A DNA stretch of 64,000 nucleotides from positions 777-64,776 of the forward strand of contig JAENRP010000193.1 of assembly GCA_024741835.1 (NCBI GenBank), in the 5' to 3' direction. The notes under the pieces were generated by a model. It did not search any database, had not been told where the DNA came from, and worked only from the letters and a program-made list of their open reading frames with translations. The position numbers and the translations under genes were made by a program. Each line of letters begins with the position of its first letter. Within the stretch, counting starts at the first letter, position 1. Positions 1-64,000 of the stretch are shown here, one piece after another. This stretch comes from Diplocarpon mali. Taxonomy: Eukaryota; Ascomycota; Leotiomycetes; Helotiales; Drepanopezizaceae.

Positions 1-592
1 ATCTATATTTAGACATCATAATCCTGTATCCTCTATCGTTCATCCACCCACCACCCACAACAACAAACCCATCACACCCCCCCCCAGTCTTCCGCGCTAA
101 AAGACTAAATCCCAGGAGGAACAATCCCAAATCTATGCGCAATCGTCTATATCATCATCACCACAACGCCCTCTTTCAACATCATCCGACGCACTGCCCT
201 CTGCATCGCTTCGCCTCGCTTCCCATCGCGACGACGACTGCGTTTCAGGCGGGTCGAGGCTGATTCGGAGCATCGAGGTCGTTGGGCGCATCCAACGTCG
301 ATTCCGCCCTGCAACCGCACCGCGCCGCTCAGCTTCCCCACCAACCTCATCACCTCTGATACACGGGACGGCAGACTCCAGCGCCGAGGAATTTGCGCTC
401 GAAGGCCTGCAATCGGCGTGCTCCCGGATCACCCAAGTCGACGGCCCTCGACAGCAATCCCCCCCCGCCCCCCTCAGAACCTGCCACCGTCCCGAGCCTC
501 GTCGGTCCTCCATCGTCCCCAAGGAGTGGCATTAATTCACGACCAACGTCCCCCCTCCAGCCCCCGCAAGCTCGGCTCGGCGCGTCGCCATC
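1..592 (+). promoter_or_regulatory. 5' flank and leader of the RlmA-like gene
   Basis: This stretch lies upstream of the MADS-box start codon at 593. It is C-rich and pyrimidine-rich on the plus strand, as is usual for leaders of highly expressed genes in filamentous ascomycetes. Open frames exist on both strands but have the amino-acid make-up of chance frames in GC-rich DNA. I see no TATA box or other factor site that I would defend. Promoter and 5' UTR together are the likely content. Confidence 0.45.
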
Positions 593-2895
593 ATGGGAAG
601 ACGCAAGATTGAGATCAAGGCGATCAAGGATGACCGGAATCGTTCAGTGTAAGTTGTGGCTGTCTCGGGCTCGTGGGGCGCCAACATCTCCGCCCCCTCC
701 CCTTTCTCAGAAGAACGAGAGAACGAAAAGAAAAGAAGAGAAGGAGAAGAGAGGAGGAAGAAGGAGAAGTAGCAGAAGAAGGAAGAGAAGGAAAGGATAA
801 AAGAATAAAAGGAAAAAAGAAAAAAGAAAAACGAGAAAAAGAAGGGAAAAAACAAAAAAAAAAAACAAAAACCTCTGCTGATCCCGACCCCCCTAGGACG
901 TTCCTCAAGCGCAAAGGCGGCCTGTTCAAGAAGGCGCATGAGCTTTCCGTCCTCTGCTCCGTCGACGTCGCCGTCGTCATCTTTGGCAACAACAAGAAGC
1001 TGTACGAGTACTCGAGCAGTGACATCGGCGAGATCATGACCCGATACCAATACGTACGTGTCGGAGCCGCGGCCACCGGCGCCGGGACGAGAAGAGGCTA
1101 ACCGGTGCGGCAGTACGGCGTCGCGAATGAGCACAAGGGCCCGGCCGACTTTGACGGCAAGGGCAAGCTGGACGACGACGACGACGACGACGACGGCTCG
1201 CTGCCCTCGCACCACGGCTCGGTCGAGCCGCAGATGCTGCCGCCGCAGTTCCAGAACCAGGCCAACTTCCAGCACATCCGGCACCACACCCCCTCGGCCT
1301 CGCCGCCCATCGCGAACATCATCTTCCCCCACCACGCGCAGCCGCGGCAGCACACGCCGCAGCCCCAATCGGGCTCCCGGCCCTCGTCGCGGAACGCCCT
1401 CCACCGGACGAGCTCGAACCTGGTGCCGCCGCCGCCGCCGCAGCAGCCGCCGCCGCCGCCGCCGCATGCCATGGCCCCCAACGGCTACGCCTACATGCCG
1501 AGTCCCGCCATGTATAACGCGCCGAACGGGTCGGCGCTGCCGCAGCACATGCAGCAGGGGCCCCCGAGGAGCGTCGGCCTCCCCCAGCACGGGTCGCCGT
1601 ACGCGAGTTATGGACCATCCCCGCCGCAGCCGCCGCAGCCGCCGCAGACGCCGCCGCACCCGTACCCGCAGCAGGTCCAGCAACTGTACGCCGAGGAGCA
1701 GCGCAGGTCCATGACCCCGTCCTTCCCGCACGAGAGGCCGCAATCCCGGTCGCCGCCGCAGCCGCCCAAGCCGCCGCAGCACCAGCCGCCGCCGCACCAT
1801 CAGCCGCCGCCGCCGCCGCACCAGCAGCACCAGCCGCACCAGCAGCACCAGCAGCAGCACCAGCAGCACCAGCACCAGCACCAGCACCAGCAGCCGCCAC
1901 CCCCCCCGCACCCGCACCAGCCCGCCCCTCGGTCGGAAGCAGAGGCCCCGCACGCGGCCCCGCAGCAGATGCTCCAGCCGGTCAAGAGGATGTCGACCAA
2001 GTCGCGCAGCATCTTCACGCCCATCGACGAGTCGCGCTCGATCCTCTCGCAGCACTGGGCCTCGTCGACGTCCAACGTCGAGCCCAGCCGCGCCGAGTTC
2101 CCGCCGCACTTGGGGGGCCTGGCGCAGTCGCTGGACGTCGCGGCCGGCACCCGGATCAAGCACGACCCCTCCCCCCCGCCGCCGCTGCTCCACGACCCGA
2201 GCCACCACCCGAGCCACCACCCGAGCCTCTCCCTGACCTCGGGGCCGGAGGACTTCCCCCCCCCCTCCCGGTCCAGCTCGGGGCCGCTGGGGGCCGGGAA
2301 GCGGCCGGTGCTGAAGGTCCAGATCCCCGACGAGCCGTCGGAAGGCGACTCGAGCGCCAGCCCTCGGTCGGGGAACGCGGCCGGCCCCAACGGCCCGCCC
2401 ACCGGCCCGCCCACCGCGGACGCCAACCCCGGCGTCGTCCTCCCGCCGCCCTCGCCCTCGGCCTCGGCCCTGCTCTCCGCCGGCGCCTCCGGCCCCCCCA
2501 ACCCCTTTGCGCGCCCGCACCCGCACCCGCCCCCGGCCAACGCCAACAGCGGCAGCAACAGTAATAGCAGTAATAGTAATCTCACGAATAACCCCCCCGC
2601 CGCCGCCGCCGCCGCCGCCCCCCCCAGCACCATCGACACCCCCGCCTCGGCGCTCCCGTCCCGCTTCATGACCAACGAGTTCCTGCCCAGCCCCAGCAGC
2701 TTCTACTCGGACTGGCCGAACTACGGCGGCGCCTCGGCCACGCTGCCCAGCCCGCTCAACTTCGCGACGCCGGTGGTGGGGACGGGGCCGAGCTTCCTGC
2801 GGGACGACGGGGGCGGCCTGGGCAACGGGAAGCGGAAGTCGCCCGAGGCCGATGGCGGCGACGGCGACGCGAAGCGGCTCAGGATGGATTCCTGA
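593..2895 (+). CDS. rlmA: RlmA/Rlm1-like MADS-box transcription factor (MEF2 type)
   Basis: The model has three exons: 593-648, 897-1053 and 1114-2895, giving 664 aa. Introns are GTAAGT...TAG (649-896) and GTACGT...CAG with a GCTAAC branch site (1054-1113). The N-terminus begins [11 protein letters not shown] and continues after intron 1 as [18 protein letters not shown], a MEF2-type MADS domain over residues 1 to about 60. It is followed by RYQY and EHKGP, as in fungal RlmA. The rest is low-complexity: an Asp run near residue 95, then long Pro/Gln/His tracts and an Ala run. Residues around 467 read [10 protein letters not shown], which fits a MAP-kinase docking motif. The C-terminus is basic (GKRKSP, KRLRMDS). 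In this family the protein is a nuclear target of the cell-wall-integrity kinase (Slt2/MpkA) and activates wall genes; that role is inferred from family membership. Confidence 0.93.
709..870 (+). repeat. Purine tract inside intron 1 of the RlmA-like gene
   Basis: About 160 nt of the 248-nt first intron are almost pure A and G on the coding strand, ending in an A-rich run with two isolated C residues. Such strand asymmetry is visible directly. It lies between the 5' splice site at 649 and the acceptor at 896. The acceptor itself follows a short CCCCCTAG stretch. Confidence 0.8.
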
Positions 2896-3003
2896 GAGCG
2901 CGAGCAATGGTGGGGGGGTTTGGGCGTGGCGGCGCGGCGGAGGGCGCGCCCGGGTCCGAGTCTAATACGGGGGAGTCGATCTCTGGGCCGGGCGGGGCCG
3001 TCT

Positions 3004-3041
<38 letters not shown>

Positions 3042-4801
3042 GTCGCGGCGGCCGTGAGCGTTGGGCGGCGTTGAGACGGCGTCGTGGTACGGGGATCGTT
3101 TTCGCTACATATCTACACGCGGCGCGGAAGGAATAATGGGATCGGTGGGCGTGGGGGGTGGCATGCATATGGACGGCGAGCGGGATGGGAAAAACGGCAA
3201 GGGGATCTTTAATCATCTGGATATCATAGCGGAAATATTGTGTTTTTGGGTGTTTGATGGTTCTGCATGGCTTTGCGTGGTTTTCTCTCTGTCGTGTTTG
3301 TTGTTTGTCGATCATCTCATGTCTACCGTTTCTCTATTGGTTCGGATGTTTGCCATGTAACCTAGTCTCTGGTCTCTGGTTACTCGTGACTGGTTGCTCG
3401 GTAGTCACTGATCACGGGTTTGATCACTGGCTGCGGGCGACTGGTCACTGGTCACTGGCTGCTGGTTGCGAATCAATGATTAGGGATCCCCCATCACTGG
3501 CCTGATCACCGATCGCTGCTCACTAGGCACGCTACTCATCCATACAAACTCGCTCAGCCGACACCGGCATCTCCACTCTCGACATGCACAGCTCTGGACG
3601 GGCGGGCAGCGGGCCCAGGTTGAGTGCTGGTCATCATTTGATTTCTTGCCATCTCTCCTCGCCTCATCTCCTCGTGATCATCTGCCTCTTCGCTTCTCCA
3701 GCTCCTCGTCTCATCTCACACTGTTCCTCCGCACCCCCCCCTCCCCCCTCGTCGTGCGAAAGGGAAGAGAGGAGAGAAGGAAGTGGCTCCTTGACTCTCC
3801 ACGCCGCACGCCACACTCCTGGTTCCGACCCTCCACCTCCTTGCCCTCAGGCCCAGGCTCCGTGCCCTCGACACCAGCCTCCGTCCCCTCAGCTCCTTAC
3901 TCCCTCAAACGCCAACCCCGACAAAGTCACAAAGTACTAAGAATCAAGCGATCAAACGTGTCCGGACCGCGACGGGCTCCGTGGATGTGCGCGTGCCCCG
4001 CGGAGTCGGAGTCCGGGGTCGAGGTCGAGATCAAGGATCATGAACGAGAATCGGGATTGAAACCGAGAACCGGCAGTGAGGATGGATGGGGACGAGGACA
4101 GAGGTGGCGCGGCACAGACCCCTCGGCCCACATCAGACACAGAAACGGACAGGACAGCTGGACAGAGCAATTTCAGGGACCCGCGAGCCGCCGCGAGCCA
4201 GAGACGTGTCTGCCGGAAAGCGGAGACGATGGGAGCGACGTGCGTGTGTAAATTGCGCTGTTGTGCAAAGAACGGGGAGGGCGAAAAAGATTTTGTAATT
4301 GTAAACCTGGACAGTGGAAATCCTGTCTGCCGTGAGATGGTGAAGATAGCCACAGCCACGGCCGAACGTGTGAAAGCGGCTCCAGCGCGTGCCTGAGCCG
4401 AGGGAGGGGTCTGGCATGCCCAGCTCGGTCTGTGCACAAGGGATGGGCACGGGGCGTCGCGTGTCGATTTGAAACTTGAACCTTGAAAACATCGACGCTC
4501 CAACTCCCGTGAGACACCACTCGCCGCCCTTGGTGTTTCCTCGACACGGGGTTAAGGGGAGCGTCGGGTTTCGGCTTGCTCCTGTGTTTGACGCTCGATT
4601 TACCGAGGAGATCTCTCCGCGGAGTGTGGGATCCAGCGGATGACCTTCCGCTCCATTGCTATTAGCGCTTCCTCTTGGAAGAAGATATGCATATCTTTCG
4701 AGACGGGCCGCGTCGGAAGCACTGGCCGAGGAGTACAAACCCATCCCTACTCTCCATTCCGCTTGGGAAACCAAGCGAGACAGACAGGCGGCAGGGTGAG
4801 A
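2896..4801. other. Convergent intergenic region between the RlmA-like gene and TAF1
   Basis: This 1.9-kb stretch lies between two convergent genes. It holds the CT microsatellite, then a patch at about 3362-3475 made of imperfect repeats of the words ACTGG, TCACTGG and GCTGGTTG. Open frames of 100-200 codons occur at 3584-4503 on both strands. They overlap each other in several frames, are rich in Pro, Ser and Arg and match no family I know, so I leave them out. Likely content is two 3' UTRs and spacer. Confidence 0.5.
3005..3039 (+). repeat. (CT)17 microsatellite in the 3' flank of the RlmA-like gene
   Basis: An uninterrupted CT dinucleotide run is visible about 110 nt after the TGA of the MADS-box gene, probably within its 3' UTR. 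Confidence 0.95.
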
Positions 4802-7800
4802 TCAGGAAAAGGACGGCGTAGAAGCGCTGAAGCTACCACCAACGCTGGGGCCGAAGCCACCAGTATCAGAACCAAACCCGCCTCCACCAAAGCTGTCATT
4901 ACCAGGAGCTGACATCGAGCCGTTGAGCATAGGGCAGAGCCTAGGAGCTGTCAGCATGAAACCCTGCAACAAGATGGCAGTGGTGCTTACTTCTTATTAG
5001 TCTTGATATGTCCGGCCTGTCCGCAATTGGCACACTTCCGGCTCGTTCCGGTGGGCTTTTCGATGGAAGGTGTTGGTGTAGAGGATGGAGAGACCAAGCC
5101 ATCTCCAGCGGGTCTGGGGCCCTTGACGTTGATGGTCGAGCTCTTACTAATACCATTCTTGACAGCGTTCTTGCTCTTCTCGCGATGAAGGCGGCGGAGT
5201 CTATTCTTCTCCAGACGATCCAGCTCATCCTTGACACTAAGTTCATTAGCTACACTCGTCAAAAGCCGAGGGGACGGGGATTGATTACCGCGCCAAGGCA
5301 AGTCTGTCGGTCTCGGAATCTCCTGTCTGTTCTAGTTTGTAGACACTGATGAACTGTAAGTAACGTCGCTGGCAGAACAACTTGGAAGAGCTCTTACTCC
5401 ATGTCAGCCAGTTTTTCCTCCAACTTGCGCTTGTTGTACATGGTGATGACTTTCTGATCGGTGATGATCTCCTCGACCTCCTCTTCCTGGTTGTATGCGT
5501 TGCGGATTGTCCGTGTGATTTTCAGTACCTTCTGCCCAGAGCCCTCGCTGTAGCTACTAAAGGCACCGGGAGAACCTGGAGATGTTCCCCGTGTTTCCCT
5601 GGCGGCAGCAAATGAAGGGTTTTCCGGACAATCCGTGTCCATCTCGTCCTTCTGAGTTTGATTGGACAGATCGTTCTTCTGTGCGTTCCAGATGCGGCTA
5701 ATCGCATCGCTGTAGAGGTTCTGCTGGGCCTTGACATTGTAGTGGTGGCCATTGTTCGCCTTGCGATCAAGTGCGACTCTCGCAGCAGCAGTCGACAACT
5801 CACCGTTCTGAATTCCTTCCAGATAGCCACCTTTCATAGAAGTCTTGATCATACTAATGCCAAGTCCGCAACCGGTCGGGTCGCCACCGCCGTGCAGCTC
5901 CAGCATCGCCTTTTCGGCAGAAGCCTCCACGAACGCCTTGGTAGTGTTCCAAGGTGCCAGTTTCTGCGCCATACCTTGAGCACCCTCCTGGTAGGTGTCG
6001 AGGTCGTCCTTCTCAACAGTATAGCCTGCATCCAAGAGATGGCGGGACCCAACCTGCATAGCATCGATAGAGCAAACATCCTCTGGCTTCACCATGGCTC
6101 GAATACCGGCCTGATCAGGAATGGGCCCTTCACTGTCCTTCAATCTCCACATCTTGTCGGGCTTATTGTAAGCCATGAACTCCTTGATCTTCTGCCTGGC
6201 CTGCAGATCCGTATGATCGGCGATATGCCTTGTCAGTGCTCCGAGAGAAACCTCCGATTTAGGGTCACGGCGGATCTGTCTAAAGGCAATCATTCTGATT
6301 CTGTTCTTGGAAGCGTTAGTGACTCGTCTCGCGTGGGGGCCTGGGATTTCCATCGATGGGAGCTGCTGGCCAGCCACAAAGAGATTGTCAATATTTCGAA
6401 TGTACCAAGAGGTGCCATCAACGCCTGTGCTGCTCCGCACGACCAAGAAATCATTACTCTTAGGCTCGTGCTTGAATATGGGAGCACGATACATTGCATT
6501 GTGAATAGTGCGTACAGTCTCGCCTGGCTCGACGGAGCCAAAGATGGCAAAAGGAGATCTATCCTCGGGCAGGAGAACAGTCGTGTCGCCAACACGATCT
6601 GCAGGCTTGGCAGGCGCCTCCTTATCTTCAGCGTTCTTACGACGGTAGTAATTGATGATGCGGTTACCCATGCCAAAGTTCGAGAGAACAGTAGGGTGCT
6701 CCTCGCTGTACTCGATCAGGGTAGCAGTTGAATATTGATCGGAAAGAGACAGGTCTTTAGTTGTTTTGTAAGCCTCGACAACAGGCACTTCTCGCATAAC
6801 TTTGCTCTTCCGTAGGCCAGGCTTTGTAAACTGGACGGACTTCTCGACGAACTTGCCGAACTTCAGCGAAGGCCGATGGTAGCGGCGGGCTTCTGCCACA
6901 TCGAGCTTTAAACGGTAATACGGCCATTGAAGCTTCTGGGCTGGGAGGGAGTGTTCGATTGCAATATTGCCAACAGTGGCTCGCACCTTGCCATGGTTCT
7001 CCTTCAGCAAAGCATAAGCCTCATCGTTGGAGAAATTGAAACGCTGGCGGAGTGTCGATGCAACATCATTACCGCCTCTTTTAAACTTGCCTGAATCCAG
7101 GCGCCGGCGTTTGACGTCAGGATTGAACTGTTGGATATCCACGAGGAGGTTCGGATCATTCAGATCGAGGACGACGCGCTTGGCTACTTGAGAAGTCATC
7201 TTCTCGAAGTTGTCGAAGTTTGGCATGGGGAAGCGAGGCTTGAACACAAAATCTGGATCCACGGCCTTGCGCTTCTGGGAAGAGCCCAGGAATTCTCTCT
7301 CCCAGTCGTCTTGAGCCTCTTCGATCTCCTCAGCCGGCGCCGGGGGCACTGCATCGAGATGCGATTCAAAGTCCGCACAGATTATCTCCAGGTCAAGTAG
7401 AGTAAGACCTCCAACCTTGTCTTGTCGAGGAATCGGTGTATAGTCAAATTCATCTTCACTGTCTCCTTCCTCCTCCGATTCGTCCATGATCGCCACGAGT
7501 CCCTTGGCCTCAGCCTCAGCCAGCCGAGCGTACTTGTCGCTCTGCGCTGGGCCTGCGGTTCTAAACGACTTTTCGGTGTCTGGCGCCAAGTTCAAACTGA
7601 CCTTCGTAGGGTTGACGGGCTTTGGGAGCTTGAGCGGGGCTTTTGGAATATAGAAGGCGTGCTTGGGAGGGAAGAGCTGGGTGAAGTCGAGGATGGAGTC
7701 TTTCTCATAGCCAGGCCACTCCTCGGCAAGGTATTTGTTAGTTTCTTCTTCGCCCAGTGGCATGTCCGCCTCCTGGCTCGCAACATACGTGGGGAAGTTC

Positions 7801-8267
7801 AGCTCGCGGAGATCGACTTCAGGTTGCTCAGGTCGCTGAGGGTTTTGAGATTCGAGCGAGGGAAAAGACAATACGCCGTCCTCCTGAGGCATACGCGGGA
7901 TCTGAGTTTGCTCATCGTGTTCTTCGGGGCGGAAAGGGGAGGAAGCGCGTTCGTTGTCGCCGAAGAGATCATCGTCGTCATCACCAAACAAATCGTCCTT
8001 GCCCATCGCATCGTCCGTGAGACCTGGCGCATCATCAAACTTATTACCACTGGCTTCTTCCTCCTCTGGCAGATCGTCGTCGCTGATATCCTCGTAGTCT
8101 AGAGCATCGGCGGCCTTGACTCCCATGTCAAGGGGCTTCGACAGGTCAAGCTTTGGGCGGCCATCCTGGGGTTGATCGAACACAGCGAAGACGTCGGCAA
8201 TGCGCTGGTCATCTTCTTCCTCTTGCCGCTTCCAATCAACCGTCTCGAAGACTGGTTCGTCCTCCAT
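4802..8267 (-). CDS. TAF1: Transcription initiation factor TFIID subunit 1 (TAF1)
   Basis: Read on the minus strand, exons are 8267-5398, 5326-4991 and 4940-4802, giving 1,114 aa. The start MEDEPVFETVDWKRQEEEDD follows a long divergent promoter. Residues about 10-130 are very acidic (DDDDLFGD), like the TBP-binding N-terminus of TAF1. Residues about 440-920 match the conserved TAF1 core (DUF3591), with LSLSDQYSTATLIEYSEEHP near 505 and GDPTGCGLGISMIKTSMKGG near 805. Exon 2 is basic and helical. The C-terminus carries a zinc knuckle, CANCGQAGH then KLCPMLNG, split by the last intron (GTAAGC...CTAG). There are no bromodomains, as expected for fungal TAF1. The protein is the TFIID scaffold that contacts TBP at promoters. 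Exon 2's acceptor was chosen because it keeps frame; the other joins are unambiguous. Confidence 0.95.
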
Positions 8268-9117
8268 TGTGCCGTCTCTTGCTAGCTGACAAGCAGATGC
8301 GCGGGAGGCGTGATAGGTTTTGCTTGTCTGTTTGCAATGTGTACCGCGGAGTTTGTCATTCCGTGGATTGTGGGGTTACTTGGATCCGTATTCCAAGCTG
8401 GGATTATTGTTGAAGAAGAAAAGGTGGCGCGAAGAAAAGAACGTGGTGGAGCGCGTAGTCACAGTACTCGGGGGGGGGGGGAGTGAAGGTGAGGTTGAGA
8501 TTGACGATTAGCAAGGCTGGTCTAAGCTGTATCGGGTCTAGCGGGAGCTCCAAGTTCCTCTGAGCTCCTAGCCCTGCCAGCCTCATTCTCACTCACATCA
8601 CCATCTAGCTAGATGGCAGTCGTCTGAAAGCCCAGGCCTGGTTCAATCTTATCGAAACTTGACTGGATCTCTCTTGATGATACACCACTACACTACTAGG
8701 ACAAGTCGAAAGGTCACTGCTCGTTTGTCCTCTTGCATCGATTTACCGGATTCTAGTTGTTCGAAGTCAGGAATAGTGGCAGTTCATACTGTGCTGACCA
8801 TCTCTGGTATCAGCTCGATCACCGCTATTCCTGTACCTACTTCTTGACTCTACAATACCTTGAAGTTATATACTTCTAGATTCTTGTAACAATAGGTTTC
8901 TGAATTCTCTTCCATGCAAAGTTATGGAATTTAGCTTTTGCAGATCTTGAGCCAAGAAAACCCAGGGAGGTCCCTATCCACATCTGCCCGTGCCTTGATA
9001 TGCCAGTGCTACTCGTAGACTCAATCATGATCAGAACCTGTGATTAAATCACCTCAGTATCAGAATCTTCCAACCCGGTACAACACCCCTCCTCACATTT
9101 CATCCGCCGTCCTCCAA
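8268..9117. promoter_or_regulatory. Divergent promoter region between TAF1 and the D-serine dehydratase-like gene
   Basis: These 850 bp separate two divergent start codons. The half nearest TAF1 holds a 12-G homopolymer at 8470-8481. The half nearest the dehydratase is AT-richer. No convincing coding frame is present and I see no defined factor site. Confidence 0.5.
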
Positions 9118-11124
9118 ATGCATCCGAAATTTCCAAGCTTGAAATCATTGCACCATTCTCATCCTGCAGACGCCTCGGGATCTGCGGCCACGGGTTTGGC
9201 GTCTGTGTATCCGCTTTCTACCAAAGAGGAACTGCAGAAACAGTTTGTGGGGAAATCTTTGAAGGATATCAATGGGCCTGCTGCCGTGCTTGATCTGGGC
9301 AAAGTCAAGGATAACTGCAATCGCATGTTGGACGCCGTTGAATCCTTGAATCTTGGGTGGAGGGCTCATATCAAGACCCATAAGGTATGTATGTACACCC
9401 ACTACTTCGTCCTTGCTTTTCAGCATTCAATTGCTCTAATAAATCATTGCACATATCTCTTGACACATAGCAAAGCTCTCTGTAGAACAATGCACAGCTG
9501 ACTCTTCAAGACCACAGAGTTGACAATGCTCCAAGTAGGAGAAGGCAACGGACCTGTAAATATCATCGTCTCCACCCTCGTAGAAGCAGAGAATATCGTT
9601 CCCCTCCTCGTACAATACAGAGACGCCGGCAGAGCCGTTGATGTGAGTTCTCGGCTCCCACTCTTACTATTCAGCAGCTATTGACATTGTTGCAGCTCTT
9701 GTACTCGTTTCCCGTCACGCCAGCAGCAGTGGAGCGTCTTTCTCTCATATCCAAGAGATTGGGGCCTAGGTCTCTGTCTTTGATGGTTGATCATCTTGAT
9801 CAGCTTCCCTCGGTCTCGGCTCTACACACACTAAGCGGACATGCCCCCTCGGTGTTTCTCAAGATTGAGTGAGCGTTTCTTCTTCTTCTTCTTCTTCTTC
9901 TTCTTCTTCTTTCTGGCATTCCGTTGCGAGAGAGTTACAAAAAGACCACGATGACCGGATATCATCCATAGACTCAGAACGAGCATCGGCTAACAAAACC
10001 CTCCAGCATGGGTGGTAAGCGAGCCGGCGTCCCCCCTCAAACAGCAGAATGCAACACTCTCCTCAGGGCCCTTCTCGCGCGAGAAAAACATGGATCTCTC
10101 CACATTCTTGGTCTCTACTCCCACGCTGGGCAATCCTATTCTTCTTCAGCACGCTCTGACGCTCTCGACTTTCTTCGCCAGGAATTCGAAGCATTGCTCG
10201 TGACAGCTGACGAGCTACGGGCACTCTCTCCAACCCATCATCCTGTTTTATGTGAGCTTCCACCTTCTCTGCCCAGGCACTTTATCCACTCTACCTAGTC
10301 TTCCATGCATATCGAATATCCGCCTTTCCTACCCTTAGACCACAGTTGACCGACCCCCCCCTAGCCGTCGGCGCCACCCCAACCACAACCTCCATCCGCA
10401 ACCTCCTCATCCCCCACGCCTCCACCGATCCCTCGGAAAGCACCGCAATCGCTGCGCTGCGCGCCACGACTGACCTAATCGTCGCCAACGGCTGTACCGT
10501 CGAGGTCCACGCCGGCGTCTATCCAACCCTCGACATCCAGCAGCTCGCCACTCACGCCCTGCCCGCCTCCTCCCTGACCTGGGCCAACCTCGCCCTCACC
10601 ATCCTCGCCGAGGTCGCCTCCGTCTATCCCACGCGCGGGGCCGCCGCGTCCCCCGAGATCCTGATCGCCAGCGGCGTCCTGGCGCTCGGCCGCGAGCCAT
10701 GCAAGGCCTATCCCGGGTGGGGGATCTTGTCGCCGTGGAACAGGTCCGGGGTGAGGCAACCGGTGGAGGGCCCGGAGAGCCATGTCGGCTGGCAGGTTGG
10801 GCGGCTGAGTCAGGAGCACGGAGTTTTAGTCTGGGGATCTGGAACTGAGAGGGAGGGAAAGCTTGGGGCGGTGCCGGAAGAGGAGGTATGTGTCTCCCAT
10901 TTCCCATTTATCTGCCTGAGGGCTGTCTGTCCATCCTCGGAGTCCGTGTCGATGTGGGAAAACGCGTGCTGACTCGATGGTGGGGTAAGATGTTGAGTGT
11001 AGGGCAAAAGGTGAGGCTGTGGCCGAACCATGCGTGTATTGCTGGCGCGGGCTTTGGGTGGTATTTAGTTGTGGATGGGGGGGACGAGATCGTGGATGTC
11101 TGGCCCCGATGGAGGGGTTGGTGA
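9118..11124 (+). CDS. D-serine dehydratase-like fold-type III PLP enzyme
   Basis: Six exons: 9118-9384, 9511-9642, 9696-9868, 10007-10251, 10365-10885 and 10990-11124, giving 490 aa. All introns are GT...AG, most with CTGAC, TTGAC or CTAAC branch sites. The first domain is an alanine-racemase-like barrel. RAHIKTHK ends exon 1 and contains the expected PLP lysine (K86). Later family signatures are FLKIDMGGKRAGV, LGLYSHAGQSY and LSVGATPT; the last is rebuilt exactly by the exon 4-5 join. WPNHACIAGAGFGWYLVVD near the end supplies the His and Cys (H460, C462) that bind zinc in yeast Dsd1p-type enzymes. Eukaryotic relatives convert D-serine to pyruvate and ammonia; some are D-threonine aldolases, and substrate cannot be decided here. 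It converges with Arp4, with 242 bp between stop codons. Confidence 0.9.
9877..9911 (+). repeat. (TTC)n microsatellite in intron 3 of the dehydratase gene
   Basis: A run of about twelve TTC units starts eight bases after the 5' splice site at 9869 and lies wholly within the intron. Confidence 0.9.
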
Positions 11125-11366
11125 TCTGCTTCTGACATAGGTGTTATATATGATGAATCTTGTTTCTGGATGTGGAGGGGGAGGTGGGCGCGAGAATAGA
11201 CACAAGAGCTTCGATTGGATCTATATCCCGCCATTCCTTCTCGTCTAGTAAGCCGGAATGGTATATCGAGCAAGTAAAACACCATACGCCACACACCACC
11301 CAAACTTGGCTTTTCCCCGCGTAGACCTTTACAAGCAAGCAGATACCCCTCGTCGCCAACGTCCGC
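11125..11366. other. Short convergent spacer between dehydratase and Arp4
   Basis: This 242-bp stretch lies between two stop codons facing each other and must contain both 3' ends. No coding frame or structured terminator is evident. Confidence 0.6.
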
Positions 11367-12817
11367 TCATTTACACCTTTTCTCCACCACCCCTGAGCCA
11401 AACTCCAAGTACTCCGCCTTGGAGATCCACATCTGATGGAACGTACCCAGGCTCCCCAAGATACTGCCTCCGATCCAACTGCCAAAGCGCCTCTCCGTCG
11501 TCAAGCCCGCCGCCTGCAGCTTGATCCTCGCCCCCGGGTAAGTGCTGATCAGCTCATTGTTAAGACGATCTGTGAAACCGTTTATAAGCGTCGTGCCACC
11601 CGTAACCACGACGTTCTGCAGTAGGTGGGGCCGCAGATCCATATCCACCGCATTGATACTCGCCTTTACCATCTCCAAGATGGTATGCGCGCGCGCCACC
11701 GGCGCTTCCCCTGGCACAGGCAGCGCAGCCTTCTCGTCCCACATGCCCTCGGCGACCTGGAAGCGTTCGACACCCCACATCTGGTTGTACCCGTCCGGCA
11801 TCTCGAAAACACGGCCCGGCTGCGACTTGGCGTAGTCGAAGTTGTTGCCGCCGGCCTGGTTGATGCTGTTAAGGCGGCCCGGTCCGGCCCAGGTCTGCAC
11901 AACAGCCTCTTTGAACTCGGTGAGCACGCGGTTCTCCTCGAGCATACGGAAGCTCTCTGTAGGCACCGTCTCGTAATTGCGGAGCACGGCTTGCGCGGGG
12001 GCGCCGGCGTCGACGGGCGTCTTGGAGGCAATCTGGAAGTGCGGCACCAGTTTGACTTTGGGGTCTTGCGTGTTAAAGAGCGTGCGGATTTGGGAGGAGA
12101 GCCAGTTGCCACCGAGACTGGAGCGCTGGACGGATTTCTTGAGGATGAGGCCATCGTGTATAGCCAGCACCGACGCCTGCGTAGCCCCAATGTCGACGAC
12201 CAACGCCGTAGCTTTGCCTGCCCCAAACGAAGCCATCACACTGTTGCGCGCGAGCCAAAAGGCAGGACATCCCCACGATTCCATAGCAATCTCGATCGCC
12301 TTCTCTCTGTTCTTAGGTGGATTCCACGCCGGCTCGGTTACCAGCAGCGGGTGCTCCTCCAGCGGCTTCTCGCCCTCCTCGTCGCCCTCCATCGCCACGT
12401 CCGCATCCTTCAAATCATCATTCAGCCCGTTCGTTCGCGGATCCGCCTGCTTGAAACTCGTGAGCCGTGACGTAATGGCGTATTCCCATAGCTGTGTCGC
12501 CGTGTCCCAGTCCTCCACGATGCCTTCCTTGGACATGGGATTCCGAATCTCGAGCCCGGCCAAGGGATTGTGGATGGCATCGTCGCCGAAGGTCAAGCCG
12601 CGTGATGAGACCCCATAGTGCGAGTTGAGATAAGATTTCGGCGCGTCTTCCCCTGCGAAGCCGGCGCGTACGCTCGAGTACCCGGGGTCCAGGATGATTG
12701 CTGAGACTTCATCTGTAGATGTCTGTTAGAGCTGCGCTGCGAGGTAACTAGTGTGATTCTACCTCCTCCGTAGACATCTGTCGGTTGCATTGACGAGTTC
12801 ATAGGCTGGGACGCCAT
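11367..12817 (-). CDS. ARP4: Actin-related protein 4 (Arp4/BAF53 family)
   Basis: On the minus strand, exon 1 is 12817-12763 and exon 2 is 12712-11367, giving 466 aa. The join rebuilds VYGG then DEVSAIILDPGYSSVRAGFA, the actin phosphate-1 region. Further matches to Arp4/BAF53 are SKEGIVEDWD, the phosphate-2 region VVDIGATQASVLAIHDG, VPHFQIASK, NVVVTGGTTLINGFTDRLN and ERRFGSWIGGSILGSLGTFH, ending QMWISKAEYLE. An acidic insert (DADVAMEGDEEGEKPLEE) near residues 118-135 is typical of fungal Arp4. The protein is a nuclear subunit shared by the NuA4, INO80 and SWR1 complexes. Arp9 or conventional actin is excluded by the BAF53-like C-terminal half. Confidence 0.95.
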
Positions 12818-15354
12818 AGCTACAGCTTGCGATTGCTATGGAATTAGTTTTCACAAGGTGGTGGATGCGGGAATTGGAGTGTCGCGTTCTTACAGTCGAA
12901 GACGCGAGAAGCTTTGGAGTGCGAAGAGTGGGGCTCTTCAGCAACCAGCCGCAACCCTCAGATCAATATTCATCTTGACATATACGCCACAAAATCCTCA
13001 CACTACTTGTGGTAACAATCAACGAGAGATGGTTACCCCTTGATTGCAATTAACACTGTTCTATGATTGGGGTAAAGAAGCTCTACATCATCGTTGCCGC
13101 TCGTTTCAATAACCGGCGCAACTCAAGTAGGTGCCTACGTTTGCAAGCAAACCTATTTTCTGGTGGGGTTTTTTTTTTCTCTATTCTTCCCTTGCATCAG
13201 GGCCTCTGTAGTCTTTCTACTAGATACAATGTCCATTAGACCCGTGAAGCTCTTGGATTTATCAACCTACCCGGGCGAGAGCACAGATTACCTTTTCCTG
13301 CCTTGTTATATAGGCGGATCACTTAAGAGAAAATTAGTAAAGATTTCTGTGTCTAAGCTTCGCTAATCTTCCAACCATTTATTCAACAGGTTGACATTAT
13401 AAGACTCGCAAGTATCCCGGGAATAGGCTTGCTGTCGTTCGTAAGCGCAGTTTTCATAGCGCGGTGCTTTTCGGCTTCGTTACCAGAGACTTTATATCCA
13501 CGAGAGGGGAACGATTTTTATCACTCAGGTTTCAACTGTCAGAGGCGAACTCATATAGATGAGATTATCAAGTGAGATAAGACATGGAATTTTTATACTG
13601 AAACCCTCTTCCCATCTTCAGCCCTCCTTGCTCAGTTACTAGGAAAAGCTACTTTTCGTGCAGCTGCAAACTATGCCTCGATCTAACGCAATGGTACCCC
13701 CCACTATAACGCCCAATATATTCTCGCCTGCGGTTGCTCCCATCAAACCAGATAGCATTTATCGGCTCTACAATGCTGCTGTCCCTGAAACCACGTGTCG
13801 CCAATGTAGCCCCAGCTTTACCGCTTCTCATTATCAGCTAGTCACAATGACTCTCTACCGGGAACTCTGTCGATGGCTGTAAGAGAGCCTCGTCTGTTTA
13901 TTGATTTGTATTAGGGATCGTTCATTTCGGGCTGCTCATTCGAGACGTCAGATCTTTAAGATCGGTAACAATATACATCAAAGTTCCACGTCAGATTTTC
14001 GAAGTCTAACTAGGGTTATGAGCACGCCTAGAAAAGGTCGAAAGAGAGTACCAAGATTTAGCTCTTCCATCCAAGGTGTTTAGGTTAGAATTGGGAGCTT
14101 GGAGGTATCTCTTAGCAAGAAACGCTGTATGGAAGGTATGGAGTATTTATTTAGAGACCCAAACAGCACTCTGAAAAATTATCGCTATTCATATCCTGCA
14201 CGATACAGCGTATGATCGGCTCATTGCCCGGCTACATGTGCAAGCACGCCTTGGGAATGTTTCCCAACATAAAACCCACCTATTGAGGGGGGGTTTTTTT
14301 CCTTTTGAAGAATAAATCATAGCCCAAGCTGCTCTAACCTGGCCCCGCTAACTCGAAGCCTTCTTTATGATCAACCTGCCTTGCCAAATCGGCGCACTGC
14401 CATATGTTAGCGCCAGTTTTCAAAAGCCATCAGACTGGCCGCCCCTCTCTGGATATATCTCAGACGGATACCTGATCTTAGGGTCAACTTTGGCGCCAGC
14501 TTCTTCAAAGGCCGCTCGGTCTACTCACGCAGCGTGCCCAACGATGGCTTGGGACAACTTCAGGGGCGCTAAGAGAAGTGTGAATCTGTTCTGCTCATTT
14601 TTGATGTCAGGATTCGTGCACGGGTCTGGAGCCTTGAACTGTCCCTGGATGGCTAGTTCGCATGGCATTTTCATTTGTACTATTATGTAGGCGTCCGTGG
14701 CTAGACTTGAAGATCATGTCATCGAACGGGGAAGAAACGGCAGCATCTGAGGTAGTGATAAGTCTTGTTATGCTGTCGCTCGAAGGGCAAGGTCCGATGA
14801 GCTTTGATCTGTGTTGAAGGTGCCTTTTAATATCCGGGACATTTCGCAGATTTCATTCTTCAAGAAGTATGCGGCCAGGTTTTGTTCTGAGCAAGGCGCG
14901 CTGCGGCCGAGTTAGACCTACTTGACGTTTGATTCCAGAAAACTTCTTAATGATGTGCATCGCGCGATGCAGCTGTACTGACTGGAACGAATTGGTCATG
15001 AGTTTGCGCCCGTCGTTGCCTAGTACGCAAGTTTGTGGAATTTTATGCTTTCAATGTAGAACTCGGGGCTTCATCAAACATGAAGTTATTCTTTTGTTCC
15101 TTTCCTAAAGCAACGAATCGAGATTTGACAAGAATGTCCGCTTCATGTTCATAACTCGATGTCGGCAATAGCTTTTCGCGCTCGCTGCCGCTCTTAAAGC
15201 CGAAATAACCGAAATCCGGAACCGCAGTTGGAACAAAACGCCATGATCCTTGCCGCAACTCAAATTACACTCCGCTCCGAAAATGCATATATAAGTATCC
15301 AGTACCATCTTCAGTGTTTGCTTCTCAAAACCTCGGATTTGAGCATCAGATTCA
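12818..15354. other. Gene-poor stretch with decayed coding traces
   Basis: About 2.5 kb between Arp4 and the FAD oxidoreductase. The first few hundred bases are the Arp4 promoter. After that, short protein-like segments appear in several frames and are cut by stop codons: plus strand about 14083-14300, minus strand about 14370-14700, minus 14720-14920 and minus 15043-15258. None extends into a recognisable family. Composition is intermediate and the TA-rich pattern of the block after 17.15 kb is absent. An unrecognised small gene cannot be excluded. Confidence 0.4.
14330..14690 (-). pseudogene. Unidentified gene relic with in-frame TGA codons
   Basis: On the minus strand one frame reads protein-like for over 100 codons: CELAIQGQFKAPDPC, then KLSQAIVGHAA, TGA, then AAFEEAGAKVDPKIRYPSEI, another TGA, and KLALTYGSAPIWQGR. 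The text is continuous through both stops in the same frame, which suggests point decay. I do not recognise the family, and no upstream exon could be joined with confidence. An alternative is a chance frame. Confidence 0.35.
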
Positions 15355-16877
15355 ATGTCAATATTAAAAAATATCATCGTCGTGGGCGGCAGTTATGTCG
15401 GTTCGTCGGCTCCTCCAAACAACCAGAATCACTCAATATCAAAGCTGACCATATATAGGCGTCAACGCCGCACAACACCTTGCGACTAGATTCTCTGGCC
15501 GGTTCCGTGTTTTGCTGGTTGAGAAAAACTCGCATTTCCAGCACTTATTCGCCTTCCCGCGCTTTGCCGTCACAAGCGAGGTAGACACCAACAAAGCATT
15601 CATCCCCTTCATCCCCGGGACATTCGCAGCATGTCCAACTGGTTCTGGTCATTTCGTACAAGCCAGAGTGACAGATGTGACTAAAGACTCGATAAAAATA
15701 GACCGGAAAGTCGATGTTGATGGGGAGCTGCTCAATAGCATCCCGTTCGCGTATCTTGTATGTCCCTTTTCTAGGATCAAAATCAATAACAAAACAGCTG
15801 CAACTTCAAAGCCAGTGCTAATTCTCGCAGGTCCTAGCAACAGGCACCAAATTAACCCCACCCTCCACAATCCCATACTCTAAAAAAGAAGACGGGGTTC
15901 TTTACCTGAGAAGCCACGTGCAGAGAGTCCTCGCCAGCTCCTCTATTGTGATTATCGGCGGCGGCGCTGTGGGCGTGCAAATGGCAACTGATATCAAAGA
16001 ACTGTACCCTTCGAAGTCCGTCACGCTTGTGCACTCCCGGCCTAATGTTATGAACAAGTTCCATCCAAAATTGCACGCCATCATCGCAGAGCGCAGCGCT
16101 GAGCTAGGCATTAAGCTTAAGCTTGGCTCGCGCGTGAAGCTGCCTGCTGGTGGCTACCCTAATGACGGGAGCATGTTTGAAGTCGAGCTGGAAGATGGCA
16201 CGAAGATCCCCGCGGACTTCGCGATCGTTGCTACCGGCCAGACGCCTCAGTCTGAGATTGTGAGGCAGCTATCGCCGCAGTCGGTGGACAAAAATCATTT
16301 CGTGAAGGTGAAGAAGACGCTCCAGCTTGTTGATGAGAGGTTCCCGAATGTTTTTGCGATTGGAGATGTTGCGGATACTGGGGCGCACAAGGCGGCCAGA
16401 CCGTAAGTCTTAATTTTTCTCTTTCCTGCTTTTCTTCTTTTGCGGGATCTATCTCTCTTAGATGATGGCAGATGGCGGTTGCTAATAGCGATGCAATAAT
16501 AGCGCAGCAAGACAGGCTTCGCTTGTAGCAGAGAACATCGCGCATTCAGTTGCTAGGGAGCCATTGGAGGAATACGAGATCCTTGAGCCGCCTGCTATCC
16601 ATATGACTTTAGGAATTGTAAATCATCACTCTACCTATCCTTCCCTTGAATAGCGTGAGAAAATTCCGCTTACACATCTGGGGTCTGCAGACCAAGAACG
16701 TCGTTTTCCAGAATCCCAAACCTGGCTCGTCAGAGCCCTTCATCATCCCTAGAGTTGACGGGTAAGCTGATCTTCTCCATTAATATAAGGGCGCTGACAT
16801 TTTCAAATAGGACTCTGGATATGAATATCAATGGGGTATGGGAGCGGAGAGGTGGAGGCCCGAACTCTCTGTTGTGA
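15355..16877 (+). CDS. FSP1/AMID-like FAD-dependent NAD(P)H oxidoreductase
   Basis: Six exons: 15355-15400, 15459-15757, 15831-16402, 16503-16617, 16691-16761 and 16811-16877, giving 389 aa, the usual length of the family. Introns are 49-100 nt with CTGAC-like branch sites. Residues 7-16 (IIVVGGSYVG) form the FAD-binding GxGxxG-type loop; VLATGTKL near 116 is the second FAD motif; IVIIGGGAVGVQMATDI near 155 is the NAD(P)H Rossmann loop; VATGQTP and FAIGDVADTG near 292 close the FAD site. This order matches class-II pyridine nucleotide-disulphide-like oxidoreductases of the AIFM2/FSP1/AMID group, which reduce quinones and lack redox cysteines. No signal peptide or membrane span is visible. It is the last intact gene before the transposon block, which begins about 270 bp downstream. 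Confidence 0.92.
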
Positions 16878-17342
16878 TTTAGCGAAAATGGTGTCTGTAG
16901 AAATAGAATAGCAGATGGATGCGTGGATTGACTTCTCTTCTCTTCAGCCAGCGATTCGTCTCGGGAATACTCTGGTGACTTGGAGCCTTATGGAATACGG
17001 AAATGAGATTTTCGTGCCTGACTTCAAAACCTGCTTACATGAAGATCAACGTGGAATATATCCCGGCGGATGACTGTCTGTCCCGTCAGCTTACCTTTAA
17101 CGCGAAACGAGATACGCTTGACAGATCATAAGCGCGAATAATACTGTAAGTCAAGTAGCAAATATAGTCCTTTTATTTCTAAAGAAGCTTGAGAAGTTTA
17201 TTCTAAAATTTGTCAATTTTAATAATCAAAAGATTGAGAAATAAAGGTAAGAAAGAGTCCTTACTTGTTTAAGAAGCTATAGTAAGAGCTAATAAATAGA
17301 CTTTAAATCTTTGATAAGACGAATTCTCTATAGGTAATATTA
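16878..17342. other. Boundary between genic DNA and the AT-rich block
   Basis: Composition changes over roughly 17.1-17.2 kb from balanced to strongly AT-rich with TA-rich words. No gene is visible. The first part probably holds the 3' UTR of the oxidoreductase gene. Confidence 0.6.
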
Positions 17343-17450
17343 TGTTGCAGGTATGCCCGTCACATGTTTGTCACATGATCTGTCATATGACATATCATAT
17401 ATATAATATATCATATGACTTGCCATATGACTTAGTGGCAGCCCTTGTTA
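17343..17450 (+). repeat. CAYATGAC-box cluster, possible copia LTR end
   Basis: Starting TGTTGCAGG, this stretch repeats GTCACATG and its relatives GTCATATG and CATATGAC at least six times in 90 bp. A TG start followed by clustered CACATGAC-type boxes is what I would expect of a fungal Ty1/copia LTR, and copia gag-like text follows 500 bp later on the same strand. No second copy is present in the window, so LTR identity is an inference. Confidence 0.4.
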
Positions 17451-17599
17451 AATAGCTTATAGTTAGAGAGCTCTTATGAATCAAGATATCCAATATCGTC
17501 GTTTGCACCTTATACTTCTTTATACCCTCTTCTAGTCTACTATCAAGTTTACTATTAGAGAACCTTATTGCTATAGGTTATAAGCCCCGCATGCCTATA

Positions 17600-18660
17600 A
17601 ATAGCATTTAACAAATTCCATTGATCAGAGTCTCCTTTACAAATGAAAAGGCTAATCGATATTTTAAGTTTTACTTAACTAACGATGTATAAAAAAAGCG
17701 TCATTTTAATAATAAAACAGTAGCTACTCCCCTTTTAAAGCGCTATGCAATAATCTAAGCTTACGCAAGATTCGTTACTATAGCTGAATTATCAGGACTG
17801 ATAGCTGAGATTACTAGCTTAATTGCTAAAAGTACTCTACTGCTTGAATCACCTAATCTTATAGGGACTGATATATAGTACCTTAAACTCGAATTCAATA
17901 GTTCATCTCCTTCTCCTCTTCCTTCTCTACCTTCTCCTTTTAATAACTCTATATATATACATATAAATAAGATATTATTGTCTTTGGCTGCCCTTAGCCT
18001 CCCTAAGTCTTAAAAGCTTAAAGGCGCAGAGGACTATAGCTAGTAGAGGAATAAGGTTTTAAACCTTGCAAAGTCAAACGCCTTAACTATATATCTCTAT
18101 ATAAAAGCTAGAATATATGCTTTACTTAAGGTTGACTTATAGGACTGTTCTATCACTCTTAAGGAAAGGGACAATTGGGTTAGATAGGAAGCTAAGGAAT
18201 CTTAGATAAAGCTTGCTATTATACTTAATTGCAAACTAGGCCTATTAGCTTATATAGAAGGAGACAAATCTGCCTTAGATATATAGGAAGCTCTTTAAAA
18301 ATAGTATAAAGGATCTGGAACAGTGCTTGAATATAATATTATACTATTGAGCTTAAGTAAGTCGGCGCAGTAGGTAAGGGAAACTTCTAGAGGTCGATAG
18401 TCGATATATTAATAAGAGTTAAGGAAAGAAGGTTACCCCTTTCTTCCCTATAGCTATATACGTATTAATATCCTATTGATTAAGCAGTAGGGTTATATGA
18501 TAATATATTAGAGTAATAGCTGTATTACCTATCTTAATACCCTTACTTAGACCTTACTCTAATTGACCTATAGTTAGGAAAATAATAACTATCCTTTTGC
18601 GCTAATCCAACTCTTAAGTATCTCTTTAAATTAAAAATAATTAATTAATAATAACTTCTA
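17600..18660 (+). pseudogene. Ty1/copia gag relic
   Basis: On the plus strand a stop-riddled frame reads LKGAEDYS, then a long alpha-helical gag-like text including KLGLLAYIEG and KGSGTVLEYN. LKGAE-Y-x-x-W-x-x-x-VLNL is the typical opening of copia gag (UBN2-like) proteins. Stops fall where Gln or Trp is expected, consistent with RIP. The relic ends near the palindrome-bearing tandem repeat at 18.68 kb. It is separate from the copia element that starts near 19.7 kb. Confidence 0.6.
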
Positions 18661-18678
18661 TTAAAATCACTAAACTCT

Positions 18679-18701
18679 ACTTATAAGGTGGGACTAGGAG
18701 T
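18679..18701. repeat. Palindrome 1 (tandem cluster)
   Basis: A 23-mer, ACTTATAAGGT with GACTAGGAGT as the right arm. Decayed member of the family. Confidence 0.7.
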
Positions 18702-18743
18702 CAATTTTCCTAAAAGCGTTCCTTTATAAGACTATATAACTTA

Positions 18744-18766
18744 ACTTGCGGTCTAGGCCTAGGAGT
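18744..18766. repeat. Palindrome 2 (tandem cluster)
   Basis: A 23-mer, left arm ACTTGCGGTCT, right end GGCCTAGGAGT. In plus frame: T-C-G-L-G-L-G-V. Confidence 0.8.
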
Positions 18767-18808
18767 CGATCTAAAGAAAAACATTCCTTTATAAGACTAT
18801 ATAACCTA

Positions 18809-18831
18809 ACTTGCAGGGCGGGCCTAAGAGT
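18809..18831. repeat. Palindrome 3 (tandem cluster)
   Basis: A 23-mer, left arm ACTTGCAGGGC, right end GGCCTAAGAGT. In plus frame: T-C-R-A-G-L-R-V. Confidence 0.8.
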
Positions 18832-18849
18832 CGTCCTTAAGCCTACTAA

Positions 18850-19650
18850 GCCCTTACTATCTTTTATAACCTTAGTATATCTTTAAACGCTTTAAACTTT
18901 ACAACTATCTTTAATAGCTTTATAAATCCATTTATTACTATTCGATCGGTTAGGATATAGGTAATTAATAATTTGTTCTTTATAATAAGGTTGCAGATAA
19001 AGTAGTAAGTAATATTAATATATTTCGATCGCTTATATAAGTATGGATTCTTTACAAATGCAATTGCCTTTATATTATCTACTTAAAGATTAATATAGTT
19101 CCTATCTTATCTAATATACTTAGTAAAACCTATATCTTTTAGAACTTAGGCGATTTATAATCCTTACTTATAATTTAATAATATTAATATATATTCGGCT
19201 TTAGTGCTTATAGTAGCTATTGATTTCTACTTCTTACTTCCTTATAATATAGGTCTATTATATAGTACTACTACGCTTTTAGATATACTTTTCCGACCTT
19301 TTATATTTGCCTAATTAGAATTAGTATATACCTTAAGCTTTACGCTTATATATTTCATTAGTTTATATCTTATCTTTTATATAATTATCGATTAAAGGTA
19401 CCTTTTAAGTTGCTTAACTATATTTTTATATTAAATTGTCGGATCCTTTAAGTTCTAATTAAGTTGCCTAGTAATAAAGGCGATATCTGGTCTTATATAT
19501 ACTATAGTATATATAATTGCTCTAATATCCTATTAGTACTTCTTTAGATTTCCTATCGTGCAGAATAGGCGGAGTCTCCACTTATTCTGGAGACCCTCTA
19601 TGTGACTCTGCTAAGTCATAAACTCTCCCTTTTCTTTCCAAAGTCTCTTT
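18850..19650 (-). pseudogene. Ty1/copia RT-RNase H fragment, minus strand
   Basis: On the minus strand the text reads TIVYIRPDIAF, then KSIATISTKAEYISL, INL-VDNIKAIAF, NPYLYKRSKYIN and a DRIVINGFIKLL end. These are decayed forms of the copia RT-end 'TRPDIA' and RNase H motifs (ATSSTEAEY, DNxxAI, RSKHI, DxxADxxTKPL). The fragment faces the copia gag relic at 17.6-18.66 kb, so the two are not one collinear element. Stops and Ala/Thr-to-Ile changes fit RIP. Confidence 0.75.
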
Positions 19651-19659
19651 ACTATATAT

Positions 19660-21371
19660 ATACTAGATAATAATATAATTAATCATCTTCTCCTATATTT
19701 GCAAGCCTCTTAAGCGACCTAATAAAGGCCCTCCAGCCGACCGTACTATAGTTATAAGCCCTATAAGCACTTTAATATGCTTTCTCTTTGTATGCAACCG
19801 GCTAAAGGGCCCTTTAAGCTCCTAACCGACTTTTCGAGTATTTATAATAACTTAAAGGACCTTTACTTTCAATTAACAAATCTCCATTTTCTAATCGAAC
19901 CTTATTTGCAAATTCCATTTATATACCTAACCTTTTCACTAGACTCTATTCAATATGTCTAACTCTTTAAGCATCTTTAAGCCTTACTTTAATACTTTTG
20001 CCTTTTAAGTGAAGTAGTTTAATAAATATATATTCTTTATTAAGCTTTATAATATTACCATTTTTACCAATCTAAGACTTTTATTTAAGTCAATTATAAA
20101 GACTAAGCCTTAAGCTCCCTTTATATAGGAGCTTAAGGAATTGGAAATGGCTAACCTCTATATAATATATATAAGGTTATATAAAAAGTATATAGCGATT
20201 CTATTTAAATAGATTTACGCTCGCTTTTCCTTAAGAGATCTATTAAAGGCTCTTTTTCTATAGGCTTCTTATAAAGATATTAAGGATAAATATAAAATCT
20301 TAATAAAGGAGTACCATATACGTAAAAAGACTTAGAAGACCTAATGCAAATACTATAAACTACTCTTAGAATAGGTCTTTAAGACCGTCGATAGAACGCT
20401 TCTAGCTTCTGCGATAGCTTAAGTATAAATCTAAGCTAAGAAGCTCTCCTCTTTAATACTTAATAGAAATACTCCTATAAGTGGAACTACTACTAACGAC
20501 CTATGTGCTAATTTGGTAAACTAATAACTCTTACTTTAAGGCCTAGTATTTATTTTAAAGCGTGATATTGCGCCTTCTAATAAGGTTATTTAATCTTAAA
20601 TAAGGCTTTAATACTATAACGTACTATGCTAAGGTAAGACTAAGAGAACTAATACTTAGCAGTAGATCTAGGAGTAGTAGGAGGCGTACTGCCTAGTAGA
20701 ATAATACAATCTCTTTAAAATTAAAGGGAGATTAGGAGTTATTGACTTTTTAAACTTAATTATAATAAAGATTAATCTAAGTTAGGCGATTCGCTTAAAG
20801 GAGGAAATTATTACTAATAAGCAGATAGGAACCCTATATAAGTATAACTTAATATAGCTAAGCTGCGCCTTAGCAGGCATTGAATCTAATAGAGCGATTA
20901 ATAATAAAGGGCTAGCAGTTTTTACTACTTAAGAGTCTCTTTTAAATGCCGAAACCCTTTTGCAGGCTTTAGTAAGCAGCTCTCGAAATCGCTCTATAAG
21001 CTTTAAAAGGGAGATTAGGCCTAAGTGCCCTTATAAAGGCTTTAAAAATCACTATTAGAAGCCCTAGGACTATCGGAAACTATTATATACTATAGATAGG
21101 CGTAAGGAAAATATGAAAGTTCTCTCCTTGCAAGAGGAGGTCTTATAAATATAAAAGGCGTTAAACGCAGGAGATTAGTTTAAAGGTCTTTAAGCATAGC
21201 TTAAGGAGAATGATATTGCGGTAACAGCAATTGATAAATTTAAAGGAAAGGCTTTAGCCTCTAAGGAGGATGGTTTAAATAGTAAAAGGGAGAATTCACT
21301 AGTCTTTATAGTAATAGATCCCTTTACCTTTGACGCTTTTAAAGAATCGTTTAACGTCTATTACCTCTTTA
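19660..21371 (+). pseudogene. Copia-1, segment 1: leader and gag-like region
   Basis: The first visible part of the copia element that hosts all later insertions. A 61-codon open frame survives at 19777-19962. A gag-like text continues with many TAG/TAA codons, to a degraded zinc-knuckle area (CPYKGFKNHYQKPQDY) near 21.04 kb. The 5' LTR was not located; 19.56-19.77 kb is a candidate. At 21371 the frame (VYYLF) is broken by Gypsy-A copy 1 and resumes at 27732 as KLECHLL. Confidence 0.6.
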
Positions 21372-21663
21372 TGTAACGGATTATCACTATGTATAAGTTG
21401 TACCCCGGTTCGTACCCAGTTCGGCTATAGCTTGGCGCAATCTCAGTATAGGTCACGAACCGGGTTACCCCCGGTTGGCATCCGGTTTAGCTCCCTTTAA
21501 GCGAGTGACCCTCTTTTCTCTATATATATATTCTATACCCTTCCACTCCTTTAGGGCTTAGTAGTTATTGATTCTAAGTCATTACTAAGACGTTCTATTA
21601 GCATTACTATATAACTCGTACGCGTATTAGTGCTAAGCAAAGGTTATACTCCTAGTTATTATA
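21372..21663 (+). repeat. 5' LTR of Gypsy-A copy 1
   Basis: A 292-bp LTR. It starts TGTAACGG and ends TTATTATA, a C-to-T/G-to-A version of the consensus end TCGTCACA. Confidence 0.95.
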
Positions 21664-21999
21664 TTATTAATAACTCTTTCGCTTCGCTAGAGACAGCGTT
21701 ATAATACCTATTTATATTATTCCTAGTAGTCGACTAAAACCCTAATAAGTACGATAATATACTAAAAGACCTATACTAAGCTCCTGCTATAAGCTTAAAG
21801 AATAGTTCCTCCTATTACTTAGTCTTCAAAGACCCCTTGCTTTCCCTCCCTTTAGGAAGGTACTAATATCACCCTTAGTACCTTTCCTACCAACTCCCTA
21901 CTAGCTGATAATAATAGCCTTAAAGTCACTATATCATAAGCCGAACTAGACTCTCTATAGGCATGCCTAACGTCTATAGCAGATAAGCGTAATAGGCAT

Positions 22000-23250
22000 A
22001 GCTATAAGCTAAGTTCTATATACTAACAATTGATTAAATAAGAAAGAGATCTAAATAACCTTTAAAACGCCTTTAAAAGCATTTTAAGATTAATTGAGAA
22101 AACTCTAGCACTAGAACGACTCCCCTCTAGTTCACTTACGCGCCCTTAGCGCTCAATGGACTTCGACTTACCTCCTATTTCCTTTACCGCGCGCAGTAAG
22201 CGATGCAATAATTAAGACAATCCTTCTTTTGCTTCCCCTAACCGATATACTACCGGTTCGCCTCTAGCTTAGCAGCTAAACCTCTCCCGAATCTATAATA
22301 TACCGAACCTCACTTAAAAACTGTCTAATAGACGTGATTACCGCGCCAAACACTAGGAGGCCTACGTACTTAACAATTTAGAGCTTTACTACCTCTACTT
22401 TTGTAAGGAATAGGCCTGGCTCAACTACGTTTTAGATCAGACTAAGGGTATAGCTAAAGACTAGCTAACCCCTTAGGTACTTAATAGAGACGCCCGAATT
22501 ACTGCCGAAACCCTAGTAAGTCAACTTACTAAGTTCTTAACTAACCTAGTAGAACGCAAAGAAGCCGAGATCGAGTTTACTACCCTTTATATAAAGGCCA
22601 ATAAGTCTTTTTAGGAGTTCTACCTTAAGTTCTCCCGACTGGCCGCTATAGCAAAGATCGACGATAATAGTCGACTTCGTAGCGCCCTTAAGGAGAAAAT
22701 CCTAAAACGCCTCCAAACCCCCCTTATATAGAAGTAGCATAAGACTAGAACGTTAGATAAGTAGGTTACTGCTATCTAATAAGAAGACGCTAGATAGCGC
22801 GCTAAGAGGACGCTATATAATCAGATATAATATAAAGATAAATCAGGCATTAAGGCCAAGCCTAATCTTAGCAAGCCTGCTTAATAAGGAGATAATAATA
22901 AATTAAATTCCTTGCTAAGAAACTTTTCCGAATTGTATCCGAACCGACCTTAGTATAGCACCCCTGCCCTTAGCTTCGCTAAGTCCGGAACTCCCTCTTT
23001 TCCTCTGCGCTAGACTGATACCCCTAGCGCTCTCCCTCTTATAACTAATCGAAAAAATCAGTTTGATAAACGGCCGAAATCCCCTTCTATTACTTTTAAG
23101 TATTATAGCTCTTGCGTTAACAAGCTAGAGTATAATAGCTAAGGATAGAGTAGCGATAAAGAGGAGGACCCTAAGGCTGAATAAGATAATAGTAGCGCTC
23201 TCCTTCCCCCCTTAACTCTTAAGGGAAACGCCCCCGCCTAAGTAAAGCCT
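22000..23250 (+). pseudogene. Gypsy-A copy 1 gag relic
   Basis: A plus-strand frame reads as a helical gag protein, including ILRLIEKTLALERLPSSS and a capsid-like stretch, interrupted by TAG and TAA. The zinc-knuckle area near 23.1 kb is degraded. The same text is present in copy 2 at about 29.79-31.05 kb. Confidence 0.65.
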
Positions 23251-23299
23251 CCTTCTTAGGCGTACTTTATAATATACGATACCTCGATTTAAGAAACCT

Positions 23300-26200
23300 C
23301 TTTAGTAGCAATTCGATAACGAAACGGATCCTACTCTTAAAAAATGGTATTTCTTATAAGGTATTAGTATTGATTGATATAGGCGCTAATAGGTATGCTT
23401 TAATTAATTCGGCGTTACTTAAATCTTTATCTTCTTTCCTTAAACCATTGATTCGCATACTTCTTATACCCTTTCTAATTAAAGGATATAACGGTTCTTA
23501 AGGTAGTACTATCACTTATTATATACTGCTTAATCTATATATCAATTAGCGAATTCAATTTTTTACTCCCTTTCTTATTACCAACCTTAGCAACTATAAA
23601 GTGATTTTAAGAAGAGCATAGCTTAAGGAGTATAAAGTTTCTATTAATTATACTTCTCGCAAGCTGACCTAGCCTGATTCCTATCCTCCTACTGTCTCTT
23701 TTATAAGGAATATTAAAATCACTAATACTAAACGGCAAAACTTAGATTAATACTATTAGCGAAATGCAACTTAATGCGATATAGTACTAGAACGGTCCCT
23801 TTTTAAGTATGAAGCTCAACGCTAAGAAACCCTCTCCTAACTCCCTCCTAAATTACCTCTTATTCTAATTAAATACTCTTTTACTAATTCTACCCTAACT
23901 CCACCTTAAGTCAAGGGTATTACCTTTTCCAAGGACCACTCCTGCAATATATTAATTATAAAGCAAGAGCTTAATATGATTAAGCCTAACTCAGCTCCCT
24001 TTCCTATTTCGACCCTAAAACGCATTTACAATTAGATAGCAAAGTGCAAAATTCCCCTTTCTTCTTTAAATATATACGCAATTTCAGCCTATGCTTTTCG
24101 TATAATAGCTAGGAATTAGTAAGGCGTAGAGCTCTTTAGCACCTTATTTTATAAAATTGATCGATTGATTCGAGATAACTAAGAATATTAGGCCTAATAA
24201 CGCGAAACCGATTCCCTCTTAAACCGATACTATAATAGAGAAGTTTTAATAGCTATTTTAACTGCCTTCTTTAAACCAATTGAAAAACCGATTCCAGCCG
24301 CTTACGAAGAGTACTGCTATATATTTTCGAAAGCCGCTTCTAATGCGTTACCGCCCTATCGACCTTATAATCATAAAATCGAGCTTATAGCCGAAGGTGC
24401 TTAAAAGGCCCTTTAATACTCCCCCTTATATAAGATATCTATACCTAAACTGGAAATAGTAAAGGCGTACCTTATTAATAACCTTAATAAAGGATTTATC
24501 AAGGCCTCCTCTGCCTCTTATGCTACGCTAGTACTATTTATAAAAAAGGCCAATAGTTCCTTACGATTCTATATTAACTACTATATGCTTAATAACCTTA
24601 CTTATAAAGATCGATACCCCTTACCCCTAATTGATAAGACCCTAGCTCGATTAGCCGGCGCTTAGATTTTTATAAAGCTTAATATATAGCAGGCTTTCTA
24701 TCGAATCCGAATAGACCCTGAATCTAAAGAGCTTACTACTTTTAGAACTTAGTATAGCGCGTACAAGTATAAGGTGCTCCCTTTTAGCCTTACTAATAGC
24801 CCTGCTACCTATCAAAGGTATATAAACGATATCCTTTTCGATTACCTTAATGATTTTTATATAGCCTACTTAAATAATATCCTTATTTACTCTACCAACC
24901 GACTTAATTATAAATCGCATATAAAACAGGTTCTTTAGCAATTATCGGATATAGGACTATAGGCCGACCTAAAGAAGTGTGAGTTTAATATTATAAAGAC
25001 TAAGTACCTTAGCTTTATAATCACTACTAAAGGCGTTTAGGTTAACCTTAATAAGGTAGTAGTAATAGAGAATTAGACCTACCCCTTTACTATAAAGGGT
25101 ATTCAATCATTCTTTAGTTTTTGCAACTTTTATTATTGTTTTATTTAAGACTATAGTCTTATTACTGCCTTCTTAGTGCACCTTACTAAGAATAACGTTC
25201 CCTTCTAATTTACCTCTAAATGCAAGCAAAGCTTCTTATAGCTGCAAGAAGCTCTTATACATACCCTAATCCTTTAGTACTATAAGTAAGACCTCCCTTA
25301 TATACTAGAAACTAATGCCTTTGATAGTATAATCGCTTTTATATTATCGTAGCAATATAGGTCCAAATAGCTCCCGGTTGCTTACTATAGTAAGACTATA
25401 GTACCGGCTGAGCTAAACTATGCTATATATAATAAGGAGATACTAGCTATTATTCGATCATTTGGCTATTTTAAAGCCGAGCTTATAGGAGTACCCTATT
25501 GAATCGTAGTATATATAGATCATAAAGCGCTTGAGTACTTTATAATTATAAAAAACCTTAGTTCTTAATAGGCCCGCTAGGCCGAGCTTCTCTCTAAATA
25601 TAATTTTACGATTACCTACCGACCTAGCTCCGAAAACCCTCTTGCCGACGCCTTAACTTACTGCGTTGATAAGTTAGAGGATTAGAATATAATAAAACGC
25701 AATAACCGCCTTATGATATTATTATGCTAGGATCAGATTGACCTTTGAATCCTCTTTAAATAGCTTTGTAAATAGACTATAGTAGAGAACCTAGTCTCTA
25801 TTAAAGAGGTTTCGGCCTTCTCCTTTGCTTTTTATATTATCGATTAAGTACTAGCCGCTAATCGATAATATAGGCCTTACTAGGTCTATTGCTAGGCAGT
25901 CCTTTAAAATAGGTCCGATATAGCCCTAACTAAGGCTAACCCTTAAACGATAGAAGGAGATTTGCTTCTTTATTAAAGTAAACTAGTAGTACTAGATATA
26001 GATCACCTTTATATGTTACTTATATAGGAGGTCTATAATCAAATTACTATTGCGCATTTAAGCGCGCGTAAAACCTACTAGCTTCTCTCCTTATAGTACT
26101 ATTAGCCGAATCTACGCCGATACGTCTCCTAGTACTATAAGAACTGCTATACCTATAGATAAAGCAAAGTCCCTTATAATAAGAAACCTAGTCTTCTTTA

Positions 26201-27420
26201 ACCCTTCCCAGTACTAAGCCGACCTTAAGAGCATATAATTATAGATTATATGAGTTTTAATAAAGATAAGCATAGCTATAATAACGTTCTTGTAATTATT
26301 AATCGGTTTAGTAAGTAGGCAATCTCAATACCCTACTGAAAGACTACCGATTTATGTTAATTAGCCTAATTCTATATATACTATATATATCGCTACTTTA
26401 ATCCCCTCTTAACAATTACCTTAGACCAAGGCCTTTAATTCATCTTAAGCTTTTAGAAAGCTTTTACCTCCGTTTTAGGTACGAAACTAACCCTTAATTC
26501 GGCCTACTACCTTTAAACCGACAGCTAAACTGAAAACTATAATTAGTACCTTACGCAACGCCTCTGCCCCTTTGTTAGCTACTATTAAGACGATTAGAGC
26601 GAATTCTTGCTTATAATAGATTTCGCCTAGCTAACTCTCTCCTATGACTCCCTTAGTGGCTTATTGCCATTTGAAGTAGTGTATAAGTACGCTCTGCGTA
26701 CTAATTAGGACTAGAAGCTTAATATACCTAATTTGGAGTCCCCTTCTTAGAAACTTAATTAATAAAACGCCTTTAAGTACTCTATAAGACATTATAAAGC
26801 TTAGACCCTTGCTAAATCTCATATCCTTAAGGCTTAAGAACGCATGCGAAACGCTACTAATACCTCTTGCCGCTTAGCTACTTTCGAAGTTGGCGATTAA
26901 GTATACTTAAATATACGTCCTTACCTTATAGATAGGCCTTTTAAAAAGCTCAGCTTCTCTAAAGCTAGCCTGTTTAAGATAGTAGAGAAAGTGTTTGATT
27001 TATACTAATTAAAGCTACCTAACTCTATAAAGGTATATGACGTCTTCTACCTAAGTCGCCTTTAAAGGGACCTTAGTACCCCTTTAAATGGTTAAGTAAA
27101 TAAACCCCCTCTTGCTATTAATATTATAAAAGAATAAGAATATAAAGTAAAGACCTTACTTATTATATAGAAGCAAGCTAGTACGCTTATATACTGCGCC
27201 TCATAGGTTGGCCGCGATATTGATTTAAAATAGTACTTAGCCTTTAATTTTATATATACGCCTTTTAAGCTTTGCGAATTTTATTAGGAAAATCCAGACC
27301 TCCTAGGCCCGCTTGTAAGGCTTCCTAATTAGATATAGGCCTATACTAATAGTATAGATGATTATAATAAGATAGGTGATAATAAACCTATAGTTAGACG
27401 CTTAAGGATAAGCTTTTTTC
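23300..27420 (+). pseudogene. Gypsy-A copy 1 pol relic
   Basis: Domains in order: protease with DIGANRYAL near 23375; RT from about 24.35 kb with KDRYPLPLID, LPFSLTN-PATYQR and YLNN in place of YLDD; RNase H near 25.3-25.65 kb; integrase with a zinc-binding HLSARKTYQLL...NCYTC region near 26.05-26.16 kb; and a chromodomain-like tail (YLASNFIYTPFKLREF-like) near 27.24 kb. Every domain carries nonsense codons of the TAG/TAA type expected from RIP. The protein cannot be made. Confidence 0.85.
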
Positions 27421-27434
27421 AAAAGGGGAGGTGA
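27421..27434 (+). other. Polypurine tract of Gypsy-A copy 1
   Basis: AAAAGGGGAGGTGA directly precedes the 3' LTR, as needed for plus-strand priming. The equivalent in copy 2 is AAAAGGGGGGATAA at 35205-35218. Confidence 0.8.
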
Positions 27435-27726
27435 TATAATAGATTATTACTATATATAGGTTATACCCTAGTTTATACCTAGTTTAGCTATAGCTTAGCG
27501 CAATCTTAGTATAGGTTACAAACTGGGTTACCCTTAGTTAGCATCCGGTTCGGCTTTCCTTAAGCGGGTGACCCTCTTTTCTCTATATATATATTCTATG
27601 CCCTTCCACTCCTTTAAGGCTTAATAGTTATTGATTCTAAGTTATTACTAAAACGTTCTATTAGCATTGCTATATAACTCGTACGCGTATCGGTGCCGAG
27701 CAGAGGTTATACTCCCAGTTGTCATA
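27435..27726 (+). repeat. 3' LTR of Gypsy-A copy 1
   Basis: A 292-bp LTR. The start is TATAATAG where copy 2's 5' LTR has TGTGACGG; all differences are G-to-A or C-to-T. It ends GTTGTCATA. Confidence 0.95.
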
Positions 27727-29155
27727 CTTTAAGCTAGAATGCCACCTGCTCTCTTTAAGTACGCTCTTTGATAATTGCGTAATTACTTATATTATTAATT
27801 CGAAGGATTTACTTATTATAAGTACCTTTAAGCCTTCTGACAACTTATAGTAATATATTAAAGTAGGTACCTTAAGACTCTTAATCATTAGGAAAGGTAA
27901 TAGATATATAGTAGACTCTCTTTTATAGCGTAATAGCTCTCTTATAGGAATAACGCTTTGCAATATTGCTATTATAAAGGAGTTTACTACTAATATTATC
28001 TTAAAGAGGCTTCTTATAGATAAGGGTTTTTAATACTCTAAGGTAGACCTTACTTTGCGCTTTAAGAGCATTAGAGACTTTATAAAGCAAGCTTAATTAA
28101 AGCGTTATTATAATCTCATTTTCTTTAAATATAAGCCTATTAACTATTTAAATCTCTTAAATATACTTTAATATAACTTCTCTGCTTTAATAGCATTCCT
28201 TATAGCTAAGATAACACTTTATAATAGGTTTTAATCTAGCTATATACCTATTAAGGTGCGGGATAATAATGCGTATATATAATACCTTTGCGCTAGCTAC
28301 CTAGGCGCAAAGGCTCTTTAAGTGCTAATTAAGTACGCTAAGGGAGTAAAGATCAAAGGAATACAAAGGCTAAAGTGCCTTATATACGCAATAGCGTTTG
28401 CTAGGCAAGTTATTTCTTGCGCTACCTTTAAGAACCGATCTTTAAGGCCCTTCTTTAAGATCTCCTAGGATCTCTTTGACTTTTTAAACAACTTATATAA
28501 TAGTTACTTATAAGTTCTTTTAATTAAAGACAAGTATAGTAGTATACTTTAGATATTCCTATTAAGATCGAAGGGCAGAGACGTAGTTATAAAGGTCCTC
28601 TAGGCCTTTAAAGCATAGGTAAAACGCTAATATAGGCTTTCTATTTGCAAGATTAAGCAAAATAATAACACTTTAATAATCTCCTTAAGGGAAGACTCTT
28701 TTATAGAGTACTAAAGATAGGTAAAAGAGGAGGGAATCGATTTAGAGCTTACTTTTACTTATATATACTAACCTAATAGAGGTATAGAGCGAGTAGGAAG
28801 GGAGTTGATTAAACGTTCTATTAAAATAAGGATCTACGCCAGGCTTCTAGCAAGCCTTTGGCCAGAGGTTATAAAGGCTGCTATATACCTTTATAATATC
28901 TCCTTACTTACTAAGAAGAAGATGATCTTATTAAGCAAGGCTCTTTATAATTAGTTTAAGTAGTATTTTCGATTCTATAAGCTACTACTTATTAAGCAGA
29001 TAATAGCAAGCTTAAAGCCTAACTAGAGTTACGTTTATATATATAGCGCTTGCGCATACCCTTTAATTAAAGAGAGAGAGGTAAGGAGGGACTGCTAAAC
29101 CTTTAAAATTGAACTATAAAAGCACTTAAGTTATTTAATTAAATATATTACCTTT
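27727..29155 (+). pseudogene. Copia-1, segment 2: protease, pre-integrase and integrase core
   Basis: The copia frame resumes after Gypsy-A copy 1. It reads TLFDNCVITYIINSKDL, a decayed protease DSGATxHITN motif, then IKVGTLRL and a gag-pre-integrase region (KRLLIDKGF-YSKVDLTLRF). The integrase core follows with FTYIYQPNRGIERVGREL and LWPEVIKAAIYLYNISLL, the copia 'TPQxNGxAER' region and C-terminal helix. The segment ends KYITF at 29155, where Gypsy-A copy 2 is inserted. Confidence 0.85.
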
Positions 29156-29447
29156 TGTGACGGATTGTCACTATATATAGGTTGTACCCCGGTTCGTACC
29201 CGGTTCGGCTATAGCTTGGCGCAATCTCGGTATAGGTTACAAACCGGGTTACCCTTAGTTAGTATCCGGTTCGGCTCCCCTTAAGCGGGTGATCCTCTTT
29301 TCTTTATATATATATTCTATACCCTTCTACTCCTTTAGGGCTTAGTAGTTATTAATTTTAAATTATTACTAAGACGTTCTATTAATATTACTATATAACT
29401 CGTACGCGTATTAGTGCTAAGTAAAGGTTATACTCCTAATTGTCATA
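29156..29447 (+). repeat. 5' LTR of Gypsy-A copy 2
   Basis: A 292-bp LTR, TGTGACGG...TTGTCATA. The least mutated 5' end among the four Gypsy-A LTRs in the window. Confidence 0.95.
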
Positions 29448-29789
29448 TTATTAATAACTCTTTTACTTCGCTAGAGACGGTATTATAATACCTATTTATA
29501 TTATTCCTAGTAGTCGACCGAAACCCTAACGAGTATAATAATATACCAGAAGACCTATACTAAGCTCCTGCTATAAGCTTAAAGAATAGTTCCTCTTATT
29601 ACTTAGTCTTCAAAGACCCCTCGCTCTCCCCCCCTTTAGGGAGGTGCTAATATCACCCTTAGTACCTTTCCTACCAACTCCCTACTAGCTAACGATAATA
29701 GCCTTAAAGTCACTATATTATAAGCCGAACTAGACTCCTTATAAGCATACCTAACGTCTATAGTAGATAAGCGTAATAGGCATAGCCGT

Positions 29790-31060
29790 AAGCTAAGTTC
29801 TATATACTAACAATTGATCAAATAAGAAAGAGATTTAAATGACCTTTAAAACGCCTTTAGAAGCATCCTAAGATTAATTGAGAAAACTCTAGCACTAAAA
29901 CGATTCCCTTCTAGTTCACCTACGCGCCCTTAGCGCTTAGTAGACTTCGACTTACCTCTTATTTCCTCTACTGCGCGCAATAAGCGATGCAATAATTAAG
30001 ATGATCCTTCTTTTACTTCCCCTAACTAATATACTACTAGTTCGCCTTTAGCTTAGTAGCTAAACCTCCTTCGAATCTATAATATACCGAACCTCACTTA
30101 GAAACTGTCTAATAGATGTGATTATTGCACTAAATACTAAGAGGCTTGCATACTTAATAATTTAGAGCTTTACTACCCTTACTTCTATAGGGAATAGGCC
30201 TAGCTTAACTATATTTTAAATTAGACTAAAGGTATAGCTAAAGACTGGCTGACCCTTTAAGTACTTAATAGGAACGCTTAAATTACTATTAAAACCCTAG
30301 TAAGTCAACTTACTAAGTTCTTAACTAACCTAGTAGAACGTAAAGAAGCTAAGATCGAGTTTACTACCCTTTATATAAAGGCTAATAAGTCTTTTTAGAA
30401 GTTCTACTTTAAGTTCTCCTAACTAGCTACTATAGCAGAGATCGACGATAATAGTCGACTTTATAGCGCCCTTAAGGAGAAAATCCTAAAACGCCTTTAA
30501 ACCCCCCTTATATAAAAGTGGCATAAGACTAGGATATTAGATAAGTGGGTTACTGCTATCTAATAAGAAGACGCTGGATAGCGCACTAAGAGGACGCTAT
30601 ATAATCAAATATAATATAGAGATAAATCGAGTACTAAGGCTAAGCCTAATCTTAGTAAGCCTACTTAATAAGGAGATAATAATAAATCAAATTCCTTGCT
30701 AAGAAACTTTTCTAAATCGTATCCGAACTAACCTTAGCATAGCACCCTTACCCTTAGCTTCACTAAGTTCGGAACTCCCTCTTTTCCTTTGCGCTAGACT
30801 AATACCTCTAGCGCTCTCCCTCTTATAGCTAATCGAAAAAATCAGTTTGATAAACGGCCGAAATCCCCCTCTATTACTCCTAGGTATTATAGCTTTTGCG
30901 TTAATGAGCTAGAGTATAATAGCTAAAGATAGAGTAGTAATAAAGAGGAGGATCCTAAGGCCGAATAAGATAATAGTAGCGCTCCCCTTCTCCCCTTGAC
31001 TCTTAAGGGAAACGCCCCCGCTTAAGTAAAGCCTCCTTCTTAAGCGTACTTTATAATATA
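29790..31060 (+). pseudogene. Gypsy-A copy 2 gag relic
   Basis: Collinear with the gag relic of copy 1 and differing mainly by transitions. Stops interrupt the frame throughout. Confidence 0.6.
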
Positions 31061-31072
31061 CGATACCTCGAT

Positions 31073-34000
31073 TTGAGAAACCTCCTTAGTAGCGATTCGA
31101 TAATGAAACAGATCCTACTTTTAAAAAATGGTATTTCTTATAAGGTATTAGCATTAATCGATATAAGCGCTAATAGGTATACTTTAATTAATTCAGCGTT
31201 ACTTAAATCTTTATCTTCTTTCCTTAAACTATTGATTTGTATACTCCCTATACCCTTTTTAATTAAAGGATATAATAGTTCTTAAGGTAGTACTATCACT
31301 TATTATATATTACTTAATCTATATATCGATTAGCAAATTCAATCTTTTACTCCCTTTCTTATTACCAACCTTAATAACTATAGAGTGATTTTAAGAAGAG
31401 TATAGCTCAAGGAGTATAAAGTTTCTATTAATTGTGCTTCTTGCAAGCTAACCTAGCTTAATTCCTATCCCCCTACCGTCTCTTTTATAAAGAATATTGA
31501 AATTATTAATACTAAATAGTAAAACTTAGATTGATACCACTAGCGAAATGCAACTTAATATAATATAGTACTAGAACGGTCCCTTTCTAAGTATAAAGCT
31601 CAACGCTAAGAAACCCTTTCCTAACTCCCTTTTAAATCACTTCCTATTCCGATCAAATACTCTTTTACTAATTCTACCCTAATTCTACCTTAAGTCGAGG
31701 GTATTACCTTTTCCAAGGACTACTCCTGCAATATATTAATTATAAAGCGAGAGCTTAATGCAACTAAGCCTAACTTAGCTCCTTTCTCTATTTCAACCCT
31801 AAAACGCACTTATAATTAGATAGCAAAGTGTAAAATTCCCCTTTCTTCTTTAAATATATACGCAATTTCAGCTTATACTTTTCGTATAATAGCTAAGAAT
31901 TAGCAAAGCGTAAAGCTCTTTAGCACCTTATTTTATAAAATTGATCAATTGATTTAAGATAACTAAGAATATTAGGCTTAATAACGCGAAACCGATTCCC
32001 TCCTAAACTAATACTATAATAGAGAAGTTTCAATAGCTATTCTAACTACCTCCTTTAAACCAATTAAAAAACCGATTCTAGCCGCTTACAAAGAGTACTA
32101 CCATATATTCTCGAAAGCTGCTTCTAATGCGTTGCCGCCCTATCGACCTTATGATTATAAAATCGAGCTTACAGCCGAAGGTGCTCAAAAGGCCTTCCGA
32201 TACTCCCCCTTATATAAGATGTCTATACCTAAACTGGAAATAGTAAAGGCGTACCTTATTAACAACCTTAATAAAGGATTTATCAAGGCCTCCTCCACCC
32301 CTTATGCTACGCTAGTACTATTTATAAAAAAGGCCGATAGTTCCCTACGATTCTATATTAACTACTATATACTTAATAACCTCACTTGTAAAGATCGATA
32401 CCCCTTACCCCTAATCGACGAGACCCTAGCTCAATTAGCCGGCGCCTAGATTTTTATAAAGCTTAATATATAGTAGGCTTTCTATCGAATCCGAATGGAC
32501 CCCGAATCTAAAGAGCTTACCACTTTCAGAACTTAGTATAGCGTGTATAAATGCAAAGTGCTCCCTTTTAGCCTTACTAATGGCCCCGCTACTTATCAAA
32601 GGTATATAAACAATATCCTTTTCGATTACCTTAATAATTTTTATATAGCCTACTTAGACGATATCCTTATTTACTCTACTAACCGACTTAACTACAAATC
32701 GTATATAAAACAGGTTCTTTAGCGATTATCGGATGCAGGACTGTAGGCCAACCTAAAGAAGTGTGAGTTTAATATTATAAAGACTAAGTACCTTAGCTTT
32801 ATAATCACTACTAAAGGCGTTTGGGTTGACCCTAATAAGGTAGTAATAGTAGAGAATTAGACCTACCCCTCTACTATAAAAGGTATTTAATCATTCCTTA
32901 GTTTTTACAACTTTTATTATCATTTTATTTAAGACTATAGTCTTATTGCCGCCCTTTTAATACACCTTACTAAAAATAACGTTCCCTTCTAATTTACCCT
33001 TAAATGCAAGTAGAGCTTCCTATAGCTACAAAAAGCTCTTACGCATACCCTAATCCTCTAGTACTATAAGTAAGACCTCCCTTATATATTAAAAACCGAT
33101 GCCTCTAATAGTATAATTGCTTTTGTATTATCGCAGCAATACAAGTCCGAATGGCTCCCAGTTGCCTACTATAGCAAGACTATAGCACCGGCTAAGCTAA
33201 ACTACGCTATATACAATAAGGAGATACTAGCTATTATTCGATTATTTGGCCATTTCAAAGCCGAGCTCGCAAGAGCACCCTACCGAATCGTAGTATATAT
33301 AGACCATAAAGCACTTAAGTACTTTATAATTATAAAAAACCTCAGTTCTCGACAGGCCCGCTAGGCCGAGCTTCTCTCCGAATACGACTTTATAATTACC
33401 TACCGACCCGGCTTTGAAAACCCTCTCGCCAATGCCCTAACTCGCTGCGTCAACGAGTTAAAGGATTAGAATATAATAAAACGCAACAACCGCCTTATAA
33501 CGTTATTACGCTAGGATCAGATTAACCCCCGAATCCTCTCCGAATAGCTTCGTAAACAGACTATAGTAAAGAACCTAGTCTCTATCGAAAAGGTTTCGGC
33601 CTTCTCCCTTGCTTTCTATATTATCAACTAAGTACTAGCCGCTAATCGACAATATAGGCCTTACTAGGTCTATCGCTAAGCAGCCCTCTAAAATAGGTCT
33701 AATATAGCCCCGACTAAGGCTAACCCTTAAACGATAGAAGGAGATTTACTTCTCTATTAAGGTAAACTAGTAGTATTAGATATAAATCACCTTTATATAT
33801 TACTTATATAAGAGGTCTATAATCAAATTGCTATCGCGCATTTAAGCGCGCGTAAAACCTACTAGCTTCTCTCCTTATAGTACTACTAGCCGAATCTACG
33901 CCGATACGTCTCTTAGTACTATAAGAACTGCTATACCTATAGATGAAGCAAAGTCCCTTATAATAAGAAACCTAGTCTTCTTCAACCCCTCTTAGTACTA

Positions 34001-35200
34001 AGCCGACCTTAAGAGCATATAACTATAAATTATATAAGTTTTAATAAAGATAAGTATAGCTATAATAACATTCTTATAATTATTAATTGGTTTAATAAGT
34101 AGGCAATCTCGATACCCTATTAAAAGACTACCGATTTATATTAGTTAGCCTAACTTTATATATACTATATATATCGCTACTTTAGTCCCCCTTTGATAAT
34201 CACCTTAGACTAGGGCCCTTAATTTATCTTAAGCTTTTAGAAAGCTTTTACCTTTATTTTAAGTACAAAACTAACCCTTAGTTCAGCCTACTACCCTTAA
34301 ACCGATAGCTAAACTGAAAACTATAATTAGTACCTTACGCAACGCCTTCGCCCTTTTATTAGCTACTATTAAGACGATTAGAGCGAATTCTTACCTATAA
34401 TGGATTTCGCCTAGCTAACTCTCCCCTATAACTCCCTTAATAGCTTATTGCTATTTAAAGTAGTGCATAGGTACGCTTTGCATACTAATTAGGACTAGAA
34501 GCTTAATGTACTTAATTTAGAGTCCCCTTCTTAGAAACTTAATCGATAAAACGCCCTTAAGTACTCCGCAAGATATTATAGAGCTTAGACCTTTGCTAAA
34601 TCTCATATCCTTAAGGCCTAAGAACGCATGCGAAATGCCACTAATACCTCTTGCCGCCTAGCTACTTTCGAAGTCGGCGATCAAGTATACTTAGATATAT
34701 GTCCCTACCCTATAGATAGGCCTTTTAAAAAGCTTAGCTTCCCTAGAGCTAGCCTGTTTAAGATAGTAGAGAAAGTATTCGATTTATACTAATTAAAGCT
34801 ACTTAACTCTATAAAGGTATATGACGTCTTCTACCTAAGTCGCTTCTAAAGGGACCTTAGTACCTTTTTAGATAGTCAAGTGAATGAACCCCCTCCTACT
34901 ATTAATATTATAAAAGAATAAGAATATAAAGTAGAGACCCTGCTTATTATATAAAAGCAAGCCGGTACGCTTATATACCGCGCCTTATAGGTTAGCCGCG
35001 ATATTAATTTAAAATAGTACCTAGCCTCTAATTTTATATATACGCCTTTTAAGCTTTGCGAATTTCATTAGGAAAATCCAGACCTCCTAGGCCTACCCGC
35101 AAGGCTTCCTAATTAGATATAGGCCTATACTAATAGTATAGATAATTATAATAAGATAGGTAATAATAAACCTATAGTTAGACGCTTAAGGACGAGCTTT
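31073..35200 (+). pseudogene. Gypsy-A copy 2 pol relic
   Basis: Same domain order as copy 1. A 70-codon open frame at 31073-31285 spans the protease, where the catalytic D-x-G-A reads DISA instead of DIGA. An open RT stretch at 32132-32449 includes MSIPKLEIVKAYLINNLNKG and SLRFYINYYILNNL. YLDD at 32651-32662 is intact. Integrase (HLSARKTYQLL) and a chromodomain-like tail follow before the polypurine tract. Nonsense codons disable it overall. Confidence 0.88.
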
Positions 35201-35218
35201 TTTCAAAAGGGGGGATAA

Positions 35219-35510
35219 TATAATAGATTATCACTATATATAGGTTATACCTTGGTTTATACCTAGTTCAGCTATAGCTTAGCGCAATCTTAGTATAGGT
35301 TATAAACCGGGTTACCCCTAGTTAGCATCCGGTTCGGCTCCCCTTAAGCGGGTGACCCTCTTTTCTCCATATATATATTCTATGCCCTTCCACTCCTTTA
35401 GGGCTTAGTAGTTATTGATTCTAAGTCATTACTAAGACGTTCTATTAGCATTGCTATATAACTCGTATGCATATCGGTGCCGAGCAGAGGTTATACTCCC
35501 AGTCGTCACA
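35219..35510 (+). repeat. 3' LTR of Gypsy-A copy 2
   Basis: A 292-bp LTR, starting TATAATAG and ending AGTCGTCACA, with the terminal CA kept. It is followed directly by the target duplication CCTTT. Confidence 0.95.
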
Positions 35511-36182
35511 CCTTTAATATTTATAGAATCTGGGTTCTTATACTTTAGTAAGTAATAATAACTTATAATATCGAATTCGATAAGTCTCTCTTCTATAGTT
35601 CAAAAGCTGAGCGTATAAACCCTATATCGCGCTAGGAACTTAAGGCGACCTTCTAATTGATTAAAGAGAGAGAAAGAGCTTAGGATACTAAGTTCAAAGG
35701 CATTTTCGAGGAATCAAAGCTTATTATAAGGCTAAATGCAATTGCTGCAAAAGAAGCCGCTATATAAGAAGAGCCTATATTATAGACTAACGCTGCTCTA
35801 TAGCCTTTAACTAATAATATAAAAGGCCTTAACTTAAATCCAAATCCGAAAGACCTACTTAGAAACTTAAGGATAAAAGCAAGCGAATTGAAAGCCACTT
35901 CGCCAGTCTTTAAAAAGGCAAATAGCGACTAGAGCTTAGGGGTAATGATTCCTTATAAAGGCCCTACTAAAGAAGGAACTATAGATAACTTTAAAGGAAT
36001 CTTTAAAGACGAGTTCTATAAGGCGATCGGTAGATCTCTAGCTGCTATTCTGTATAAAAATGGAAATAGCTTAAGGGCTTTAAGATAGAATCTTCAGTTA
36101 TAAAGGCAGGCTCTAGTAAACTCTAGTAAAAGATTAAAGGCATTGCTGCTAAGATCTAAAAGGAGCTTTAATAGTCTTATTA
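35511..36182 (+). pseudogene. Copia-1, segment 3: integrase C-terminal and linker region
   Basis: After removal of Gypsy-A copy 2 the frame reads across the junction as ITF-NIYRIWVLI, matching the copia motif 'NIYRIWxPxxxxVxxxRDVxFDE'. The linker that follows is long and charged (EEPI, KGLNLNPNPKDL, KAIGRSLAAIL). It ends at the target duplication TATTA (36178-36182) of the large gypsy element and resumes at 59518. Confidence 0.75.
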
Positions 36183-36423
36183 TAAAACTAAGGGGAGATA
36201 ATACAAGAATAGGCCCAAGGGAAGACCTAAAAACAAAAGGAGGAAGCACCACAAGCGGGCTCTCCTAGATAAGATGTTAAGAACAAGTCCCAAGTATAGG
36301 GTATATTTAGTACTATAGCAATACGCGCTATCTTTATATATAGAAGGTAGCCCTTTTATCTTCCTACTGGCCTGCGCCAATTATATAATATATATTATAA
36401 GACCTATCTATCTTAGGTCTCTA
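36183..36423 (-). repeat. 3' LTR of the giant element, left copy
   Basis: A 241-bp LTR. It aligns end to end with 59272-59512 in the same orientation and with 60134-60377 in reverse. On the minus strand it starts TAGAGACC (from TGGAGACC) and ends AGTTTTA. Confidence 0.88.
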
Positions 36424-36577
36424 TATATATCTTAAATAATAAAAGTAGTGGCCTCTACTACTATTAGCAAAGAATATAAAATAATATAGGTTAAGGCAAT
36501 AGCATATTAATTACTAGCAAACCTTAAGTGCAAGAAAACTAATATATTAAAAGGCCTAAACTAGGGCTATATTATTA

Positions 36578-36670
36578 NNNNNNNNNNNNNNNNNNNNNNN
36601 NNNNNNNNNNNNNNNNNNNNNNNNNNNNNNNNNNNNNNNNNNNNNNNNNNNNNNNNNNNNNNNNNNNNNN
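36578..36670. other. Assembly gap (93 N)
   Basis: A run of N. It falls inside the giant element between the 3' LTR and ORF B, so the true length of the element and the end of ORF B are unknown. Confidence 1.
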
Positions 36671-36685
36671 TTTTATATACTTTTC

Positions 36686-36708
36686 ACCTATAGGCCGGGC
36701 CTAGGAGT
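36686..36708. repeat. Palindrome 4 (ORF B end)
   Basis: A 23-mer at the edge of the assembly gap, core AGGCCGGGCCT. Minus frame: T-P-R-P-G-L-stop-V. Confidence 0.85.
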
Positions 36709-37110
36709 TAGAAAACGAAACTAACAAAACAAACAAACAAGCTATAGAGTCGTAAAAACAATTAAAAATAGTATTAACTTAGATATCAATTTTCCTTAGT
36801 TCTCTTTAAGGGATAGGGAGAATTATTACTAGATAATACTCTCTTTATAAAGCGCCTACTTCTTCTTAATAGTTTACTATTAGTATCGGAAGAGTCCGGT
36901 CTTAGTATTACAGGAGCTTTAGTGTTTTATAAAGATGCTAGTATAGTTTAATAGCTTCTGCCGATAAGGAGGGAGACTTATATTATAGCGTTATTATTAT
37001 TATCCTCTTTATTATTATTATCATCCTTTAGAGAGTCTTCTACTATAGAGGGGGATAAGGCAGGTAATTTAATAAATAACACTTCCTTTTCTTTACCTTT
37101 GGTTAATACA

Positions 37111-37133
37111 AGTTGCAGGCCGGGCCTAAGAGT
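37111..37133. repeat. Palindrome 5 (ORF B)
   Basis: A 23-mer, core GCAGGCCGGGCCT. Minus frame within ORF B: T-L-R-P-G-L-Q-L. Confidence 0.85.
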
Positions 37134-37932
37134 TATATCAGAGGGTTTAGTATAAGGTTTCTTAATGCTATACTTTTCGAGAAGGATCGTCTTATTAATT
37201 ATATTATCAGCCTTAATATCATTATTAGTACCTTTCGTCTTAATTTAGGACTTATCCTTATATAGTTATAGTTCCAACTGTTGAATTAGCTTCTAAGTAT
37301 AGGTGAAATTATTAAAAAGTTCCTACTTATACTTCTTTAGATATATTATCAACTAAGTCATATCTTTAGAAAATAACTCCTTTACTATCATTACTACTAA
37401 TGGATTATTCTATAGCTGTTTTCCTATAAGTGCCTCTAATAGTAGGCCTCCTTTTATTATACTAAGCGTTATACGAAATTTGGCTGACGATTCTCTAGTA
37501 ATACTTTATCTCGCAGTACTAGGTCTCTTTATACTAATAGAATCGATAAGAAAATCTTCTAAGTCTATACTATTCTTTAGTAAGTTATTACCAACAACTT
37601 CTATATAGTTATTACTAATAGTAAGAAAGCCACCTTTTCCTAATTCTCTAGCAGATTCTATATTAATAAATGTGCCTTATCTAATAAATATAAAGAATAG
37701 AGTCGTCTTATTAAAGATATACTCCTTTAGAAGTATCTTCTCTTTAGTGTTTAATTCTTTCTATTATACTGCATTTTAAGCTAGATTCAGTAAGATCTAT
37801 TAAGCATTCTTAAGGCGTTAAGGTATAAGATTTGATAATTTATAGGATTTTTCCTAAATAGCGAATTCTCCAGTCGATTGTTTAGCTGCTAGAATCATAT
37901 AATAGTCAATAGTTCTATTATCAAGTGGATTA

Positions 37933-37955
37933 ACCTATAAGCTAGGCTTAGGAGT
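37933..37955. repeat. Palindrome 6 (ORF B)
   Basis: Minus frame: T-P-K-P-S-L-stop-V, with IRFMRL before and NPLDNRTI after in the same frame. At the position equivalent to palindrome 10 in ORF A. Confidence 0.85.
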
Positions 37956-39162
37956 TAATCTCATAAATCTTATATTAGTATTAATCTTAATGGTAATAAC
38001 TCTTAAGTGGTAGTCAATTCTAATAAACTATATAGGCTTAGGATACGTTACTAGTTTATATAAAGACTTATATTAAGTTAGTAAAGCACTTAGGTATAAT
38101 TTATAATATATCCTCAGTATCTATTGTATTAAGCTATAAGTCATATTATAAAGGTAGGCAAAGGGGAGGTTTGGCTTCTTATTTAAGGTCCGGAAGTAGT
38201 ATTAGTACATTTCTAGTTCTTCTTATATTAATATTAAAAATGAATTCTTTCTATAATTACTATGACCATACGTGCGCATAGCGCTTAAAAAGGCGCAGCT
38301 AAACAACTTAGGCATATTTAAAAAGCCTTTACTATAGAATGATATAAAGTTATCAATAGTCAGTATGGCGTTATATTAGGCAGGGGTTTATACGATATTA
38401 TAGAATAATTTAAAGGCTTTAGGTGCTACTCTGAACTTAGAGAAGCCTAATGATATATCCTTCTTAACTTAGCTTGCTATTCTATTGCCAGTGGCTATAA
38501 TTGTATAATTTCCTAGATGCAATAAAAACAAGGTCGGGTTAGGAGCAGTGCAAAATTTATAGATATTAGACGATATATCTTTATTAGTAAGGCCTATTAT
38601 TGCCAATTTATAGTACTGCGTATATTGGCGTTTATAAAGGGTATAGAACTTTTCAAAATTGAAGTCCTTAAATATTCCTATTACAAACTTTATAAGTCTT
38701 ATCTTTATTTCTAGTATTACTACTATCTTAAAACTATTGCTATACTGCAGTATTATCTTTATATTAAAGAGGACCTGATAATATTCTATAAAGATAATAT
38801 TCGTATTAACTTCGGATTTCTCCTTAAGAATATAGAAGTCACCCTTTAATTTCTTATACTTAATAAAGAACTGTATAATATTATCTATAGAAAATTCGTC
38901 TTATAGCAGTTTTATAATTTGCTTAACAGCTCTTATTATCCCTTCTTATACTAATAAGACTTCTCCCTGACCTTCTTTTCTTAAACGCTTTATTATTAAC
39001 TTATAGAATTTAAGAATAAATTTTTACAGGTTATTAGGGAAAGATTGTATAATATCGGCAGTATTCTTTTTAGTATTATTAAAAATTTCTAGCATATTAG
39101 TAATAGTGCCTATTTCTTTATTAGACAATTCATCTTCTAAGTCTATAATATTACGTGTATTA

Positions 39163-39185
39163 ACCTATAGGCCGGGCCTGCGAGT
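39163..39185. repeat. Palindrome 7 (ORF B, absent from ORF A)
   Basis: Minus frame: T-R-R-P-G-L-stop-V between LVAKKM and NTRNIIDL. ORF A has no palindrome at the aligned position. Confidence 0.85.
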
Positions 39186-39348
39186 CATTTTCTTTGCTAC
39201 TAGTGTTTAGGGTATTTAAGGCATTTCTGGAAATAGTGACTTAAATTCGTCTGAGTTAGAGGAATAGTAGTTAGGCAGGTCAGCTACTTAAGTTCCTAGT
39301 ATTATAGGCACCTCTGGCTTAAGGACATTCTCTTTATATGCTAATTCC

Positions 39349-39371
39349 ACTCGTAGGCCAGGCCTACGAGT
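39349..39371. repeat. Palindrome 8 (ORF B), perfect arms
   Basis: The 11-nt arms ACTCGTAGGCC and GGCCTACGAGT are exact reverse complements around one central A. Minus frame: T-R-R-P-G-L-R-V after GITDKENL. Confidence 0.95.
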
Positions 39372-40300
39372 CAAATTCTCTTTATCAGTTATTCCTACTA
39401 AGGGTAGTAGCATTTTTAAAGTAATAGGAATAATAAACTCCTATCTCTCTAACTTATTATTAAAGTAATTCATAGTATACTCGGCGAGATAAGTCATCTT
39501 TTCTTTTATAATAAGTAGACTATATTGCAACTGTTAGAGGCTAAGTATATTTAAAATAGTTTAATTAAGAAGTGTAAAATTATCATACTATAAGGGTTTA
39601 TCTTTCATAGTCTAAATGGTAGAGTGTACAATAGTACTTAAGAACCTAATAAATTTTCTACCTTTAATACTATTTCCTTACAGCTTTTTTATGCCTTCTT
39701 AAATAGTGAAATAATTTAATACCTATATAGCCTTTGCCACTAGTTGGTATATCTTAAAGATTTTGCCAAGCCCTTGCAGGGCGTTATTAGCAGTAATATC
39801 AATTATAAAGTAGGTTTGGAAAAGTATACTATAGGTACTACTTATAAATTGCAATAATCTTTTTATATACTTATTCTTCTTATCTCGATTTTTCTAAAAC
39901 AAATCTATTGAATTAGCATACCTTTAATATTCCTATAGAAATTTTTCACAATTGATCCCTTTTATCTTAAGCTTATTCTTAAGAAAATCATCAAAGCTTA
40001 AAAATCCTTCTTCTATAATAGAAATTCTATAGTTTAATACTTCTATAGATGAGTTTAGGAATACTTGCTATTCTATTTCACCTAACGTTCTATAAGTGCT
40101 TACTATATCTTCTAATAATCTTAGAGCTTTTCTATCCTATGAAAAGTTACCCTTTAACATTAGTTTATTATTGGCGGTATTTAAGGGTTTGCTACCCGAA
40201 GCTATAACTGATGTATTCTTCTTAAGTATAGCTCTCTTGCTTGAGCTCAATAGTGCTATAATGAATTATTTAATAGGAGGGAGTAGTTCTAAATAAAGAG

Positions 40301-40809
40301 ATGATTATTTAAGAAAGATTAATAATATAAGAGGCTTATACTAGAAAAGATTGATAATAAAAGACAATAGTAGTAATACTGATATTATAGGTCTAGTAGG
40401 GTTATAGAAAAAGTAAAAAAAGTAAAATCGTAATACAGGGAGAGGCTTATTTATAGAGTTTGAAATCGCGCTAGTACATATAGGAAAAGTAGGTATAATA
40501 AGCTTGGAAGTGGGAATAAAAGTGGGGTATAACGCATATAAGGACCTATAATTGGTAAATGACAATTATTAAAGGTAAGGAAGACATTTTAAAGGTAAGC
40601 GTTAAAAAGTTGTATATAAAGGGAATAATTAAAGAATGAATTATATAAAGAGTAAAGTAAATAAAGAATATATATAGAATAAAATAATAGGTTAAGAATA
40701 AAGAGGTATAGGTATATAGAAAGTAGATAATCCTTAAAAAAATTCAACTTCTAATTCGCAATCTCTTTAAATGGTTTTCAAAAGGGGAAGTAGTAGACTC
40801 GATTCTCTA
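40301..40809. other. Spacer between ORF A and ORF B in the giant element
   Basis: About 500 bp, AT-rich. The nearby open frames (for example minus 40341-40565) show no continuity with ORF A or ORF B. Nothing else is recognised. Confidence 0.4.
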
Positions 40810-41000
40810 GGCTTAAGTCGACTCAATTATCAGTTCTATTATCACTTCGGAGTCTTCTTCTCTTATATTAATTTTTATTTTTTAATGATTTCTCTACTTT
40901 AGGGACCTCTCTTAAAGGATCTTCTATTAGTACCCCTAGATTTGGTAACTGAGGTTCATCTGAATTATCTTATAGGCTTAAACCAGCCGAGTCCAACCTC

Positions 41001-41023
41001 ACTCGCAGGCCAGGCTCGCGAGT
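41001..41023. repeat. Palindrome 9 (ORF A)
   Basis: Left arm ACTCGCAGGCC. Minus frame: T-R-E-P-G-L-R-V between SLKTLRL and RLDSAGLS. Confidence 0.9.
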
Positions 41024-41885
41024 CAGTCTTAGCGTTTTTAAGCTTAAGGGTAAAAACAGGGGATTAGTTCCTAAATCAGGGTCTAATACTATGCTAAAGT
41101 CTCAGTTTATCTCTTTTCCGAATTTTCTTATAATAATGCCTTTATCAATTAGTGCATTAGGCTCTTGGATAGCATTTACTTTATCGCGCTATCTTTAAGA
41201 CTTAAGTCTATAAAGAAGCGACTTAATATTTATAACATTCGTCTAGGCCTTAATAAGGGTATTAAATAGCTTCTGATTATATTCTATAAGGTGGATTTTC
41301 AATTCGTCTTTATTTAAAAGAAATAACTCCTATACTTTAATTATAACTAATAGATCCGTTTAAGAGCATCGACTAATAATGGCTTTAAAGAGGCTGCTGC
41401 AGTTTTCAAGATGAAAAGCTACTTTAAAAGGTGCAATAGTTCTACTTGCGTTAATCTATTAAAGTACTAGAGGTTGCTCTAAAGTAGAGACTGAAAAGAT
41501 AAGATCAGAGATTCGAATCTTATTTTCTAAGGTGTTCTTATCGCAGACGGCTATATAGTTATTATAAAAGGCTATAAAACCACCAGTCCTATAAGAATTA
41601 TCCGAAAGCATTTTAAAAAGGTATTCCTATTTTATTATTATTATAATTGAATTGCTATTATTAGTAATAGGTCGTAAGATCTCCTTTTGCTTCAATTTTA
41701 CAGTTATTTAAGCTAGTTAAGATTTTAAACCAAATGCCTAGGAGGTCTATTGACTTATCTTCTTCGCAGATAGAGTAAGTTTCATATTCGACTAAGAGCC
41801 GACCTACCTATTAAGGCTTCTAGAAGCTGGCCCTTATCCGATCGGTAGGATCTGATAATCCAAGACTTGCTTTCTAATAAAATTG

Positions 41886-41908
41886 ACTCGCGGGCCGGGA
41901 CCGCGAGT
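41886..41908. repeat. Palindrome 10 (ORF A)
   Basis: Left arm ACTCGCGGGCC. Minus frame: T-R-G-P-G-P-R-V before NFIRKQVLDYQIL. Confidence 0.9.
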
Positions 41909-43271
41909 GAAAATCGGAATTTCTTTATTAGTAGCACTTATACCTCTCTTTATCGAAACAACTTAATTATAAAGACCTAGGCCAATCAATTAGGGAGGTT
42001 TAAGGTAGGCTATAAGCTGATAGGTTCTTCTACTTCTTACTATTATAGCTAAGAGGTAGAGTTTATAGTGCATTTAAAGGACTTATTAAGTAAGACTGAA
42101 CATTATATTATAGAGAAAATAAAAAGGTATAAAGGTCGCGTTATCCATAGGGCAAAAGTGATAAAGGTATATTTCTACTTCTTATCTTATAATAAAGAGG
42201 AATATACTTATAAAAGCACTATTATCGGTAGTAAAATTGTCAGTTAGGAAGCGGCATCCGAAGGGTTTAGGCATTACAATTGACCCTTCTTCTTCTATTT
42301 CCTTTTGCTATTTATTGCTTAATAATATTGAAAAGAAAGAATTATTCTATTTAATCGGCTCTAACGCCTTTAAAGCTTTAGGATCAGCCCTGAATTTTAC
42401 AGCACCTAGAGATGCCTCTATTATTAATAGGTTGGATTTGCGTATCCTTAAAGAGATAAAGAACTGATTATCAAGGTGGATTAGAAAAAGATTAATATCT
42501 TCTACTATATAAAGAAGTTTAAAGTATTTAATAGTTTTATTAATATCAAATCCTTTATAATTAAAACTATAGTAAACCGAAAGAGAGCAAATATAAAGGT
42601 CGCAAAGTCTTCTCCCTTCGATTCCTACGCTAGAAAGATACTATCGAAAGCGAGTCTTTATTATAAAGGACACCTAAATATCATATCGTTCTTTAAGCTT
42701 AAGGTTAAGAATAACTGATTAAGGCATATTGCTACAATTACAAATGTCCTAATTAATAGATTCCTCTTTGCGTTCTCTTTCTTATAAGATAAAATAGTCT
42801 CGCTTAGCATTCGAGAGATTAGGTTCTTGACTTCTATAATTATTAAAGAATTGAATAATATCTATAGAGGCGAACTCGTCTAAGATAAGCTATTGAATCT
42901 ATTTAATAGCTCTCTTAATTATCTTTAAAGCAGTAGGAATAGGGTCTTCTCCTATATTATCGTTTCTAAAACAGTTGCATATAAATATAAAGAAGTTAAG
43001 AACTAGCTCCTTTAAGTTATTAAGGAAGGAGTTTAAGCGAGCGCGTAATCCTTTAGTTTCAAATTGCAAATTAGCTAAAGTAGCTATCAAACGATCTATC
43101 CTTTTTAAAGGTTGAGCTAAAATAGGTCATTTAGCTAAAAGAGAGTCCTTTAAAGATTTTGAAAATTCTAAAGAGGCTGCGCTAAGCGTTTAGGCAGTTT
43201 ATTCGGCAGCGGTTTCTAAAATCATTTTAACAAAAGGTAGGTTAGGTCTAGTTTTAAAATTCTTATTTCTA

Positions 43272-43294
43272 ACTCCTAGTCTAGGACCGCGAGT
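43272..43294. repeat. Palindrome 11 (ORF A)
   Basis: Minus frame: T-R-G-P-R-L-G-V after SAKLYNL and before RNKNFKT. At the position equivalent to palindrome 8 in ORF B. Confidence 0.88.
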
Positions 43295-44534
43295 TAAATT
43301 ATATAGTTTAGCACTTATTATATCTTTAAATTAAAAAGCGAATTTCAAGGCAGGCTTAACCATAAATAACCAATTCCCTTCTTTATTATTAAAGAAATCT
43401 TATTTAAACCCTATTATAAGAGTCTAGTTCTCTTTTAAAATAAGCAAACTATAAGCAAAAGCGCAGAGCCTTAGTATATTAATAATAGTACTATTAGGTA
43501 AGGTAATATCTATAGCCTAATTTGATCTTTTTATAGCCCTATTAGCTACTATAAGTACTGCATTAGATAGGCCCACAAATCTGCGACTGCGAATTCGATT
43601 GCCTTAGAATTTTACTACTCCTTCTTAAATAATAAAGAAATTAAGAATCTAAATAGCTCTAGCGGTAGGAGTATTTTCCTTAAGAATTTTTAATAACACT
43701 TGTCTTCTATTATTAGAATTAATATTTATTAGAAAGCGCGAACGAAATAGGAGTCCTCTCTTATTAGTGGCTAAATTATCTAATTATTAAATAGATTCTT
43801 CTCTTTTATCTCAGTCTATTTTAAAAGTGTCGGCTAAGGTTATATATTAATCTGCGTCAGCTAAGAATTCCTTTTTAAAGATTCCCTTTAATCTTAATTC
43901 TTCGGTTAGGAAGTTGTTAAATTGGAGAATTCCAAGGGCCACCTGGGTTGAAAGGTTGCTAATAGCATTCGCGTAAGCTAAAAGGAGTTTTTATTACTCT
44001 ATATCTCCTAAGGCTGCGTAGGTCGATTTGAAGCTTTCTAATAATGCAATAGCTCTACTATCCTAAGAGAAGTTTATAATTAATGCTTATTTATCCCCTA
44101 TCGCAGTAGATAAAACCATTTGTAAGTTCTTTAAAGGCATATTGCTTATAAAAGATAGGTAGTATAAATAAGAGAGTTTAATAGGGTATAAGAATTAAAA
44201 GGGCATATAAGCTGCAATAGGTTTGCTATATATATATTAAGGAAATTGGACTTTTTATTTATTATTTAAGGAAAGTAATAGGAATATTATAATTAAAGGC
44301 TAATATTAAGAATGTAAAATAAGTTAAAGTAGGTAAGAATTTAAGGTGATCCTAAAAGATCTATATTTTAAATAATAAAGGAGGCGACCTTGCCGAAAAT
44401 GTAAAAATAAGGATTAAAGGAAGGTAAGACAATTAATAGGCTAGGAAATCGTTTAGTATTCCCGCTTACGTTCTTTAGATATTTTAAGAATAATGACTTA
44501 AAGTTGCGATTAGTTAGGTATTTTAATATTCTTC

Positions 44535-44557
44535 ACTTGCAGGACCGGCTTATAAGT
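44535..44557. repeat. Palindrome 12 (pol C-terminal tail)
   Basis: Minus frame: T-Y-K-P-V-L-Q-V between DFSNL and KNIKIPN. Confidence 0.85.
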
Positions 44558-45969
44558 CAAATTGGAAAAATCTTAGTCTTTATCTAAGGGTTTAAAATTG
44601 CTTATATTGCCGTCGGTTCCTATAAAGGATTCGGAGGTTATATCAATTTCTAATTTATCTTCTAAAGGGAATAAGGTCTAGTTGTATTAATAAAAGCGCT
44701 TCAGTCGATTAGCTGCAAAGGTTCCTTTAATATCGATTCCGTCAAGTTCCTAAAGAGAATAGTATCCCTTATCTTTCTACTTAAATTTAACCTTAAATAG
44801 ACTAAGCTATCGATAGTCAAGTTTAGTATCTACTAATATATTAATACTTCTTATAATATCGTAAACTAAGACAAGATCATCTTTTTAAATAGGGTATATT
44901 TTAAGTACTTTAAAAGCAGCCTACGCTTCCTTAGCTTTTTCCTAATATCGTTTCTTTTATAGAATAATTTCCTTTATATCTATATCTTAGAGCTTAAGTT
45001 GTTAGCATCTTATTATAAGCAAATCGGAACGGTTCCGAATTTAACTATAGTCGAACAATCTCTAAATAGGCTATTAGGATTTAAGAGGGAGCTATGCCTC
45101 TCTACTATAAATAAGGAAGAATAGTATAACTCTAGTCGGTTTGTAAATTATCGTTCGATAAGTAAAGAGTATTCTATAAAAGCGTTTTATCTAATCCTTA
45201 AATCCTTTATAAGTAACTTTAGATAGACTATTAAGAATATTACAATATCCTTATTCTACTATTCTATTAGCTTTCGAATTATACGCTAAGATTTGAACCC
45301 GTTTAATGCTATATTTTCGTAAGAAAGCTTTAACTACTCCTTTGTTTTTAAGGCCTCTATTAATAGTTAATCTGCTAAAAAGTCTATAGCAATAGACTAC
45401 ATCTTCCTAAAGGAACTTTGCAATAGATTCAGAGTTAGTAGATCTTAAAGGTCGTCTTTTAAGCTATCCTAATAGGTCTTCCTTTACTAAAGTAAAATAT
45501 ATTATCCTATTCTTAGTAGTTAATACTTATATAATATTAAGGCTGACTTTGTAAAAAAGGCCTAATAGCTAAGTTAGGAATAAAGGATTTTCCTTACGAT
45601 TAGGTTTTCGTTTCTAATAAGGGATGCAACTCTTTATAAAAGCTTTACAGTCCTTAAAAGAGCCTTTCTAAAAGAATTTTCTTAAGAGTTAGTAGTAAGT
45701 AGACTTAGCTCCTTAGTAGCCAGTTTCCTTATAAATATCTTAAATAGCCTTAGCCCTTAGTTTTTCATTATCTAAGCAGAGTTATATAAGGAATGAGTTA
45801 TCGCTCCTTTTAAACAATTGTCTTCCTTGCATTAGATAAATTAGAGCTTTAACTTTGAATTTCTGAAAATCCTTAAGAGCAACTGTCTTTAGTCATTTAA
45901 ATATAATTAAAAACTTTGCGATTTCTTTAGAGTCACTTAAGTAGTTAAGTAATAAAATTCTCTTATTTG

Positions 45970-45992
45970 ATTTGCAGGCTAGGCCCGCGAGT
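45970..45992. repeat. Palindrome 13 (RNase H-integrase linker), shifted frame
   Basis: It lies inside the 90-codon open stretch 45893-46165, where the local frame reads R-L-A-G-L-A-C-K rather than the usual octapeptide. It is preceded by a second ACTCG, so a small duplication may have shifted the frame. Confidence 0.85.
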
Positions 45993-46737
45993 CGAGTCCT
46001 TTTAAGGCGATATATCAATAGATAACCAACTTCGTTTTCTACCCACTTATTAATATCTGTTTCATCTTTTTTAATTAAATTAAAAGGGTAAGGCCAAGTT
46101 CTTTTTAAAAGGCCGTTAGCGGTAGTATTTTTCGTTCTTAGAATATATTTGACTTCAAAGTCCATTAGTCTTATTTAAGCAATCCATTTTATTAGCAAAG
46201 CTCTTAGTAGGTCGCTTATAGCTCTATTCAATTGTTCTACTAGCACTTTAGCATCAGTTTTAAGAATGAAGTAAATGCTATAGAGGTCACTTCTTATCTT
46301 TTTCATCGCCTTTAAAGCGCCTTTACATTCCTATTTAATAATATTATACTTTATCTCTACTAGATTCTAAAGACTACTTTCAAAGCAAGCTAGATGTCTT
46401 TTCTATTAGCTATCAGCTTATTAAAGGATAGCACCCTATCCAATTAAGCTTGCGTCAACTATTAGTATAATTGGCCTAGCGTCGGCTCTATAGTCTATTT
46501 TAATTAAACAAGGCGCCTTAAGCAACGCTTGCTTTAGTTGTTTCATAGCCTCTATTTAAGGTTTCTCCTATTAAAACTCAGCCCCTTTCTGAAATAAGGA
46601 ATAAATAGGTACTGCCTTTTTAGTAAAATCCTTGATTCAAATATAATAGTATACTATAACTCTAATAAACGCGCGAGCTTCTGCTATATTGTTATACCTC
46701 TTCCATTTGTCGATTTTAAGTACTTTAGCCTTCTAAG

Positions 46738-47044
46738 TGTAACGGCTGCACCTCCACTTAGTGCAATTACCTAGGAGTACGGCGTTCTAAGGTTTCGCAA
46801 TCTCGATTCGATATAGGGTTTTCTCGAATCGACCCCAAAGGTGCAAAAGGATATTCTTACATAATATCACATAAGCGGGCAATAGAGCTCCTAGCTGCTA
46901 TGTATATAAGGAAGAAGGGCTCTCCCCTAAGGAGGGTTCTCTAACTTCTTCGTTTCCTTCGTATTAGACCTATAGAATACGCCTTTTGCACTACTTCTTG
47001 CTCTTATACTTAATCTTGCACTTTAGCAGTTCTATATCATTATA
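46738..47044 (+). repeat. 5' LTR of Gypsy-B
   Basis: A 307-bp LTR, starting TGTAACGGCTGCACC and ending CATTATA. Confidence 0.95.
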
Positions 47045-47199
47045 TTAAACGAAGAAGTTCTTCTCCGCCAGGGATAGCTTTTAATAATATCCTATCCCTT
47101 TGAAAAATCGATTCGCGGTTGTTTCGACTTTCGATAGAGTTAGGATCCTAGAGATCTCTTAAATAAACTGGAAGCTTAAGTGTAGCTTATTAACTAGTA

Positions 47200-48720
47200 T
47201 AATCGAAGAACGCTTTTATTAGCCGGATTTTCTCAATTACTCCTTTTGTAGAAGTGCTATAGGCAGAAGTTAAGAGAGCACTATACTACCAGAACCCTTT
47301 TTCTATAAAACCCCTTTTTAACCAAATCCCTACTGAAACCAAAATCGGTAAAATGAATTCCCTATTAGCCGGAAGTTAGCAAATACGGAATATACCTAGT
47401 TCGTTCGGAGGACCAGCTTCTATAGGGAGTACCCCTACCCCAGCTCCTAAAGCCGGACCTTCCTCCGCCTCCAAGGGCAAGAGACCATAACGCTACAGCC
47501 GAGCCAACTAAGATAAACGAGACTTTTCGAACCCGAACGTCTTATAAGGAATAGTCTTAGGTTTAAAGGAATCTATATAACGCTAAGACTAATCTAATCG
47601 ATAATTGTAAAGCGAGATTAGCAGGATTGCCTAGGCTATCTCTAGCCTAAAGACCCTAGCTTATCAAAGCTAAGAGACAGCTTAGCGCATATATTAGACT
47701 ACTAAGCGAGATTCCACCTACCCTTAAGATACCTAGCCTCCTTTGGAAGTTGATATAGATACAAAACGGCTAAAAATTCAGCTGACCGAAAAGATCACCC
47801 CCCTTAATAATAGAACCTCCCTAATGTATAAGCAGTAGTTAGCTTTAGTCTGAGACCAATTATAAATTAATACCGACTTATATCCGAATAAGCGAGCTCG
47901 CCGAGCCCTTATTTAGGGATCTACTATAGGATAAGCCTAAACGTACCTCGAACCCTAGTACCTTTTGGAGACTAACCCCTTCTAGAACTATTAAGAAATA
48001 GTAGAACTGCTAAGCAGTTACTTTTTAACTAGCTAAGAGGTGGACCTATTTCGATCCACTTTTCATTACCTTTATATAAGAGAAGCTAGTCATTCTAAAG
48101 AAACTTTCCCTTAGTTTCAGGCCCAATTCTAATTTATTGCAATCTAGGGAGAGGTCTTAAGATCTAAGTAGTTCTTCTTTATATAGAATAAGATTACCCC
48201 CTAGCTTAGAGCTACCTGCGCCTTAGCTAAGGCCTCTTAAGGGAAGGACTATACTATTATAATTAACTAATTGAATGCCCTCGATGCTAAATGCTAAAGC
48301 AATTAACTTCTTAACCCTTTGATTAGAAGCAAGGCGACCTTAGTATTATACCAAAAGACATCTGGTTCGCTCCTTAATAAGACCGCTCGCGGTCTAAGCG
48401 CCGGAAGTACCACCTAAGTCTCTGGGATACCAGCCCTAAAGCCGACTACCCCTTTTCGCTAAAATACGCTAGCTAAGGCTAATTCTCTTACTTTACCCCT
48501 TAAGCAAGCCACCTACTAGACCTATGGCAAAACTAATCACTATAAGACTAAGTGCCCTTCTATAGGCAAGATTAATGCCTTAGAAGATGCAAAGGAAGCT
48601 GATCTAACTCTAGACTCAATTAAGAATAGGGTCGAAACAGAAGAAGATTAGGAAAATAAAAAGGCCTAGGAAAAGACTCCTACTTAGGCCTATAAAAGTG
48701 CGACTTATCAAAGCTAGATC
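47200..48720 (+). pseudogene. Gypsy-B gag relic
   Basis: The plus-strand text is helical and charged. It ends in a CCHC-like zinc-knuckle trace, TYGKTNHYKTKCPSIG near 48.52-48.57 kb, in which the first cysteines are lost. An acidic stretch (NALEDAKEADLTLDS) follows. Stops are frequent. Confidence 0.65.
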
Positions 48721-48739
48721 TCAACTCTTTAATAAAAGG

Positions 48740-51700
48740 GAAGCAATTCCTAACCTCTTATACTATTAGTATAAATGGACTTAGAGTATTATTATTAGCT
48801 TTAATAGATACTAAAGCCCTTAATTACCTATTTCTAAATTGTTCCCTTTCCGTACGTCTTTCGAAAGCGACCGGCTCTTAAATTCTTCCTCTTCCAGCCC
48901 CTATTCCTATCTATAGATTTTAAAATACTATTTGCGCGCAAGCTACGCACTATATGCGCTTTCACTTGACAATTGATAGAAGGCGTATTTACAACTGCCC
49001 TTAGGTTATTCTTGACCTAGGCTAGCGCAACGCTATTATTAGAGTTAAATGGATACGCCGATTCCGACTTAAACTTAACCTAAAGGAAAACCGATTCTTA
49101 TAGCCTTTGTATTACCCCCTATCTCCCCGATTTGCAAAGGAAATCGTCATTCGTCTTCCTCCTTTTAAAGGACTTCGGATCCGATCCGATTATCAAGCTG
49201 ATATCAATCGTAGAGAATAAGAAATAGCTATAGACGAAGCTCGATAGATTAATAGAAGATAGTCCTGCGTCAATTTAATAGCTCTAGCTAAGCGCAAGAT
49301 CCTTATTGCTATTACTAGGCTAGCGCCCTTGCCTATAACTAAGCTAGATTTAGGAAAACAGTCTAATACGAATTGATTACAATCTGACCCTATTCGCAAA
49401 TGCCTTAAAGCTATAGTTCTTATTTGCGAAATCAGTACTAATGCCTTTTATTATAATATAAAGCGTAAGGAGATAGAGTTCTTTTAAACTAGTATTTATA
49501 AAGTGGATAGGATTTTAAAGGAAAGATATAAGCTTAAGAATCCTAATGTTGAAAAGCTAATCAACGATCGACTCCTAAAATAGTACCGATCTTTAAAATA
49601 AGCCTTCTTAAAAAGGGATATAGATACCCTCCCTTCTTATCAGTACTATAATTATAAGATATAGCTAGAAGGGCCCTTGCCTGATACCTATTCGCCCCTC
49701 TACTATCAATCTACTAAAGAGCTTAAGGTTATAAAGGAGTACTTACTCGAGAATTTAGATAAAGGCTTTATTGAGACAAGTACTAGCCCCTTTGCTTCGC
49801 TAATGCTATTTGTAAAGAAGGCCGACGGTAGCCTCTGATTTTATATAGACTATTAGAAGCTAAACGCACTAACTTAGAAGGACGCTTATCTGATTCTGAG
49901 GATAGACGAGCTTTTAAGGCGAGTATCCAAAGCCAAGATCTTTATAAAACTAGATATTTAAGCCGCTTTCAATCAGATACAAATGGACCCCGAATCGGAG
50001 GAATATACTACCTTTCGAATAAGGTACAGATCCTACAAATGCAAGGTTCTCCTATTCGGCCTCTATAATAGACCTGGTACTTATTAGCAGTATATAAATA
50101 ATATTCTTTTAAATTACTTAAATGATTTTTACATAGCGTATTTAAACGATATTTTAATTTACTTAAAGAATATTAAAGAGCACTAGGGTCATATTAAAAA
50201 GGTGCTAAAACAACTCTTGAACGCTAGCCTTTAAGCAGATATTAAGAAGTGCGAGTTCTATATTACTTAAACTTAATATCTTAAATACGTTCTAATAATA
50301 ACTAGGATCGAACTAGACTTTAAAAAGGTCGAACCGCTGCGCAATTAAAAGTACTTGAAAACTGTTACTAAAGTAAAGTCCTACTTAGGATTTTGCAAGT
50401 TCTACTGATAATTCATTTGCAACTTTAGGCTAATCGCTAAACCCCTCTTAATTCTAACCCGACTGACGGTACCTTGGAATTAGATAGAAGAGTGCCGAAT
50501 CGCTTTTAAAGAGCTTTGCAAGCAGTTGCTCTCGATTTAGCGGATTTACCATTTTGACCCTAACTTACTTATAAAGCTAGAAACTAATACTTTTAATAGC
50601 ATTATCGCTAGAGTACTTTCTTAGCAATACTCCGATAAGCAATAGTACCTAATTGGCTTCTATTTACATATACTCTCTAGCTATAAACCTAATTAGGAAA
50701 TATATAATAAGGAACTCTTTGCTATCGTTAAATCCTATTATAAATAGAGACCTAAGCTTATATTACTTAAGGAGCGAGTTGATATTTACTCAGATCACCG
50801 CTCCCTTAAGTACTTTATAACTACTAAGGTTCTAACCGCGAAATAGTGCCGATAGATGGAATTCCTATTTGACTTCAATTTTCGAATCGTATACACTCTT
50901 AGTAAAGATAACTGGAAGGCCGATATTCTTAGCTGCTAAGAGTAGGATATGCCGGTTTATAAGCAAGCGAAGCTAAATAGCCAATCCTGGGTTCTGATTT
51001 CCCTAGCCCGGTTGGACCTCCGAATTAATACCGAACTGGCCGACAAATTTCTCGCCGAATCTGCCGAAGGCACCCTTGCCCTAATATCAACCGATAATCC
51101 CGATTCGACCCTAAATCAACCTAAGGATTCCTTTGATTTGATTAAGAAGCTTTATTAAAACAATTGCAAATCCTTTCAAGAGATTTGTACCAACCTTCCT
51201 AAGAATTACTCTTTAAAAGATAGATTGCTTTACTTTAAGGAGCGTCTTTGCGTACGCCGCAATACTCCCTTATACACTCGTCTAATTTAAAAAGCTTATA
51301 ACCAACCTTTAAGTGCGCACCCTAGTAGCTTAAAGACCTACTAGCTTCTTGCTCTTAAGTACTATTGGGTCAGGATAGGTTCGGACTGTAAAAGACTTAT
51401 CGCAAACTGCAGACCTTATCAATTTTCGCATTCGAAGACAATTAAGTAATAAGGCCTCCTATAGCCCCTTCCTATTCCTAATTATCCTATATAGCACTTA
51501 TATATAGATTTTAAGGATTTCCCTCCTAATAAGTACAGTTTTGATCGAATCCTGGTTTTTATAAACCGACTTAATAAGAGCGCTATTACAATTCCTTATT
51601 AAAAAGATATCAACGCTTAAGGAACTGCCCGATTATTCGTTCAATAGATATATCGATTCGGCCATACTCTAGAGACAATTACCTTAGACCGAGGCCCTTA

Positions 51701-52670
51701 GTTCGTCTCCTTATTTTAAAGAGAGTTCTATTATATTATCAATATTAAGATTAAACTCTCTATAGCATACTATAAGGAAACTGATAGCCAAACGGAGATT
51801 ATAAACAAGTATATTAATTTAAGGCTAAGGCCTTTTATTAATTACTATTAAGATAATTAGAGTGAACTGATTCTATTAATAGATTATACGCAATCGACTC
51901 TACCTTACGCTTTAATCGGTATGACCTTATATTAGCTTAAGTATAGAGTTGCACCTTAGACAAGTTAGGACTAGATCTCTTTAAAAACGTCTAGCCTATA
52001 GGAGAAATTGAACTAGGCAGAAGCTAAGCTAATAGCAGAGAGGATGCACGCAACTTAGGAAGTAGCAAAAGGCAATATAAAACGCGCCTAAGAGAAAATG
52101 CGTAAGTCTATGAATTAATATTAAAGGGAGATTAATTAGAAACCTAAAGATATAGTCTACCTTTTAATAAAAAATCTTAAGAACTACCGCCCTAATAGGA
52201 AACTGGCCAATCAATAGGATAGTCCTTTCAAGGTTCTTAAGAAGGTAGGCAATTCATATTAGATCAAGCTGCCTATAGGTTCTACTATATATAATATCTT
52301 TGCACTAGAGCTATTATTTAAAGATCCGCAGAACCCTTTACTAGGTTAGGAATAATCCTAGCCTACTATAGAAAAGATTACTAAGTAAGAAGAGTATAAA
52401 GTGTCCAAGATACTAGGTATACGCCTATTTCAAGGAAAGCTAAAGTACTAGGTCAAATGGACTAGTTATAACCCTGATTCAAGTTGGTATTGCGCCTCAA
52501 ATTTTATAGGATCCTTATATAAGATTCGCGACTTTTATCAGACCAATTCTATAAAGCTAGGACCACCTTAGAACCTATAAGCTTGGCTAAAGGCTTAGGA
52601 AAGTAGTATAGATAATTATAATCACTTAGAAGATAATAGGCTAAATGCGAAACGGATTAGTAAATAAATC
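48740..52670 (+). pseudogene. Gypsy-B pol relic with chromodomain
   Basis: Order of domains: protease (LALIDTKALNYLFL, decayed DTGA); RT from about 49.65 kb with KGFIETSTSPFAS, LFVKKADGSL and catalytic YLND in place of YLDD at 50139-50150; RNase H (YSDHRSLKYFITTK); a 69-codon open stretch at 50949-51158; integrase with HPSSLKTYQLLALKYYW and LYIDFKDFPPNKYSF; and a chromodomain with EEYKVSKILG then LKYQVKWTSYNPD-SWY near 52.39-52.54 kb. The chromodomain places it among chromoviruses, which target heterochromatin. Nonsense codons abound. Confidence 0.88.
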
Positions 52671-52999
52671 TAAAAATATAAATAAAAAAAAGGAGAAAAA
52701 TAATAAAAATAGAAAAATAATAACGCTAGGCCAACTGCCTCCTCCCTTTACAACTCCTCCAACCCCTTCTCCTTTGCGCTTAAGGAGACAAGCTCTAACT
52801 CTATTCTAAAGCTAGAGCTTGCCTCTTAAATACGCCCTCGCTTAGAATAACCCTGACCTCCTCCTTTTGCCGCTGCTAGCGCCGCCCTACTAGCCGCCGC
52901 GCCTGACGCTACCCTTGCTACTACAAGCCCCTCTCCTCTTATAAGAGACTCTGCTACTATAGCGGTCTGCTCTACCGACGCAGCAATAGACCTTAGGAG

Positions 53000-53690
53000 G
53001 CCTAGTATAGTTCGGCTGGATTGCTCTAACCTTACTAGCTAGGACTTAATAAGGTTACTACGCTCCTATTAGAAAGTCAGCGGTCGATTTAATACTAATT
53101 CGGGTTTAACTTATAGCAACTGTCGCCTAGATCCCCTTTAGCTAGCTTGCTATAGCCTTAGCTATAAAGTAGAGCTCCGTAAGGCTAGCACGCTCTAGTT
53201 AGGAGCGGCTAGTCAAAGCCTTTGCGCTGGCTATTAGCAGGAGGTTGATAAGAATCCGGGCGCGCTAGACCGCCTCCTAATAGAGCATCTCGCAGTTCCC
53301 TGCCGAAACTACACGCGCATCCTTATCGTTGTTATTATCATCCCCCTTTTGCTACTAAGGAGCCTTCCCCTGCTACTCCTTAAAGGCCGCGGATAGCGCT
53401 GCAAACTCCTTACTAATATAGGAGGGAAGTTATAAATAAGTATTAGCGCGACTAAGTCTCTAGACTCGATTTAGGATACTTATAAGGATGCACTCCGCCT
53501 TTTGCTCCTAGCACTAGTAGCACTTCTTACTACGCTTTGATTCAAACTCGCACTTATACGTAATATCGCGCATAAGGCGCCGTACGTACTAGTAATAATA
53601 AACGCAATAGGCTATCGCAAGGGCGCCCGATAGCAGGGGAATTGGCACTATACGTATTAGACGCGATTCGACCCTAGACTAGGGCAAACT
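53000..53690 (-). pseudogene. Antisense ORF relic in the 3' part of Gypsy-B
   Basis: On the minus strand, opposite in sense to gag-pol, a frame reads PIPLLSGALAIAYCVYYY, then YVRRLMRDITYKCEFESKRS, KKCY-C-EQKAEC and a helical tail (LERASLTELYFIAKAIAS). Cysteines follow C-x9-C-x2-C-x6-C. Stops are TAG or TAA, at positions where CAG or TGG would have been mutated. As I recall, similar Cys-bearing antisense frames occur in other fungal gypsy elements, so this is probably a real former gene of unknown function. Confidence 0.5.
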
Positions 53691-53961
53691 TACTTATAGT
53701 AGTTAGTAGTAGTAGTAGTAATTGTTTCTACTACTATACATTAGCCTTACGCTATAGTAGTAGGAGTAGGAGACCTATGCGATTATATGCAGTTATTATA
53801 CTAAGGAAGGAAGATCCTGCAAGAGGAAAAACAAATTTAAGTATATAATACGACTTGCGCTAAACCAAATATAAAACAGTACTATTCGCATAATAACGCG
53901 CTAAGTACATTACTACATAAAAATCATTATAACCTACTAACGCTTATAGGCAAGCGTTTTC

Positions 53962-53976
53962 AAAGGGGGGAGGTAG
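53962..53976 (+). other. Polypurine tract of Gypsy-B
   Basis: AAAGGGGGGAGGTAG sits immediately 5' of the 3' LTR. Confidence 0.85.
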
Positions 53977-54283
53977 TATAATAGCTGCACCTCCACTTAG
54001 TGCAATTACCTAGGAGTATAGCATTCTAAGGTTTCGCAATCTCGATTCAATGCAGGGTTTTCTCAAATCGACCCTAAAGGTGCAAAAGGATATTCTTACA
54101 TAATATTATATAAGCGGGCAATAGAGCTCCTAGCTACTATATATATAAGGAAGAAGGGCTCTCCCCTAAGGAGGGTTTTCTAACTTCTTCGTTTCCTTCG
54201 TATTAGACCTATAGAATACGCCTTTTGCACCACTTCTTGCTCTTATACTTGATCTTGCACTTTGGCGGTTCTGTGTCGTTATA
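53977..54283 (+). repeat. 3' LTR of Gypsy-B
   Basis: A 307-bp LTR, starting TATAATAGCTGCACC and ending GTCGTTATA; differences from the 5' LTR are nearly all transitions. It is followed by target duplication CTAAG. Confidence 0.95.
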
Positions 54284-55487
54284 CTAAGGACTTCGGCCAT
54301 TAGAATCAGTAATAAAACTAACAATTTCCATCGATAGAAGATAGTATTATAACTTCAGACTAACTATTGCTCCTACCCTTTTAAATCGTATAAGTACCTA
54401 GTCCAGGTTCTAAATATATTCTATTATAAATCATTATATGCTAAAGAGAACTTCTTTATAGTTATAGAATGATCTTAATCCTTTTACTCCTATATCGTCT
54501 ATATAAGGGAGCGTAATATTAGGTATGCAATCTACTAGTATCTTATAGATTACTTAGACAAATTGAGCGATCGAATTTATAGCCCCTTAAGGTAATCTTA
54601 TCATTTGAAGTAGCTTAAGAGGGGTTTGAATTGCTATTATATCTCTTAATTTAATATTAAGAATAAATTGGTTATATCTAAAGAAGAAGTTAATAAGAGA
54701 ACTGCAGGTTAATCCTACGAATTTATTCAAGAACTCATCTATATTTAAAGGAACATTAGCGTCTTTAACAGTTACTTAGTTCATCTCTACTACTACTATT
54801 ATTAGTCTATAAGTTCCCTTCTCCTTCTTAGCAACTAAGAACTATTTATTCCTATAAAGGCTATTACAGAACTTAAGAACACCTTGCTTTAGCCTATCCT
54901 TTAACATTTCGATTACCTTTTCTTAAAGAGCTTTAAGGACTTCGAATGTTTTCTCTTGCTAGGCTTCGTAGGGTATTATCTTAATCTTAATATAAGGCGT
55001 AACCTCTTTTTAAATCTAGCTAAGTTCCGTCCAGTCAAAAGCTAAGGCGCCCTTTCGATTTATTAAGGTTTTATAAAGTAATTTGCGTTCTTACTCTATT
55101 AAGTCTTCTCCAATTTTCAGTATATTAAAACGTTCTTTTATTAGTCGATATCCGATAGGTTTATTAGAAAATCTGCCTATAATAAACTTATCAAATTTGC
55201 CACCCGGCTTCAGAGGTCGAAGCTTCTTATCTTATTTAAACCAATCATCTAGTCCTTTAGACTTTAAGCTATTAGAGATTCCCTAATCCACCAGTCGTAT
55301 TTTATTAGCCTTGCTTTTATATATAGTTCAAATATTAGCTAGTACTATACTTCTCTACTTCTTTCCTTTTTTATTAAATCCTATAAAACGATCCGAATTT
55401 TCCTTTTTAAAAATAAATAAAAGATTTTCTAAATCGTTAATTTAAAGTGTATAAATGGAAATATTATTAGTAATTTTATTGTTTTTC

Positions 55488-55510
55488 ACTCGCAGGTCCG
55501 GCCTATAAGT
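55488..55510. repeat. Palindrome 14 (pol, before RT)
   Basis: Left arm ACTCGCAGGTC. Minus frame: T-Y-R-P-D-L-R-V after ILKNLKT and before KNNKITN. Confidence 0.88.
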
Positions 55511-55649
55511 GGTTTTTAGGTTTTTTAAAATAATTGGTAAATTGTCGAAATTTGTAAAACAAACTCTCTTCTCTACCTTATTTTTCTTTTTTCTTAATTG
55601 TTAAGCTGATAAAACGCTAATTATACCATTTTTCAAAATTCCAGATTTG

Positions 55650-55672
55650 ACTCTTAGTTTAAGACCGCAAGT
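55650..55672. repeat. Palindrome 15 (pol, after protease)
   Basis: Minus frame: T-C-G-L-K-L-R-V after LNNSDL. The same site in the right copy is 63977-63999. Confidence 0.85.
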
Positions 55673-57099
55673 CAAATCACTATTATTTAAAATCGATAAA
55701 CTCACCTTTCTTTTGCTATAACTCCTTACTAGGTACCTTCCTTTATTAGCATTAAGCCTAGCCCTTATACTAGCTAATCGTTTCCCAAAACCTCATTTTA
55801 GAATTCGGCTATATCTCTTATAATAACCATTTGTCCTTTTAAGGATCGATCTATATTCTAAAGGCTAGCTTTTATAAGCCTATCTCTAGGATAGTTAAAT
55901 ATTAGCTAAGATTTTAAAATAAAGGGCATTCTTAAAAGAATATCGTTCGAAGAATTCTCTATTACTAGAAAGTTAGTATAATTAACGATTCCTCCGACTC
56001 TAACCTTCACGTTTTTTACCTATTTATTAAAATTATATTTCAATCTAAAGATAGTCGAATAAATAAGGAGTCGATCGCTAACAATTATCAATTAAGCTAT
56101 TTCTGCCACTTTTCTAATCATTATATTAACTTCTAAACTATAATCGATTAGAGCCTTTGCTTTAACTAATTCTTTTATAAAACAAATAATAATAGGGCTT
56201 TTTATCGCAACTATTAAATAATTTCAATTGATATTTTAAGATGTTAAAGCTATTACTATAATATTATAGTACCTTTAGGTTCCTTTGTCTTTTGCAATCT
56301 AAAGACATTTAATTAAGGCTAAGTGCTTCTTAGAGTTCTTTTGTATTACAATTTCCATTTCCTTATTATTATTCAAATCTTTAAAAGCAATTAGGATATG
56401 CTTTCCTAGCACTTTATTAAAGCGTCTAGTCAAACTAAATAGGTCTTTAAACGTGAGGTTAATTTGCTAGGCTATAACATTCTCTATAGCTTTCTCTATT
56501 ATAGTTAAATTAGCGTATTTATCGACGAATTTCTCCTATTTTAACATCTGTCTCTTTTACTTAAAGTCAAGGGTTTATGCAATAACTTCAACTTCTTAAT
56601 CTTCGAGCTTAAAACCATCTTCGTCTATTATATCTCTGATCAATTCGTCTACTATATCAGCTTTATCCTCGTCTATTGCAGTTCCAGATTATTAAGTATC
56701 TTTTAGCGTTTAGACTCTATATTAAGATTCCTAAGTTGCACGCATTGATTTCTGGACTTTGGCTGGTTTTATTAGTATTAAAGGAGTAGTAGATCTAAAA
56801 GGACGCCGAGTATTCTAAGGGTTTTTAGATACAGAAGCAGTATTAATATCAATAGATATATTATTATTAACCTATCTTAAGATAAAGATGCCTTTAACTT
56901 CTATAGCTATTTGATCAGAAGCTAGGTCCTTAAGAACTCCCTTAGGTAGATTGCTAATTAAGCCTATATATATATAAGTTGGGATTTTAGTATTCATATC
57001 TATAATATACTATCGTTCGACCAAATTCTCATCTTATTTCATACTATATATTATCATTCGAATAGTCTATAACTATAAGCGATTCTAGTGCTTTTTAAT

Positions 57100-58570
57100 A
57101 AGGATAGCTTCTAGCCTAAGATCCCTAATGCAAAGTATCCTATACTTATTAATATATATAACCCTAGTATTAATAAAACGAAGGAAAAGAGGGCAATTAT
57201 TGCAATACTTATATAAAGCGCAGTTAGGTTCTTTATTATTGCAAAAGTTGCAGATTAGTTGTCTTCTATTGCCGATTCCTTAGTACCCTATAGTATTAAT
57301 ATTAGTAGAGTGCTAATTAGGATCAATTCCTCCTTCTTTAACTAGTTATTGCGTTCTTATATTAGCTAGTTATTCCAAATGATAAGAAGCAGGAGTCTGA
57401 TAATAGGAACCACTAGGTTGGCTTATAGTAGCTAAGTTTTATCTATTACCAAATTAGGAAATATGCTATTTTTCCTATAAGAGATTATTAATTCTAGTTT
57501 CTAAGCTTTAGATTCGGAGTTTTGCAAATTAGGTCTTAAGTTCCTTAATTCTAGGGTTAGATCTCACTCCTAGGTTAGGACTGCAAGTAAAAGGTATAAC
57601 TATTAGGTTCTTCGTTGCCTCCTTTATAACTTCTAAAGCCTTTAAATGTTCTTGGACCAGGCTCTTAAGGTCTTTAGTATAAAAGGGAGTAAGGGCTTTT
57701 TCCTACTCTATAGTATTAATAGTTCTCTTATTAAGATCTGATTTTAAAGCAAAGGCCGAGAATTCCTTAAATGAGGCAAAGGTTATAAGGTCTTGCTTAT
57801 TAATCCTAAAATGCTTAATGATCTTATTTCAAAGGCCAATAAGTAATCTAAGTAAGAAAAGGCAGCCTCTTTTAACTTCGCTAAGTATTTTCTAGCTAAT
57901 TAAGGTATTTGATATATAAGTAAAAGTCCGATAGTAGTTTTTAAATTCCTTAGGAGTATAAGTAATTAAAATAAATTCCTTTAAGAAAGCTAGGGTATTG
58001 CGAATCTGCTATCTATTAAATTTGCGAAATTCAGATTTAAGGGCCTTAATAAGGAGTTCCTATAAACTATAAGTTTTCCATTCGGGGAGGGACTTGATAA
58101 TATCCTTACTTATATAATCATAGTAGTAAGGAAGTCGAGAAATCATATCCTCTTATATAATACTAAAATCGTAATAAGTTTCCTTATATTACTTAAGGAA
58201 ATTAGTAATATTAGCGCTTATAAAGTAAGGAGCGCTAGAGGAATTAGGGAGGGAGAAGTAATTAGTAATAGCCTTAAATGCGGCTATTATCGTTTTATAC
58301 TAACCGTCTGAGTTAATAGAATCCATAGGAGGCAAAGGGGAAGCTTTGATATTACAAGATTGATTGCTAGGAGGAGTACTTTAAAATTCAAAAGGGCTTA
58401 AAGAGCGTTTAGAATTCGAGTTAATCTTAAAGTGACTAGGACGAGTTTGAAAAGATTTAAATAAAGGGTTAGTAAAAAGTTTAAAATTGTTATTATTATT
58501 AGTGTTTTTAAGCGTTAATATTAAAAAAGTAAGTGGTAGTCTTAAGTTGTTTAAGGATATCTTTTTATCC
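57100..58570 (-). pseudogene. Giant element gag relic, left copy
   Basis: The minus-strand mirror of the gag relic in the right copy (about 61.1-62.48 kb). It contains the Cys cluster NFCNNKEPNC (near 57.24 kb) and a palindrome at 57566-57588. Stops are of the Gln-to-stop type. Another palindrome at 58575 lies just upstream, in the leader or at the gag N-terminus. Confidence 0.7.
57566..57588. repeat. Palindrome 16 (gag, left copy)
   Basis: Mirror of palindrome 19 in the right copy; both lie in the middle of gag in the octapeptide frame. Confidence 0.85.
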
Positions 58571-58574
58571 TCCT

Positions 58575-58597
58575 ACTTATAGGCTAAGCCTAGGAGT
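58575..58597. repeat. Palindrome 17 (leader or gag N-terminus, left copy)
   Basis: Core AGGCTAAGCCTAGG. The gag start codon is uncertain, so coding status is unknown. Confidence 0.85.
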
Positions 58598-59271
58598 AGA
58601 ATTCCGGATTCTACTAAAAGTTTAATCTGAGTTTATTAAGAGATTTTAAGTAGGTGCTAAATAGCTAATAGGAGCGTTGCAACTAATCGCAATAAGATAA
58701 GGTTTACCTAATCTAAGACCAATTTCCAAGATAAGGTTTATATCTAAGATTCTTCTTAGCCTTTAGGCTAATTCCTATTAATCTTTAGAATAAAGGAGTC
58801 TTTAAAGACGATTCTAAGGCAATTTTTAAAGTTCTATTAAGCTAAGGCGGCTGAATTATCAGATTCGGATTTCTAAAGATTCTAAGGAAGCACTTCCTAT
58901 TAGAGTTTGCGCTTAGTATTACTTAAGTACTCGAAACTACCGCTGTTTAAGATTGCTATTATAGGGTTTATCAAACTTTTCATACCGAAAAGCCGAAAAT
59001 TCCAAGAATCTCAGAGTTAAGGAAGAAAATAGGGGTTTTTAAAGCAAAGCCGAAAAGGGAAAATCTAAGGTTATTAATAGTTGCTAAATGAAAATCGATA
59101 GTTCTAAGTAACTAAGCGATTAAGGATAAGGGTTTTAGAGTTGATCAAAATGCTATAAGTATTTTAAAGACGTATTTTAAAGGCCGGTCTCTTATCTGCA
59201 AACTAAGAGATTGATAAGGTTGTATAAGGATAGAAATCTTAAGAAATCAGTCCCTGCGTAAGTCACTAATA

Positions 59272-59512
59272 TAAAACTAAAGGGAGATAATATAAGAATA
59301 GGCCTAAGGGAAGACTTAAAAATAAAAGGAGAAAGCACTATAAGCGGGCTCTCTTAGATAAGATATTAAAAACAAGTCCTAAGTATAAGGTATATTCAAT
59401 ACTATGGCGACACGCGCTATCTCTATATATAGAAGGTGGCCCTTTTATCCTCCTACCGGCCTACGCCGATCATATGATATATATCATAAGACCTATCCAT
59501 CTTAGGTCTCCA
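59272..59512 (-). repeat. 5' LTR of the giant element, left copy
   Basis: A 241-bp LTR. On the minus strand it starts TGGAGACC and ends AGTTTTA. The copia-1 target duplication TATTA follows at 59513-59517. Confidence 0.9.
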
Positions 59513-60133
59513 TATTATAAGAAGCAATTTAATAAAAGGAGTAGGCCTTAATAATATAATACCTTAAGTTGTAATATTAGCTTAAAGACTATAGGCTTAA
59601 GAGATAAAGCTACCTAGACTCCTAAAGGAACCTTTAGCAATAATAAAAATAGAGGAAGAGACCTATAGAAAAAAGCATAAGAAGGAACTCCCTCTTCTTA
59701 AGTAAAAGAGGATAAGACGCTTAAGCGTTAAGCAATAAGAGACTTTAAAAGTATACGCTACTACTTTAGAGTATATAATCTCTTAAAGCAATATTAATTT
59801 ACCTTGCTCCTTATATACGTAGGAGTTTATATTAACCTTCTAAGTAAATAAATAAATAAGAGAGGATAGGAAGGACTATTTGACAGTTTATATAATTATT
59901 AAAGCTGCAGTTAATAGTTAGGTAAAGGATAGAGCGCAGTCTCTTAACTGCCTATAGTACTAAGGCTCTTTACTAAAGCCTTTAAAAGGATGGCAAGACC
60001 TAAAGAAGTACCCTTTTAGCAAACGATTTAAAGAAAGAGGGCGCTAGGAGATTAGGAATTTAAAATTTTAAAGTTGCTAGAAAATCGTATAAAGGGACTA
60101 CTTAAAGCCTCTGCCAATACTATTAAAATAGTA
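59513..60133 (+). pseudogene. Copia-1, segment 4: linker between integrase and RT
   Basis: This 621-bp piece between the two giant copies continues the copia-1 frame: YYKKQFNKRSRP, then TPKGTFSNNKNRGRDL, VKEDKTLKR and IRYYFRVYNLLKQY. It is highly charged, as expected of the linker before copia RT, and has Gln-to-stop changes. No RT motif is reached before the second giant copy begins at 60134, so the copia RT must lie beyond the window. Confidence 0.65.
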
Positions 60134-60377
60134 TAAAGACTTGAGATAGATAGGTCTTGTGATATATATCATATAATCGGCGTAGGCCGGTAGGAGGATA
60201 AAAGGGCTACCTTCTATATATAGAGATAGTACGTATCGCTATAGTACTAAATATACCCTATACTTAGGACTTATTCCTAATATCTTATTTAAGAGAGCCT
60301 GCTTATAGTGCTTCCTCCTTTTGTTTTTAGGTCTTCCCTTAGGCCTATTCTTATATTATCTCCTTTCTAAAGTTTTA
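60134..60377 (+). repeat. 5' LTR of the giant element, right copy
   Basis: About 244 bp, starting TAAAGACTTGAG (TGGAGACCTAAG in the left copy) and ending AGTTTTA. It is two or three bases longer than the other two LTRs near its 3' end. Confidence 0.85.
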
Positions 60378-61051
60378 TATTAATAACTTACGTAAGGACC
60401 GATTTCTTAAGATTTCCATTCCTATATAACCTTATCGATCTCTTAGTTTGCAGATAAGAGACTGGCCTTTAAAATATATCTTTAAAACACTTATAGCATT
60501 TTAATTAACTTTAAAACCCTTATCCTTAATTGCTTAATTATTTAGAATTATCGATTTTTATTTAGCAACTATTAATAACCTTAGACTTTCTCTTTTCAGC
60601 TTTGCTTTAAAAACCCTTATTCTCTTCCTTAACTTTAAGATTTTCGGAATTTTCAGCTTCCTAGTATAAAAAGTTTAGCAAACCTTATAATAGCAATCTC
60701 AAATAGCAGTAGTTTTAAGTACTTAAGTAATACTAAGTGCAAACTCTAATTAGAAGTACCTCCTTAGAATCCTTAGAAATCCGAATCTAATAATTCAGCT
60801 GCCTTAATTTAATAAAACTCTAAAAATTGCTTTAGAATTGTCTCTAAAGACCCCTTTATTCTAAAGACTAATAAGAATTGGCCTAAAGGCTAAGAAGAAT
60901 CTTAAATATAAACCTTATCTTAGAAATTAGTCTTAGATTAAGTAAACCTTATCTTATTGCAATTAGTTATAATGCTTCTATTAATTATTTAATACCTACT
61001 TAAAATCTTTTAGCAAACTCGGATTAAACTTTTAGTAGAATCCGAAATTCT

Positions 61052-61074
61052 ACTCCTAAGCCTAGCCTATAAGT
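61052..61074. repeat. Palindrome 18 (leader or gag N-terminus, right copy)
   Basis: Mirror of palindrome 17. Its octapeptide frame is not the frame of downstream gag. Confidence 0.85.
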
Positions 61075-61099
61075 AGAAGGATAAAAAGATATCCTTAAA

Positions 61100-62600
61100 T
61101 AACTTAGGACTACTACTTACTTTTTTAATATTAACGCTTAAAAATACTAATAATAATAACAATTTTAAACTTTTCATTAACCCTTTATCTGAATCTTTTC
61201 AAACTCGTCTTAATCATTCTAAGATTAACTCAGATTCTAAACGCTCTTTAAGCCCTTTTAAATCTTAAAGTACTCCTCTTAGCAATTAATCTTATAATAT
61301 TAAAGCTTCCCCTTTGCCTCCTATAGATTCTATTAACTTAAACAGTTAGTATAAAATAATAATAGCTGTATTTAAAGCTATTACTAATCACTTTCCCCTC
61401 TTTAATTCCTCTAGCGCTCCTCACTTTATAAGCGCTAATATTACTAATTTCCTTAAGTAATATAAGGAAACTTATTACAATTTTAGTATTATATAAAAGG
61501 ATATGATTTCTCGACTTCCTTACTATTATAACTATATAAGTAAAGATATTATTAAATCCTTCCTTAAATGGAAAACGTATAGTTTATAAGAACTCCTTAT
61601 TAAGGCTCTTAAGTCTGAATTCTAAGAATTTAATAAATAGCAGATTTATAATACCCTGGCTTTCTTAAAGGAATTTATTCTAATCACTTATACTCTTAAG
61701 GAACTTAAAAACTACTATTAGACTTTTACTTATATATCAAATACCTTAATTAATTAGAAAATACTTAGCAAAGTTGAAAGAGGCCGCCTTTTCTTACTTA
61801 GATTACCTACTAGCCTTTAAAATAAGATTATTAAGTATTTTAAGATTAATAAGTAAGACCCTATAACCTTTGCCTTATTTAAGGAATTCTTAGCCTTTGC
61901 TTTAAAATCAGATCTTAGTAAGAGAACTATTAATACTATAGAGTAGGAAAAAGCCTTTACTCTATCTTATATTAAAGACTTTAAAAGCTTAGTCTAAGAA
62001 CACTCGAAAGCTTTAGAAGTTATAAAAGAGGTAAAGAAGAACCTAGTAGTTATACCTTTTACTCGCGGGCCTAACCTAGGAGTAAGATCCAACCTTAGAA
62101 TTAAGAAACTTAAGACCTAATTTGCAAAACTCTAAATCTAAAGCTTAGAAATTAGAATTAATAATCTCTTATAAGAAAAATAGCATATTCCCTAGTTTAG
62201 TAATAGATAAAACTCAGCTACTATAAGCTAACCTAGTAGTTTCTATTATCAAACTCTTGCTTCTTATCATTCGGAATAACCAGCTAATATAAGAATATAA
62301 TAGCTAGCTAAAGAAGGAGGAATTAATCCTAACTAGCACTCTACTAATATTAATACTATAGGGTATTAAGGAAACGGTAATAGAAGACGACTAATTTGCA
62401 ACTTTTGCAATAATAAAGAACCTAACTGCGCTTTATATAAGTATTATAACAATTGCCCTCTTTTCCTTTGTTTTATTAATACTAAGGTTATATATATTAA
62501 TAAGTATAAGATGCTTTGCATTAAGGATCTTAGGCCAAAAGCTATCCTTATTAAAAAGCACTAGAATCACTTATAGTTATAGACTATTTGAACGATGATA
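61100..62600 (+). pseudogene. Giant element gag relic, right copy
   Basis: The plus-strand frame starts in an Asn run and reads FKLFINPLSESFQTRLNHSK. A capsid-like helical text follows (NFLKQYKETYYNFS, LPTSLQNKIIKYFK with stop changes). After the palindrome at 62061 the same frame continues RSNLRIKKLKT. A Cys cluster NFCNNKEPNC near 62.4 kb is the likely nucleic-acid-binding end, although its spacing is not a classic CCHC knuckle. Confidence 0.72.
62061..62083. repeat. Palindrome 19 (gag, right copy)
   Basis: Plus frame: T-R-G-P-N-L-G-V between NLVVIPF and RSNLRIKK; the gag frame is the same on both sides. Confidence 0.9.
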
Positions 62601-62639
62601 TATAGTATAAAATAGGATAAGAATTTAGTCGAACGATAG

Positions 62640-63880
62640 CATATTATAGATATAAATGCTAAAATCCTAACTTATATATATATAGGTCCAATTAGTAATC
62701 TACCTAAGGGAGTTCTTAAGGACCTAGCTTCTAATCAAACAGCTATAGAAGTTAAAGGCATCTCTATCTTAGGATAGATTAATAATAATATTTCAGCTAA
62801 TATTAATGCTACTTCTATATCTAAGAACCCTTGGAATTCTCAGCGTCCTTCTAAATCTTCCACTCTACTAATACTAATAAAACCAGCCAAAGTCTAGAAA
62901 TCAGCGTATACAACTTAGGAATCTTAATATAGAATCCAAATACTAAAAGATATCTAATAATCTAAAACCGCAATAGACGAGGATAAAGCCGATATAATAG
63001 ACGAATTGATCAAAGATATAATAGATAAAGATGGCTTTAAGCTTAAAGATTAAGAAGTTGAAGTTATTATATAGACCCTTGACCTTAAGCGAAAGAGACA
63101 GATATTAAAATAGGAAAAATTTATTAACAAATACGCTAGTTTAACCGCAATAGAGAAAGCCGTAGAGAATATTATAACCTAGCAAATTAACCTTATATTT
63201 AAAGACCTATTTAATTTGACTAGACACTTTAATAAAGTGCTAGGAAAGTATATTCCAATTACCTTTAAAGATTTAAATAATAATAAGGAAATGGAAATTA
63301 TAATATAAAAGAACTTTAAGAAGCACTTAGCCTTAATCAAATATCTTTAGATTGCAGAAAACAAAGGAACCTAAAGGTACTATAATATTATGGCAATAGC
63401 TTTAATATCTTAGAATATTAACCGAAATTATTCAGTAGTTGTAATAAAAAGCCTTATTATTATTTATTTAATAGAAAAATCAGTTAAAGCAAAGGCTCTG
63501 ATCGATTATAGTTTAGAAGTTAATATAATAATTAGAAAAGTGGCAGAAATGGCTTAATTAACAATTATTAGCGATCGACTCCTTATTTATTCGACTATCT
63601 TTAGATTAAAATACAATTTTAATAGATAGGTGAAAAATGTAAAAGTTAGAGTTAAAGGAATTGTTAATTATACTAACTTTCTAATAATAGAGAATTCTTT
63701 AAATGATATTCTTTTAAGAATGCCCTTTATTTTAGAATCTTAGCTAATATTTAACTATCTTAAAGATAGGCTTATAAAAGCTAGCCTTTAAAATATAGAT
63801 CGATCCTTAAAAGGACAAATGGTTATCGCAAGAGATATAGTCGAATTCTAAAACAAGATTTTAAAAAACGATTAGCTAGC
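62640..63880 (+). pseudogene. Giant element protease-like region, right copy
   Basis: The plus-strand text includes VKAKALIDYSLEVNIIIRKV near 63.5 kb, a decayed form of the aspartic protease 'ALIDxGxxxNfI' motif. It then reads KVRVKGIVNYTNFLIIENSL and ILLRMPFIL, matching the flap and C-terminal hydrophobic strand (ILGxPFL) of gypsy proteases. The catalytic Asp is present but the following Gly is lost. Confidence 0.65.
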
Positions 63881-63976
63881 ATAAAGGCTAGGCTTAATGC
63901 TAGTAAAAGAAGGTACCTAGCGAGGAGTTATAGCAAAAGAAAGGTAAGTTTATCGATTTTAAATAATAGTGATTTA

Positions 63977-63999
63977 ACTTATAGTCCTAGACTAGGAGT
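63977..63999. repeat. Palindrome 20 (pol, right copy)
   Basis: Plus frame: T-Y-S-P-R-L-G-V after LNNSDL. Mirror of palindrome 15. Confidence 0.85.
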
Positions 64000-64000
64000 T

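Follow-up and report, generated by a model that had tools for sequence, protein, structure and literature searches.

The window, that is, the whole stretch of 64,000 nucleotides analysed here, contains a giant element with LTR-like ends in two copies placed head to head, its ORFs U1 and U2, and the Gypsy elements G1, G2 and G3. The features are as follows:

21359 to 27803, plus strand: Gypsy element G1, homologue of a unit-bearing Gypsy-B pol, no unit at a score of <=5.5
29146 to 35580, plus strand: Gypsy element G2, likewise a homologue of Gypsy-B pol, no unit at <=5.5
36178 to 36558, unstranded: LTR-like end of the giant element, matching 59267-59665 and 60107-60383
37116 to 40391, minus strand: ORF U1, tandem paralogue of U2 by homology
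40826 to 44140, minus strand: ORF U2, RIP-damaged, relative of the intact P0002 by homology
46736 to 54287, unstranded: Gypsy element G3 (LTRs of 313 bp), lying within the giant element, no unit at <=5.5
59267 to 59665, unstranded: LTR-like end of the giant element's first copy (self-match)
60107 to 60383, unstranded: LTR-like end of the second copy, which lies head to head with the first (self-match)

P0002 is an intact Diplocarpon coronariae protein of 1105 aa, and U1 and U2 share 29% identity over 1118 columns (E 4e-102). Relatives of U2 outside D. coronariae were absent among ~7,990 scored candidates, no chain was found in the PDB, and Pfam had no family for P0001, P0002 or two short pieces. 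The AlphaFold model of the U2 protein had a mean pLDDT of 26.5 and was unusable. G2 gave a single match with a score of 6.0 at 33252, which is at chance level.

The twenty palindromes described in the first-pass annotation were all recovered, 17 of them between 36686 and 63999, with 14 in the first copy of the giant element and three in the second. They are listed below, each unstranded:

18679 to 18701: degenerate unit of array S6 (non-coding, 3' of a Copia RT), at a spacing of 65 bp (not divisible by 3)
18744 to 18766: unit of array S6 (window scan)
18809 to 18831: unit of array S6 (window scan)
36686 to 36708: unit S20, near the LTR-like end of the giant element (window scan), no frame assigned
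37111 to 37133: unit S18, C-terminal site of U1, near the 41001 site of U2 but not aligned with it
37933 to 37955: unit S17, in U1, aligned with 41886 in U2
39163 to 39185: unit S16, in U1, no counterpart in U2
39349 to 39371: unit S15, in U1, arms perfectly symmetric, aligned with 43272 in U2
41001 to 41023: unit S12, C-terminal site of U2 (TREPGPRV in the intact relative P0002)
41886 to 41908: unit S13, in U2 (TRGPGPRV in P0002)
43272 to 43294: unit S14, in U2 (TRGPGPGV in P0002)
44535 to 44557: unit S21, in minus-strand text ahead of U2, octapeptide phase by fewest stops
45970 to 45992: unit S19, in minus-strand pol-like text of the giant element, other frame, probably in the RNase H-integrase linker
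55488 to 55510: unit S22, gag-side minus-strand text, octapeptide phase by stop counts
55650 to 55672: unit S23, gag-side minus-strand text, octapeptide phase by stop counts
57566 to 57588: unit S11, gag-side minus-strand text, octapeptide phase probable by stop counts
58575 to 58597: unit S10, near the 5' end, probably 5' UTR, coding periodicity absent
61052 to 61074: unit of the second, inverted copy at the site of 58575 (copy comparison)
62061 to 62083: unit of the second, inverted copy at the site of 57566 (copy comparison)
63977 to 63999: unit of the second copy at the window end, site of 55650 (copy comparison)

These 20 units were detected at a RIP-tolerant score of <=5.5, compared to a mean of 0.67 in 15 dinucleotide shuffles made in 1-kb blocks of the window. 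The family had been described from the window alone, and it is the palindromes and not this limit that stood, with 722 places found at <=3 mismatches in the 49.4-Mb genome when the proposed search for the pair of arms was carried out, versus 0 for a reversed-pattern control. The un-RIPed core was detected at 59 places in the genome versus one for its control. Nor is the giant element their sole home, as units were also present in two Copia-type families and in another Gypsy family. A palindrome scan of the prokaryote genomes and viral contigs in the collection gave 0 matches. The observed/expected ratio of CpA was 0.41 in the block versus 1.05 outside; the core has neither CpA nor TpG, which may be why the unit survives under RIP.

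The consensus of the core before RIP is ACTC(C/G)CGG(G/T)CCNGG(C/A)CCG(C/G)GAGT. This core is near-palindromic and 23 bp long, the length first proposed for the whole unit, but conserved flanks reach 6 bp further on each side, in such a way that with these weaker symmetric flanks (S-R-A-A-T-Y) the unit measures ~35 bp. The second position outward was a purine in 52/52 cases (26 hand-assigned site representatives), and the simulated G-test for flank conservation gave p <=0.0006 at positions 1-6, 0.25 at position 7 and 0.013 at position 8. Flanks and element matches were the basis for assigning sites by hand, and all counts on 22-26 site representatives rest on this assignment; automatic clustering by flank similarity over-merged them.

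The dyad symmetry reported for the unit was confirmed, but not its perfection. At position 5, a C-arm is paired with a G-arm in 15 of 22 site representatives, so that most units are imperfect palindromes, and the arms agree in 6/22 sites versus 11.5 expected (P 0.015), thus differing more than by chance. At positions 9 and 10 arm agreement was at chance level in the same 22 representatives, with no covariation at position 9. As the arms do not covary, hairpin pairing is not the conserved feature, and an RNA hairpin, which was predicted in 2/4 contexts, was ruled out as the conserved object. A shared DNA or RNA signal kept by selection at fixed places, such as a protein-binding dyad or a packaging or pausing hairpin, would fit the dyad symmetry, the 14 units in one giant element and the likeness between old paralogues, but the uncompensated arms, the inconstant hairpin prediction and the presence of one to four units at one site make this explanation very unlikely.

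Of the 11 independent coding sites with a firm frame, 10 read as the octapeptide T-[P/R]-G-P-G-P-[R/G]-V and the remaining one is in another frame (P 1.3e-4 with three phases equal, 0.006 with two phases). The C-terminal sites S18 and S12, although unaligned, were taken as one, which lowers the number of sites. The seven units of U1 and U2 are in the octapeptide phase on the minus strand, with the frame fixed by homology to the intact protein. Four further sites favour this phase by stop count when the three minus-strand phases are compared, with 6 stops vs. 11 and 8 at 44535, 2 vs. 10 and 8 at 55488, 1 vs. 12 and 12 at 55650 and 6 vs. 11 and 9 at 57566. At 45970 the frame is plainly a different one (1 stop vs. 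8 and 13); a 103-aa piece of L028 from this region had no Pfam match, and the domains there were recognised by eye. The stop count at 62061, taken alone, does not favour the octapeptide phase, and coding periodicity was looked for at 58575/61052 and was absent. The homology of U1 and U2 and the stop counts make the former estimate of at least 12 of 14 coding-relic copies read as the octapeptide about right, and support a single octapeptide read in one phase from either orientation across gag, pol and the two extra ORFs, with selection on the reading frame. TRRPGLRV, formerly given as the best copy, is indeed the octapeptide, but in a RIP-altered form of TRGPGPRV / TPGPGPRV and not as the consensus.

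At least four LTR-element families carry the same core and flanks, at ~20 distinct sites that fall both in linkers between domains and in non-coding ends. The Gypsy-B sites lie at the gag N-terminus, in the protease/RT interval and in the RNase H/integrase interval, and the Copia-type sites ahead of a protease-like motif, in a linker beside AT-hook-like text and between Pol_BBD and gag_pre-integrs; S6 and S8 are non-coding and S10 is a probable 5' UTR. Array spacings, which come from copies with common descent and so are not independent events, were multiples of 3 in 69/69 cases in coding arrays and in 3/9 in S6-type non-coding arrays. The commonest periods were 13-18 residues, the octapeptide with its flanks being a Pro/Gly-rich stretch of 12 residues, and the number of units varied between copies at several sites, from 1 to 4 at the best sampled one.

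The placement of coding units near domain boundaries and in one phase could reflect a conserved functional peptide, T-[PR]-G-P-G-P-[RG]-V, acting as a linker or polyprotein processing site required by unrelated retroelements, in which case the likeness in DNA would come from common origin and purifying selection. Consistent with this, in the comparison of U1 with U2 the units had changed less than the sequence around them (5/46 vs. 980/3156 transversions, P 0.0013, a difference biased upward by the recognition of units through likeness), the variation at positions 9 (G/T) and 15 (C/A) is synonymous for glycine, and P0034 and P0004, neither labelled Diplocarpon, carry TREPGPRV and TREPGARV. However, the same DNA is found in the non-coding ends S6 (where spacings are mostly not multiples of 3), S8 and S10, S19 is read in another frame, the octapeptide is absent from most aligned relatives, and the synonymous positions 3 and 21 showed 0 transversions among 22 site representatives. 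Third positions within the units of U1 and U2 differed in 3/14 cases vs. 40% (P 0.12), which is not significant conservation and weighs little either way. Altogether, a required peptide appears unlikely as the origin of the family.

Copies within host genes were first sought with a GC-rich-flank pattern, which gave 0 matches and is invalid as a test, since the unit's own flanks are AT-rich; it was replaced by the search for un-RIPed cores and a flank-repeat test. In the latter, the flanks of 280 of 282 units read recurred in a fetched locus of a different contig, in a non-random sample of loci taken from search listings in which 20 of 125 sources had been chosen by such a match; the two exceptions both lie inside the giant element. 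As for the un-RIPed cores, 50 of the 59 were read, all in families already seen. The parallel drawn earlier with Rickettsia thus does not extend to insertion in host genes here, with 0 host-gene units among the 282 of this non-random sample.

These data bear on the proposal of a trans-mobilised DNA unit, MITE- or REP-like, in which a transposase encoded elsewhere moves the palindrome and the copies in retrotransposons merely became numerous. The dispersal of the unit, the symmetric flank preference S-R-A-A-T-Y, which resembles a palindromic target or end, and the occurrence of both orientations all agree with it. Against it, none of the units read was found in single-copy DNA, and host-gene insertions, which would not be RIPed, would be expected to be enriched among the un-RIPed cores; moreover, a constant target-site duplication was not seen by eye, with no empty DNA site for comparison. 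Free transposition of this kind is therefore improbable.

Judged by its intact protein relatives, the host is probably D. coronariae or a related fungus. Intact D. coronariae proteins with the octapeptide are P0002, P0006, P0007 and P0010. In contrast, of the 13 aligned relatives without the label Diplocarpon, 11 had no good octapeptide, although not all of them span every site, and homologues without the unit include P0018 of Drepanopeziza brunnea, P0005, P0008 and P0011-P0013. The comparison of occupied and empty sites suggested earlier thus gave distant homologues without the unit, but no occupied and empty versions of one site among the close copies compared. S16 was occupied in 5/5 aligned U1 copies, S12 and S13 were both held in the 7/7 U2 loci spanning both (in degraded form in L020), and at the Copia site S5, 19 of 20 fetched copies had 1-3 units, none was empty and one was broken mid-unit. 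Recent mobility is not supported by these identical positions. Divergence in the linker alignments keeps an insertion from being located to the exact base. Apparent empty sites in L023, L024, U1 copies and L020 were rejected, as RIP-degraded units were present there. Units at fixed sites with none empty, a pattern set beforehand as contrary to a mobile unit, were found among close relatives only.

The family is best read as a palindromic repeat of old age, inserted in frame and restricted to retroelements, which has likely been copied from one element to another. More fully, we think it somewhat more probable than not that it represents a dispersed near-palindromic repeat in the Copia and Gypsy retrotransposons of a fungus, probably a Diplocarpon, which likely passed as a whole between elements unrelated to each other and persisted where the frame is preserved. 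Since all the copies that were read lie in repeated DNA, the unit probably travels by way of the retroelement life cycle rather than by free genomic transposition, and the route might be, for example, jumping during reverse transcription or cDNA repair at the GC-rich dyad. No trans-acting factor or donor for the unit was identified. The octapeptide may be tolerated because of its placement in flexible inter-domain linkers.

In-frame palindromic coding inserts are already known from Rickettsia (RPE) and from unicellular microbes (PARCEL). The RPE is a dispersed palindromic repeat of ~150 bp (about 100-150 bp) that yields a conserved in-frame peptide in unrelated proteins, in bacterial metabolic genes (PMC10969869). 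The fungal unit resembles it in its in-frame insertion into unrelated genes, here of retroelements, giving one conserved peptide (10/11 firm sites), but its core is only 23 bp (35 with flanks), those of its copies that were read are found in repeated DNA and mostly in LTR retrotransposons, and host-gene insertion is absent from the non-random sample of 282. PARCELs are described as tandem in-frame repeats of variable number with dyad-symmetric coding DNA, associated with mobile elements in some taxa (Roske et al. 2010; PMC2996958). Their amphipathic motif of 25 residues occurs in unicellular microbes and is often accompanied by membrane-targeting sequences. The fungal tandem coding arrays have likewise dyad-symmetric DNA and spacings in multiples of 3 (69/69), whereas their insert has 8-12 residues, is Pro/Gly-rich and lies in retroelement linkers. 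The REP or GTAG-tagged palindromic repeats of bacteria are palindromes of 20-40 bp in high copy (PMC3733652). The fungal unit is also a short, high-copy palindrome, but REPs are extragenic and prokaryotic whereas most framed fungal sites are coding. Fungal mitochondria carry mobile GC-rich palindromes, such as the PstI palindromes of Neurospora and the GC clusters of yeast, mainly in non-coding DNA; these are also short and GC-rich in AT-rich DNA, but the unit described here resides in LTR retrotransposons, mostly in coding linkers. The best reading is that the fungal unit is akin to RPEs and PARCELs and a member of neither. Searches of the open-licence literature in PubMed Central listed no account of units of this kind in retrotransposons of fungi, and the string 'palindrom' has 0 occurrences in the D. 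coronariae genome paper (PMC11527701).

A bolder reading, which we hold as a serious possibility though somewhat short of probable, would make the unit a "parasite of parasites", a palindrome of 23-35 bp living only on LTR retrotransposons, spreading between Copia and Gypsy elements in the fungal nucleus and landing in frame in linkers; it would be orientation-blind, because both strands give nearly the same octapeptide. A family restricted, among its copies read, to repeated DNA and chiefly to LTR retrotransposons would show that selfish elements can bear smaller repeats that are copied between superfamilies and reshape polyprotein linkers. The hundreds of copies, in two orientations, on RIP-marked backgrounds and with intact relatives, would also form a natural insertion series from which to learn at which places retroelement polyproteins tolerate peptides and by what means short sequences move from one co-resident element to another.

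Regarding orientation at coding sites, TP..RV was read at S1, S3, S5 and S7 and TR..GV at S4 and S14. The presence of both is unexpected from a simple sense-to-sense RNA template switch and in this respect counts against copying between retroelements, although both orientations could also arise by point changes at positions 5 and 19.

All twenty palindromes of the first-pass annotation were recovered where it had placed them and, when scored with tolerance for C-to-T and G-to-A changes, the window had 20 unit matches at ≤5.5, compared to 0.67 per shuffle in a control of 15 block-wise dinucleotide shuffles. The annotation had also proposed a whole-genome search for the arms with C-to-T and G-to-A tolerated; when the genome was searched (49.4 Mb in 676 contigs, the window being positions 777-64776 of its contig), the family proved to be genome-wide, with 722 places for the unit pattern at ≤3 mismatches and 0 for the pattern read backward. 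A stricter family pattern gave 301 genome matches, the T9 variant of the unit 179 (forward count) and the exact 23-mer in its un-RIPed form, that is, before the C-to-T/G-to-A mutation of repeats (RIP), 22, and the un-RIPed 17-bp core was found at 59 places vs. 1 in the control. The palindrome had no matches in the prokaryote and viral collections scanned.

The block at 17-64 kb of the window has a GC content of 0.33, a TpA/ApT ratio of 1.5 and a CpA observed/expected ratio of 0.41, the corresponding values for the first 17 kb being 0.55, 0.63 and 1.05; the composition of the block is a RIP signature. As both CpA and TpG are absent from the un-RIPed unit core, ACTC(C/G)CGG(G/T)CCNGG(C/A)CCG(C/G)GAGT, the unit stays GC-rich amid AT-rich relics. 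The GC-rich portion of the window contains a low-complexity CAG/CCG-rich repeat at 1377-1931.

The unit had been described as built from reverse-complement arms, but such a perfect palindrome was not the rule: at position 5, one C-arm was combined with one G-arm in 15/22 site representatives, the arms agreeing in 6/22 vs. 11.5 expected (P 0.015), and at positions 9 and 10 no covariation between arms was found in the 22 representatives. Therefore, base pairing of the arms is not what selection keeps; RNA folding predicted a hairpin in 2 of 4 contexts. Outside the core, 26 site representatives assigned by hand gave the outward flank consensus S-R-A-A-T-Y. Simulated G-tests yielded p ≤0.0006 for positions 1-6, then 0.25 for position 7 and 0.013 for position 8, and all 52 flanks had a purine at position 2, so that the conserved object spans about 35 bp. 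At L047 and other loci of the non-coding Copia-a site S8, a T-run of variable length directly adjoined the unit on one side.

Most likely, the unit is a palindromic coding repeat that is dispersed, lies in frame and is restricted to retroelements. The places that it occupies are as follows.

Places of the units in three retrotransposon families and in the giant LTR element
Gypsy-B: N-terminal part of gag; protease-RT linker; RNase H-integrase linker
Copia-a, first site: upstream of a protease-like motif recognised by eye (locus L026)
Copia-a, second site: linker ahead of AT-hook-like text (locus L095)
Copia-a, third site: in non-coding text and, on contigs listing both, 1.9-2.0 kb further downstream than the second
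Copia-c: eight recognisable units arrayed between the Pol_BBD and gag_pre-integrs matches (locus L083; Pfam, gag_pre-integrs below the curated cut-off)
Copia-c, further array: S6, non-coding
Giant element: 5' site; gag-side sites; pol-like text; ORFs U1 (37116..40391, minus strand) and U2 (40826..44140, minus strand)

Pfam gave no match for the protease-like text of L026. The sequence KRGRPPGSKNK (or near), which is found downstream of S5 in L095 and L117, beside the Copia unit array, is what we take to be AT-hook-like.

Regarding restriction to retroelements, the flanks of 280/282 units (125 sources, 271 distinct contexts) matched a fetched locus on another contig, in a non-random sample taken from search listings in which 20 sources had been selected because their flanks were homologous (the earlier 105 gave 238/240) and where repeated flanks alone do not prove a retrotransposon at each locus. 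Both exceptions were in the giant element. When 50 of the 59 un-RIPed cores were read, 50/50 belonged to families already seen; as copies in host genes would escape RIP and be enriched among such cores, random genomic insertion is unlikely.

The annotation had read the unit as an octapeptide in one shared frame. This was so at 10 of the 11 independent coding sites whose frame was firm (S1-S5, S7, S12+S18, S13+S17, S14+S15, each U1/U2 pair counted once, S16 and S19), a bias with P 1.3e-4 under three equal phases and 0.006 under two, and stop counts favoured the same phase at four further sites, but S19 was in another frame. At S10 the octapeptide phase was not favoured, and there was no coding periodicity. 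Coding sites showed both orientations, the TP..RV type at S1, S3, S5 and S7 and the TR..GV type at S4 and S14. Spacing was a multiple of three in 69/69 cases in coding arrays (values 39 to 90) and in all eight spacings of L083, kept apart from the 69; in S6-type arrays (61, 65, 66) this was so in 3/9. Because of the shared descent of the copies, none of these counts is of independent events.

Movement of the unit, suspected in the annotation, is supported by the occurrence of one unit at many different places, shared by Gypsy and Copia elements and by coding and non-coding text, and by the existence of distant homologues without it; against it, none of the close copies compared was empty at a site that was occupied in another, a comparison that had been proposed for relatives of the giant element. 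A 17-row scored alignment showed no good octapeptide in 11/13 Gypsy proteins not labelled Diplocarpon, most of these records being without species name and some rows missing some sites. Two such unnamed records, P0004 (TREPGARV, RNase H-integrase linker) and P0034 (TREPGPRV, protease-RT linker, at a different place from Gypsy-B), suggest that the unit may reach beyond Diplocarpon. Weaker look-alikes in P0009 and P0014 were at chance level (shuffling 120 proteins gave 2.65 such hits per shuffle), and alignment and scoring did not find the octapeptide in P0018 of Drepanopeziza brunnea. The D. coronariae Gypsy proteins P0006, P0007 and P0010 are among the closest to a unit-bearing element; together with the U2 relative P0002 from the same species, they point to D. 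coronariae or a near relative as the host. Within the window, G1, G2 and G3, Gypsy elements with pol homologous to Gypsy-B, had no unit at ≤5.5.

The only change seen within families was in tandem unit number, with 1 to 3 units at the Copia site S5 in 19/20 copies. The remaining copy (L114, C232:2390-2790) was broken at the palindrome centre and continued into unrelated sequence; breakage or insertion may take place at the dyad. The unit would most likely have been copied from element to element and then have expanded in tandem, its copies being filtered by frame and by linker tolerance. The closest known kinds are the Rickettsia palindromic elements (RPEs; PMC10969869) and PARCELs (PMC2996958). 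The unit lacks defining features of each; it is RPE/PARCEL-like in the way it would work, and a member of neither.

U1 and U2, which lie in tandem in the giant element (37116-44140, minus strand; about 1,100 aa each) and match no Pfam family, are paralogous, with 29% identity. Two of their unit pairs were aligned (S14/S15 and S13/S17); the C-terminal units S12 (U2) and S18 (U1) were close, yet not aligned, and U2 was without the U1 site S16. The units look old, judged from U1/U2 transversions, which numbered 5/46 in units and 980/3156 elsewhere (P 0.0013, biased by how units are recognised); third positions alone were not significant (P 0.12). The sole relative of the damaged ORF U2 among the scored candidates was the 1105-aa P0002 of Diplocarpon coronariae; this protein is intact, whereas internal stops were present in 42/42 genome copies of U2 scored.
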